Assembly (NCBI GenBank): GCA_033439265.1
Contig: JAVTVX010000010.1
Location: forward strand, 30,288,900-30,352,899
Length of the DNA stretch: 64,000 nucleotides
Direction: 5' to 3'
Origin: Dillenia suffruticosa
Lineage: Eukaryota > Streptophyta > Magnoliopsida > Dilleniales > Dilleniaceae
The notes below the pieces were generated by a model. That model saw nothing but the letters and a program-made list of their open reading frames with translations. It did no database searches and was not told where the DNA came from. Position 1 is the stretch's first letter, and the number at the start of each line of letters is the position of its first letter. Below are positions 1-64,000 of this stretch, one piece after another. The position numbers and the translations under genes are program-made.

Positions 1-735
1 AACCAAAATATCCTAAAATGCTATTAATGTTGCCATCACCAAACTTGCTAAGAGAAAATCGAAGCTAGAAAGGGTGTAGGAAAATGACTCCAGTTTAGTT
101 GAATTTAAATAAGTTTGAAAATTTTTGTTGAAATTTTATTGCCTTCAACAAATTAATTTAAGTTTTAAAATTAAATAAATTTACATGTGCAAAAATTCAA
201 AATTCCAATAAATAAATAAGTCAAATCAAATTCTTACTATATCTGATAAATTTTTCATTGAATATTTATATGAATTGATTAAAATATTATGGTAATTTAA
301 TTAAAATTTGATTTTCATTTATTTTATTGATTCATTTTTACTATTTGGTATTATTTGTTATATTTTTATTCTGGTGTTGACTTCCCAAACAAATGTCACC
401 GGAGACGGCGAAAAGGGCGAGGAGAGAGAAATATATTTAAAAAGACATGGGCATTACAGTCATTTTAATACCCAACTTATTTGGATAACATATATTCTGC
501 CAAATAATCCCAAGACTTATTTGGGCTGGACCGCCTACTATTGGGCTTCTATACATATTTTTTTTGTATGTCTTAATGACTAAATATTTTAAAAAGATTT
601 AAAAATCTCAATTAGATTGATCACGCATGATTAGTGGCGCCCAGTTTTCCAAGGGTTATGGCTTTAGAAAAGGCTCTTACTCTCTGATCGAACCACTTAT
701 CCTATGCTTTAATAATAATAATAACAATAATATCT
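1..735. other. AT-rich intergenic DNA
   Basis: No coding signal seen. Open frames here are short and low-complexity. The right end has a short AAT/AAC-rich run (about 712-732) just before the SINE-like unit that follows. Confidence 0.6.
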
Positions 736-808
736 AAGGAGATAGTGTAGCGATCACATTCTTACTCTCACAATTTGATAATTCATGTTCGAATCTCTAT
801 ATAACAAC

Positions 809-875
<67 letters not shown>
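736..875 (+). repeat. SINE-like unit ending in an (AAT)n tail
   Basis: A stretch resembling an internal RNA polymerase III promoter is followed by a long AAT microsatellite (about 808-875). An A-box-like GATAGTGTAGCG lies near 741 and a B-box-like GTTCGAATCTC at 787-797. I found no clear target duplication, so it may be a chance match next to a microsatellite. The open frame through it (polyasparagine) is a product of the AAT repeat. Confidence 0.3.
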
Positions 876-876
<1 letters not shown>

Positions 877-948
877 CATCGTGCAACCATTTTTCTTTTT
901 TCATTTATCTAAAATGAAAAATATGAATCCAATAGAATTGGTGTTGGG

Positions 949-1078
949 ATGGCATTTTCTTTGTTTTTTTTTTTTTTTTTTTTTGGTTGGAGCATTTTCT
1001 TTGTGTTTGACACCACCCAAGGCTGTATCGTTCCATTGACACAATTATATAAATATATATATATATATATATATTTAA
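949..1078. repeat. Poly-T and (TA)n low-complexity tracts
   Basis: A T-run near 963-982 and a TA dinucleotide run near 1050-1074. Two short open frames across them are low-complexity artefacts. Confidence 0.8.
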
Positions 1079-1190
1079 TAGAAAAGCTGTGTGTAGATCT
1101 AAATAATGAGACTATGTTTTTTTTTCCTTATAATTAATAAATAAATTTAAATTCACTTATTTTAAAAAATTTACTCGTGTTTACACAATT

Positions 1191-1413
1191 TTTTTTTTGA
1201 TATCATGTTTTGGAAACCGTTTGATATCCGAGATTTTACCCCGATTAATCCGTATCGACAGTTACAGTGACTCATTTTCGGATGACAGGTCTCCCAATAG
1301 GAAATATTTCATTTATATGAGGCTTTAATATTTTTAGTGAGAGTCTAATTTCAATCATACTTAAAAGAATTTAATTTCACATATTCATATCCAATTGAGT
1401 CTACTCACGATCA
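1191..1413 (-). mobile_element. tRNA-derived SINE, copy 1, with perfect 16-bp target duplication
   Basis: The 223-bp insert is flanked by perfect direct copies of TCGTGTTTACACAATT (1175-1190 and 1414-1429). On the plus strand it begins with a T-run followed by GATATCAT, so read on the minus strand it ends in ATGATATC plus poly-A, as a SINE does. Its centre aligns with the inserts at 16794-16987 and 33445-33660: shared blocks include GATTAAT, ATCGAC and ACAGGTCTCCCA-like text. Its Pol III boxes are more decayed than in the other two copies. Confidence 0.75.
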
Positions 1414-1867
1414 TCGTGTTTACACAATTATGTCTGCGTATGGGCGCCAAAGTGGTTAAAGTGTTTGTTTTGTTGTGTGGTTGGCAAAGGGGCATCGGAG
1501 AAAACAAAGGACGAAGATGAGACAAATGGGATGTAATAAATGAAAATCTGATGTAAACCGAAAATGAAAAACAGAGGACGGCGGAACCGCGTTTGTCTTG
1601 CTTTTGCCCCTTATGGATGTGCACGACTTTGGTTAGGTCATTCGGCATTCACCACGTGAATCTTCAATTCCTAATCCGTATTGCTGCAACTACGATGGTG
1701 ATATAACGGCTCCACATGCAATCCTTTTATTTTCCCCTTTTTTTCCTAATAATTTATCAATATTATAATTTATTTATTTTATTTCAATGTAAGTGATTAC
1801 CATAGGAGTCCATTCCATACGCGGACAGTGAATCCATGCCAATCATTTTGTCAACCTTATTACCGTA

Positions 1868-1990
1868 TATATAATTGATTTAATCAGTCATTATATATTT
1901 GATTGATTAATCAATCATTATAATTGATTTAATTAATTATTATATATTTGATTTATTTAATCAATTATTATATATTTGATTCCATTACGA
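1868..1990. repeat. Short AT-rich tandem repeat, about 38 bp, 3 copies
   Basis: The phrase ATTGATTTAATCA...TATATATTTGATT recurs about three times with small changes. It is AT-rich and can fold on itself (TTGATTAATCAA). Confidence 0.6.
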
Positions 1991-2344
1991 TTTCTTTCTT
2001 ATGTTTAGTAATTGATATATTTTTTTTAATTTATTAGTCAAACATTTCTTTTTCTTTTAGTCAGAAATGTATAAATATAAATGTCTATACTATTTTTAAA
2101 CACACAGAAAAAGAAATCTAATTTTTATTTCTCTCTTGTATTAGTGATATTCTCCTCTATCTTGTAAAGGGCAATCGTCTCTCGCTTTACAAATATTTTA
2201 TTTCATTTTTCTTTCAATATTCTTGTTTTAAAATATTCAAAATTTCAACATTATAAAAATACCGCTTACATACACGACCCTTTGAACTCGTCATTATTCT
2301 TTAAAATATGAAAACCACGATAGTCTCTTTTTTTTAACAAATAA

Positions 2345-2720
2345 AACTTTAAAAAGGGCATTGTAACGATGCCATTTTGTGATGGAAGGATTTGCGATGT
2401 CTTTTGTGACACAAAACTTATATATGCGGCAAAAGTGCTTGTTTTGCAACGAAGAAATGCACATGGGTCTCAAATTTTGGACTTAATGCGAAATTTGTTG
2501 CAAGAGCGACATTGCAAGATCTTTCCGCGGTGTCTTCCATCACAAATTGTATCGGACAGCGGGGCGGTGCTAGACTGCGCACTGTTGAAAAATCTGCGAC
2601 ACCTTTGCGATGCACATCCACGTCGCAGGAATGACACCGTTGCCAATTCCGTTGCAAATGCCCTCGTCAGTCATTTTTTTGAGTTGCATTTGGCATCACA
2701 AGTTGTCTTCTTATTTTTCT
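2345..2720 (+). other. Island of TTGCGA/GCGAC words with a 137-codon open frame
   Basis: This stretch has a higher GC content than its surroundings and repeats words such as TTGCGATG, GCGACA, TTGCAACG and TTGCAA, resembling the subterminal motif of the CACTA elements in this window. The plus-strand frame 2369-2782 would encode 137 residues that I do not recognise; an opposite frame of 79 codons overlaps it. I see no CACTA ends. It is probably a decayed transposon end rather than a gene. Confidence 0.35.
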
Positions 2721-3267
2721 TTTTAGATTTCTTTATTTTGGTGCGTCGCAAAATGTGTTACAGAAAAATATTAATTTTTTAATTCTATTAATGTTATTGA
2801 TCATTTAATTGTGATTTTTAAATAAATTAAATTCATATGAAGAAAAAAAATTGAAACACTAAAATAATAAAATTATGAAAATATGTCATATAACAATAAA
2901 TAAATTTTACAAAAAATAAAATTAAAAATATCCACAGTGCGAATATAAATGTATGAAGTTGACAACAATGTTTAGGAGGTCTATCGCGACCAATATCAAA
3001 GAAAGATAATAAATCAGGCTTGCAGGGAGAGAAGTCAGGGTCATGCCGAAAAACATGCTGGGGCTGGGGTCAGGACACACCAATATGGTTGAACAAAAAC
3101 TCAAATTCTTGAGTCAATTGTTAAATTTGACTTTTCAATTGAATATTTTCCCCGGGAAGTATCTCGTACTGTTCATTGGTTAGGTGAGAGCTTGAAGACC
3201 GACCACCTTTTTTTTCTGTGTTCTTGTGATGGTTCTCGACTAGATTGATTGCGCATAAATTTAAATT

Positions 3268-3272
3268 TAAAA
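3268..3272. repeat. Target duplication TAAAA, left copy
   Basis: TAAAA directly abuts the 5' LTR. The matching copy is at 11043-11047, directly after the 3' LTR. Confidence 0.9.
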
Positions 3273-3651
3273 TGTAAGTTATGGGGATACCGGGTCGGGT
3301 CGCTCATGTGAGTTTGATCCAAACCCACTTTCCTTTTTTGAATTTTCAAAAGAATAGAAGGGAGGAAGTGGTTTTTTATGGAAAAAACCAACTCTTAACT
3401 CCCTTTAACCATCCATCCCCATCTATGGTGCTCTTAAAGGTTGAGAGAGAATAGGAAAAGAGAGAGGAAGAAGATCTCTATACACCATAATTCTATTCCA
3501 TCAAAAAGACTCTTGGATTGTGAACAAAAAAGGAGATTGATCCATTGGTGACATTTTTCGAACCCGTACATCGAAAAGATTAGTGATCCGACCCTAAATC
3601 TTGGGACATTCAATATTTATTTCGCTGTAAATGCATAAGAGAATGCTTTTA
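3273..3651 (+). repeat. Copia 5' LTR (379 bp)
   Basis: Begins TGTAAGTTATGGGGATACCG and runs to the T-rich end before TTGGTATCAG. It aligns end to end with 10664-11042. Confidence 0.95.
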
Positions 3652-3652
3652 T

Positions 3653-3663
3653 TGGTATCAGAG
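3653..3663 (+). other. Primer binding site for initiator tRNA-Met
   Basis: TGGTATCAGAG directly follows the LTR and matches the standard plant copia primer site. Confidence 0.9.
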
Positions 3664-5529
3664 TATGATTTAGGGTGTTTCCTATTTTTTATATTTTTTC
3701 GAGTTTCATTTTCTTTAAAAAAATTGAAAATGGTAACTTTCATTATAGACCACGAAATGTTTTGAAATTTGAAAGGTAGAGTATCCATGATGTTAGAAAT
3801 TGATCTGCAAAGTTTCATGCATAGCCGTTATGTATTTTTGGAGAAAAATGAAAGCCTAGTCGAAAAAAAAATGTTAATATCTATTTGCATGATAGGTTTC
3901 ATGATTTAATACTTGTATGGTTAAATTCCCCATCAAAAATCCTTTCCAACCATATAAAGAATATGCAAAACGGTACAGAAATGAATAAGATATGGTTTAG
4001 GAAAATTATGGTTAAAATGCAGAAAAAAATTTTTTCTGCATGAAGAAGACGAAGTGACGTCAGCACAATCCCACTCTCGGGCCGTGGGCTGTGAAACCCA
4101 AACGTCATGATCCAGATCTCAAATTAGAAAACTAACAGCACCATTAGATTCAGAGACCCCAAAAATGGGGGATAGGCAAAATCCGGTGGCTGGATTCAGC
4201 CGGGAAGGCGGCGCGTGGGCCTCACGCGCTGCCCGAGCGCGTGGGTGACTCACCCACGCGCCGCCGCCACCAAGTGGCGCGTGAGAGTGCGTGAGGCACC
4301 CTCTTAGGCCCCTTTTTTTATTTTTTTTATTTATTTTTAATTGTTTTTTCTGTATTCTAAAAAAAAAAAAATTTTGACTGCAAGTATTCATTAAGAAATT
4401 TTATTTGAAAATTACAGAAAAATCAATTAACAAGTGAGACAAAATTCTGAAAATTTCTCACTTGTTTAAAAAAAAATATTTTCTAGTTTATGTCTACCTT
4501 AATTAAATTTTTATGACACATATTTGATTTATACTCGTTGATTTAAGTATAAATTGTGGATAGTATTTAAAATTTTTTTTTGGTTGGTTTCGTGTCCAAT
4601 CTAATCTTTACCCCATTTTAGGGATATGGTGAGAATCAGACGTACTCTTGCACCTCTCTGGGGGAGATGCAGAGATGAGAGGACCCCAAAACGTTTAGCA
4701 AAACTATATATGATATTGCATTATAAGATGAAAGCAACGCATAGTTTGTAGCAACATTGTGGGTTATGAGTCGAAAATGTTATGAATTTCGGCGTTTGAG
4801 TCACTGGTTTGGAGGCGACGAAGCCGAGATTAAAATTATAAGAAACTTCCTGTCTGATCATTTGATTGGAATGGCTGACAAAATATTATAGGATAATAAG
4901 TGTCTCTATCTCAAGGATTTCAGACTAAAATTGCTTAAGATGTGGAGAGTTAAGGAGATAGAGATTAAAATGAAAAGGGCGTTGTCTCTAAAGATCAATG
5001 GCTCGACATCCCAAGCTGTTAGGAGATTCACTCCGAGAGATAGACTTTTAGTTGGGATGGTCAATATGGTCACTCGCATGTATGTGCAAGATAAGAAAGA
5101 TGAGAAAAAAGAAATTTGATTATATATATATATATTTTTTTTCTTTGTGCATAGTTATCTACTGTAATAAGAACAATGTCATGAACATATGATATAATTT
5201 TTTTTATATATATATCAACAATGTGCATACTTTGTATATTTATGCGAGCATGTGAAGAGATATGTTCTAAATTCACATGATTTTAGTGGGAGTTTTTAGG
5301 TTGGTAGAATTTAAGTGATTCTTACCTAAAACTGAAAGAATTTTGCTATTTTGAAATCAAATTTATGATAATCAAACATTTGGATGATGGATGATGATTG
5401 AGAACTTAGTGATCTTTCGAGTTTACACCTTATGTTCGTTTATGATAAATTTATTAGATTTCATATACAAAATTATATGAATGAATGAGTATGAATACTT
5501 ATAATAGTCTCTCTCTGAAATCCTAGACC
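3664..5529 (+). other. Copia leader
   Basis: Non-coding region between primer site and gag. It includes a GC-rich block (about 4175-4310) with GCGCGTGGG and CCCACGCGCC phrases that can pair with each other, standing out from the AT-rich surroundings. Small frames here (for example 4119-4391 minus) are not protein-like. Confidence 0.7.
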
Positions 5530-6361
5530 ATAGCATCGAAATCAATAACAGCAGATTTGAATAAAGGTGATAAGTTTAATGGCGACAATTATGACATTTG
5601 GCGTCACAAGATATGGTATGTGCTGGAAGAGCAGGATGCCTTGGAGGGTATCAACCATATCATGCAAGACCCTGGAATTGGAAACACTGCTCAACAGAGA
5701 AGAGATCAAGAAGCTTACCAGGCGTGGAAGAAGAAAAATTCCACTGTACGTGACATTCTGGTTAGTTCTGTAGTTGATGATCTCATATATGAATGTGAGC
5801 AATTCCCTACTGCTCATGACATATGGGTATACCTCAGAGAGAAGTATGGAGGTACTAGTGTAACCCGTCTGAGACAGTTGACTATCAAGTTTGACACGTA
5901 CAAAAAAGATGTCTGATCACAATATCAAACTACACCTCAGAATTATGTCAAACATGATAAGGGAATTGAAGTCAGCAGGTCATGTTTTATCTGATGAGCA
6001 ACAGGTTCAAGCTTTAATCCGATCCCTTCCAGACCAGTGGGAACACTTGAAGGTCAATCTGACTCACAATGATAACATTAAGACTTTCGCTGATACTGCT
6101 CGCCACGTAGAACTCGAAGATGAACGGCTTGGTGCTGCAAAATCGATTTCTAATGGTTTTGTAGCTGAGTCAAGTCCCCAAAAAGTTGCGGGCTTTAAAC
6201 GGAAAGGGAACAAGAACAAGGGCAAGAAAGGGAAGGATATTGCGGAAAGGTTTAAGAAGAGCAATTCCAACCGTAAGAACAAACGCAAGCGGTTTTGGAA
6301 AAAGAATGATAAGAGCAAACTGAAGCGCTATAATTGTAAAGCTTTTGGTCATTTCGCTTGA
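5530..6361 (+). pseudogene. Copia gag (capsid and nucleocapsid) relic
   Basis: Gag forms the particle that packages the retrotransposon RNA. The frame shows the usual copia N-terminal pattern (KFNGDNYDIWRHKIW near 5572-5616) and a basic, lysine-rich nucleocapsid tail (about 6190-6340). The likely start at 5530 is ATA instead of ATG; the first in-frame alternative is a TTG at 5557. A frameshift lies in the A-run near 5903-5912, because the next part continues in a different frame from 5891. A degenerate zinc knuckle (near 6330-6375) has lost cysteines and is cut by TGA at 6359-6361, probably from CGA. The product cannot be made intact. Confidence 0.92.
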
Positions 6362-7898
6362 GAATATCCCGAACCGAAAAAGGTAGCACCTTGTAACGCT
6401 TCTCTAAGTGTTATATATGTCTCTAGCACTGTTTTACTTTCTGAATCATATCCTGTGTGGATTATAGACTCAGGAGCAACAGACCATGTGACGAGAGATC
6501 GAGAAACGTTCGTGGATTTTCGTCGAGTTCCTCCTGATGCAAGATGGATATACGTAGGAAACAATATAAGAGTAGAAGTTAAAGGGATTGGCACTTGCAA
6601 ACTGGAGTTACGAAGTGACAAAATTCTAATCTTACATGATGTTCTCTTTGCACCGGAAATTCGACGAAATTTAGTCTCTGTTATTGTTCTTCTTAAACTA
6701 GGTTATGACTTGAACTTTACTCATGATAAGATTTGTATTTATAATAGTGGTGTGTTTTATGGTACTGAACATCTGTTAATTAGATTTCTTACTTTAAATT
6801 GTGACAGACAAATGTTTAACTATTATACTGATCATTATATTTCGTTAAATGTTTGTTCTTCTAGTAATGCTAATATAGATGACAAAGTATGACATGCTAG
6901 ACTTAGTCACATAGGGCAGGACAGGATGAATCGACTTTTGAAAGCAGGACTATTGGGTTCGCTTACTAAAGTTGATTTACCGAGTTGTGAATATTGTCTT
7001 GCCGGGAAGATGACTCGAAAACCTTTTGGAAAAGCCGTGAGGCTGAACTTCCATTACAATTGGTTCACTCTGACATTTGTGGTCCAATGAATGTGAAAGC
7101 TAGGCATGGAGCGTCATATTTCATTACTTTTATTGATAATTTCACGCGTTTTTGTCATGTTTATTTGATTACTCACAAGTCTGAAGCACTTGAGTGTTTT
7201 CGACGTTATATGAATGAAGTAGAGAATCAAATGGATAGATTGATTAAAGCTTTAAGGACAGATCGAGAGCGTGAATATCTATCAGATCAGTTCAATGATC
7301 TCTGTAATGAAAAAGGAATAATTAGACAATTGACTATTCCCCACACGCCTCAACAGAATGGTGTTGCTGAGATGAGGAATAGGACGTTGTTGGAAATGAC
7401 GAGATCTATGATGGCACAGGCTAACTTGCCAATTTCCTTTTGGGGAGTTGCATTGTTAACTGCGACCTATATCTTAAATAAAGTGCCTTCAAAAATAGTA
7501 CCCACAACACCGTACGAATTTTTGACTGGTAGGACACCAAGTCTGACTGATGTTAGATCTTGGAGATCGGCAGCATATGTTCATGACCCTTCTAATAAAT
7601 TTGGAAAGCTTGGTCCCCGGGGGAAGAAATGTATCTTTATTAGATATTCTTATCAATCAAAAGATTATGTGTTTATCGGTGAAAGAGAAAATGGTACTGT
7701 AACCGAAATTGAATCACGAAATGTGACATTTTTGGAAAATGATTTCCTAGTAAAGGTGATATAACAAAAGGAGAATCTTTGTTTCAATTAAATAATTCAA
7801 ATGATGATTCCGTGCATGATGAATCAAGAGAATTACGAGAAGTTGAATCCCTAGATAATCTCAGTGGGAGGGATTCAAATTCTAACGATTCAACCTAA
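6362..7898 (+). pseudogene. Copia protease and integrase relic
   Basis: The aspartic protease is marked by WIIDSGATDHVTR (from about 6458), with the DSGA catalytic motif kept. The integrase zinc finger (HARLSHIG ... CEYC, about 6893-7000) is cut off from the protease by TGA at 6890-6892, where a tryptophan is expected. A frameshift near 7025-7035 separates the zinc finger from the catalytic core. The core keeps the three acidic positions: D in HSDICGP (about 7066), D in RTDRERE (about 7258; the family usually has GG after RTDR) and E in QNGVAEMRN (about 7355). Another frameshift lies near 7745-7764 and a TAA stands at 7896-7898. Confidence 0.92.
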
Positions 7899-9551
7899 TC
7901 GTCAATTCGTAAAAGTATTAGAAAAGGTGTGCCCAAACGTCATTACGAAATTGAAGAGCACACTTTTATCATTTCTCTACAGGACGAGGATGAGCCGAAG
8001 AATGTGAACGAGGCTTTATCTTGTCCTGCCAAGGATGAGTGGATAAAAGCAATGGAGGAAGAAATAGAGTCGATAGATTCCAACTATGTTTGGGAATTGG
8101 TTGATCTTCCACCTGGGCGCAAACCTATTGGGAACAAATAGGTTCTTAAAGTTAAACGTAAAGCTGATGGAACAATTGAGAGGTACAAAACTCGGTTGGT
8201 GGCAAAAGGTTATACCCAACAAGAGGGTATTGATTATGAAGAAACATTTTCACCAGTAGTGAGATTTGTCTCTATTCGCCTATTGTTAGCCATTGTAGCC
8301 AATTTTGATTTAGAATTATATCAAATGGATGTGAAAACTGCGTTTCTCAACGGAGAACTTAAAGAAGAAATCTACATGGAACAACCAGTAGGTTTCATTG
8401 TTAAAGGTCAAGAAAATAAAGTTTGTAAATTGAATAAATCAATTTATGGCCTCAAACAGTCTTCAAGACAATGGTATTTGAGATTTCATAAATCCGTAAT
8501 CTCTTACGACTTCGTAATGATAGACGAAAATCATTGTGTTTACGTGAAAAAGTCTAATGATAAGTTTGTAATTCTAAATTTATATGTCGATGACATATTG
8601 TTAGCCGGAAATGATATGGAGTATGTCCTGAATATCAAAAGTTAGTTATCATCAAATTTTGAAATGAAGGACATGGGTGAAGTAGAGTACATACTGGGTG
8701 TTAAGATCCACAGAGATCGTTCTAAGAGATTGTTAACCTTATCTCAAGAATCTTATATTAAAAAAATTTTAGAACGATTTAGGATGGATAGCTGTAAACC
8801 TATTGATACTCCTGTGGCTAAAGGCGAAGGTTTAAGTTTAGCAATGTGTCCAAAGACCGCTGAAGAAAAACATGAGATGTCAAAAGTACCGTATTTCAGC
8901 GCTGTTGGGAGTCTGATATACGTTATGATGTGTACTCGCCCTAACATCTGTTATGTCGTGGGTTTGGTCAGCAAGTATCAATCCAATCCACGTAAAGGTC
9001 ACTGGATAGCTGTGAAGAGGATTCTAAAATACCTGAAAGGAACTGCGAATTATTCCCTTTGTTATCAAGGAAATGACTTGTTATTGAGCGGATACACAAA
9101 TACTGATTGGGGTGGTGACTTCGATGAACATAAATCCACCTCAGTTTATGCTTTCTTGCTAAATAAAGGCGCCATCTCTTGGAGAAGTAAGAAACAAACA
9201 TGTGTATCACTGTCGACGATGGAAGCAGAGTTTGTAACTTGTGCTTCAGCAATTCAGGAGTGTGTTTGGTTGAAACGTTTTTTACAACATTTAGGGATCG
9301 TAAGCGACACAGTGGGAGTTGTGACAATTTATTGTGATAGTTAAGCAGCAGTCGCTTATACGAGAGATCCCAAATATCATGGAAAAACTAAACACATTGA
9401 TACGAAATTCAACTTTATTCGAGACATTGTTAAAAAAGGAGAGGTGACATTGAAGTATTTATCTACGCATTTAATGGTGGCTGATCCATTTACGAAACCG
9501 ATACCTAGAGATGTATTTTTTGAAACATGTAAAATCTCTAGAATTGCGTAG
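7899..9551 (+). pseudogene. Copia reverse transcriptase and RNase H relic
   Basis: The RT frame carries the hallmark blocks of copia RT: RLVAKGYTQQEGIDY near 8193, YQMDVKTAFLNGEL near 8320 and the catalytic YVDDILLAG near 8580. RNase H follows (SGYTNTDWGGD near 9088; SLSTMEAEFV near 9211). The frame stays constant but is broken by TAG at 8139-8141 (expected W), TAG at 8643-8645 (expected W) and TAA at 9342-9344 (expected Q). It ends at TAG 9549-9551. All three internal stops fit single G-to-A or C-to-T changes. Confidence 0.94.
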
Positions 9552-10653
9552 AGTGTAATTGTATGTATAAGCAATGAACATGATGTAATGCTAATTATTA
9601 TATGACATTTGAATTTTTTTGCATTTGCGAATTCTTATGTCTTGATTAAAAAGTATGTCGGACAAGTTTGGAAGATTGACTCTCTCACACGAGCAATCGT
9701 CTCTAATATCTATGTGATATGTAGAGATGAGACGATGTTAATTTTGGATAATTAACATAAATTAGCCACCTTAGTATATAACTAAGATGAGATTATCGTT
9801 GACACTTACTTATTTGATAATCGAAATGGATTTCCCACGATCCATTACACTTGTCTAGAAGCCAGGTGTGGTTCTCTCTTGGAAAAGTGTTTTTTTTTTT
9901 AGGATTTATAAGAAGAGAGAATCAAGTCAGTATCGTGATATATTTGGACTAAAACCTGTACGATATATTATAATTTTGAAATAGACATACGTTTCTAAAT
10001 AAATAGAAAATGTATTGTAGCACGTGTTCATACCATGTGTGCTTTCAGTGACTCTATGGGTTATGAATTGATAAATCTCTCTATCTCATTGTGTGAGACC
10101 CAGAGATTTGTAATTAACCTCATTTAATATCCTTAAAACTTTCGCCTGTTTTTTGAAAGTTTATTTTAGTGTTGCTATTTTGGGATATAACCAATAGATC
10201 ATGCTTGATTCGGTTTTGTGGTACATGACTAGGAAAGCAGCTAAAATGAAGTGGAAAGATAGTAGTACGAAAGGAAGACTGTCTTAAAGTTTGTACGTAA
10301 TTTTTGTATTCACAAACTGACCAGTTATGTTTTTTAACTTGATATTCTGAAACATAATTGTGAATGCACAGTTGAGATGAATTAAGTATGCACAGTTGAG
10401 ATGAATTAAGTATGCTCTCGTTCATTAATAGAGGGATAAGAGGTACAATAACTCTATATATAGTAAAAAGAGGTCTAAGATATAGCGAGACTTGATATCC
10501 TCATAGTATTAGATCTTGAGTTTCTATATATTCTTAAACGGTATGCAGCTACGAGCTCTTGATGTACTCGCTGGTCACACGATCTATTTGTCTGTATGAA
10601 ATCGATGGTATATGGAAGTGATTGAGCAAAATGTAGGTCTAACCCTCATGTGC
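9552..10653 (+). other. Copia 3' untranslated region
   Basis: About 1.1 kb between the end of pol and the polypurine tract, with no coding signal. A 23-bp phrase (GCACAGTTGAGATGAATTAA) is directly repeated near 10366 and 10389. Confidence 0.7.
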
Positions 10654-10663
10654 AAGTGGGAGA
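10654..10663 (+). other. Copia polypurine tract
   Basis: AAGTGGGAGA lies directly before the 3' LTR, where plus-strand DNA synthesis is primed. Confidence 0.88.
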
Positions 10664-11042
10664 TATAAGTTATGGGAATACCGGGTCGGGTCACCCATGT
10701 GGCTTTGACTCAAACCTACTTCCCTTTTTTGAATTTTCAAAAGGAGGGAAGGGAGGGAGTGGTTTTTTATGGAAAAAACCAACTCTTAACTCCCTTTAAC
10801 CATCCATCCCCATTTATGGTGTTCTTAAAGGTTGAGAGAGAATAGGAAAAGAGAGAGGAAGAAAATCTCTATACACCATAATTCCGTTCTATAAAAAAGA
10901 TTTTTGGATTGTGAACGAAAAAGGAGATTGATCCATTGGTTACATTCTTCAGACCCGTACATTGAAAAAGTTAGTGATCTGACCCTTCATATTGGAACAT
11001 TCAACATTTATTTCATTGTAAATATATAAGAGAATGCTTTCA
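10664..11042 (+). repeat. Copia 3' LTR (379 bp)
   Basis: Starts TATAAGTTATGGGAATACCG, so the terminal TG has become TA. It ends in CA and is followed by TAAAA. Confidence 0.95.
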
Positions 11043-11047
11043 TAAAA

Positions 11048-13662
11048 TCTTGAAGAGAAGATTATGATCACCGGATTGTCATCGCAAAACAGCAAAACAG
11101 CAAAATAGTGTTGTAATAGCAAAATTCCATTTTGGCAGTGAACAGACATGTCGTGTCGCTGTTCAAAAAATGAATAAGATACACGCACATTACTGTTCAC
11201 TGATGAACACGTGACGTCAATTGAGCTGAATTTTTTCAGGGTGGAAAACCTTTAGTTCGCTTTCCTTTACATTTTTTTCTTTTTCCAAGAAGGAAAAAAA
11301 GCCTCGATTAAACTCTAACAGCAAATTTCTCTTTAAAAGACGAAGTATCTCCCTAGTAGGCAAGTGCCGCCTATGAACCCTGGAGGGACTTTACGACCCA
11401 ACTTCACAACAACATCGGCACACGAATTTTCTTCTCTAAGGACATATTAAGCATCTTGAATTGAGAGCTTCCTATTAGACATTGGTAGTCGAGATTGCTC
11501 CTCTTATTCATAAATATATAATTCTAATTTTGTGTTTAAGATTTAATTAAGACCCTTAAGTATTATATCATAAATATTTACCTTGACCCGGCTGCTACGG
11601 CCATCATATATCGGAAACGAAGGAGTGCAATTTTCTCGGGTTAGACCCATGAAAAACGTTCAATAGGAAGGAGGAGCGGGGCGAGGGCTAATGAGAAAAA
11701 TGATTTCTTCATTTTTTTGGGGTATTGATTGATTTCTATGGCCTGTGCTCTTCCTTTTTTGAATGATGTCCATTCTTCTGGGTTTTGTGCGGTGTATATA
11801 TGACTACACTACTAGGCAACGGCACTCACCATGACGAGGGTTAACGAAAGTGAAACCAACATTCAAGATTAAATGGCTCTAACCCAATATTGAAAAGGCA
11901 AAGGCAAAGGCACTCACCTCATATTTAAATAAATAATTAAAACATGTTCATATTTAAATAACAATAAAAATTAATTAAAAATTAATAGTCTTGTTTAAAA
12001 CATGTTCATATTTAATTAAAAATTATTTAAAATATATAATATAAATTATCATATAAAATTTGACTCAGTTAATTTAAAACTTATTTAATTCATTTATTGC
12101 TCCTTATCATCCGGACTATTAAGCACACATCTCAGGACAAAATCCGTAATCAAACATCATCATAAAAATGAATAATTGATAATAGTTGTAGGAGAACCTG
12201 ATTGTTCTTGTCTACTCTCATTCGCCATTGAAATTTGTTAAATTTTCCTTACATTATTAAGCCCGGAGTCTCTGCTACATTATGTTCAGACTAGAAGCAA
12301 ATCTTTTTGTATTTTCATTTGCAGGTAGTGTTTATGAGACCTTGAATTCAAGGACAGCCCCCCGGGGGGGGGGTGTTGCAAATGCGATCCTCTGGAAAAT
12401 TTTAAAATTTCCCTTGATAATTTCTCTTTTAATTTACTTTGCTTTTCTAGGATGGGGATGAGTTGTCTTTAATTTCGTATGAATATCACGCAACACCGTT
12501 AGAATATCCAAAATCCAAGCGCAGCTCATAAGAAATCGCCACTCTTGACAAACTCCAAAATATATATATATATTTTTTAAATTATACTGAAAAGTTTTTG
12601 AGTGCTACAACATAAAATTTGCCTAACATGTGGCTCAATGCACATAACTTTAAAAAAAAAAAAAATTATTATGAGCTTATGAATTTATCGATACATACTT
12701 AAAAACTTATTGAATTATATTAAAATAGAAAAACACAACATCGATATATGAGATTATTGGCTAAAACCTGTGTTTCGGAAGATGCATATGATTGTGTAAT
12801 GGTAAGCCAAGGAAAATTGTAATTTTTTTTATGTCAATAACAAAAAATATATTTATCAACGGACAATCGGTTTAGTACATAGAAATATTATATTTTTTAA
12901 CCAAATCTTGATTGTGAAATTTGGAAATGAAAAAAAAATCATATAATAATATTTGAACTGAATTAATCAAAATATAATTTCAAATATCATTTTATTATAA
13001 AAATATAAAAATCAAAGAATATATATGAAATAAATATATTTTAGGTCCTGGAAAATAAAAGAAGAAAAGAGATAAATAGCCCACTAGTATTACTTTGAAA
13101 TAATTGTATTCCAATTCCCGGTCAATGTTAATCCTTTTTATTAGCATCATTTATTAATTTTCAGCTGTTTATACGATGCTTTGTGTTGGAAAAAGAAAAA
13201 AAAAAAAAGAAAAGAGAACTCAACCACACAGAGGAAAGAGAAGAAAGATACCATAAAAGTTAAATGATGAAAGATAATGCCTATGAACTTTTTTGAAAGT
13301 ATGAAATTTTGGAGATGAAAGGCCGCAAAGGAGAATGGTTGTTGTGGTACCCATAAAATCCAAAAGCAATATTTTAATCCACGAATTTCGTGAACTTGAC
13401 AAGTAGATACACACAAGCAAACATTCGACTTCTCTTCAGTGGTTGGCCGATGGGTTACAAACCAGGTGAAGTGAAAATATATTAAACAACACAAAAATAG
13501 GGATATTAAAGAAAAATAACATTTTAATAGATCTTAATACATTTTAAGATTTTTACTTGCATTTCAATTACTTTTCTCTATATTTTAAGTTTTTCATGTG
13601 ATAAAAGTATACATATTAATATACATATTTTTAATTTTAGAGGTTGTCTCGTCCGACTTGTG
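11048..13662. other. Intergenic DNA with no recognised gene
   Basis: AT-rich throughout. It contains a C-run/G-run junction near 12359-12373, A/T runs and a (TA)n tract near 12560. A minus-strand frame at 13147-13494 (115 codons) has no recognisable domain and begins in a poly-A/T tract. CACTACTAGGCAAC near 11807 resembles a CACTA end but has no partner that I can find. Confidence 0.5.
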
Positions 13663-14845
13663 CATTACTAGAAAAAATGGTTTCACTGACGGACAAATCC
13701 GTTGCTGAAAGTTCATTTTCTTTCGTTGAAAAATATCAGCGACAGATTTTTTCCGTTCTTAAATCTATCGCTAAAAGTGACCGCACTAATTTTCAACGAT
13801 AGATTTTTTTTTCTATCGCAAATATTAGTATCGGATTAGTGATGAGAAAAAAATTTACCGCTGATATAAAAAAATATGAAAAAAAATTTGAAAAAAATCA
13901 ACGCCGGAAAAAATTCCATTGCTGATATTTGAGCACATTTTTAACTCTCAAGAAAGGCTCCACGCGCTCCGCCATGTACACCCGCCCCGCCGGAGCCCTG
14001 CCCGGCTCGCACACCCGCCCCTGTGCTGACTTGTTTAATCATGCATAAAAACTCCTCCACCACGTCCGTTGAGCCTCGAACCTGCACACAAGCAAAAGTC
14101 ATAGGACACCACAATCATCACATCACATTAGACTCTCTTACTATATTCTTTTTTTTTATTTCTTCTCTTCGTCATACTTTTTTTTAATAATAATAAAATA
14201 AATTAAAATGATATTTTATTATTAAATAATAATAATAGAATAATAATTTAAAATAAAATATTACAAAATTTTTAAAAATAAAATAAAAAGAAAAGGAAAA
14301 TGTTTTGTCCGTTGCCCGTATGTAATTTTTAAAAAAATTAAAAAAATTAAAAAAATTAAAAAAATTAAAAAAATTAAAAAAATTAAAAAAATTAAAAAAA
14401 TTAAAAAAATTAAAAAAATTAAAAAAATTAAAAAAATTAAAAAATTAAAAAAAATCCATAGGTAATCTGTCCTAAATTTTTCGTCGGTAATCCATCGCTA
14501 AAATTTTTGTCACTAATCCGTCGTTAATTCGTCACTGATAACTATATTTATTTATTTATTTATTTTTTATCTTTCTTTACTATACCGATAGATTAACGAT
14601 GGAAATTTTTCGTCGCTAAATATTCAGTGGATAATCCGTCATTGATGCGTTTAACAAATTTTTTTTTTTTTTTTCGTGGACCACTACAGTAATGGAAATA
14701 TTTCTGTTGCTAATTTCCGTCGCTAATCCGTCGCTAATATTTCGGTATTCAGTCCAATATTAATCCGTCACAAATTAATCCTATTACGGATGAATTTTTT
14801 TTCGTTCGTAATTTTTTATCGCTGATAACGTGTTTTTTAGTAGTG
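13663..14845. mobile_element. Small non-autonomous CACTA-like element
   Basis: The left end reads CATTACTAGAAAAAATGG and the right end, in reverse complement, CACTACTAAAAAACACG: matching inverted ends of a CACTA transposon, with C-to-T in the left one. Between them are many GACGGA, CCGTCGCTAA and TCGTCGC words, the subterminal repeats shared with the two larger CACTA elements here, plus a GC-rich core (about 13957-14035) and an AT-rich core. The 3-bp flanks (GTG and TAG) do not match, so the target duplication has decayed or an end is misplaced. No transposase is present. Confidence 0.7.
14327..14455. repeat. 9-bp minisatellite (TTAAAAAAA)n
   Basis: About 13 almost perfect tandem copies of TTAAAAAAA inside the small CACTA element. 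Confidence 0.92.
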
Positions 14846-16259
14846 TAGGTTACACATGTGTTTATTTATTAATATGTAGGTCAACTATGGTGATAAATTA
14901 ATGTATTAATAAACAATAGTTATTCTATCTAGCCTAAATATGTCATGTTAAATAAAGTTTTCCTCCATGTTGAAGAAAACAAAAAACTATAATTCAACAA
15001 ATTCCATAACTCTATCAACACTTGATTTGGTCAAAACTTTTGAGTACTTTTATTAATTTTAACTCCAAAATTTTGAACTCCAAAATAGTTTTCTTTGTGA
15101 ATTTTATGTATTAGTACGAGATAATATGATAATTTATGTATACGAACAAGACATAACCACAAGGTCGTGATCTTTTTTGGTGTAATGAGACTTTGTGTTG
15201 CCATTGCCAAAAAATACAACGGCCATGACCAAGTTCATGTGCAAACTGTATGGGTCAAAGCAGTGCGAGAGTTAAAGTTAAGTTTGAATTTGATTTTATA
15301 GGAGAAAATATATATTTAGGTATATAAATAGATGAATTCGAGGATATGTATATATATAAATGGAAAGTACAGTAAATATTAAAAATATAAAATATTGAAA
15401 GTGAAAGCTTACTAGGCAGAGTTTTTTATTTTTTATTTTTTTGATTGAAATCTTTTTTTTCTTAAATAAAAAAAAAGAAATTTATAAGACCAAAACTAAA
15501 TAAGTAATAAAGGTTTTAAAAATTGAAAATTATGTAAGTTATTGGAAACATAAAAGGTATGCCTCAATTATTAGATATTTTATTAGGATTTAAATTTTAA
15601 AAAGTGAGACCATTGTTTAAAAAAATAAAGAGAAAAGAGAAAAATTGAGAAATATTATGTATTGTTCAGTGTGTAATAAATGTATAATGCAAAATTTATT
15701 CTAACCCTAACAGTGGACAATATACTATGATATATATAATAAATATATATTTAATATTGTTTCAATATATAAAAATATTGTGTTAACCATAATAGTAATA
15801 TTTGTAGTTGGAAATTATTTAGAGGGAAAAGGAAAAATCAATATTATTTTTTATTTAATCAGAAATATTAAAAAATTAAAGGTGATTTATGGATTTTTTT
15901 CCAAAAAGTTAGGGAGCGCAGTTGGCCCCTCGCCACCTATTAGCTCCGTCACTGGACCAGAGGGACTTTAAATATCAAACTCCGAGGTTAACTCCTTCCA
16001 TCACTCAAATCCAAGGGGCTGAGAAGGGTTTAGATATCAAGAAAATGGCAAGAGTTGAATCTCAAAATATAAGGAGATTAAATGATTGAAATATGTAAAC
16101 GTGTTATAATTTTCTACCAACTGAACACTGAATGGATATCTTTGTAAGTTGGGAATCATCCATACTCAACAAATCAGAATTGCATGTGTTTTTTACCATT
16201 TGACTCTGCGTGACATATGAAACGTAATATTAGACAAATTTAGAATATCATTCTTGATA
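14846..16259. other. Intergenic DNA with no recognised gene
   Basis: AT-rich. Short frames only (for example 15031-15219 minus, 15780-15971 plus), none recognisable. A GC-richer patch at 15915-15960 (CGCCACCTATTAGCTCCGTC) looks like repeat-derived sequence but I cannot name its family. Confidence 0.45.
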
Positions 16260-16779
16260 CAATCGAAAGAGGGTAAAAATGCTCTTAAGTGGTAAAATTA
16301 CCCCCCCCAAATGGTAACTCGGGCCCAATTATGGTAAAAATGAAAATTATCCACGGATGGTAAACTACATCATTGTTGGTGGTAATGACTATTTAACTGT
16401 GATAACCTATTAATTCCGGTAAAATGAGAATAAACCCATATATGGTAAAACTCCTAGAAGTAATCATTGCCGCCTACCAATGGTAAATGCCCCGACTTTT
16501 GGTAGATTTTCCCTTTGTGTAGTAAATATATGTACATCTGTCATAACTAAAGGCTGACACTGGTTTTTAGTGATAAAACCCGGAAGTGGTAAATTCATGC
16601 CCTCTATTGGAAAAACTGGCTGACTTATACCATGTAAGACCCAATAGTGGTAAAAAAAATCGAATTTTGATTTACCATAATAAATGATAAAAATATCCCA
16701 ACCGATAATTTGGGCTTAAATGTGGTAAATAATAATAAAAAAATGACAAACAAGTGGTAAAACTAGACTATTGGTAGTT
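16260..16779. repeat. Degenerate array of TGGTAAA words, left part
   Basis: The word GGTAAA or GGTAAT recurs every 20-35 bp with unlike spacers (for example ATGGTAAACTACATC, AGTGGTAAATTCATG). It resembles an old, heavily diverged minisatellite and continues at 17190-17560 after two SINE insertions. Confidence 0.65.
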
Positions 16780-16793
16780 ACAATGGCCTAATT

Positions 16794-16987
16794 TTCTTTT
16801 TTTGATATCATTACCTCCACCCAATATTTAGAATTTTGTTTTAATTAATTTACATCGATCATTACAGAGTCCACTTTGTAGGGGCAGGTCTCATAATATT
16901 ATTTTTTTCATACCTATAGGAAGTCGAACTCTCGATCTGATTAATGGATGAAGGTGTCTATTCCACCTATACTAATAAGTGTCGATA
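16794..16987 (-). mobile_element. tRNA-derived SINE, copy 2, with 14-bp target duplication
   Basis: A 194-bp insert flanked by perfect copies of ACAATGGCCTAATT (16780-16793 and 16988-17001). It begins with a T-run on the plus strand, so it is inserted in minus orientation with a poly-A tail. In reverse complement it carries an A-box-like TAGTATAGGTGG and a B-box-like AGTTCGACTTCC about 35 bp apart, as in a tRNA promoter, and ends ATGATATC plus A-run, like copy 1. Confidence 0.85.
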
Positions 16988-17008
16988 ACAATGGCCTAAT
17001 TGTAGTAA

Positions 17009-17181
17009 CTTAAAATCAAAGGTTAGTCGTCGTAGTGGGAAGGGCATTACGTCTCTTAATCAAGTGTTCAGGTTCAAGTCACTTTGGGAACAGAAAAGGC
17101 TATTTTGAGAGAACTCCCCTCTATAAGAAACTCGATAGCCATGACGACCCGAATCAGTAAAAGTATCTGCTCCTCCATCAA
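17009..17181 (+). mobile_element. Second SINE family, one copy
   Basis: A-box-like TAGTCGTCGTAGTGG (17024-17038) and B-box-like GGTTCAAGTC (17071-17080) lie 32 bp apart, the tRNA spacing, followed by a body unlike the other SINEs. Possible 7-bp flanking repeats GTAGTAA occur at 17002-17008 and 17182-17188, but so short a match could be chance. The exact ends are uncertain. Confidence 0.55.
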
Positions 17182-17189
17182 GTAGTAAA

Positions 17190-17560
17190 AGCATCTACCA
17201 AGTGATAATTTGACTCACTTGTGACAAATAATAAAAAATGGACTACAAGTGGTAAAACTATGTAATTGATAGTAACAATCGTCTAACAGTCACAATGTAG
17301 GTCTAATTGTGATAAAATAAAAGAATAAACCCATACATTGAGCCCGCAAGTAGTAATTGGCGCCTACTAGTGGTAAATGATCCCGACCTAAGGTTGATTA
17401 TCCTATTGTGCGGTAAATACGTGTACATCTGTGGTAACCAAAGGCTGCTGGTCATAAAAATGTATCTTTTAGGGATAAAATTCTGGAGTAGTAAGTTAAT
17501 ACCCTCTGATGGTAAAACATCCTAAATCTATGGTAAGGAAGGCCCCAATAATGGAAAATA
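17190..17560. repeat. Degenerate array of TGGTAAA words, right part
   Basis: Continuation of the array at 16260-16779, with AGTGGTAAAACTATG, AGTGGTAAATGATCC and GATGGTAAAACATCC among the repeats. Confidence 0.6.
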
Positions 17561-20500
17561 CGAAAATATTTTTACTAACATTAACATTTTTTATTTCATC
17601 ATTAAAGCAGTATATACATATAAAAATGATATTAATAACATGAATGACAAATAATAAATAACTTGATTGATATATCATGGTGATCAAAATTTTCAATATT
17701 TGCTTTCACATATTGTGGACAACTAATGATTAGGATTATATGATAGAATATGGTAAGTGTAAAGGATTAAATGATAAAATAAGAAGATTTTAAATACCAA
17801 ATGCAAAGGATTATATGATGATGATGATGACACTTGAAGATTTTAGATCAATTTTCATGTCTGAATCTCCTCTTCTTTTGATTCACAAATTTTGCAGACA
17901 AGTTTTTGATAAAAATGATTAATAAGGACTCCACTATTTTTGAATAATGTTAGAATTTAATATAATAGTTGGGGTGTGGTTATAATTTCATTTTTCATTT
18001 ATTTCTAATTGTCCGATTTAGCAAAATAATGGTTGGTTCTATTTAGTTTCATTGTTCTTTTAATTTTCATTGTCCCATTTGATAAAATTATTGTTAGTCA
18101 TATTTATTATAAAGTTGATTTAATTTAATATGGGTTGACAAGATGATAAAAATTAAAAATAATTGATAAGCCAAAAATAAATTTTTGACTTACCAGGAAA
18201 GTCAAGACTTCCCTGTCTTGAAAACAAAACCTGAAGCTAAAAACATACACGTAAATAAACTCAGATCGGATATTTTATTTTTTTAATATAAATTTTTAAA
18301 TTTAAATTTTAAAAATAGAAAAATAAAAAATTTTTAATTTTTAATAAATTTTATAATATTCAGATCGAGTGAACGACACGCAAAAGCAAAAACTATCATG
18401 GAAGTAATGACATCCCTTCCCAGGCCGCAACCAAACCGGCTTTAGCCGGTCAAAAAATCCATACATGGTACCGCCACTTTTGGTGACGGTACCACAGAAA
18501 TTAGGGGGGGTAGGACCTCGGGCCCTTTTTCTTCTTGGGTGAACGTAAGAGCTCGGTCTTTTGTTTACTCTCTCTCTCTCTCTCTTTATTTATTTATTTA
18601 GTATTATTATTATTATTGTAATTATAATAATTATTTTACAACTCCGTCAGAGATAGCGCATATGACTTGATGGAGGGATCAATTTTATCAAAAGAAAAAG
18701 TCCAAGATGATCATGAGATTATTTGTTAAAACGTGGGAGTTGATGGGAAATTTTGTAGTTTTCTAGAAAAAAAACAAAGCATCACCTTTCTTTCTTTCTT
18801 TCTTTTTTATTTTTAATAATTTTTGCAAGGCCAAAAAAGGCATGCTCTTGAAAAAACCAGGGGCCTTATTTTCTACGAATTCTAAGTCTCCAAATACGGA
18901 AATCAATTAAAAAGGCATTAAAATGACTACAATTTAAACACCAGCTTTTCGGTTTTAGTAATCAAAAATCAAAAGTCTTCTGGGGAGGGGGAGGGGGAGG
19001 GGAAGGGGAAGAAATATATTTCCCCGAATTTAGAATTTCCTTTTTTTTTTGTATTAATTCAACCAAAATATTATTTCATATTTAATAATAAAATAGTAAA
19101 CTTTACCATTGTGACATAAAAATATAATAACAATCGAATGGGATCAATTGAGACAAATATTAATAATTTTAATTATAATACATAATTTGTGATTTATCCA
19201 CTTCAATTAAAGAGGTGATATTTGCTTGCACCGGGATAGGTTGGACCTATTAATGGATAGTTGATTTAAAAAGAAAAATTTTAAATTTTATAACCAAAAT
19301 TTGATTTTAAATTTTGGTATAGAAAGAGTTACGTCATATTAGTTTTATTTAAAAAGAATCTGATAATAATTTGTGTTAAATCAGGATGGTATGACTCCAT
19401 ATAATAATAGGTAAAAGAAATAAAAAAGCATAAGTCTGACCTGGTCGATGTCCTCCATGATAGACCGACGGCAAACTACCCGGACACGTAATTTGTCACT
19501 TTTGCTTGACATATGATGTGACACATGATCATTCAAAATTTATATTTGATGTCTCTTCACTTGCCCAAATGACCCCAACCCCATCCCCCATCCCCCATCC
19601 AGAATCTGATTGTGACCCATTTGAAATTTCCCTTCTTTTTTGGGTCAAATTTAAAGAGAAGGCCTCAATGGGGGTGGGTACATGACAGCAGAATTTGCAC
19701 ATGCAACAGAGATTCCGGCTGTAGGGAATTCACATTTGAGATAAACCGACCATGACCATGTGTAGAGAAAATCATAGTTTAATTTCTGAACTCTCGATTC
19801 GTGAATGGTGCTGAAAATAAATGTCGGCGTCGGATTCCAACTTCAAAAAGAGAGGGCTTTAAAAAATCATTTAGCTCAATGTGGATGAGTAACCACTGTT
19901 AGGCACATACATGCTACCAAGAGTGAGTTGAATCCGGAATAAAGAAAACAGTGGAGTTTAAATTTTAAATTTGAAAATTAAGAATTTTGATTCAAATAAT
20001 TAAGAAATAATTTAAAATTTTTTACTTGGAATAAAGTTATGAATTTGAATTTTTTTTTTCTTAGGAAAAGAAAATGAATGTGAGATGTTGAAGCTTTTGC
20101 TGAATTGGCTTGCATTTTCAGTGATCGTACAAATGTTAGGTCAATCTTTTTCCGGGACAATCGTGATCTTTGTGGGTTCGTTCTCACGCTAAAAATGAAA
20201 AATCACTTTTTTAATGACTGTGTTTGGACTTGGTCCCTCTCTCTCTCTCTCTCTCTCTCTAGGTACTCCTTAGTTGCATTTATCACGTGGTGGACGTGTA
20301 AAGAATGTCCCCCAGGCCGCAATGGCAACTCAAATAAAAAACAACTATTAATCTGAACAGGGTGAATTCTCTTTTGCATTATTCGGCGGAAACTAAGTGT
20401 GATGTTGAATTAGTGCCCTCGTTCATGTTTTCCATTTTCAACACAATGTTACAAAAATACTTCCAAGCCCCAAATTTGTGCTTTTGACTTATTGAAATTT

Positions 20501-20680
20501 TGTGTTGATTAGCGAAGATAATATCCAAATATTATGAAAATTGAGTACCTTAATGTTGCACACGTACTTTAATTGTGCTTAAATTTTTAATACTAGTATC
20601 GCGCGCCTTGTGGACCAACAACTCATGTGTTCGATCACAAAAATGTTGTGCATTCTATTGACGTGTTTCATGCGGATGAT
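17561..20680. other. Intergenic DNA with no recognised gene
   Basis: AT-rich with simple repeats: GAT-rich near 17815-17830, CT-runs at 18562-18583 and 20236-20262, ATT-runs near 18600-18618 and GGGGGA runs near 18980-19010. Frames at 19978-20187 and 20105-20356 overlap in opposite directions, cross the CT-run and have no recognisable domain. A pair of stem-loops at 18435-18494 is listed separately. Confidence 0.45.
18435..18494. other. Two adjacent perfect-stem hairpins
   Basis: ACCGGCTTTAGCCGGT (18435-18450) forms a 7-bp stem with a 2-base loop. A second stem pairs TGGTACCG (from 18466) with CGGTACCA (to 18494). They lie in a local GC peak. No role can be read from the sequence; they are probably transposon-derived. 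Confidence 0.5.
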
Positions 20681-21085
20681 TCTACAAAATTGATAAATCA
20701 ATTAAATCTCAAGATTTTTTCAAGATTCACGCAGATAATCTTTCTAAAATTAACAAGTCAACTAAATCTTAAATTTCATATAAATGATTATAATAGATTT
20801 GACAAGTTAACTAAATTCCAATAATCATGTAATATGCTAAAATTGTCAAATTAACTAAATCCTAAAATTCACGTAGATGATCATGTTAGAATTAGTTCGT
20901 CAACTAAATCTCGAGATTCATACTTATTTAATTTAGATTTGTCAAGTCAACTAAATCCCAATAGTCATGTAGTATGCTAAAATTATCAAATCAACTAAAT
21001 CTTAAAATTCATGCAGATGACCCTGTTAGAATTAGTCCCTAAATCCTAAATCTCGAGATTCATACTAATTCAATTTTAATCCATA
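20681..21085. repeat. Tandem repeat with GTCAACTAAATC core and 140-bp higher-order unit
   Basis: Units of about 45-60 bp share the core CAAGTCAACTAAATC and alternate between two downstream types, one with TAATCATGTAATATGC and one with ATTCACGTAGATGATC. The pattern repeats at about 140 bp (20821 and 20961 start the same phrase). Confidence 0.75.
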
Positions 21086-21816
21086 AGTTGTTATATGAAT
21101 TATACTCCATTTTAAATAATATTCCATATATAACAATTTTATATTATAAGTATATAAGAAAATCAAAACACTCGGTGATCTTTTCAACCTCCAAAATTAT
21201 TCTTTTCTTATTTTATCTTTCACATTCAACGTTAGCCGATCCAATCGGTTGATTAAATTGGTCCAACAATCCCTTTTGACATACCCGGCAAGACTTTTTG
21301 CTCACTGAGAGGTTAAAAATACTCTCCACATGCAACTAAAATTCACTAAGATCCTCAAGAAGAAAATATAGACACCACCACCATCACCTGTTGGTGCAAG
21401 CCTGAAAGCAACCCATTGACGTATAACAGGGTTCCCTTCATTTTCAGATGTCCCACGATCATGTTCCCCAAATTTTCAAAAGGGTAAGCAATCCATCAAT
21501 CCAAAGTAGACCATGTAGAGGACAGGAGCAATGTGTGCTCAGATGGCTTCTACAACTATTTACGAACTCGAGCACAATTCGCCAAAGAAAGCAATAACCC
21601 AGACTCCCACTCCACAGAAAAACGCTCTGTCATTTGGAAGTAGACCGGCAACGTTATTCTTGCTGGTCGACATCTGTCACTTAGCCCAAAAACCAACACT
21701 TAGCAAACTGCATTTAGACAAAGGTTTATTTAACTTAAGCTAGCGGCTTGTCCAAATTTTGCTTGAACGAAGTTAATTTATCTCTCTTGATATCGACATT
21801 GCACAACATATATATA
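21086..21816. other. Intergenic DNA, partly of ordinary base composition
   Basis: The stretch 21360-21745 is less AT-rich than its surroundings and holds a 70-codon plus-strand frame (21531-21743) that I do not recognise. It may be a fragment of host DNA. No splice pattern or domain supports a gene. Confidence 0.35.
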
Positions 21817-21821
21817 GGATT
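21817..21821. repeat. Target duplication GGATT, left copy
   Basis: GGATT directly before the 3' LTR. The matching copy is at 27808-27812, directly after the 5' LTR. Confidence 0.8.
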
Positions 21822-22696
21822 TGATGGAGGTGGGTTTTGCTCTACAGATAACTATTTTACTGACCCGAGTGTGGAATTGGTGTTGAGGAGTCTTCTAGGT
21901 CTTCATGGATAATAGGACCTACAAATACCGTCGGAGAGCAATCTGGCAAGGGGAGACTTTGACACTCAAATCAGAAAGAGCGGTTGTGAAAGAATGAGAA
22001 ATAAACTGAGAAAAGTCATAAAATATCCATGTGTTGTCATTGTTTGAACAATGTAGAGTTCATGAGTATACCTGACTCGCTGTTTATGTTGAACATATAT
22101 AGCATGCATGTCTGGCAGGTTTTATATGCGTTTAGGGGTATAGGAACCGTAGTTTTCTTATAAAAAGATTACTGAAAATCTTTCGAAATTATAAAAACTG
22201 TAGTAAAAAATCTTTAAGAGATTTAAAATCCTATTGATTAAAAGAAATTCAAGTTGCTATAGAGATTCCCTTCCACATCGGAAGTGGTTACTGAGATCCA
22301 TTTTCTTATTGAGAAAGATTTCTCCGAGACCAATGAAGATTCATATTCGATTAAGGAAGGTTAAATTTGTTTAAGATTTCCTTCCTTACTAGATAATCTC
22401 AAGTTGGACTTATCACATTATGGGGATTACTTCTACATTGATGAAACGTATCCAATGAGGAGCAGGGCAACCGAAAGACCTAAGGACCAAGAGTTAGGAT
22501 GACCGAAAGGTCAAGGAGTAGCTGGCTTCTCGAGAGAGTAAGACTGAGAGGGTTGAAAGGCATAAACTATAGCATTCGACCAAGAGAGCATTCAACCGAG
22601 AGACTAAGATCATATTCCATTATTTATGGGCTTTACAACCTATGAGCTTGTGTAGTTCCGATCTTGTGGTAATAGGTCGTTGGACTATATACCGTA
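21822..22696 (-). repeat. Gypsy 3' LTR
   Basis: Aligns along its length with 27003-27807 (for example GGTGTTGAGGA, CCTACAAATACCG, TAGCATGCATGTCTGGCA). It starts TGATGG on the plus strand; its other end has decayed from CA to TA. A minus-strand TATA-like CTATATATG lies near 22095-22105. Confidence 0.85.
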
Positions 22697-22713
22697 ATTT
22701 ACCCCTCATTCCT
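22697..22713 (-). other. Polypurine tract
   Basis: In reverse complement AGGAATGAGGGGTAAAT directly precedes the 3' LTR. Confidence 0.75.
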
Positions 22714-23740
22714 AATGCTAGCTTGAGGAGGTAGGAAGGGCCTTTCGTGGTTCGGGAGATTGGAGTTGGGCCTTCTTATACCTTTCTTGAAACCTTGTAT
22801 GTGTAGAAGGGCAAAACGAAGGTGCCAAAAAGGACTACTCCTCTCTCTTTTATTCCTATTAGGTCTTACGACAGTAGGAAGGGCATTCGGGAGAGAGGTA
22901 CTGTAGCAGTCAGCACCGGTAACCATCATTACTTCTATCTAGATATCATAGAAGTAAGGAGGGTGGCTGAGCGGATGGATTACTATCGTGCTAAACTGGA
23001 GATAAATGGTTTGTCGATGGAGTAGGGTGATAATGCCCTCACGTCTTTTGGATTCGGGGTACGAATCATGTTTTTGAGATATGTTTTAATTATGTTTTCG
23101 GTTTTATCTGAATAATGTACTTTGTGTTGACTATTGCTTTAGCCGAGTTCTAGAGGCTAAAAAGAGAGCAATTGATGAGGCATTTGGAACACCATGTGAA
23201 GCAGATGGGCAGGAGGTCTCTCGGTTGCACGGTGTTCTAGTGCAAAGGGAGAATCAAATAGAAAGGAGAGAGCAGTCAGGGTGTCTTAGATAGCAGAAAT
23301 GAAGAGGTTGAGCACTTAAGGGTTGACCTGGGGTTTGCACTTCAGCAATTTGAGGCAACTCTGGCAAAGTGCAAGAGACCGGGGGTGGCAGTGAAGGTGC
23401 AAGAGGCAAGGCTGTAGGATGCCGAGAAGCTAGCTCAAGCACAAGAGTAGTCGCTTGTTGCTGCAAAATAGAAGATTGTTGAGCTAAGCGAGACTATCAA
23501 AGAGGTCATTTATAGCCACAAATGTGCTCAACGTAGATTATCTGAAAAGCTACAGTGCGCCGAGGAGGTCATCCACCGAGTAGGGCTAGTAGAGCCATGA
23601 CTACGGGTATTGATAGTTCTAACCTGGATGTACCGATTTCAATCTTAGTCAATACTCATTTGGGTGATATCTCTCGAGAGGAGGTCGATGAGAGTGTTGA
23701 CATTGCAATCCTTGAAGCCAATTTTGAATTTTTGTGTTAG
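22714..23740 (+). pseudogene. Antisense coiled-coil ORF relic inside the gypsy element
   Basis: On the strand opposite to gag, a broken coding stretch runs inward from the 3' LTR. About 23283-23580 reads as a long heptad-rich helix (EEVEHLRVDLGFALQQFEAT, then EKLAQAQE, KIVELSETIKEV) interrupted by TAG codons at positions where CAG would fit a coiled coil. It is preceded, in another frame, by an acidic/basic helix (EAKKRAIDEAFG, from about 23153) and followed by an acidic C-terminal part (23555-23740). Antisense ORFs near the 3' LTR are described for Tat-type elements; their role is unknown. Frame changes and stops show that this copy is dead. Confidence 0.55.
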
Positions 23741-24179
23741 AGGGCTCCTCCTCCTCCGTTATAGAATCCAGGCTTTGCTCTTACTCTCTCCTTTGTTCTG
23801 TCCTTATGTGTCTTTCCTTGATTAGCATGGCTTTCATTTAGTTTGTTGTACATCTCATGTTTGAATGAATGAATTGATGTTCCCAATTTGTTCTTATTGA
23901 GACTTCATTCATGTCGCCTTGTTCATTGTGTGTTGGGAGTGTTAGAATCCCTTTAAGATGTCTGAATTGCTGGAGTATGGATCGGAAAGTTTGCATTGCA
24001 TGATTTTCGATGGTGTTGCTTTGCTAAGGCCCCCGCCAGATACTAGGTAGAGAGAGAGTGTGTGGAATTCTTGTGAAGCATGGAGCTGAGAGAGTAAAGG
24101 TCCCAAACCTTTGCAAGGTGCTAAATCGAGACGGTGGGCTATGTCCGCCCAGTCAGGAGTTAACGCCCATTACGGGGAC

Positions 24180-24590
24180 ACACGTTTAAAGGCATCGGAT
24201 GGTGTTGTGTTAGGAGAGTTTGTTGGCGTTACGTCAAGGTAGAGCATTTGATGGTATTGTGCAAAGGAGGACTCATCGATATTGCACCAAGAGACATCAT
24301 TTAATGGTATTGTGCCGAGAGGGGCTCATTGGCGTTGCTTCAAGAGAGAGCATTTAATGGTATTGCGCCGAGAGTGAGTATTTGATGCCATTGTGCCAAG
24401 AGGGGGTCATTGGCATTGCGCTAAGAGTGAGTATTTGATGGCATTGGCAATGCCAAGCGGGACCCATTGGCATTGCGCCAAATGTGAGCATGTAATGGCA
24501 TTGCACCGAGAGGGACTCATTAGCATTGCACTGAAAGTGGCTCATTAGCGTCACACCAAGGGAGAGCATGTAATAGTATTATGTTGAAAG
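24180..24590. repeat. Tandem repeat of about 52-59 bp within the gypsy element
   Basis: The pair of phrases GAGCATTTGATGGTATTGTGC and GAGGGGCTCATTGGCGTTGC alternates about seven times with substitutions. It lies between the protease relic and the antisense ORF. Confidence 0.8.
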
Positions 24591-24775
24591 AATGGGCCGT
24601 GTCTACCGGTTGGGAGTTACATCTCGTGTTAGCGATGTGTTTGAGGGCGTTTGATACCCGTGAGCGGTTCTCGACTACATGTGCTTGTTTCAATTAAGGT
24701 GTTGAAAAAGACAATGAAGCATATAAAATGAAGAGGTAATTATAAGAACAACTATAAAAACCTTAAATCAGTTTA

Positions 24776-26922
24776 TCAAATAAGCGAGCTAGAGTCGCTA
24801 ACAAAAAGATAGTAAATAATGAGCAAAGATTGCAAGATTGAAGTAATAAGTAACCTTGGGTCACATGGGAGCGTTCTAATCCCAAGAGGTATTCTGAATT
24901 TAATTCTCATATGCCTGGTACTCGGTAGCGCTTCCAAAACATTTAGGCTGGGTCGACCCAAGATGGTATTGTAGACGGACTGTAACTTAACCACGTTGAA
25001 TGTCATTGTAGCTGTCGCATGATTGGGTGGTGTTTCCTAACTTACCAAAAGAGGGATAATACCTTCGGAGTAGAGTCACTTGCCCAAGAGTCCCTTTATA
25101 AGTCCAATGTGAAGCTAGAGGTGTCGAAACCTATTTGTTGGAAAGTATCCTAATAGAAGAGATCACAGCTTACTCCTTATTTGATGAAGATTCTCTTCAC
25201 TGTATATTGGCCTATTTTGGTGTGATGACAAACTGTTCGTGGTAGTTTGGATCAACCTCTACCAAGTTGTCATAATCAAAACCTATTATAGGTCTTTTCT
25301 TTTTCTGTCATTTCTCGACACGGGTGGTGAAAACCTCTTTGTAAGTGGAAACCTCAATCCTCTGGAAGGTTGGTGTGACTATCCATTCCGTCTGGCCCTG
25401 TTGGGCATCCATCTGGGCTTTTGAGCTTAGGATAGGCAGAGTTTCACTAGAAGGGTAGATGTTGAAGAGAGGTGTTTGCCTTGTATCTGAAGAATTATCC
25501 AATTGGCTTGGTTGCGGGCGGCTCCCAAGAGTGGTGGTTCATTTGGCTCGTTTGCTCATACTATTGTACGCGGACTCTGAGGGAGTTGTTTTCCCATTCC
25601 ATGCTGATAAACCTCTGGAGCCTGCCATCCCGAGCCAAGATCTCAAGCTCATCGTTTAACTTCTTATATTTATCCGTTTGGTGGTCATAGTCTCTGTGAA
25701 AGAGATAATATCGAGTCTTGTCTTTCTTCGAATCATCTCCAAAAGGGGTAGGGGCCATCTAATGTAAGATTTGTTCCTAATTTGCTTCAAGATCTAGCTA
25801 GACATGTCATGTAGGGGAGTGTAGTTGGTGAACCTGCGATGAGGAGGAGATCCCGGTCAGTTCCTCTTGGGTGAGGGTCATTGAGGAAAGCAACTGTGCC
25901 CGCTTTTCCCTGCTCTGTTTCAGCGTTTATCAAACGCCTCAGCTTCCTATGTTGTAATGTATTTTTCTACTCGGGCACTAAATACTTGAATGGTGGATAG
26001 AAGATTTTTTGTTATGGAAGTCTTCATCCCTAAAGACCGTAAACTAGTGAGCAAAATTGCCAATGCGATAAAGGGGTCTAGACTAAAGACTTTCATTATC
26101 TCAGTCTTAAACTTGTCTAGAAAATCTCTTAGGGACTTATCAACTATTTGTCACGAGATAGGAGGGAAGTTGACTTCCTCTTGACTCCCTGGTTGATCAT
26201 GAAATGAGTTTCAAACTATTATTGGAGTTGGGAAGAGTTCCTTATGTTGAATGGAGGGAATGAATTAAACCATGTTAAGGCATTGCCCTTTAAGGTCATG
26301 GGGAAGTGTTTACACATGGCCGCTCTGGCATGTCCCTTGAAATCATAACTATCACAAAGTGGACTATATGGTCTCGAGGGTCAATAGTACTATCATACCT
26401 CTCCATAGGAGAGAGGTGTACATCTCACGGCATCAGCTCAATACAGACCTTGGGATCGAAAAGAGAAAGATTGTCGACATATTGAGTAGCGTCTTCTTTT
26501 CCTACATCAGCGCATTTCAATTCTGCAGCCACGAGGTCCTCAATCTACTATCTCAGATCACTCGGATCATGTTGGGAAGTAATCGAGTGCTCTTGGTGCC
26601 TTCGAGGTTGGAGTCTGTACAACTGCGATTGCTTTGACCTCTGGGGAGAGGATGATCCTTCTGGTCGGCCAGCACAATTAAGCTCTTCCAATTGTTTGCT
26701 CATCCATTGTATCTTTGATTCATGCCTTTCCATTTCCGAATAATGGACTCTATCAGGAGAGGCTAGAGTAGAAAGTGGAATCGGCTGGTTTTGAATTTAA
26801 GTGGTAGGTAAATGGGGCTCCCTTTGGAGAAGTGCTGGTGGAGGAATTTTTAGGGGTTGGACGCCTGTCCTCCCATCGCAAACATGACCCTCTAGGTATT
26901 TCCATTCTTTCTTCTAGTGGCA
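24776..26922 (-). pseudogene. Gypsy gag-protease relic
   Basis: The likely start is the ATG near 26920. Downstream on the minus strand come a charged Gln/Arg-rich N-terminus (26548-26733), a retrotransposon gag core (GNALTWFNSFPP near 26255), a gag C-terminal block (RYYLFHRDYDHQTDKYKKL, 25650-25715) typical of plant gypsy elements, and the segment after the protease active site (VYNTILGRPSLNVLEALPST, 24905-24975). Many stops and frame changes lie between the blocks. Nothing resembling RT follows. Confidence 0.85.
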
Positions 26923-26980
26923 TGGTGGCTAAAATTGTAGTAAACTAGGGCGAGAAGTATACTAGCTAAGTCATCAATCT

Positions 26981-26999
26981 GTTGCCACAAACAACACTA
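26981..26999 (-). other. Decayed tRNA primer binding site
   Basis: In reverse complement TAGTGTTGTTTGTGGCAAC, three bases from the 5' LTR. It fits the gypsy primer-site form TGGCGCCGTCTGTGGGAAC after several G-to-A and C-to-T changes. Confidence 0.7.
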
Positions 27000-27002
27000 A
27001 TT

Positions 27003-27807
27003 TAATGGAGCTGAGTTTTACTCCATAAATAACTACTTCGTAAACCCAAGTATAGAACTGGTGTTGAGGACTCTTCAAGGTTTTCGTGGTTAATAGAACC
27101 TACAAATACCGCCAGAGGGTGCTCTCGTGGGTGAAGTTCCAACACTCAAGTCAAAAAGAGTGGTTGTAAAAAAATGAGAATCAGACTGAGAAGAGACGTA
27201 AGATAGCCATGTGTTATCTCTATATAAAAAGTGTAAAGTTTATGGTTGGCTGTGTTGAACATATATAGCATGCATGTCTGGCAAGTTCTGTATACGTTTA
27301 GGGGGTGTAGAAACCCTAATTTCTTTATAAAGAGATTATTGTGAATCTTTCGAGATCGTACGGATTATAATCAAAGATTTTTAAGAGCTTTAAAATCCTG
27401 TTGATTAAGGGAAGTTCAAGTTGCTGTGGAGATTCTCTTCCATATCGAGACCGGTTACCGAAATCCATTTTCTTATTTTGAAAGATTTTTCTGAGACTAG
27501 GAGAGATTCATATCTGATTAAGAAGGTTAAATTTGGACTTATCGCGTGATGAAGATTACTTCTATATTGATGAAATGTATCCAATAAGGAGTAGGGCAAC
27601 CGAGAGACTCGGGGATCGAGAGTTAGGATAACCGAGAGGTCAAGGATTAGTTGGCAGCTCAAGAGAGTAAGACCGAGTCAGAAGGTAAAAATTACAGCAC
27701 TCAACCAACAGGCCGAGAGCATATTCAATTGTTTATGGGCTTTATGACCTAATAGGCTCAGGTAGTTCGGGTCTTGTGGTAATGGACCATTAAATCATGT
27801 ATCATCA
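27003..27807 (-). repeat. Gypsy 5' LTR
   Basis: Counterpart of 21822-22696. It ends CA before GGATT; the plus-strand start TAATGG has decayed from TGATGG. Confidence 0.85.
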
Positions 27808-27812
27808 GGATT

Positions 27813-30008
27813 GATGCATAAAGGTGTATATTATATAAATTTACACAATGTCTTGAGAGATTGAATGAAATGCCAATCGAATCAAAATTGAAAGATTAGT
27901 ACTTTGCATGTTCGTGTGCTTTTCTTTTATATGTCATCTTGTTTACATTAATGCATATTATTAATTAGGGCTTAACAAACGAAGATATGGAATCCCTAAT
28001 TGAGTTATTAGAATTCTTAATGAAATTGATTTATATGTTTTGAAATGTGCTCAAACGCTAATGTAGTTGTGTTGGAGTGTGGGAATAATGATGTCTTTGT
28101 TCTAAAACTTCTATGGTTTTGGGTGGTTTTGCCCTAAAAAGGATAATCGAGCAATGCTTAATTACGATAAGTTGAGCATGAATGTTACCATATTTTCCTT
28201 ATATTAGATGTTGTTATATGTTCAAAGTGGGTTTTAGGGATTTTTCATACTCTTAGAGTTCTAAATACTTGACGGTTATTTTAAATTCTAGAATATGACT
28301 CTTATAATCGTGTTTTGGAATAATTTGAAAAAACTTAAATGTTAGGTAAATATAAAATTTCAAGAAAAGTTCCTAAATGAAATTCATTCCCTTAATATTA
28401 TATGTTTGTCTTTAAATAGCAAAAAAGAAAAACGAAAAATGGCGTCGTAACCTAGGTGAAGAATTATGATAAATACTATACATGTTAAAATAAAGTTAAA
28501 ATTATGAGGATTGATAAAAGAAAACAACAGTTACAATTACTTTCGCTAAGAAGTCGAGGTTCCTTAGTGAATAGTTTGGGATCCAAATTACAATACTCTT
28601 CTTAATTTAAAGACAAGAAAAGAAAATGTGAAAATACAGCATCTTAAGAAGTGATGGTAGTTTCTTTTCACTTGGAGTGAATTAGGTTTGTCTTAATTTG
28701 ATGGATTGGCTTGTTGCACCATATAGTTGAGTGTGCGAGATTTTCAAATTAACCGATCTCCCTCCCTTTTCATTTCTTACTACTTTATCCATTATTTATG
28801 TTTTCCTATGATCAAAATTAATTGCATTATTCTTGGTGATATATATCGTAATATTCAGCTTCACTTTCATGCGTTCTTAAATGTTTTATGTATTATTGTA
28901 TGCCTTATATGACCCGAGAGAGATACCTGTACAACGGGGGGGTTGGTTGACTCTTTCTTTTGACATATCAGGTGCATTGGAAGCCGAATGAGGAGATTAA
29001 GATAGTAACAGTGGATTTTGGGTTTAGGGATTTTAAATCCCTCGTTCTTTTACATTTTAAACTTATTTTGTATTGTTAATTTATTTGAGTTGGTTGTCTG
29101 AGTGATGTATTTGGTTTGATATTCTTAGTAAATGAAAATATATATATATATATATATATATATTGATTGGTTTTGAATTGCTTTAGGCTTAGATACACTT
29201 GGGTAGTGTTTAAAAGTTAAGTAGGATATAATATATGAGTTAACCTATAGTTTGATAAAATTTGATAGTAGGGTTTGTCACCTGTATATTTATGAAAATG
29301 AGTTAAATTATGATTTGATGAGTTTTGTGTGGTTAGACTTGTCACTTTTATGTTTATGCACGTTTGGGTCATACAAGTGATAAATATAATTAATGATCAA
29401 AATAATTATGGTTAAATGTTATATTATGTATGATTTGTTTGTCGACCGGCCAAAAGGGCTATTTGAGGTCCGCTATTCTTGTGATATCGAAATGTTACAA
29501 ACTTAGATTGTTTATGTTAGTACTGAGTGGCTGAATTTAGCCCATTTACAGGAAAGAGTCTTACCTGTTTTTCTAAAAATTCTAGTTAAAATATATATAT
29601 ATATATTTTAAAGTGTTTTCATACATATGAACAGCGATCCAGAGATCACTATCTTGAGTAGTGTATGTTTTGTAATGATTCAATCTTTGTTTCTACATAT
29701 GTTTTCCTCTTCTATTAGGGATGCGACATTGGAGTAGTGTGTCATCACAGTTTCACATTTTCTTATGTTGATAAGAACTTAGGAGAGAATTTATTTTAAA
29801 TAACTTATAAACTCCTAAATTTATAATATGTTTTTGGAGTATAACCTATTAAATCTTATTTTTAAAATAAATTGTTAAAATGTTCAGATAAAATAAGATT
29901 TAAATACATTTATGATATTTTATGATCACATAAATCATTATATTTGGTAACACTAAAAGTTTATAAACTATTTTTGGTGTTGGAAGAACTAAAAAGGATA
30001 TAACACCA
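27813..30008. other. Intergenic DNA with no recognised gene
   Basis: AT-rich, with a (TA)n tract at 29139-29163 and a G-run near 28935. The longest frames are below 90 codons and not recognisable. Parts read like old LTR sequence, but I found no repeat partner in the window. Confidence 0.4.
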
Positions 30009-30830
30009 CACTACAAAACAATTACCTTATTTAGATGGACGAAAACTGTCTACAAAATTCACTAAAACCATCAATAGAATCTTTTCCGATGAATAGATTT
30101 TCAGTTGGCTATACATTAGTCGGGATAGGTCTATCCCGACGATTTTGGTCATGTTGAAGCATATCCTGAATCTATACAGACAGTTAAAAAAACGTTACAA
30201 AAATTACTGACTTTTATCATTGGTTATTATAAATATTAGAAAATGTTTCTATCTTTTATCGTTGGATTTAAAAACGTTAATAAAAGTTATTATCTTTTAT
30301 TATCAGTTACCATATATGTTAAAAAATATTACTATTTTTTATAGTCGACTACCACGTGTTGGAAAATATTATTATCTTTTATCGTCGATTAACACAATTG
30401 TCAGGAAATATTACTATCATTTATCGTCAGTTACCATATACTTTAGGATATGTTATTGTTTTTATCGTTGATTATTACAAGTTAGAAAAAGTTACTGTCT
30501 TTTTTCATTGGTTAGAAAAACATTAATAAAAGTTATTATTTTTTATCGTTGATTATCACATGTGTTAATATAAGTTACTGTCTTGTATTATCAGTTATCA
30601 CAAATATTAAGAAATATTACTTCATTTTATTATTGGTTACCATAAGTGTTAGAAAAAATTATTATTTTTTATAGCGGATTACCGCAAGTGTTAGAAAAAT
30701 TATTACATTTTATCATCAATTACCACAAATATTAGAAAATATTATTGTATTTTATCGTTGGTTAATACAAGTAATAGGAAAATTTACTGTCTTTTATAGT
30801 CGATTATCACAAGATATCAATAGTGATAAA
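30009..30830. repeat. Minisatellite of about 41 bp, about 15 copies, next to a CACTA-like end
   Basis: From about 30200 to 30812 a unit with core TTTTATCGTCGATTACCACA and an A/T-rich linker (TTAGAAAATATTACTAT) repeats about every 41 bp with variation. The 83-codon frame at 30220-30471 is a product of the repeat. CACTACAAAACAATTACC at 30009 looks like a CACTA end, but no matching right end was found. Confidence 0.75.
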
Positions 30831-31569
30831 ATATTGTAGATTTAAATTATTATAAATAAATTAAGAGACTATAAAATAAAGAAATTATAAAAATAATATA
30901 ACGTAATAAGGATTGTATTAATATGTAAGAATAATTGATATATTGATTCGTAAATACATTGACAGATACATATAAAATCAAAAAAAAAAAATTGCATATG
31001 TCACAATTACATATCTTCTAAGATGCACAAACAAAAAATGTTTACTTGGATCATCAAAAATATTTCCATCACAATTTGAAAGTACAATTCCAACATCAAA
31101 ACATGATAATTCCAAAACAAAATAAATAACTGAATAGCGGTGATCAACTTCATGCGCAATCCTTCGTGTCAATATATTCATAAAAATCAATAGTGAAATA
31201 AATATAATTACATGACAATATTGTAAAGAATAATTATAAATAAAAATATTACCTTCAAGGATGAAGTAAGAGGGTAATGATAATAGTTAGCTTCTATGCG
31301 CACTCTCAATATTTACTATTGGAATAATCTAATAATACAAATAATTTAAATTATTATTTAAAAACAAAAAAGAAATTAATAAAAAATGATATTCGTCCCC
31401 CCAGCACAACCCATTATATGAAGAAACAATGAAATTAGTCATTATTAGCCATATAAGTTCTACGCCTTTATAAGAAGAAACAATAATCCAACATATGGCA
31501 GGTCAGTTGGATTGTTTTTGCAATCATGGTAAACAAGTCAATCTAAACATGATATTTGGGATTCTATAC
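30831..31569. other. Intergenic DNA with an unrecognised 70-codon frame
   Basis: AT-rich. The minus-strand frame 30978-31190 is not low-complexity but I do not recognise it, and it does not continue the BIG5-like exons. It may be a transposon relic. Confidence 0.35.
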
Positions 31570-31653
31570 CAGATCAATTTCCATACATCTAAATGTTATG
31601 CTGATCATTTGGGTCAAAATCGCCTTTGACGTGCCTGATTTATAGGGCTTTTG
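31570..31653 (-). pseudogene. BIG5-like exon D with 1-base deletion
   Basis: Acceptor TTGTTTAG. The frame is lost at about 31631, where one base of an expected GCAACG is missing. The likely donor is GTATAG after the residues for IDL; otherwise TAG ends the frame there. Confidence 0.75.
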
Positions 31654-31729
31654 CTAAACAAGGAAACCAGATGATGAGTTCCACACTTCATGTTCACATG
31701 ATATTAGCCTCATCAAAAGTAACAAGTAC

Positions 31730-31787
31730 CTATTCAAAGCAATGTTGTTGCATATTCTGATAACTTCAAGCAAAGGTTCCCCGTGCA
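31730..31787 (-). pseudogene. BIG5-like exon C
   Basis: 58 bp. Acceptor CCTTATAG, donor GTACTT. The frame continues from exon B. Confidence 0.85.
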
Positions 31788-32416
31788 CTATAAGGTAGGA
31801 TAAAACTCAGGATTAGAGGGATAGATTTTAGCCGAAAGCTATAGCAACACACTGTACAGATTGGGCATATGCAACCCTGATCTTGACAAAGCGAAGTACG
31901 AGTGCCCAGCTCAACTTCACAGTAACCAATCCATTTGGTGCATCCAATGTGATGCATTAACTTTAGATCATAGTAAAAGAACTCCCTTCAGATTTTAGAT
32001 ATTGAGACCCTAAACAAAATTCATGAAATAGACCTCTGCATTCTCAATCAATTAACATGCTAACAAACTTTTAAGCAAATATGGCCTTAGAATGTGTGGA
32101 ATGCCAATAGTGAAAGTTACTTGTTATAATACATTTCAGTATAGCTCTTATGTGCAGAACAAACATCTAGATGTGCAGTTTAGTCCATTAAACTAATGAG
32201 CCAACTGTTCCCATATTCTATATAGGTATAAACAGGAATGATTCTCTTAAGACTACATGCCATAAACACAATTGCCAGTGTTTGAAATGGCAAGGCATTC
32301 CTACGCCCTCTCTACACCCTCTCTATGTTAAGACTGCAACTATAAAAAAATGACGATGACAATAACAATTACACCAACATAAGTAATCAGCAGGGGTTGT
32401 GCCTGCTGCAACATAC

Positions 32417-32475
32417 CTCTGAACTTGGAGGAAGCCACAGTTATAAGAAGCACCTTTAAGACTTGAAGAACAATA
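32417..32475 (-). pseudogene. BIG5-like exon B
   Basis: 59 bp. Acceptor ATGTGCAG, donor GTATGT. The frame continues from exon A without a stop. Confidence 0.85.
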
Positions 32476-32565
32476 CTGCACATTAGTTACTAACAAGGTG
32501 TGAGCGTTACAAGATTGCAACCTTAACACAACTTCAAACTACCAAAAACATAAAAGACCAATTAC

Positions 32566-32690
32566 CTATCAGTTGATGAATTATCAATGCAGATGCAAAC
32601 CATGTTCAAGATGTTGATGAATGCCAGAGCATTTATTCCACCTTCTAGACCAAGATCTCCATCCAAATGATCATCATATGCAATGAGTTT
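32566..32690 (-). pseudogene. BIG5-like exon A
   Basis: 125 bp, 41 codons plus two bases. Acceptor AGAGCAG, donor GTAATT. No stop in frame. Confidence 0.85.
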
Positions 32691-33427
32691 CTGCTCTTAA
32701 AAGGATGCAGTGAAATAAATCAGAGAGAAGAACGCAAGCCTTAAAAAGATATATCCAAGGAAAAAAAAGGGCTGAACAGACATCCAAATTGTTGTTCCTC
32801 ACTGAAAATATTCAAGTCTAGTAATTGTATTTACTCAATTGTGCCAAGAGTAGGAACAACAGAGGATAATTAGGATGCAAACTGACAATACACAACTCTT
32901 AAATGAAACAAGAAAAGAACAACTTCTTTATTATTATGATTATTATTATTATTATTTGGTAGATCACTTTGTCACACACTGTTTCTTTTTTCTTTTTAAT
33001 ACCAAAAACAAGAACAAGACAAACAAACAAAATATCTGCTAAAGTTATCCTTATGAAGCTCCTTCTGCAGGAAGGATAGTTTTCTCTTCGTTCATTTCTC
33101 TCCCTTGGAGGAAAAGAGGGAAACTATAAGTGTGAATTAGTAAAAAAATAAAATAAATGTATCTATAGGTCACAAGCATGAATAGCCCTGCAAATGCCAA
33201 AAACTTCGAGAAATGTAGTACAGTGATATTTAACTAACTTAACACTGAAAATATGGTGAAATAGGGAAATTGGTATCCTTGTACATATTTCACAAAATTC
33301 CATTGCAACTGCACCATATAGGATAAACGAAAATGACTTGGCACGTGTTAAGAATGCAAATGGGACTTCGATTGAGTAGAGGGCATTTTCCTAAAAATTA
33401 TAAAAATGTCCATGAAAGAAAGTCATG
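32691..33427. other. Flank upstream of the BIG5-like fragment
   Basis: Ordinary-looking DNA that may still be intron of the source gene, with an ATT-run near 32931-32957. I searched by eye for the preceding exon of a BIG5 gene and did not find it. Confidence 0.4.
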
Positions 33428-33437
33428 ACTCCAAGCT

Positions 33438-33444
<7 letters not shown>

Positions 33445-33479
<35 letters not shown>

Positions 33480-33660
33480 TTTTTTGTATCATCGCTTGGC
33501 CACTAACCTAATATTCAGAGTTTTGTTTCGATTAATTTGAGTCGACCTCTTATAGAGTCCATTTTAAGGGGACAGATCTCCCGATGTTGATTTTTTTATT
33601 CCCATGAAGGATCGAAATCCTGACCATGTCCCTAAACCAATTAAGCCCTGAGACATTGAT
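33445..33660 (-). mobile_element. tRNA-derived SINE, copy 3, with 17-bp target duplication
   Basis: A 216-bp insert flanked by ACTCCAAGCTAAAATAT (33428-33444) and ACTCCATGCTAAAATAT (33661-33677), one mismatch. It is inserted in minus orientation; its tail is a long (AT)n run with T-rich sequence at the plus-strand left side. In reverse complement it has an A-box-like TTGGTTTAGGG and a B-box-like ATTTCGATCC, and the same GATACAAAAAA-type end as the other copies. Confidence 0.85.
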
Positions 33661-33677
33661 ACTCCATGCTAAAATAT

Positions 33678-34745
33678 TAGTTATATGACAAGTGGGCATT
33701 ACGTGAACACCAAGAATTAAAGAGAGGGCCTACAACATTCTCATTGTAAGTTTATGTGTGCCCACGTGGACATGGTAGTTATCTCAAGGGATAACCACCC
33801 ACAGCACACTTGGATCGCCCTCTCTCCAATGATTCTCTCCCTCTCTCTCTCAGTACGTTTTGTTCTTTGATCGGCAAAAGGAAGCCACGAATTTCTTAGG
33901 CACATATTGCATAAATTTTTGAATGCAGTAGATCTCTCTCATTTCTTGAGAAGGACATGGCCGAGATTGATAGAGAGGTACACTAACAGAGAAATTAATT
34001 GGAGAAATTAATTGAGGGTTTGAGAAATTTTTACTGTATGAAAAATTCTCTCGTTATTTAGGTTATCGGACATTGGGTTAAGGTGTCGTAGAATAGTGAC
34101 GGTAGTTCGATGCTGTAATCATCATTTTGACCAAGCGATCCATTCATGAGATACGCAATTTCGGTTGATTTATTGGAACCTTATATACCGAGATATTTAT
34201 CTGTAAATTCTGAAATCTTTAATTTATATGCTTCTACATGCACATGTAGTATAATAAATTCAACATTGGTATCAAAACGACGTTGGATTTATTTTTTTTA
34301 AAAAAAATTCAGAATTTTTTTGGGCATAAAATGTAAAGAGTACAAAATTTAAAATCCGAATCACGGATGAGTTTTATGAATTTGAGAGTATCACGAGAAT
34401 TCCCATGATCTATGGATTATGAAAATATTTTTTGTTGAATTTTTGGAGTATATTAAGGTCATAAAAAGTTCGATTGAAATTTTTGACCCTAAAAATACAA
34501 AACCTTAGATATGTGAAATTTAGGGATGAATCGATCTGTAATAATGGTCTATAAATGTTTGTCATGCTCATATATACATTTTGACATATAGATTGCATAT
34601 TATTGTCGTCGAACAAGGGATTTTTCGAAAACCGGGTCACAGAGACCCGGTTATAGAGAATCGGGTGAAGAAGAAGGATGCAGACCCGACTGGCGCATAC
34701 AACACGTGTGAGTGGGGCGTGGCTGGGAGTGGAGTGCCTGTGTAG
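33678..34745 (+). mobile_element. Truncated copia 5' end: LTR, primer site and leader
   Basis: TTGGTATCAAAAC at 34266-34278 matches the initiator tRNA-Met primer site of the intact copia element (two changes), right after an LTR-like end at about 34265. The upstream part up to an unclear start near 33678 would be the LTR, the downstream part a leader, with a GC-richer stretch (34625-34745) in the place where the intact copy also has one. No gag follows and no second LTR was found. Confidence 0.5.
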
Positions 34746-35369
34746 TACATACTCCACTCCAAGTTACCGTTAGCATATAGTTTTAATTTTATGGTGTTAT
34801 TGATATCTTATAAATAGTTAAAAAATGGTAAAAGTAAGAAAATAAAATATCAATGATGGCATTTTAACGAGAGTGTGTTTGACTAAAGTTATAAGCTGAT
34901 CAAGCTTATGAATTGTTTTGAAACTTAAAAGCTCATGTATATTATTTTCAAAATAAATTATTAAAGTGTTGTATTAAAATAAGATTCAATTACTTATAAA
35001 ATGTTCCAAGAGGTTATAAATTGTTGTTGTACTCTATAACACTACAACAACAATAACAAATAAGTCTTAATAGTAAATTGGAGTGAGCCGTTTAAAAAAT
35101 CAATATAAGAGAGAAAAAATAAATAAATTAAAAAATTGAAAAAAACAAAACAAAATAAAATAAAATAAAATAAAATAATAAAAATAAAAAACATAAAATT
35201 AAAATTTGAAAGTAAAAATAGAGAAAATAATACTAAAAATAATAAAATAAAAGAAATAAAACCAAACTATCTATAGAAATTTAATAATAATAATAATAAT
35301 AATTCAAATATTTTGAATTCTTCTATTTCACTCATTTCTATTTAAAATTATCTTTTTAATTAAACTCTT
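34746..35369. other. AT-rich low-complexity DNA
   Basis: AAAAT and TAA repeats dominate (35140-35200 and 35282-35303). No coding signal. Confidence 0.6.
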
Positions 35370-36045
35370 AATACTCAAATTTTTATGGATAATTTGTATT
35401 AAAATTTTTAAATTTTATCTCGATATTTTATTAAATTTTCTATATTAAGATCTCGCTTCTCTTAATTGGTGCATTTTTGTGTTTTCGTTATATATATTCA
35501 AACCACCTTAAATGATACTCTCTCATTTTATCCACAATTGAACTCACTCATAATGTAGTATATATATTTTCATTTCTAATTCTATATATATTTTTTAATT
35601 TTATCATACATCCATTTAAATATTTTCATTTTAATTTCAACTATTTTATACTTTTATTATTGTTTAATGGTCTAATACTAGGTGCCGTATGATAATAAAG
35701 GTCTTACTATAATTTTATAAAACTTTCTCTTTAACTGCAATGGTATCGTGTGATCATAAAAAACTCTAAATACATTTCTTTACTTCATTTAAGCGGTTTA
35801 GATCTTATAATTGCACCTCATCTATATTGTCATAGTTTTGAATAATGGATTCAAAATATCTAAAACATTCAGTTTTTGATATATTTTATTCTTTTAATTT
35901 AATCATTTTTTTATCATTCTGATAACTGTCACTAAAAATATATTTTATATACTCAATTTTTGACTGATTTTGTTTAAATTATCTAAATTCTAATGTATCT
36001 CTTTATAACTTCAAATTAATACTAATACATTCTTTATTTTTTTAA
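35370..36045 (-). pseudogene. RTE-type LINE, C-terminal reverse transcriptase part
   Basis: In reverse complement this shows the C-terminal end of the RTE-clade ORF as seen in plant LINEs: RDTLEF, KIEYIKYIFSDSYQND, ECFRYFESIIQNYDNIDE (near 35835-35885), a KGKFY-like block and MKIFKWMYDKIKK (near 35630), with many stops. It continues the LINE part that ends at about 49486; the two belong to one element separated by later insertions. Confidence 0.75.
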
Positions 36046-36884
36046 ATATAACCTAGAGAGGGGGTGAATGTGTTGAACGGCAATTTTTGGGTTTTTTTGA
36101 AAATTTTTAGACGACGAAGGTTTGAGATTATTGTGGGTGATTACAATAATGATAAAACGTAAAGAACACACAAAGATTTTTATAGTCGTTCCACCAAATA
36201 TGGTGTACATCCATCTCCAGGCACCCTCCTAAATTTTTCAATATTATCTCAATAGTATAAACTTGATTACATATTCAAATTAGATCTTTACAGTGTTTAT
36301 CAACAAACACTAACTTCTTAACCTTACATATGGCATTTGAAACTTTCAATATAAGAGAAGAATAATGTTATAGAAAATGAGACTTCAATCATTGGATATA
36401 ACAAGGTATGAGCTTACAAGAGTTTACCCTCAAGAAAGAATGAAAGAACAAAAGAATGAAAGAACAAAAGTGTAATTTTCAAAAGCAGAGTACTTCGAAC
36501 ATTCATTGGATGTGCATTTAATACGTTTATCGATCAATTTATCAATAAGTCATTTACCTTTGCTTCTTCTTCACTCTGGCATTTATAGGTGAATTGAAGA
36601 GAGAAGTTGTGGTGGTATATGAATTTGAACATTTCTCATTAATGTTTTTCACCAATCTCATTAAATGCATTTGTCTGTTGCTCTGCTTCTTCATTTTTCA
36701 TTTGCCTTTTGCCGCTTCAAACTACAAACCAATCAATTTGATTGCTTTTGCTGCACAAGTGTGGTTAGACTAAACAAACACTTAATTGGACACATAATGA
36801 CATGCTAATCTTGGTTTATTCATGTTAAATGTCCATTTATTGAAGGTTAGAAATTTTGATAAACATGTAATAAAAAATGTGCTT
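36046..36884. repeat. LTR-like repeat, left part (split by the CACTA element)
   Basis: Starts with ACCTAGAGAGGGGGTGAATG, a phrase style familiar from long plant LTRs, and lies inside the LINE. Sequence resumes after the CACTA element at 47978. It includes a short GAATGAAAGAACAAAA repeat near 36440-36470. No coding capacity seen. Confidence 0.6.
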
Positions 36885-37660
36885 CACTACAAAAAAACTT
36901 GTATTTAGCCACAAATTTTACGACGAAAATTTAAGAAATATTCGTCGCTAAATTATTTAGTGACCAATTTTTCGACAAAACAGAATTTGTCGCTAATAAC
37001 TCGTCGCAAAATTTTGCGACAAAAAATATGATATTTGTCGCCAATTAGCGACAGATTATAGTTCGTCGCAAAATTCGTCGCAAAATTCGTCGCAAACATT
37101 AGCAACAAAAACTTTTTAGTTGCAATTTTCCGACAAAATTTGAGACGAAAAATTTCGTCAGAAAAATTTCCAACAATAAAATATTTGTTGCAAAAATTGT
37201 TGCACAAATTAACAACCAATATTTTTTTGTTGCAATTTTCCGACCAATTTTGCGACGAAATAGTATGTTTCAAAATTCTCTGTCGGAAAATTCGTCGGAT
37301 AAATTAGCATCAAAAAATTTTTTGTTGCAATTTTGCGACCAACACAACGACGAATATTTTTTGTCACAAATTAGCGACAAATTTTGTCATTGCAAATTTC
37401 CAACAATAGTTTTTTTGTTGCTAATATTTGCAACAAAATCTGCGACGAAATTATTTCGTCGCAATTTGCGACAAAATTTATTTGTGATATAATCTGTCGC
37501 AATTCTGCGACAAAATCGGCGACGGCTTTTGCGACGAATTTTGCAACGAAATCTTAAAAATTCAGCAACAAATTTTGTAACGAATGGTAAAATCAGCGAC
37601 GAATTTAGCGACGAATGTAGAAAATTTGCGACAAAAAAATTTAATTTGTTTAATATTTGC
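36885..37660. repeat. CACTA left terminal and subterminal repeats
   Basis: The words GCGACGAA, TTCGTCGC and TTGCGACA occur in both orientations every 20-40 bp. In En/Spm such repeats bind the TNPA protein. Frames at 36953-37273, 37250-37492 and 37387-37707 are products of the repeats. Confidence 0.85.
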
Positions 37661-37979
37661 ACCAAATTTCCATATATATCATATTCCTCCCTGATAGTCT
37701 CAACCAACCAGTTTATAAACTAAACCACCAACATCATCATCAACAAATCATCCAGGGTACCATCGAACAGCCAAGAATACGAAATTTATGCAGTCTCTAC
37801 TCATTCAAATAACTGACAATCTAATAGTATGAATGAAATAATAATTATAAAAACACTACCATCATCATGAAATAATATTAAACAGTACTAAATAAGTTAC
37901 AGAATATCGAATTTGTAAAAGTATAAATGAAATTTTAATGAGAAGTCTAATCAAATATAAACGTGAAATAAAAATTGTT

Positions 37980-40148
37980 TCAAGAAACATTATCACCATC
38001 ATCGTCACCATCACCATTATCGTCACCGCCACCATCACCATCACCATCACCATCACCAAATATGTCATAATCATCATCACCATCATTTGGAGGAGATAGA
38101 AAAGGGGAAATCGAACTTGAAGCGGAGACTAGCTGAAGATGCTGCATTATAAGCTTCTGTTGTGCGCGAAACTCTTCAAATTCATTGTCTCTTCGTTGTT
38201 GTTCAACGCGCATGGCTTGAAGTTCATTGTCTCTTCGCTGCTGTCTACACGCATGACTTGAAGTTCATTGTCTTTTTGTGCTAACAGCTCCTTCATGTGG
38301 CTCATCTCTTGGTTCATTTGCATTAATTCTGCTCTTACTGGTGTCTGGCCGGAAGAATTTAGACCACTCAGTCTGCAAGTTCTACTCAACGAGCCCATCC
38401 CAAGTACTGTTCCCTTCTTTGCTCCACCAGTTGCCTCGAGCCATAAAACCATATCATTAACAGATGGCTCAGACGTTGCAGCATCATCACTACCATTGGA
38501 ATTTCTAAGTAGAAGCTAGTCATATTTCTCCTGCATTATCGTATAAAAAATTAGAAGAAAAATAAAATAACAATATACTAAAATATCCAACGAAAGAAAT
38601 AGAAGTGTCAATTAATAGTTGAACAATGTAATAAAAAATCTAACAAATAAAATCAGAATACAAAATTGTATTTCTCATTAAGCGATTGACAGTAAGCAAT
38701 AAGACACAAAAATTATCTTTGTCAATCAAATATTATAAATTTAATACACTTATGGAATTCAAATTACACATACTTATATTTATATATTTAGTTGCTTAAT
38801 CCATTAAAATGATATTTAGATAATGAGGAGTGTTGTAATTGAAATTAAAATTCGACTACTATTACGAGTTTAAAACTATAACAGATCGAATAAAGGAAAA
38901 AATTATACTATACGTGACATAATGAACCAACCATTTGGAATTGACGTAACAAATTTGATATTATGTATTTTCTAATTTTATTTTATAATGAAATATATAT
39001 ATATATATATATGAATTTGAAATGAAAAGTTCAATTTAAGTATTTGAGAAATTATTGGAATAGACAAATCTATTAAATTCTTATTATAATGTTGTGATGA
39101 TAAATTGAGCATAATATGTTCAAATAAAAGTTTTTATAAAACAATTTAAAATTTTGAAATTATATACCATAACCGTTCTAGCTCTCTCCCCACTCCAGGT
39201 CTTGTCTTTTTTTCTGAAAAATCCATGCAAAAGTCTCTCTAAATGATGGCGGTGATCCCATTTCCTTGGTCTAAAAACAAAACACCGTTAGATGAATTAA
39301 TAAAAAAATAAATGAATTAAATTCAAAAAAATATTAGTTGAACCAAATTACCATTCTAATTCTATGCTCATCAATATTGATTGAGCCTCCCGCATAAGTA
39401 GCAGATGATTCCCCAGAATTATAAGCTCGATTTATTTTATTTTGCTCACTCCATCGGCTCTCATCGGAATCCCAGAAATTTAAAATGTTGAGCCAATTTT
39501 CTTCGGTGATGCAGTGTGGCTTCTTTCGGCTCTTTTTTGCATGATTTAGTACACCTCGGATGTGATGACTGCATTTTTTTTAAATATTCTTCTTATTTCA
39601 AGCTTCTCGGTCTCATCCCAATTGAACTTTCGCTAAAAAAAACAATTTGTTATATTTAAATTATACACTGAATTTTATATTTAAACTTAGAGGCCTCATT
39701 TACCTTGAATTCTTTTCACCATAGCTCTTTGATATCATCTGGAGTACTTGTGTATGACATCGATGCTCCTGCCCAATGGTTGTTAATGATTCTATTCAGC
39801 TCGTGAATAACATACACAGAATTTGTGAATCTATCATAAAATTAGAAATAAAAAAAAAATGGTTAGTAAAAAAAATATTTAAATAAACTAATCAACTATA
39901 TAAATAAAGAAACAATTGTGATAATATTTCAAAATTTAATACTTACGAATCTTCGCAAGGGGATATCACCTCTCGCGTATCTTCCCCTTCAACGTGTGAA
40001 TCTTGCATTGAAGGTACAATTGAAGGTGCAACTGATGGAAACAGTGAAGGCAAGGCGAAGGGGCATGGGAAGGTACAGCTGAAACGGACGGTGACGCTGA
40101 AGAGTTTGGTCTTGCATTAGAAGATCGTCTATGTCCTCCACGTTGAAA
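37980..40148 (-). pseudogene. TNPA-like / plant transposase (Ptta, En/Spm type) gene relic
   Basis: Exons with fitting borders can be followed on the minus strand: about 39947-40148, 39704-39830 (INNHWAGASMSYTSTPDD), 39352-39626 (FNWDETEKLEIRRIF; HAKKSRKKPH; TYAGGSINIDEHRIRM), 39168-39270 (RPRKWDHRHHLERLLHGF) and 37980-38530 (VLWLEATGGAKKGTVLGMGS). This order matches plant CACTA second genes, whose product binds the subterminal repeats. The last exon ends in a coiled coil and an Asp/Gly-rich tail. Defects: TGA at 39716-39718, a frameshift in the A-run near 39577, TAG at 38516-38518 and a frameshift near 38210-38250. The first exon does not join cleanly in frame. Confidence 0.75.
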
Positions 40149-40444
40149 CTGTAACAAGAGTTTTTTCTTGCAAGCAATGAATATTGCATGATTATAAAAA
40201 ATATAATAGAGTATATGAAAAAACATACCATATTTAAATTGTCGTCCGAAATGATTTATAAAAAAAGAAAACATATTAGCAAATAATATTTCGAAAATGA
40301 AACATGAGGCACTAAATATAACATACAAATTGAGAAACGTAATATGCAAATCTAAATATATTTTCACATGAAAACAGTAAAATAAAATTTCATATGATCT
40401 TAGATAATTTTAATAAATCTTAAAAAAACAATACTTACCGACGA

Positions 40445-43400
40445 TCAAAAATCAAAGTCATTATTGTCATCATCATCCTCATTATCAGATTCTTCAACAT
40501 CAAATTCATCCTCATCTTCATCCTCATCTTCATCATCTGTCTCCAAATCAGGTTCTTCATCGCCAGACTCATGAATTTCGTTTTGATCCACATCTATCAT
40601 TACTCCATGTGGATCTCGTAATGTTGGAATAATATATTCCTCAATCTGAAATGTATTGGCAACTTCCATTTGTTGATATGCCATGTCTTCCCAACGTTCT
40701 TCAATTTTCTTTGGTGCTTTCGTTTCACAAACAGCCCACCAATCAATTTTGTCACGTTTCAAACTAGGATATGAAGCATAATACACTTGAATCGCTTGTT
40801 GTGCCAATACGAATGGTTCATATCTTTTATAAAATTTTTTATAATTTATATCAACCAATTTAAACTTTGGATGCACATTCATCCCTTTTACGGGATCAAA
40901 CCATTGGCACATAAATAAAACGACTCGCAACTCTGCTCCAGTGTACTCAACTTCTATAATTTCATCCAACAAACTATAAAACTCATCTTTTACACCTCCA
41001 TCGTTGGATGACTGAACACAAACACCACTATTCATAGTAGCTTTTCTGGTTCCATATTCTTGAGTGTGAAAATTATACCCGTTTATAAAATACGATGGCC
41101 AAGTTCACACCGTCGAATTTGGACCCCATGACAGATTAAGTAACAATTCTTGTTCAACTTGATCTTGATTACATTGAACCTGAAGTAAAATAAATGTGTT
41201 ATTTTTTTAATAATCAAATAGAAATAAAATTTAAAATTCGTAAAACTAACATATGTTTTGAACCATGCTGCAAAATCTTCATCGCACACACGATTGAACT
41301 CATGCATCGATAGTTCAGACCGTGAATGTTGAAAAATCTTACGATTAAAGAAAACAATTTATGTCAACAATTTTATCAAAAAAAAGAACACATTTTTTAT
41401 ATTTGAGAAAAAAGGACTTACTCGAAATATGGCGTAACTTCTGGACAGTTCAGTAAAATATATGTATGGGCTGCCCGCCATTCTTTCGCAGTTAAATATC
41501 TAACCTTACATGACCCACTTGGTCGACCGAGATAGTTGAAAATAGAGAGTGATTTTAAATTAGGATTAACAGGACCCTTATCATTTCTACCCGCGTGCCG
41601 TCTCTTACACTGGACATGAGGCTCGAAATAATATGAAACAAAAGTTGTCACTTCCTCCGCAATGTATGCATTAACAATAGATGCTTCAACCCGTGACTTA
41701 TTTTTCACTTTTCTCTTCAAATGATATAAAAATCTAATTGATATGGAATAAAAAGTGTATCAGAAAATGATATATAATAAATTTAGTACATTGACATGCA
41801 CTATAAATATTATTATGATGAGAATGTGCAAAAGTTACCTTTCAAATGGATACATCTATCATATTGGATGGGACCTGCAACTCTGGCCTCATAAGGTAAG
41901 TGAACCAAAATGTGTTCCATGGAATCAAAAAATGATGGAGGAAAAATCCTTTCTAAATTACATAAAATGATAGGGATATCTTTATCTAATTTCGCCACTT
42001 GTGATTCCTTTAATACTGTCGAGCAAATATCATGCAGGAAAATACTTAACTCTGTAAGGACGGCCCATACAAAATCTGGTAATAGTTCCTTAAAAGCAAT
42101 CAGAATCAATCTTTCCATAAATATGTGACAATCATGACTTTTCAAACCAATCAACTTGCATTCTTTCATATCGACACATCTCCCAAGATTTGAGGCATAA
42201 CCATCAGGAAATCTAAGGGATTTCAACCATTCACAAACTTTCCATATCTGATCCTTATTTATTGTATAAATTGTCTTTGGTTTTGGTCCCTTACTACTTC
42301 CATCCGCATCAAGTGTAGGCCGATTACAATGAAGCCGCATATCTTTTCTCGCATTCAAGTTATCTTTCGTTTTTTCAGAGACATCCATCAATATATTAAT
42401 CAGATTATCGAAAACATTTTTCTCGATATGCATCAAATCGAGATTATGATAAATCAGATGGGTCTTCCAATATGGTAAATCCCAAAATATACTCCGTTTG
42501 GTCCATTTATGCACACTTCCATATCCGTACGTTATACCATGTGGGTCTTCAATCGCAGATGGAAATTGAGACACTCGCTCCCAAATTTGTTGACCTGTTA
42601 ATCTCAACGGAAGAGGTGTTTTTTCAAATTTATTTTTCATAAATTCTTCTTTATTTCTTCTAAATTTATGATTTTGTAGCAAAAATTGTCTATGATAATC
42701 AAAATAACTCGCCTTCTTACCATATTTCAATCTGAATGACTTAGATCTCTCCATACATATTGGACATCCTAAAACCCCAGCAGTACTCCATCCCGATAGC
42801 ATGCCATAAGCTGGGAAGTCATTTATCGTCCAAAGAAGAATTGCCTTCATTACAAACATCTGATCAGTGTTAACATCATACGTAAGAACACCGTCATCCC
42901 ATAACTGTTTTAACTCCGCAATCAATGGTCGCATATAAACATCTATCAACTTCTTCGGATTTTGCGGGCCCGGTATAATCAATGTCAAAAACATATAGGG
43001 TGTTTTTATACACATACCCGGAGGAAAATTATAAGGAGTTAATATCACTGGCCAACATGAATAAGTTTTCCCCGATTTTCCAAATGGAGCAAAGCCATCA
43101 GCACAAAGACCTAACCTAATGTTTCGAGTCTCTCTTGCAAATTCAGGATATGTCATATCAAAATTTTTCCACACCTCTGTATCCGAAGGATGACACATTA
43201 ACCCTTTCTCTGTTTGATGATTTGCATGCCAAGTCATATATTCAGCAGTAGCTTTCGATGCATAAAGTCTTTGCAATCTAGGAGTCAAGGGAAAATAAAA
43301 CATTTGCTTGAATGGTTTACGTCGCTCAGTACGACCTGCTGTCCTAGTACTCTTGTACCTACTTTGGTTACAGAATTTACAAAATTGTACATTTTCATCA

Positions 43401-44192
43401 GCTCCCTAAAACAACTTGCAACCATCTCTGCATACATCAATTCTTTCCACCGGAAGGCCCAAGTCATTCACCAACTTTTTCATACTATAAAAGTCATTCG
43501 GCATTATATGATCACGAGGTAATACTTCTCCCATTACTTGAACAATATCATTGAAGCAATTCTCAGACAAATTATGCTATGCCTTAACATTTAACATTCT
43601 AGCCGTTAATGACAATTTAGTGTGGGTGTCACAACCAACCCATAACGGTTCATCTGCAGCTCTCAAGATTTCTTGAAATTTGTTAGACAAATAATTCTCA
43701 AACATTCTCATCGACACATGTTGCTTCTACCCCCTCCAATGGAGATGCATAACTTGTAGGTACATCTTGATTTGTTGGTACAGAACTAGAACTTGCATAG
43801 TTTGTTTGGGGAAAAAAATTTTGACCCGCTGCATCAAATACCATCTGCTGATATGGATTTAACTGATCATAACAATTGTTATCCCCTCTACTTGAATAAT
43901 CCAAATTTCGCACATACTCTTCATCAGATATAAACGGTTCACCATGACAAGTCCAATTGTAGTAATTTAAAATAAAACCAAATCTACAAAAATGTTCCCT
44001 AACTTTATCACATACATGAAATTTGTCATTACCACACTTTCTACACGGACACCTTAACTTATTTCCATCCATAAACTCAACTTTACTAGTAGCGAAATTC
44101 AAGAATTGTTCCACCCCACAAATAAACTCATCAGTTAAACTACGACAATCAGGTAAATTCTTATTATACATCCAATTTCTTTCGTTTTGCAT
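40445..44192 (-). pseudogene. TNP2-like CACTA transposase gene relic
   Basis: TNP2 (TNPD) is the catalytic transposase that cuts at CACTA ends. Start MQNERNWMYNKNLPDC at 44192 opens a transposase-associated zinc domain (44192-43850, CPCRKCGN). The catalytic Transposase_21 region (43303-42400; CADGFAPFGKSGKTYSCWP, GWSTAGVLGCPIC) and a DUF4218-type region (42380-41840) follow in one exon. Then come exons 41422-41733, 41251-41337 and 40445-41179, the last with a DUF4216-type domain and an acidic tail. The first intron (41734-41838) joins in phase. Defects: one extra T near 43700, TAG at 43577-43579 and 43406-43408, a loss of about 4 bases near 41856, TGA at 41105-41107, and a phase clash between exons 2 and 3. 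Confidence 0.93.
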
Positions 44193-45679
44193 TGTCGCTG
44201 TTTAAAAAAATAAATATTATAAAATATTAATAAATTAATTATTAACAAACTATATATTATACTGAAAAAATAACATTAATAAGAAATAAAGAACATCTAA
44301 TAACAAAACATTTTAAAATTATTTAACATATTTTCAGAAAATTTAACAAATATAAAAACATTGAGTCGGAAAAAATAACAAAATAATTTATAACTATTGC
44401 ATTCGCGAATTCACAACATACATACATTGAAACTAGGAATAAGGGATATAAAACAAAGAAAATAAAATAAAATATACGAAAAAAAATATATACCTCGACC
44501 GCTTGAAGACAATAATTTTTCCCCTCTAATTGAACAACACGTCCAATCAACGCAAACGCATCTGCAATGCAAAACCATTAATGTTATTTAGAATTAATCT
44601 AATATTAAAATATATTATATAAGATTAACAATATATATTAACTATATATAGCATTATATGTATTATAAATTTGAAACATAATCACTCAATAGATGCAACA
44701 AACCATGCTTACTCCTCACCACATCTAGGTAGAGATGTGGTGCCTCACTTCTAGACTACGCTCTAGCAGCCCTTATCAACATTTTTCCACATTCAGGACC
44801 TAATACAATGTATCATTAAGAAAGGAACATGGCAATTAATTTTTTATATTGATCTCCCATTATATTGATAAAATTTTTTAAACTGATTGTGTTAAATCAA
44901 GATGGGCATTACATAAAAATGTTTCAAAAATTGACATATTTTCTCACCTCTTGCTCAGTTGTAAAATCGTTATCATACAATTGAAGAACCACAAATGCAC
45001 ACCAGTATTTTACAACACTATCAAACATAATATAGTAGAATTCTACCAAGTTAATACATACAATCGCAAATGAACTCTACTCTTATGTTGAATAAAAACT
45101 TGCTTGCTATACTCTTCAAAACTTCTCATTTGTGTGTTAACAAATGCATACACTATCAAGCAAAATATAGCATAATAAAATTAACAAATGCATGGATCTC
45201 AGTTGGGGGAGGCGCTGCGGCGCCTCCCCCTCTGGTCACATATTTTTTTCAACTAAATTAGAAAAAATTTAGTGGTAAATGTAGGATTTTATAAATAAAA
45301 AAATTAAATTTCTTTCTGCAAGAGATTTATAATTATTATTATATTGATAATTTTTTATATTAGAAATTCATACCTATGTTTAACTAAATTGACACCAATT
45401 TTCTAAAATCGGGACTTTGGTACTAAAGTATTTCCGATACCTAAAATTTTTACATGTGGTATAATGTGTTTAAGTATAATTTGGTATTACAAAAATAATT
45501 TTGAGACATGCTATGAGTTTTATAAATGAACACATAATGTTTCCTTTTTTCAAAAAAAAAAAAATATATGTAATTGGGTGTTTGCAGGATGGCTATGAAA
45601 TGTGCAGCTAATGCAACAAAGGCAACAGCAACATGCAATGGCAATGATGGCTCCAACCCCTCAAACAATGATGGGCTCT
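44193..45679. other. CACTA region upstream of the TNP2 gene
   Basis: AT-rich, no coding signal; presumably 5' leader and promoter side of TNP2. A single hairpin unit GGGGGAGGCGCTGCGGCGCC (from 45206), like those in the array further right, stands alone here. Confidence 0.5.
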
Positions 45680-46256
45680 GCCTCCCCCGGTCGGCCCCGC
45701 CTGCGAAGATGCGGGCGGGGCCATCACGTCCCCAGATCCGGCCTCTATGGCCGGATCTCAACGGGGGGAGGCACTGCGGCGCCTCCCCCACTGTCGAAAG
45801 AAACCGGCCCCGCCTGCGAAGATGCGGGCGGGGCCATCCCGTCCCATATCCGGCCTCTGTGGCCGGATCTCAGCGGGGGGAGGCACTGCGCGCCTCCCCC
45901 GCTGTTCAAAGAAACCCGGGGGAGGGGCGCTGCCCCTCCCCCGGTCGGCCCTGCCTGCGAAAATGCAGGCGGGGCCATCCCGTCCCAGATCCGGCCTCTG
46001 TGGTCGGATCTCAGCGGGGGGAGGCGCTGCGGCGCCTCCCCCGCTGTTCAAAGAAACCCGGGGGAGGGGCACTGCCCCTCCCCCGGTCGGCCCCGCCTGC
46101 GAAGATGCGGGCGGGGCCATCCTGTCCCAGATCCGGCCTCTGTGGCCGGATCTCAGCGGGGGGAGGCGCTGCGGCGCCTCCCCCGCTGTTGAAAGCAACC
46201 TAGGGGAGGGGCGCTGCCCTTCCCCCGCCAAGATCCGGTGGCAATGCCGCCGGATC

Positions 46257-46260
<4 letters not shown>
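45680..46260. repeat. GC-rich tandem array of hairpin units
   Basis: Four units share CTGCGAAGATGCGGGCGGGG-type starts at 45701, 45814, 45955 and 46097 (spacing 113, 141 and 142 bp). Each contains two dyads: GATCCGGCCTCTGTGGCCGG with its partner ATC, and GGGGGAGGCGCTGCGGCGCC with its partner TCCCCC. It contrasts sharply with the AT-rich surroundings. Open frames up to 209 codons on both strands come from the repeat and are not genes. Confidence 0.88.

Positions 46261-46292
<32 letters not shown>
46255..46292. repeat. (GA)n microsatellite
   Basis: A run of GA pairs directly after the GC-rich array. Confidence 0.95.
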
Positions 46293-46295
<3 letters not shown>

Positions 46296-46419
46296 TACCT
46301 CGTTGAAGCCGTGATTCAGAGGGAGACGACCGCGTAGAAGAGAGGGAGAGGAGGAAGAGAGGGACGGGAAAGTGGGGGAAGAGAGGGAGAGGAAAATTGG
46401 GTGGGAAGCATTAAAAAAT

Positions 46420-47977
46420 TTTTGCAACGAAATCAGCGACGAAACGATGTTCGTCGTTGAAATTAGCGACGAAACGGTTTTCGTCGCTGAAATCAGCGAC
46501 GAATATCCTTTTTCGTCGCTGATTCAGCGACGAAGATCGCGTTCGTTGCTGAGATCAGCGATGAACATCGCGTTCGTCGCTGAAATCATGACCTTTTTTG
46601 GTTATTTTAAAGTTTTTTTTTTTAATTAATTTTATACATATCTACGGAATGAAAAATATGCGCAAAGATCAAATTTATGATATGATATTATTATTTTTTC
46701 ATCTAATATCTTTATATAATTTTTTATTTATTTTAATTACTAACTATCTACTTAATTAATTACTATTACTAACTAACTAACTAATTACTCTGTCTTAGTT
46801 GATTGCCTTTTACTTTTGGCATCCTTGCCACGTATTTCGGCTCCAATTGCATGAGCTTTGAGTTCCCTTTCTTGTTTTTAGGCAAAGTGCATTAAGCATA
46901 TCAATGTACATTCATGAGGGGCAAATTGTACAAATATAGAGGAAATGCATGAACAATTATGCATAAATCAACACTAGCAAATCAACACTAGCAACGCTTT
47001 CGGCGGTTTCATTTAACTATTACAATATTTAATTATTAAAATGTGCACTTTAATTTAATAATATTTATATTTGATTAGGAAAAATGTCATGTCAAATTTA
47101 AACATTTTTAAATTTTTATTAAATATAGATAATGAAGTAGAAAATTCACTAATAGAAAACAAATTTTTTGCGACGGAATAATCCATAACTGAAAATCCCT
47201 TTTCGATCGTTCAAAGGCATCAATGAACGATTTTTTTAATCACGAACCATGTTTCGTCGCACATATCAGGGACGAATGTGGTATTTTGTTGTTTCATTTG
47301 TGGCGAAATTTTAAATTTCAGCAACAAATATTAATTTTGTCGCTGCAATCAGCAACCAAATTCCTAGTTATCGCTGAAATCTACGACAAAAAAATTGTTC
47401 GTCGCTGACTCTGCGACGAAACATTTGTTCGTGGCTAAATCTGCAACGAAAAGGTCTTTTCGTTGCGATTTCAGCGACGAAATCTCTGCGCGTCGCTGAT
47501 TTTAGCGACGAACAACTTATTCGTGGCTGAAATCTGCGACGAATACTTTGCGTCGCTAAAATCAGCGATGAAACTCGTTTTCGTCACTGAAATCTGTGAC
47601 GAAGTCATTCTTCGTCGCTGAATTTGCGACGAAAAAGTGTTCTGTCGCAGATGTTGGAATGAAAACTAATGTCGTCACTGATTTCAGCGACGAAACATCT
47701 GTTCGTCGCCAATTTCAGCGACGAAATATCTTCTCGTTGTTGAAATGCGCGACGAAATTCGTTTTTGTCGCTGAAATTTGCGACGAAATTCGTTTTCGTC
47801 GCAAATTCAGCGACGAAGAATGATTTCGTCGCTAAATTAGCTACGAAGTTTTTTTCGTTGCTAATATCGTTGGAAAATGGTTATGAAATTTATTTTCGTC
47901 GCCAAATTCGTCGCAAAATAGCAACAAAAAATGTTTGTCGCAAAGGTCCGTCGCAAAATCCGTGTTTTTTTGTAGTG
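46420..47977. repeat. CACTA right subterminal and terminal repeats
   Basis: The words TTCGTCGCTG and TCAGCGACGAA occur in alternating orientation, forming many short dyads, about every 30-35 bp at 46425-46590 and 47190-47960. The part 46600-47150 is free of them. Frames at 47596-47823 and 47765-47986 are products of the repeat. Confidence 0.88.
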
Positions 47978-49485
47978 CTTGTCTAAGGTCGACATGATCA
48001 AGTTTTTAGGTCAACTCAGTTTTGAAAATTTTTTATCCATTTAAACACAAAATATGAGTGTAGGTCGACATGTCAGTTCCTTAGCTTGACTCATTAAAGA
48101 GTGTAGGTAGACTTAAGAGTGAGCTTGGTTGACCAATGTTATGAGAAATCTAATTGGCAAAGACTTAGGTTGACATATGTGTCTCTTGAGTTGACCTGTG
48201 TAACTATAGAAGTAGATTTTCCTAGGTCTAGGTTGGCCTATGCTTTCCCTGGGTCGACTTATATAAAGTAAATTCTATTTCACCTAGACTAGGGTCGATT
48301 TATTTTTTTTTTTAAGGGTCCACCTATGCTTTGATTTTCCTTAAATCTTAGATTGTTGGTCAACATACTTGTTTTTAGGTCGGCTTTTAATAAAGGTTGG
48401 CCATTTTAATTCCTAGTGTCAACCAATTTGTTAGGATCATTCGATTTATCATTAAGTAGGTCAATAGTTCAATGTAATTTCATCAACAAGTGTCAACTCA
48501 TTAAAGATTCTAGGTCGAATGGATATTTGGTTTTTAACTCATGGTAGGTTGACATGCTCAAATGAAGGTCAACTTGTCTTTTCATTTTTGCTATGGATAG
48601 GTTGACTGGTTTTTACGTATGGGTCAACCTATAATGAGTCATCCTAGGTGTTAAGTGATTTTTGGCCAACATGGCTCTTTAATTGCTCCACCTGTGACTT
48701 CAATTGGTCAACATGTGAATAATCATAGGTCTAATTATACTTCTAGGTTGACATGTTTATCTTCTGGTCAACATATTTTGTGATTTCAATATGGCAGGTC
48801 GATATGTGTGGTATTTGAGGGGTTAACTTGTCTAAAACTTAGCTATATATGTTTCAATTCAAGCTTACGTACATGATTTACTTTAAGGGTCGACCTAAGG
48901 TCATTAAGTCTTAACTTATGTAATATATATGCTCGGGTTGACCTTTTACTTGTATTGGTCAACCTATTCTCCTATATTCGATTTGTATAGGTCGACAGTC
49001 ATGTATACGGGTCGACCTATATTGTTTTAACTTCATCTAAGTGTTCGAAGCATATTTAGATCGACATGCCTTTCTAATTGGTCAAACTTCTCTTTGAATT
49101 GCTCGACAAGCTTCTCCTGTGGGTCGAGTCATGCTCTTAAGTTGAATAGCAAGTTGGTTTATGTATGTCAGAAAATATGTTTTGATACTAAGTAATGCCC
49201 AAGTCGACCTGTGTATTCAAAGGGTCTACTTATGTATTTCCCTAGGTCAACATATTTATTCTATAGGTCGACAGGTTTGCAATAGGAATTAGAGTTATTT
49301 TGGCTTAGGTAAACCGACCTTATCTATAGGTAAATCTAAATGCTTTGATAGGTTGAATGAGCTTGATTTTCTAAGGCATAAACCTTGATGGGTCGACCTG
49401 TGTACTTAGTAGGTCAACCTAATGATCAGTACTTGATTGTCTGTGTATTTTTAGGTTGTTTAGTTTTTGTTTCTTCAAATTGTTT
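47978..49485. repeat. LTR-like repeat, right part, rich in GGTCGAC/GGTCAAC words
   Basis: Continues the repeat interrupted at 36884. The words GGTCGACCT, GGTCAACCT and AGGTTGACATG recur every 20-60 bp in both orientations with unlike spacers over about 1.4 kb. No coding capacity. I infer a solo LTR or remnant of a long-LTR element inserted in the LINE, but found no internal region or clean target duplication. Confidence 0.6.
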
Positions 49486-51544
49486 TGTATGATCCTAATC
49501 AAAACACCATTTGTACAACAGTTTCATAAAACAATATTGATAATTTTTGTTATTTTATCCATCACTATTATAAAAATAAGGGGAGTTAATGTCGAATTTT
49601 GGTGAAATTCAATTTTAATTGGGAAACTATCACTTAAACCCTTGATGTTCTTGCATTAGTAAGAGCTTTCTTATACATATCTTTAATGAAATTAATGTAT
49701 TTCAAGGAAATTCTCTCATTTATCAACACTCACTACAATATGTCTCAAGAAATCCCATCGTATATTTTTTCTAGATCAATAAATATGATAATCAAATTTC
49801 TCTTCTGTATTCTAAATGTTTCCATAAAATGTATGAGCAAGTAAATAGTTTTGGTTGTGAATTATCCTGACATGAATTCAAATTGATTTTAAAATATACT
49901 TATCTCTAATCTCAATGTATGTTCCCTTACTCTCTCCTACAATTTCATTATATGACAATAAATTTAATTTCTTTATAATTGAAACAATCTTGTATATCTA
50001 TTTTATTCTTATATAGTGATATAATTATACTCTCTTTTCATAATTGGCTCTTCTCTTGATTTGTTAGATTTTGTTAAAAAGATTAGTCAATATTCCTATT
50101 CCTATTTTATCTAATTACTTCTACATCTTAGTAAGGATGCCATTAGATCTTATGGTTTTATTATTTTTTATTTTATTTTTTTTAAAACCTCTATTTTTTC
50201 ATGAGAATAAATTTTTCGTTTAAAATCTCTATTGATAATCTCTACAGATATCGCGATATCTCTTGTACTCTAACATTAAAGACATTATCAAAATAATCTC
50301 TCCAACGCTTTTTTATATTCTTATTTTTTACAGAAATACTATTGGTCTCACTCTTAATATGTCCAATACCATTTAAGTCTTTTTCTTTCTATCATTTAGT
50401 TTGGTAATTCTGAAAATCTCTTTTTCTTCATTTTTAGCTTTTAATCTTCTATATAATTTATTATACATCACAATTTTTGATTCACGAATAATCTTTTCGA
50501 CCTCTTTTTTTGCATTCTTGTATTTTTCAAATGTATAGCTGTCTCTCTTAATTTTAAGGTTCCTATAACACTCTTATTTGATTTGTATAGTAGTTTAGAT
50601 TTCCTCATTCTACCACCATGACTCCTTATCTATTGGTGTCTGACTTCTATATAAATCAATAATATACTTACCTATATTATTAATATTACTGCATGGTTTC
50701 CGCATCATCGTTAGAGGACCAAGTAGCTACTTGAATTAATCATCTCTAAAGATTGTCACTTTTCTTCCTTTAGATCCCACGACTTAATTCTTGACTTATT
50801 CTTGACTTTATAAATTAATGATTCATCTTTTGTTTTTTGGCACACACACATTTAAAACCAAAAGTATATGTTAAGTTGCCATACTTTCCTTTGGTATAAT
50901 CTTGCGATTCCCAAACTTTTTTCTATTGCCTCTCTTGGTGAGAAAGAAACCAATTTGACTGATAGTCGACTCATTTCTATATATAATTATGTGTAATTTT
51001 TTTTTCCTGAAAAAAGTATTTACGAATATTAAATCAAATAATGTGACAAACTTTAAAATGGTATTCCTATCTCATTCCTACTATCAAAACTAAAGTTTCC
51101 ATATATGATTTCAAATCATTACTTATTTTCACCTACACATCCATTTGGATCTCCTCTAATACATAACTTTTTTTTAACTAGGTATGGTTTGAATAAATCC
51201 ATCTGATCTTCTCAAAATATTGTTTACTAAATGTATCTATACCTATTTGAACTGCATAAACACTAACTATATTAATTATATCTTCTCCACCAACTAGTTT
51301 GATAAGCAAAATTCTATCCCCTTTCTTTTTATCTTCACTACATAGTCATTATGGATAATTATTCATACTCCATTTTTAGTTTTATTCTACCGGTGTACTA
51401 AAACTTATGGGTATAAGGTTCTACTACTTTAACCATCTCCCCCACCCACTTAGTTTCTAGGAAACATAATATTAATTCTCTATCTAATTATTACTTCTCC
51501 TATCTCTTCTATCTTGCCAACTAAGAATCCTATGCTCCAAGTGG
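49486..51544 (-). pseudogene. RTE-type LINE, endonuclease and reverse transcriptase part
   Basis: In reverse complement the order is that of a plant RTE LINE. The start of the apurinic endonuclease (TTWSIGFLVGK near 51510-51540) is followed by GDRILLIKLVGGEDIINIVS (near 51260-51320) and the end of the endonuclease (STISQIGFFLTKRG near 50935-50975). Next come a SWW-NEE motif (50600-50622), the RT palm start FIDLEKIYD (near 49757-49784) and IFIIVMDKITK (near 49540). Stops and frame changes are frequent. The N-terminal side continues at 62071 and the C-terminal side at 36045. Confidence 0.82.
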
Positions 51545-51549
51545 TTATG

Positions 51550-53013
51550 TGAGGTGCGATTTTGATACCATAGATTCAGCAAAGTATAACTTAATTGAAT
51601 GTTATGTATATAGATAAGTTCAAGTATCGTTCGTACAATAATATTTTATATTACCAACTATGAATAAACCTAATCTAAGTTGGATATATTGAATCAAAAT
51701 TTTGAAAATGTTAAAAAAATTAAAATCAGAATATAAAAATCTTAAATGATGAAAAACCCTAATTTGAAAAAAATCTAAGGAAATCGATTTCATCTATTTT
51801 TAACTTTTTACATGGTCGAATCTTTTAAAACCCCCTAAGTTTATTAGCTAATGAATAATTGTTGATGTTGACAGATTTTTTCTAAAATAGATTCACCCAA
51901 TGATCAAATAATGAAATCTCTAATTTGACTAATAAAAATCTAATGGTCATGCAATTTTGATTAAATCAAATTGTATTAAGTTCTATAGAAAATCTGTATT
52001 TTTAGGTTTCTCCTAAATCCCACACGTGAAATTAATCCAATGGCTATACTCATAATCTCATTTGGATTTTATTGTTCAAACTAATCTCATATAATTATAA
52101 TATTCATACATGCATTCAATCTCAAATCATACAAAACGTAAAGTTAAATATTTTGAAACATTATAAACAGCAAGAAAATCTCATCAAATGATAATCATAT
52201 CAATAAATTTTAAAGGAAAGAAAATAAATCAAAACATATAATTAATCAAAAAAATAGAATCAATCAAGTTCTATGAAAAAAAGAAATTAGCTAGATATTG
52301 AAAAGAAAAATAAGAAAAATAAAGAAAACATTACAATCCCTTTTGCATGAGAATGGATGTGAAAATGACGTGGTATGGAGGTGTCTAGTAGGATTTATAA
52401 AGTAGTAGAGGGAGTAGTGAATGAATGAATGCTATCTGCTGTAGGGGTTGTATTTATAGTACTAAAAACCATAGAAGAATTTGGAAACTTAAAATTTTTA
52501 GAAACTTGGTATTTGACTTTGATTTGGAAACTTGATGTTGTTGTGTAATATGGATTTCTAGTTTTCTCAAAACTTAGAAACTTTCTCTTCTTTGAATTTG
52601 GAGGCTTCTAAAATTTTTAGCAAACGAATTATGAAAGTATCTCACTAATATGTGCTTAGTAGTTTTCTTTTTCAACATGGATTCCTTTTTCAGCACTGTA
52701 GTAAATTCGGCCCAATTTTCAGATATGCTCTTGCATGAATTAATCTCTAAACTCTTCACAAGATTTGTAGGCATTGAAGTTTTCTTTCCAATACAACAAA
52801 AGTCACCTCAATTGGATATCAGATCTGAAAGTTATGTCCAAAATATTAATAGCTGTCTATATAATCTGAATTTAGAAAGTAAATTTAAGATTTGTTAAAT
52901 CATTAACCACGAAATTAAATTAATATAAATTCATAAAATAAGATTTAAAACAGTTCTAAAATTCATAAATAAAATTTAAAATAATATAATTTAAGTGTAT
53001 AAAAATTATTGCA
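51550..53013 (-). repeat. Gypsy 3' LTR
   Basis: Plus-strand start TGAGGTGCGATTTTGATACC, end ATTATTGCA. Aligns with 57394-57465 and 60668-62020. Confidence 0.85.
52451..52459 (-). promoter_or_regulatory. TATA box of the gypsy 3' LTR
   Basis: In reverse complement CTATAAATA. The same box is kept in the other LTR at 61469-61477. Confidence 0.6.
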
Positions 53014-54683
53014 ATCAAATACGTCCTACACTTGAATATTTGTTTGTCCTCAATCAAGACAGAGAATAAAATGCTTTGTTTTTTTTCAAAACTAATTCAA
53101 ATTTTCCAAATCCTAAACCATGCATATGATGAATTCAAACTAGAATTACAATTAAAACAACCAATATTTTATAGTATTCAATATTAGAACAATTATTACG
53201 TACGCGATAGTCTCTTTGAAATAAACAATAACGCAAGATTTAAACACTCTCACACTTGGTTCACTCAATACAAAGAGAAATATGATAAAGAAAATAAGAT
53301 TTGATTATTCTATGTACTCAATTTAATAGGATGACATTACCATATATTTGCTAATATATTAATTCCCCACCACTCGAATATATTAAATTCATGTACCAAT
53401 CAAAATATGTTTTATTTGGTTGTAAGGGGGTTAGGGTTAAAGGTATGATAAATAAACAAAAATGTTAGGTTAAAAATAACTCATTAAAAATACTCTAATA
53501 TCAAAACATGATTTTTTTTTTTACATTAAGGCAAAAAAATATTAATTTGCACAATTTCTCATCCCAAAATATGTATAGCACTTCAATTCCGAATATCTAT
53601 GAATCACTCATCCAAATCAAAGAATATGAAATGGAACTCTACTATAAGAGTGAACAATATACAATAATAAAAAATATTTTTTTCTTTTTTCTCCAACCAG
53701 CACTTTTTTCTTTTTTTTTTTGCTGAATTTGGTTTTTTTTTTTTTTCGTAACTCAACATGATAATGCCTAAAAGTAGTGTCATATTATCAACTGTAAGTA
53801 TATTAGTGAATTCAGATTCAAAATCTGGATTTAAAAAAATAGGTCACGTGGTAAATTATATAGGTAATTTAATTAAGAAAGATTTAAACTCAAATAGGTT
53901 AATTAGAAGATATAAAATGTTAGGAATGGTATTTTTTGAAAGCCAAAAAGATATAAACTTAGGTGTTTTAATCATTTTGGTGTATAAAAATAAAAAATAT
54001 GATCTCAAAATACATTACAAAGTAAGTTCTAGAATAAACATTTCATGTGTGATATACGCTCAATAAGAAAAATGAGAGTAAGAAATTGCTTTTTAAGACT
54101 CAATTCCTCATTTAAGTAAATTTTGTGTCAAATATTACATGCCTATTTTTCGAATCAATCATAAAATGATGAATAGCTAATCTTGTATTAAATAACTATT
54201 AGTACTAATCATCTTTTATGCAGTCCAAATTCAAAACAAGTAACACATAGCGATTAGAAAGCTCAAAAAAATTTTATAGGCATGAAAAAATGAAAAAAAA
54301 ATTCAACAAAAAATCTTGAGAACCAAGTAAAAATTTAGCACTCAAATTTCTAAAATTTTTTGAAAAAATCAGCCTATATATATGCTTCCCTCACAGTTAA
54401 ATCAAGAATTGTCTTCAATGTGCAAGATAAAAATAATATAGATAATAGAGTAAAAGAGAATAGAAAACTCCCCTAAAAAATCCGATGAACCTGCAACCTT
54501 CTCTTCAGTAGCACTTTCTCTTCTTCTCGTGCAAAAAGTTTCTTATTCACCTATAAAATACTATTAAAACTTATATAAATTAAATCAACAAAGACAAGTA
54601 TTAAGTAAAATAATAAAAATATTAGGTTGTCTCCGAATAAACTCGTTTCTTTATTGTCTTTGTCTAGAAATAATCTTCTTACT
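53014..54683 (-). other. Gypsy region between protease and 3' LTR
   Basis: AT-rich, no pol motif. Near the LTR the minus strand reads GAGGACAAACAAATATTCAAG then GTGTAGGACG, the place of a decayed polypurine tract. The plus-strand frame 53758-54066 (102 codons) is AT-rich and unrecognised. Confidence 0.6.
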
Positions 54684-56913
54684 TCAACCTGACTCATATC
54701 TTGTAAGAAAATTATCTAGATTTACATCCAAAATAGTGCACACATCAGTATGTTCATTATCTAAAAAATCATGATTCACATACAATGAATTAACAATACA
54801 ATTTTCAAAAGGATTATTAGAGTAAAAGACATTAAAATCATATTCAACAATTTTCTCAATGCAATCAGCCTCAAAATCAACTCTAAAGATTTCGTGTTTA
54901 TTAAATTTTTTTATGGAATTAAAGACATTAAACTCAATTTTTCCATCATTAACTCTCAAAATAAATTTTGCTTCAGAAACATCAATCAAGACATGTCCAT
55001 TAGTAAGGAAAGGTTGACCTAGAATAAAAAAAGTACCATCATCATCATTCATATTCAAGACGATAAAATCAATAGGAAAAATAAACTTATCAATTTTAAC
55101 AAGTATATTCTTAACTATACCTACATTCTTTTAACCCTAACTTCAAGAACATAGATATGACATTAATTTAACACCAACTCCCAGATCATACAAAATATCA
55201 GAAAAATTAGTAGAACCTATTGTGTAAGGGATAGTGAAACTTCTTGAATCTTTAAGTTTTGATAGCAGCTTCCATTATAGTATTGCATAGCACTTCTCCG
55301 TAAGATTGACCATCAAAACTTCATCTAACTTTCTCTTGTTGGTGATCACATCGTTTAGGAATTTCTATAACTTGGCATCTGCTTGATTTCATCCAAAAGA
55401 GGAATGTTAAGAAGCAATTTTTTAAAAATTTCTAAAAATTTTTCAAACTGTTTGTCTGCATTAGCATGTAAAAGACACTTGGGAAATGGAATAGGGAGTT
55501 TATAGTCATTCATGGAAGTACTTCCACGTTTGGTCTCTGGTGCCTTGGACTTCTCATTAGTAGGCCCTTTGATTACTTTTTTGGTCTCTTGTTCATCCTT
55601 TCTATTGTTTGACCGAATTAGTTCCTCGTATAGTTCCTTTCTGCTCCTCAATGGAATTGTCTTGGCTTGTTCTCTAGGGTTCTTCTCAGTATCAATTGAC
55701 AGTTTATCTGGCATACGAGATTGAAATATGTTAGCTAATTGATCAATTTTATTTTCAAATCTGTCAAATCTTTCATTTGTTGTTATTGTCAAGCATTCGA
55801 TTGCCATCTCTCACGATGCTTTGTTTTGTTGTTGTTGCGGATTCCCTAAGTTAAAGTTTGGTGGATTATTTGGTTGTGGTGCCCTTTGACTCCATAAAAA
55901 ATTAGGATGATTTCTCCACCCAGGGTTATACGTGTTGGAGTAAGGGTTGTTCTGAGACTTGCCAAAATTAGAAATATAATTTGCTTGTTATACCTATGGA
56001 TACTCAGAAAACATGTGAATTGAATTACCACATGAATCACAATATAAAATCTAGTTAGTCACAACATTAAATTGATTAGTTTTTATGGCATTAATCAAGA
56101 AATCAATTTTTGAATTAAGTATAATAAAACTATTAACATCATGCATACCATCTTTTTGTTTAGAAATTTCGTGCTCATTAAACCAATCATACTAATTGGG
56201 ATCCATATCATCCAGCCATGTACATACTTCATTATAGGAGTTACTCATGAATACACCCCTAACCGCAGTATCAATGGTAATTTTAACAGAATTTAAAAGA
56301 TTTCCATAAAAAGTTTTCATAATTTACCAATCAGGTATATCATGATATGAGTATTTCCTAATCAAATTCTTAAAATGCTTCTAAGTGCCATCGAATTGTC
56401 TAAAACTAGTAATATTATTACGTAATTTAGCAATCTTACCATGTGGAAAATACTTAGTTAAGAATACTTGAGATACATTCTCTCAATTTGTAACATAATT
56501 AGAATGAAATAAGTGAACCCATATTTTTGCATTTCCCTTAAGAGAGAAACAAAAAAAATTGTAATCTTATTATATCATAGTTTACTCCATTCCACTAATG
56601 GTATCATAGATTTCCAAGAAATTTTTCATATGGTTTTGGGGTCTTCAAAAGTCTCTCCTCCGAATTGATTAGCCTACACCATGCTAATGAGACTTCGTTT
56701 AAGCTCAAAGTTGTTTACTTCGATGAGAGGCCATGCAATGTTCGTTTGAATGTCCTGAAATCTAGATATCGATAACTCTCTCATAACTTTATTCTCCTGA
56801 GCCATTGTTTCTTCATGTGTCTTGGAAACCCTAGCTTGTTTACGAATGGTTTTCAGAGTCTTCTCTATCTCAAGGTCGAATTTAGCTAGATCAAGACTTT
56901 TTGATCTCAACAT
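54684..56913 (-). pseudogene. Gypsy gag-protease relic resembling Athila
   Basis: The N-terminal part (56913-56674) ends in FELKRSLISMV, followed by QFGGETFEDP. A gag core (near 56350-56560), a zinc-knuckle remnant CDSCGNSIHMF (near 56030) lacking its last cysteine, an asparagine/proline stretch (NPGWRNHPNF near 55915) and a C-terminal domain (55807-55355; LPIPFPKCLL and NIPLLDEIKQMPSY) follow in order. The protease reads YDLGVG where the family has DLGAS, then FFILGQPFLTNGHVLIDVS (about 54970-55030). Numerous stops and frame changes show a dead gene. Confidence 0.88.
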
Positions 56914-57368
56914 ATAACCTGTACAGACACAAAATTAGCACAAAATTAGATTTCTAAAATAAATTACAAAAACCACTCAAATAAATTTAGGTTATTTATA
57001 TAAAAGTAGAAATCATAGAAATATGACAAACGAATGCACAAAAAACACCTAAACAACCAATTGAAAAACTAAAAAATAATGAGAAAATAAAAAAAATAGA
57101 AAAATCAATGAAAACGATGGAATTTGGCCAAGATAGGGTGGTATATGTGGCAAAGCACGGGTTTTGCTCAGTAGCCCAAAATCCTTTGGTAACAGTGGTC
57201 TTCTAACCTTAAATAAAAAATTTTTGCCATTGAAAATTTTGCCTAATTTCTATACAAATCCCAAAAAAACCCTAGAACAATAACTTTATAACTTATCTAA
57301 TATGAGAAAGAAATAAAATAAAAAAGTCTAATTTCAAACAAAATTATTCTGATTGATATGCAAAGATA

Positions 57369-57387
57369 TCCCCCCGCAACAGTGCTA
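57369..57387 (-). other. Decayed tRNA-Asp-type primer binding site
   Basis: In reverse complement TAGCACTGTTGCGGGGGGA, six bases from the 5' LTR. It resembles the TGGCGCCGTTGCCGGGGA site used by Athila and related elements. Confidence 0.75.
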
Positions 57388-57393
57388 AAAACT

Positions 57394-57465
57394 TGATGTG
57401 CGATTTTGATATCACAGATTCTGGTAAGTATACCCTAGTCGAATGTTGTATATATACATGAGTTC
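57394..57465 (-). repeat. Gypsy 5' LTR, inner piece
   Basis: TGATGTGCGATTTTGATATC onward aligns with 51550-51625 up to the CACTA insertion at TTC. Confidence 0.85.
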
Positions 57466-57984
57466 CACTACAAAAAAACACAGTTTTAGCGACAGATTTA
57501 GCGACGAAAATTTTAGAAAAATTCGTCACTAAAAATATTAGCGACGGATTTAGCGACGAAAAATTTTTCGTCACTAATGAAGCGTCAGAAAAGTTTAGCG
57601 ACAAAAAACAGAAATCCGTCGCTAGAATAGCGACAAATTTAGCGACGAAAAATTTTCATCGCTAAATTTAGCGACGGATACAAAAAATCCGTCGCTAATT
57701 TTAGCTACGGAAATTCAAAATCCGTCGCTAAATTTAGCGACGGATCCGAGAAATCTGTCGCTAAATTATATGTTATATAATAATTTTTTTATTTATTATA
57801 TATATTTTATTTAATTATTATATTAATATTTTATTTTATTTAATTAGCGACGGATCCATGAATCCGTCGCTAAATTATATTATTTACAAATATATTTTTT
57901 ATTTATTTTATACATTTTATTTAATTATTAATATTTTATTTTTATTTAATTAGCGACGAATGCTTGATCCGTCGCTAACTTGCA

Positions 57985-58490
57985 CTCGATGACACGCCCT
58001 GCACACGCCTGCTCGCCCCACCCCTGCCAGCTCGCCCCAGCTCGCCCCACGCCCCAGCCCCAGCTCCTCAGCCAGCTCGCCCCAGCCCCAGCTCCTCAGC
58101 CTGCTCGCCCCAGCCCCAGCCCCAGCTCCTCAGCCTGCTCGCCCCAGCTCGCCCTACGCCCCAGCCCGCCCAGCCCCTGCTCGCCCAGCCCCAGCCCCTG
58201 CAGCCTGGGCGAGTAGGCAGCTCGCTCCTGCCCGCCCAGCCCCAGCCCCAGCCCCTGCAGCCTGCTCGCTCCTGCTCGCCCCTACCCCTGCACACGCGCT
58301 CGCTCCTGCCCGCCCAGCCCCAGCCCCAGCCCCTGCAGCCCCAGCCCCAGCCCTTGCAGCCTGGGCGAGCAGGCAGCTCGCTCCTGCCCGCCCAGCCAGC
58401 CCCAGCCCCAGCCCCTACAGCCTGCTCGCTCCTGCTCGCCCCTACCCCTGGCACACGCCTCGCCCCAGCCTGCTCGCCCCTGCTGCCTTG
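57985..58490. repeat. C-rich array of CTCGCCCCAGCCCCAG units
   Basis: CTCGCCCCAGCCCCAGC and GCTCGCTCCTGCCCGCCCAG alternate for 500 bp, almost free of A and T. Open frames on both strands (up to 141 codons) come from the repeat. The small CACTA element at 13663 has a weaker GC-rich core (ACCCGCCCCGCCGGAGCCC) in the same relative place. Confidence 0.88.
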
Positions 58491-58639
58491 CAAAAATTCC
58501 CAGAAAAAACCCTCAAAATACCTTCAGCTCGGTTCGAACACCTGCGCAAGAGTGAAATGGTACCCAACCACCAAACCACATTTTACCTTTAGTCATACTT
58601 CTATTTTATTTTTACTTATTATCTAATTCTAAATATTAA

Positions 58640-59700
58640 TTAAAGAAATAAAAGTTTATATCAAATAATAAAATGCTAATTAAAATAAACTAATAAATTA
58701 ATTAAAAAATAAAAAATATTATTCTTTAAAAAGATTTAAAAAATAAAATAAGAAACTATTTAAAAAATAAAAAAATATTATTCTGTAAAAAATAAAAATA
58801 AAAAAGAAAAAAAATAAAATGCTAATTTAAAATATTAAAAAATAATAAATATGATTATTTAATATAAATTAATAAAATAACAAAATAACAAAATAAAATA
58901 AAATATTAAATGTTATTATTTAAAAAAATAAAAAATATTATTATTTAAAAATCAAAAAAACATTTTAAAAATAAAATGATAATTTAAAATATTAAAAAAT
59001 AATAAATACGATTATTTAATATAAATTAATAAAATAACAAAAGAAAATAAAATATTAAATGTTAATTTTAAAAAAATTAAGCTTAGCGACGGATTGTTGA
59101 ATCCGTCGCTAAATCTACGACGAATTTTTAGATCCGTCGCTAACTTAGCGACGGATTTCAATATCCGTCGCTAAATTTAGCGACGGATTTCGGAATTTGT
59201 CACTAAATTTAGCGACGGATTCTAATTCGTCGCTAAATCCGTCGCTAAATAGTAAAATATTTAAAAAATTAAAAAATATTATTATTTAAAAATTAAAAAT
59301 ATTAAAAAAATAAAATGATAATTTAAAATATTATAAAATAATAAATATGATTATTTAATATAAATTAATAAAATAACAAAAGAATATAAAATATTAAATG
59401 TTAATTAAAAAAAAATTAAGTTTAGCGACGGATCGTTGAATCCGTCGCTAAAGCAGCGACGAATGTTTAGATCCGTCGCTAAATCAGCGACAGATTTCTT
59501 AATTCGTCGCTAAATTTAGCGACAGATTTCTAATTTGTCGCTAAATCCGTCGCTAAATAATAAAGTATTAAAAAAATAATAATTCTAGTTTTAAAAAATG
59601 AAAATATAAAATAATAAAATTAAATGCTTATTTAAGATATTATTAAATATTAAATATGATTAGTTAATATAAATTAATAAAATAAAAGAATAATAAAATA
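58640..59700. repeat. AT-rich repeats interleaved with inverted GCGACGGA blocks
   Basis: A phrase AAATGATAATTTAAAATATT with ATAAATATGATTATTTAATA recurs three times (about 58845, 58985, 59315). Between the copies lie hairpin blocks such as AGCGACGGATTGTTGAATCC with its partner GTCGCT (59085-59115). Confidence 0.8.
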
Positions 59701-60667
59701 AAATAAATGGATTACCGTTTATCAGTTGTTATCCATCTCACTGTCGCCATCCTCCGAACAATTGAATGTATTATATATTGTGTTTCTTACTGATGCCAAT
59801 AACGAATGAATATGATCAACTGAACTTTCATAAACAATTGAACTATATAAGAGAATCGAATGGATGTAGAAGACAAAAACATGAATGGTGAAATCGACAG
59901 CTGCGACTAATTGAAAATTATTTGTTATAGATTGATTGAATTATTTATTGTTAAAATTATCAAATTGATGAGAATTGTAATATTTAATATGTATTTAATT
60001 CGATTTTGTTATTTAGAATATGTTAAAAAGAGAGATACGGTTAAAAATATTTCATAATAGAGTATAGAAGAAATTTTGTTCAGAAATTATTCATGAATTT
60101 TGATATTCCGATAATAAATTAGCTACGAATTTAGCCACGAATATTTTATTTGTGGCTAATTAGCGACGAATTTTGTCACGAATATTTTTTTGTGGCTAAT
60201 TAGTAACGAAATTTGCCACGAATTTTGGAGTTTGTTACTAAATTTTGTGACAAATATTTTTACCGTGACTAATTAGCGACGAAAAATTTTTGTAACTAAT
60301 TAGTGATGAAATTTGTGACGAAATATTTTCGTCGCTAAATTTAGCGACGGATAAGAGTATTCGTGGCAAAATTTAGCCACGAAAATATTATTCGTCACTA
60401 ATTAACGACGAATTTTGCAACGAAAAATTTTTCGTCACCAATTAGCGACGGATTTAGCGACAAAAATTTTTTCATCCCCAATTAGCAACAAATTTAGTCA
60501 CGAATAATCTATCCGTCGGAAATTTAGCCACGAATAATTTTTCGTCGCTAATTTCGTAGCAAATTAGCGAGAAAAAAAAATTTCGTCTCTAAATCCGTCG
60601 CAAAATAGTAACGAAATTTTTTCATCGCTAAATGCCGTCGCCAAAACCGTGTTTTTTTGTAGTGTTC

Positions 60668-62065
60668 AAGTATCATTTCAACAAAGATATTTTTTATTAC
60701 CATATGAATATATCTAATTTAAGTTAGACAAATTGAATCAAGATTTTGAAGATATTAAAAAAAACTAAAATCAGAATATAAAAATTCTAGATAATGAAAA
60801 ACCATAATTTGATGAAATCCCTAAAATATCAATTTCATTTATTTTTAACCTTTTATATTGTAGAATCTTTCAAAACTCCCCTAAGTTTATTGGTTAATGA
60901 ATAATTATTGATGATAACATATTTTCTTAAAATATATACACCCAATAGTTATATAATGAAATCTCTAATTTGACTATTCAAAATTCAATGCTTATACAAT
61001 TTAGATTAAATTAAACTGTATTAAGTTCCATAGAAAATATGTATTTTAGAGTTTCACCTAAATCCCTATACATGAACTTAATCTAATTGTCATACTCATA
61101 ATTTTATATGGATTTTATTATTCAGGCTAATCTCATATAATTATATTGGTCATGCATGTATTCAATCTCGAATCATACAAAACGTAGGGTTTAACATTTT
61201 GAAACATTATGAGCAATAATAAAATATAATCAAATAATAATCATATCAATAAATTTTAAGGGAAATAAAATAGAATCAAGTCATATAATTAGCTAGATAT
61301 TGAAAAGAAAAACGAGAAAAATAAAGAAAATAGTACAACCATTTTTGCATGAGAATGGATATAGAAATCACGTGGTATGGAGGCGGCTACTAGAGTTTGT
61401 AAAGTAACGGAGGGAGTAGTGAATGACGGAACTTGTGAATGAATGAATGCTGTCCGCCCTAGGGGGTGTATTTATAGGGCTAAAAACCCTAAAAAAATTT
61501 AAAAACTTAAAACTTTTTGAAAACTTAGTGTTTGACTTTAATTTAGAAACTTATTGTTGTAATGCAATAAGGATCTTTAGTTTTCCTAAAACTTGAAAAC
61601 TTCGTCTTCTTTGAATTTGGAAACTTTTGAAATTTTTAACAATTGAATTCTGAAAGTGTCTCACTAGTATGCACTTAGTAGTTTCTTTTTCAACATGGAT
61701 TCTTTTTCAAGACTGCAGCAATGTCGGCCCAATTTTCGGATACGTTAATGCCTAAATCAGCCACCGGACACTTTATAAGATTTGTAACTCTTGAAGTTTT
61801 TTTTGTAACGCAACAAGAATTATCTTAATTGGACGTCAGAATAGAAAGTTATGTCAAAAATACTAAAACTGTTTGTGCAGTCCGAATTTAGAAAGTAAAT
61901 CCAATATTTCCTAAATTATTAATCACGAAATTAAATCAGTGTAAAATCATAAAATAAACTTTAAAACGGTTTTAAAATTCATAAGTCTAAAATATTATAA
62001 TTCAAGTGTATAAAAATTATAGGATATACCGGATCTCATCGGTCCGAAATAGTGGTTTGTTATCA
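60668..62065 (-). repeat. Gypsy 5' LTR, outer piece
   Basis: Aligns with 51625-53009 up to about 62020. A TATA box (minus strand, 61469-61477) is kept. The remaining 45 bp up to the target duplication have no counterpart. Confidence 0.8.
61469..61477 (-). promoter_or_regulatory. TATA box of the gypsy 5' LTR
   Basis: In reverse complement CTATAAATA, preceded by GGGTTTTTAGCC. It lies where a promoter would drive the gag frame. Confidence 0.6.
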
Positions 62066-62070
62066 TTACA

Positions 62071-62230
62071 TGAATTTTATCTTTCTGGATTAACTTCTTT
62101 GCATGTACACGTTCACATAAATGCGGTAACCCTTACCTACTTGACACTACATTTAGGGGGTGATGTGGCATATCGCTTTTGGAGGACGGCCTAAAGACCC
62201 TTGCTAATTTGTCACTGCACTCATGTTTTG
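62071..62230 (-). pseudogene. RTE-type LINE, N-terminal part
   Basis: In reverse complement the sequence GGTAAGGGTTACCGCATTTA leads into AGAAAGATAAAATTCA. With the other side of the gypsy insertion (51549 downward) it reads KIHVTTWSIG in one frame, as at the start of the endonuclease of plant RTE LINEs. The right-hand limit is uncertain. Confidence 0.65.
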
Positions 62231-63160
62231 GTGCAACACGTCGTTGAGAAGAGAACATCCTAATGAATTTCCTATATTTGTCTCTCATTTGGATTTTGAT
62301 ATGGTTTTATGTTGGTTGTCAACCTATCATAATTTTTCTCTTTTACTCAGGTTTAGGATCGACAATGACGGAGTTCATAACACTAACAGCTGATAATATA
62401 TTTTTAGTATTGAATTACCAAAAAAGATATTATGTCATTAATATTATATAAATAATCATGAAAAGGGTAAATGAGATAATGAGATATTAATAAGTGTATT
62501 TTAGTTAGTTCATAAGTTTAAATAAAATACTTAATATGATGCATTAAAAAGGTTGGGCAGTGTTACTTCTTTTTAAACAATTTATAAGCTCTAAACATTT
62601 TATTTTTGAGGTTATATGCTGTCTCAGAAAAAAATTTACAAACTTTTAAATATCTTATAAAATGTTTTGAAGATATTATAGATTTAGTCAAAAATCATCT
62701 TAGTTTATAGGTCAAATTACTAAAATAGTTTATAGGATACATAAAATCTAAAAAACAAAAAAATTGAGATAGAACAACTTCTTTTGAACTCGTTGTCAAA
62801 ACTCATCTTTTAAAAAAATTATCAAACAAATTTCATATATTTATAAGCTTTCAAACATTTATAAAATATTTTTGAAAAATTCATAAATTTAGGTAAACAT
62901 TTTCGAATTAAATATCACGCGAATAACAAAAAAAAGCTTCCTTAAAGAAAAGTCATAGCTTTTTATTAAGTGTTATCTAACTGGGTCCTATGATTAGAGA
63001 TTGTAATTATTCTATATAATCATTGTTAATTAAGTTAGAGGCCGAATTAATGCACTATTTTTAAATGTTTTTGGTAAATTCCTTTTATAGAGACTCTTGG
63101 ATTCAATGTAACGGTGTATGTATTCATTTTCTTAACTCAATTTTCTTCCTTTATGAAGAA
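62231..63160. other. AT-rich intergenic DNA
   Basis: No gene recognised. The frame 62263-62451 (62 codons) is rich in Phe, Ile and Leu and looks like AT-rich chance sequence. Confidence 0.45.
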
Positions 63161-63172
63161 ACTAGTCCCATT

Positions 63173-63858
63173 TAACCCTATTATGATACTCAGATAGTGT
63201 CACGGATACTCGTGACATTATCCGGTCAAAGTTTGAGTTCGAGCTCGAGCTCGAGCCCATATTCAATCAAACTCAAAGCTCGTTGAGCTACCCGGATGCA
63301 ATTTTTCCTTTCATTTACCCTAACCGGGCTCTCACCCATTTTCATTTCCCAGCCACAGAAGGTCTCCATCTCCCTCACCATGGCGATCGGTCTCATTCTC
63401 CTTCTCCTCTCACCATCGCGATCGAAGGTCTTTTCCCAGCCGAGCTTGCATTCTCCTTCTCCTATCACCATCGCGATCGATCGAAGGTCTTTCCTAACCG
63501 AGCCAGCGATCTCCTTCTCCTTTCACTATTGCGATCGCCTTCTCCTCTCACTATTGCGATCGATCAAAGGTCTGATCTCCTTCTCTCTCTCTCTCTCTCT
63601 CTGTTTAGGGTATTGCCTGCTCTCCACATCAAGCTCTTGGGCGATTTGTTTCGGTTTTGAGCTCGGGTTCAGGTGTTGTCTCAGGCTTGAGCTTGGGCCC
63701 GATCTTGTCCCGCGATACTTGAGCTCGAGCTCCTCGATGACACTTCAAGTCGAGTTCGAGCTCTAGAATTACAGATTCGAAGAACTCGAGCCCTGCCGGA
63801 GACTCAAGCCAAGCTTGGTTATTGTGATACCCAATCTCGACTTAGGTGTCATAACAGG
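63173..63858. mobile_element. Candidate 0.7-kb element with short inverted ends and 12-bp flanking repeats
   Basis: The direct repeats ACTAGTCCCATT lie at 63161-63172 and 63859-63870. Inside them, inverted ends CCTATTATGATAC (63177-63189) and, in reverse complement, CCTGTTATGACAC (63858-63846) differ at two positions. Further in are a hairpin GTCACGGATACTCGTGAC (63199-63216), GAGCTCGAGCTCG tracts at both sides, and five repeats around GCGATCG (63374-63590). The two plus-strand frames (63283-63660 and 63296-63766) overlap in different frames over the repeats and are unlikely genes. The superfamily is unknown; a 4-base offset at the left end leaves the boundaries unsure. Confidence 0.5.
63374..63590. 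repeat. Five GCGATCG-centred repeats of 25-58 bp
   Basis: CACCATCGCGATCG or CACTATTGCGATCG is followed by AAGGTCT and CTCCTTCTCCT in most copies. Ends in a CT-run (63581-63601). Confidence 0.75.
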
Positions 63859-63870
63859 ACTAGTCCCATT

Positions 63871-64000
63871 ATTTTGTTAAAATTGGCTTACCATTATTGT
63901 TCAAATTGTTGCTCTTCCCATTATATATATACTAGAATTAAATTTCGAATCATAGGATTGGAGGAAACTGTTCGCTCAGCAACCCTTTTTCCATCATATG
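63871..64000. other. Window end, AT-rich DNA
   Basis: Nothing recognised in the last 130 bases. Confidence 0.5.

Follow-up and report, generated by a model that had tools for sequence, protein, structure and literature searches.

The stretch of DNA analysed here (the window, 64 kb) contains a 27-kb nest made up of five insertions in three layers, with target duplications recognisable at all five. One old, dead LINE lies in three pieces and is interrupted by two later insertions of LTR type, each of which contains one CACTA element. The pieces, their order, their boundaries, the repeats and the empty sites of both CACTA elements can be read directly from the DNA. The features are as follows.

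35036..35044, no strand: left copy of the LINE target-site duplication ATAACACTA, a 9-bp direct repeat
62377..62385, no strand: right copy of the same 9-bp direct repeat, ATAACACTA
62376 down to 35045, minus strand: the LINE as a whole, nearly full-length, in three colinear, non-overlapping pieces
62066..62376, minus strand: LINE piece 1, 5' end with a leader of about 90 nt and the start of the ORF (MRDKYRKF... to KIHV)
49521..51549, minus strand: LINE piece 2, comprising the endonuclease and the greater part of the reverse transcriptase (RT)
35045..36041, minus strand: LINE piece 3, C-terminal part of the RT, 3' region and (TTG)n-type tail
51550..62065, minus strand: insert A with CACTA2 included, a degraded LTR retrotransposon of Ty3/gypsy type, called from its LTR pair and the domains of its relatives
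51550..53017, minus strand: 3' LTR of insert A, with its inner edge placed approximately, by eye
57394..62065, minus strand: 5' LTR of insert A, which by the LTR alignment has two parts, 57394-57465 and 60665-62065, with CACTA2 between them
36042..49520, minus strand: insert B, a single LTR with CACTA1 included, whose ends are the same at other places in the genome
36885..47977, minus strand: CACTA1, 11.1 kb, with a tnp2-type transposase, flanked by the target duplication CTT (36882-36884, 47978-47980)
40445..44201, minus strand: coding frames of CACTA1, called with Pfam
43698..44201, minus strand: CACTA1 frame with Transpos_assoc
41813..43405, minus strand: CACTA1 frame with Transposase_21 (2.6e-80) and DUF4218
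40445..41104, minus strand: CACTA1 frame with DUF4216
57466..60664, no strand: CACTA2, 3.2 kb, flanked by the target duplication TTC (57463-57465, 60665-60667)

The three LINE pieces were searched separately, with L068, a LINE from this genome whose frame is open, as the reference. Piece 2 matches residues 27-706 of this frame and nt 80-2120 of its DNA, piece 3 matches residues 728-922 and nt 2176-3034, and piece 1 matches L069 at 503-691, just upstream (nt 80 of L068 corresponds to nt 730 of L069). A preliminary description of the sequence had proposed three minus-strand LINE pieces in this order, and the searches against L068 and L069 confirm it: the pieces map adjacent to each other, without overlap and on one frame, they are colinear in relatives, and the 9-bp duplication closes the outer ends. 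The extent given there, 62230 to 35370, included the correct pieces but stopped short of the limits on both sides. Related loci were counted by the best HSP per piece (n = 29, L010-L038, with the window's own locus L009 left out). Homologies to pieces 2 and 3 occur in the same order and on the same strand in 28 of these loci; the piece 1 homology lies upstream of the middle one in 13, 16 gave no match to piece 1, and all three pieces are present in 12. In relatives at other places of the genome, the pieces follow one another in this order and practically abut.

At the first break, the predicted join of KIHV to TTWSIG across the gypsy-type element proved correct: one frame runs through, with edges read by hand and one 5-bp target copy retained. 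Six relatives that were inspected run uninterrupted across this site. Piece 1 includes one target copy of insert A (62066-62070), and piece 2 includes target copies at 51545-51549 and 49521-49525. The second break had been placed near the FADD motif of the RT; the position is right, but the FADD codons themselves are missing, lost with about 40 nt beside the break. The corresponding pentamer GAAAC is single-copy in L012, L018, L020 and L068 and is absent from the other three of the seven relatives inspected at this break. The LINE is dead: besides the loss of the FADD codons, it has numerous stops and frame shifts.

Three read-through frames each of window pieces 2 and 3 gave no Pfam match; the classification was therefore moved to relatives, on which the domain calls rest. 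The L068 frame contains Exo_endo_phos (7.2e-9, residues 28-168) followed by RVT_1 (8.2e-33, residues 553-790), i.e., an APE-type endonuclease and then the RT. RVT_1 was also matched by one L020 frame (1e-9) and by the L013 frame (2.7e-7, together with DUF1722 under its cut-off). Matches under the cut-off were all that the other L020 frame (Exo_endo_phos_2, 0.00015) and one L024 frame (LZ3wCH, 0.034) returned, and the other L024 frame and the L016 frame had none (six frames of LINE relatives scanned in total). Among 39 PDB sequences compared, which also included other RTs and AP endonucleases, LINE-1 and R2 were the best. The 5' end of piece 1 reads AACTCCGTCATTG, as in relatives, and 88 nt separate position 62376 from the ATG of MRDKYRKF at 62288, which leaves a short leader and no upstream gag-like ORF1. 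The tail, TTATTGTTGTTG, is of the (TTG)n type and not poly(A); a strict tail pattern was passed by 14 and failed by 15 of the 29 relatives. In PMC3747384, all RTE-clade LINEs of flowering plants are described as ending in (TTG)n or (TTGATG)n, and almost all those of the L1 clade as ending in poly(A). The tail and the single endonuclease-RT frame are consistent with the RTE clade.

Both LINE ends are adjoined exactly by ATAACACTA, which occurs twice in total in the 64 kb when both strands are searched; as a control for chance, at least 9 bases were shared in 47 of 20,000 random 20 x 20 windows. Because this repeat brackets the nest and is found nowhere else in the window, the outer pieces are assigned to one insertion. 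Among ten relatives inspected by eye, L014, L023 and L026 carry comparable repeats that adjoin the same 5' end and (TTG)n tail or lie no more than a few bases away from them; the remaining seven have no visible outer repeat. The LINE family is abundant, with 2438 first-look candidates (40 of them scored), and one might therefore see in the three pieces the remnants of two or three separate neighbouring LINE insertions. This is very improbable, given that the pieces adjoin without overlap on one frame, that the breaks coincide with the ends of inserted elements, that the 9-bp duplication is present at the outer ends only and that the middle and 3' homologies are continuous in all but one of the related loci. 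Misassembly is a well-known hazard of nested repeats, and a chimeric assembly could in principle mimic true nesting. We give this just as little credence, since duplications are recognisable at every one of the five insertions and CTT, TTC and the 9-mer are exact. A single LINE, split by true insertions, is the reading adopted here.

Insert A was delimited precisely in the preliminary description, at 51550-62065. Its ends read TG...CA, its LTRs are 78% identical, and its 5-bp target duplication, TTATG/TTACA, agrees in three of five bases and was called by position relative to the relatives. The two parts of the 5' LTR (LTR2a and LTR2b) match nt 1-72 and nt 70-1460 of the 3' LTR (LTR1), and the 3-nt overlap of these matches is the CACTA2 target. 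Divergence between the LTRs amounts to a K2P distance of 0.2085 over 1408 sites, which would place the insertion at 8 My with a rate of 1.3e-8 and at 16 My with a rate of 6.5e-9 per site and year, the substitution rates used for dating. Of two window frames of insert A, one had no Pfam match and the other had matches under the cut-off alone (Methylase_S, 0.0013; RVP_2, 0.0031). Four frames of gypsy-type relatives were scanned; Retrotrans_gag (1.4e-11) was found in L066 and RT_RNaseH (2e-19) in L067, and two further L066 frames had no match. The assignment to Ty3/gypsy is based on gag and RNase H, both seen via relatives only, with a protease match below the cut-off in the window.

The other insertion had been described as LTR-like repeats at 36046-49485. 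The supposed repeats are really one 2.4-kb LTR, and the true limits of insert B are 36042-49520, a shift of 35 bases at the right boundary. Its length is 2383 bp after subtraction of CACTA1 and one target copy. The 5-bp target, GTTTC (49521-49525) and TTTTT (36037-36041), agrees in three of five bases and was likewise called by position in relation to relatives; the left end is TT, where relatives have TG. Of 22 loci, some of them at overlapping positions, 13 share the left end (36037-36044) and 14 the right end (49518-49520). Insert B is probably a solo LTR. That it is instead a complete small non-autonomous element would accord with the failure to find a second LTR in the self-comparison of the window and with the finding that the internal 3.2 kb of a full-length relative on C4 (L063) contains no Pfam family in the three frames tested. 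Nevertheless, we regard such an element as improbable. Among 11 relatives per side, L048 has, immediately beyond the left end, CTGATACCA, the reverse of the PBS-like TGGTATCAG, with variants in L053 and L054, and six (L041, L043, L046, L047, L049 and L052) continue into a PPT-like pyrimidine stretch at the right end. Moreover, the one two-LTR relative examined is a full element on C4, with its copy pair 6.4 kb apart and a roughly matching 5-bp duplication.

The presence of one CACTA element in each insert, already noticed from the letters, is borne out by matching ends, CACTACAAAAAAAC...GTAGTG in both, and by the exact 3-bp duplications CTT and TTC. For CACTA1, a relative of insert B at one place (L045/L062) supplies an empty site; for CACTA2, the other LTR of insert A does so. 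The single CACTA2 frame scanned (57979-58626, plus strand) had no Pfam match. Both insertions sit in LTRs, which form only a part of the nest, and CACTA elements of this family might favour LTR sequence as a target; with two events, far too few to show it, we hold this to be a long shot.

Nesting orders the events within each stack, from the LINE to insert A to CACTA2 and from the LINE to insert B to CACTA1, and so supports the relative order suggested before: the LINE first, the LTR insertions A and B second, and a CACTA element in each of them last. We are nearly certain that this history as a whole is the best explanation of the locus. From it we infer the integration mechanisms. Target-primed reverse transcription would have placed a near full-length RTE-type LINE of about 3.3 kb on the minus strand, with duplication of the 9 bp of ATAACACTA. 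Insert A would then have entered between the KIHV and TTWSIG codons, early in the LINE ORF, and a different LTR element, insert B, would independently have entered the RT region just past the FADD motif, each with duplication of 5 bp. Recombination between its own two LTRs presumably reduced insert B to a single one. In the last layer, CACTA1 would have moved by cut-and-paste into the LTR of insert B and CACTA2 into the 5' LTR of insert A. No sign of a function for the nest was seen in this analysis. It offers an example of transposon stratigraphy, in which all target duplications are readable, relative ages can be checked against LTR divergence and a dead LINE is still recognisable across 27 kb.

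The components resemble known systems. The LINE shares with RTE-clade plant LINEs (BovB-like) one APE-type endonuclease and RT frame, a length of about 3.3 kb, a very short leader and a (TTG)n 3' tail; the window copy differs in being dead and interrupted, and its putative clade is derived from tail and frame. Insert A resembles Ty3/gypsy LTR retrotransposons in its LTR pair with TG...CA ends, its 5-bp target and its relatives with Retrotrans_gag and RT_RNaseH, whereas the window copy is decayed and its own frames lack a match above the Pfam cut-off. Both CACTA elements have the CACTA...TAGTG ends, 3-bp target duplication and subterminal repeats of CACTA (En/Spm) DNA transposons; CACTA1 also has the tnp2-type transposase with associated domains, which was not found in the one frame scanned of CACTA2. 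No new mechanism is revealed, and components and nesting pattern are ordinary for plants, in whose genomes such nests are common. For wheat chromosome 3B, PMC4290129 gives 30,199 nested insertions and up to 8 layers. As in the nested clusters described there, elements lie within elements and nesting gives their order; the present nest, with three layers, five insertions and all duplications recognisable, shows no difference in kind.

The nesting gives a sequence of insertions in which the LINE came first, inserts A and B followed as one layer, and one CACTA element then entered each of them. The parts are:

35045-36041, 49521-51549 and 62066-62376, minus strand: LINE, 3' piece, middle piece and piece 1
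35036-35044 and 62377-62385: repeat ATAACACTA, directly outside both LINE ends
36042-49520: insert B, a single LTR, edges taken from relatives
36885-47977: CACTA1, inside insert B, target duplication CTT/CTT
51550-62065: insert A, Ty3/gypsy-type element, delimited by its LTR pair and element ends
57466-60664: CACTA2, inside the 5' LTR of insert A, target duplication TTC/TTC

The element families point to a plant. A search of the genome (596 Mb, 37 contigs; window at G000:C10:30288900-30352899) with the 49-51 kb LINE piece yielded 43 matches including the window, and the top relatives share 72-74% identity across nearly the full piece (best 40 of 2438 candidates scored). When 29 related loci (L010-L038, the window's own L009 excluded) were compared with the window using the best HSP per piece, the middle and 35-36 kb homologies proved consecutive and on the same strand in 28. 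Upstream of the middle homology, 13 of the 29 loci also carry the 62-kb one, and all three are present in 12; L034 carries the 62-kb and middle homologies without the 3' piece. In L018, the piece-1 match ends at 1503 and the middle-piece match starts at 1501, so pieces 1 and 2 abut there. In L014 the top piece-1 HSP falls in a duplicated 5' stretch, and the second abuts.

The LINE, 3327 bp after subtraction of two target copies, starts with AACTCCGTCATTG like its relatives and ends in a (TTG)n-type tail, for which a strict pattern was found in 14 of 29 relatives. This tail, the single frame and the short leader fit the class RTE; L1 and RTE are described as the clades holding plant LINEs (PMC11288735). 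The flanking ATAACACTA occurs nowhere else in the window on either strand, and among 20,000 pairs of 20-base stretches drawn at random, 47 shared at least nine bases. Judged by eye in the ten relatives printed with both ends, comparable outer repeats are present in L014 (AATTTCACTTTAAA), L023 (AATTAGATATGG, six bases past the tail) and L026 (one mismatch), and were not seen in the other seven.

The reference frame of L068 comprises 969 aa inside the locus and contains Exo_endo_phos and RVT_1. In separate searches against it, residues 27-706 were covered by the middle piece and residues 728-922 by the 3' piece, which leaves 707-727 (QDEIPWCILFADDIVLVDETI; FADD at 716-719) without a match to either. 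Edge alignment, estimated by eye, indicates that about 40 nt are missing beside break 2, between these pieces. The frame start is held by piece 1 (MRDKYRKF...SQRR; MGDKRYKT...PQRR in the reference). With a 152-residue frame from L024 as query, 150 family members were scored in the genome; nine lie in 1005-aa open frames and one in a 1031-aa frame (e.g., at C20:18005173), and L068 was taken from this set. Given these long open frames, a related lineage may have been recently active, though the window copy is old.

The LTRs of insert A (51618-53009 and 60664-62020) show 77.9% identity in the window self-comparison. Their K2P divergence is 0.2085 over 1408 sites, which at the rates we assume corresponds to 8-16 My. 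CACTA2 splits the right-hand LTR, leaving its first 72 bases on the left side: this part matches nt 1-72 of the left-hand LTR and the part beyond CACTA2 nt 70-1460, with the three-base overlap being the CACTA target TTC. The element has TG...CA termini flanked by TTATG and TTACA, and the LINE is uninterrupted at this site in all six relatives printed. The internal part gave 57 genomic matches including the window. Of four frames scanned in relatives, one from L066 contains Retrotrans_gag and one from L067 RT_RNaseH, both typical Ty3/gypsy domains, and two further L066 frames matched nothing in Pfam. The window's own frames gave no match above Pfam cut-offs; below them, RVP_2 scored 0.0031 and the unrelated Methylase_S slightly better (0.0013).

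Both halves of insert B, left and right of CACTA1, have many genomic relatives. In 22 loci counted by eye (own L039 and L051 excluded, several overlapping in place), the left-edge match begins between 36037 and 36044 in 13 loci, and the right-edge match finishes between 49518 and 49520 in 14; beyond these ends most printed relatives diverge from one another. To the left, L048 carries CTGATACCAATTG, the reverse of PBS-like TGGTATCAG, and L053 and L054 carry variants of it. To the right, 6 of 11 printed relatives (L041, L043, L046, L047, L049, L052) have a pyrimidine-rich stretch, in L046 CAATCTCCCTCTTTTGATGATGACAAAACTC, the reverse of a PPT-like stretch. Taken together, the two flanks look as expected if some copies were the left and others the right LTR of an element. 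On contig C4, L052 and L053, 6.4 kb apart, form one two-LTR element, which is preceded by AATAA and followed by ATAAA or AATAA (one-base ambiguity). Since the LTR stands alone in the window, insert B is probably a solo LTR. At break 2, GAAAC is followed by 3'-piece sequence in four of seven printed relatives (e.g., L020, GATGAAACTAGAGAAG); in the window GAAAC closes one edge and AAAAATAAAGAA opens the other, as a 5-bp duplication carrying two changes would.

CACTA1 and CACTA2 share the ends CACTACAAAAAAAC and CCGTGTTTTTTTGTAGTG. CACTA1 encodes Transposase_21 (2.6e-80), Transpos_assoc, DUF4218 and DUF4216, and at one place (L045/L062) the insert B LTR occurs without it, its halves adjacent within a few bases. 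Its interior holds a GC-rich tandem array of ~142-bp units (45670-46227). CACTA2 contains GC-rich tandem repeats coding for proline/alanine (57979-58626), where more than one plus-strand frame is open; the single frame scanned had no Pfam match.

Elsewhere, self-comparison revealed a 381-bp direct repeat of 89% identity (3272-3652/10663-11043), possibly a younger LTR pair, and another of 72.5% identity over 859 aligned columns (21819-22673/27000-27783), possibly another old LTR pair. A diverged tandem repeat with a period of ~42 bp occupies 30183-30824.

Nested clusters are common, and for wheat chromosome 3B 30,199 nested insertions in up to eight layers are reported (PMC4290129). The present nest is thus a well-preserved case of an ordinary kind.
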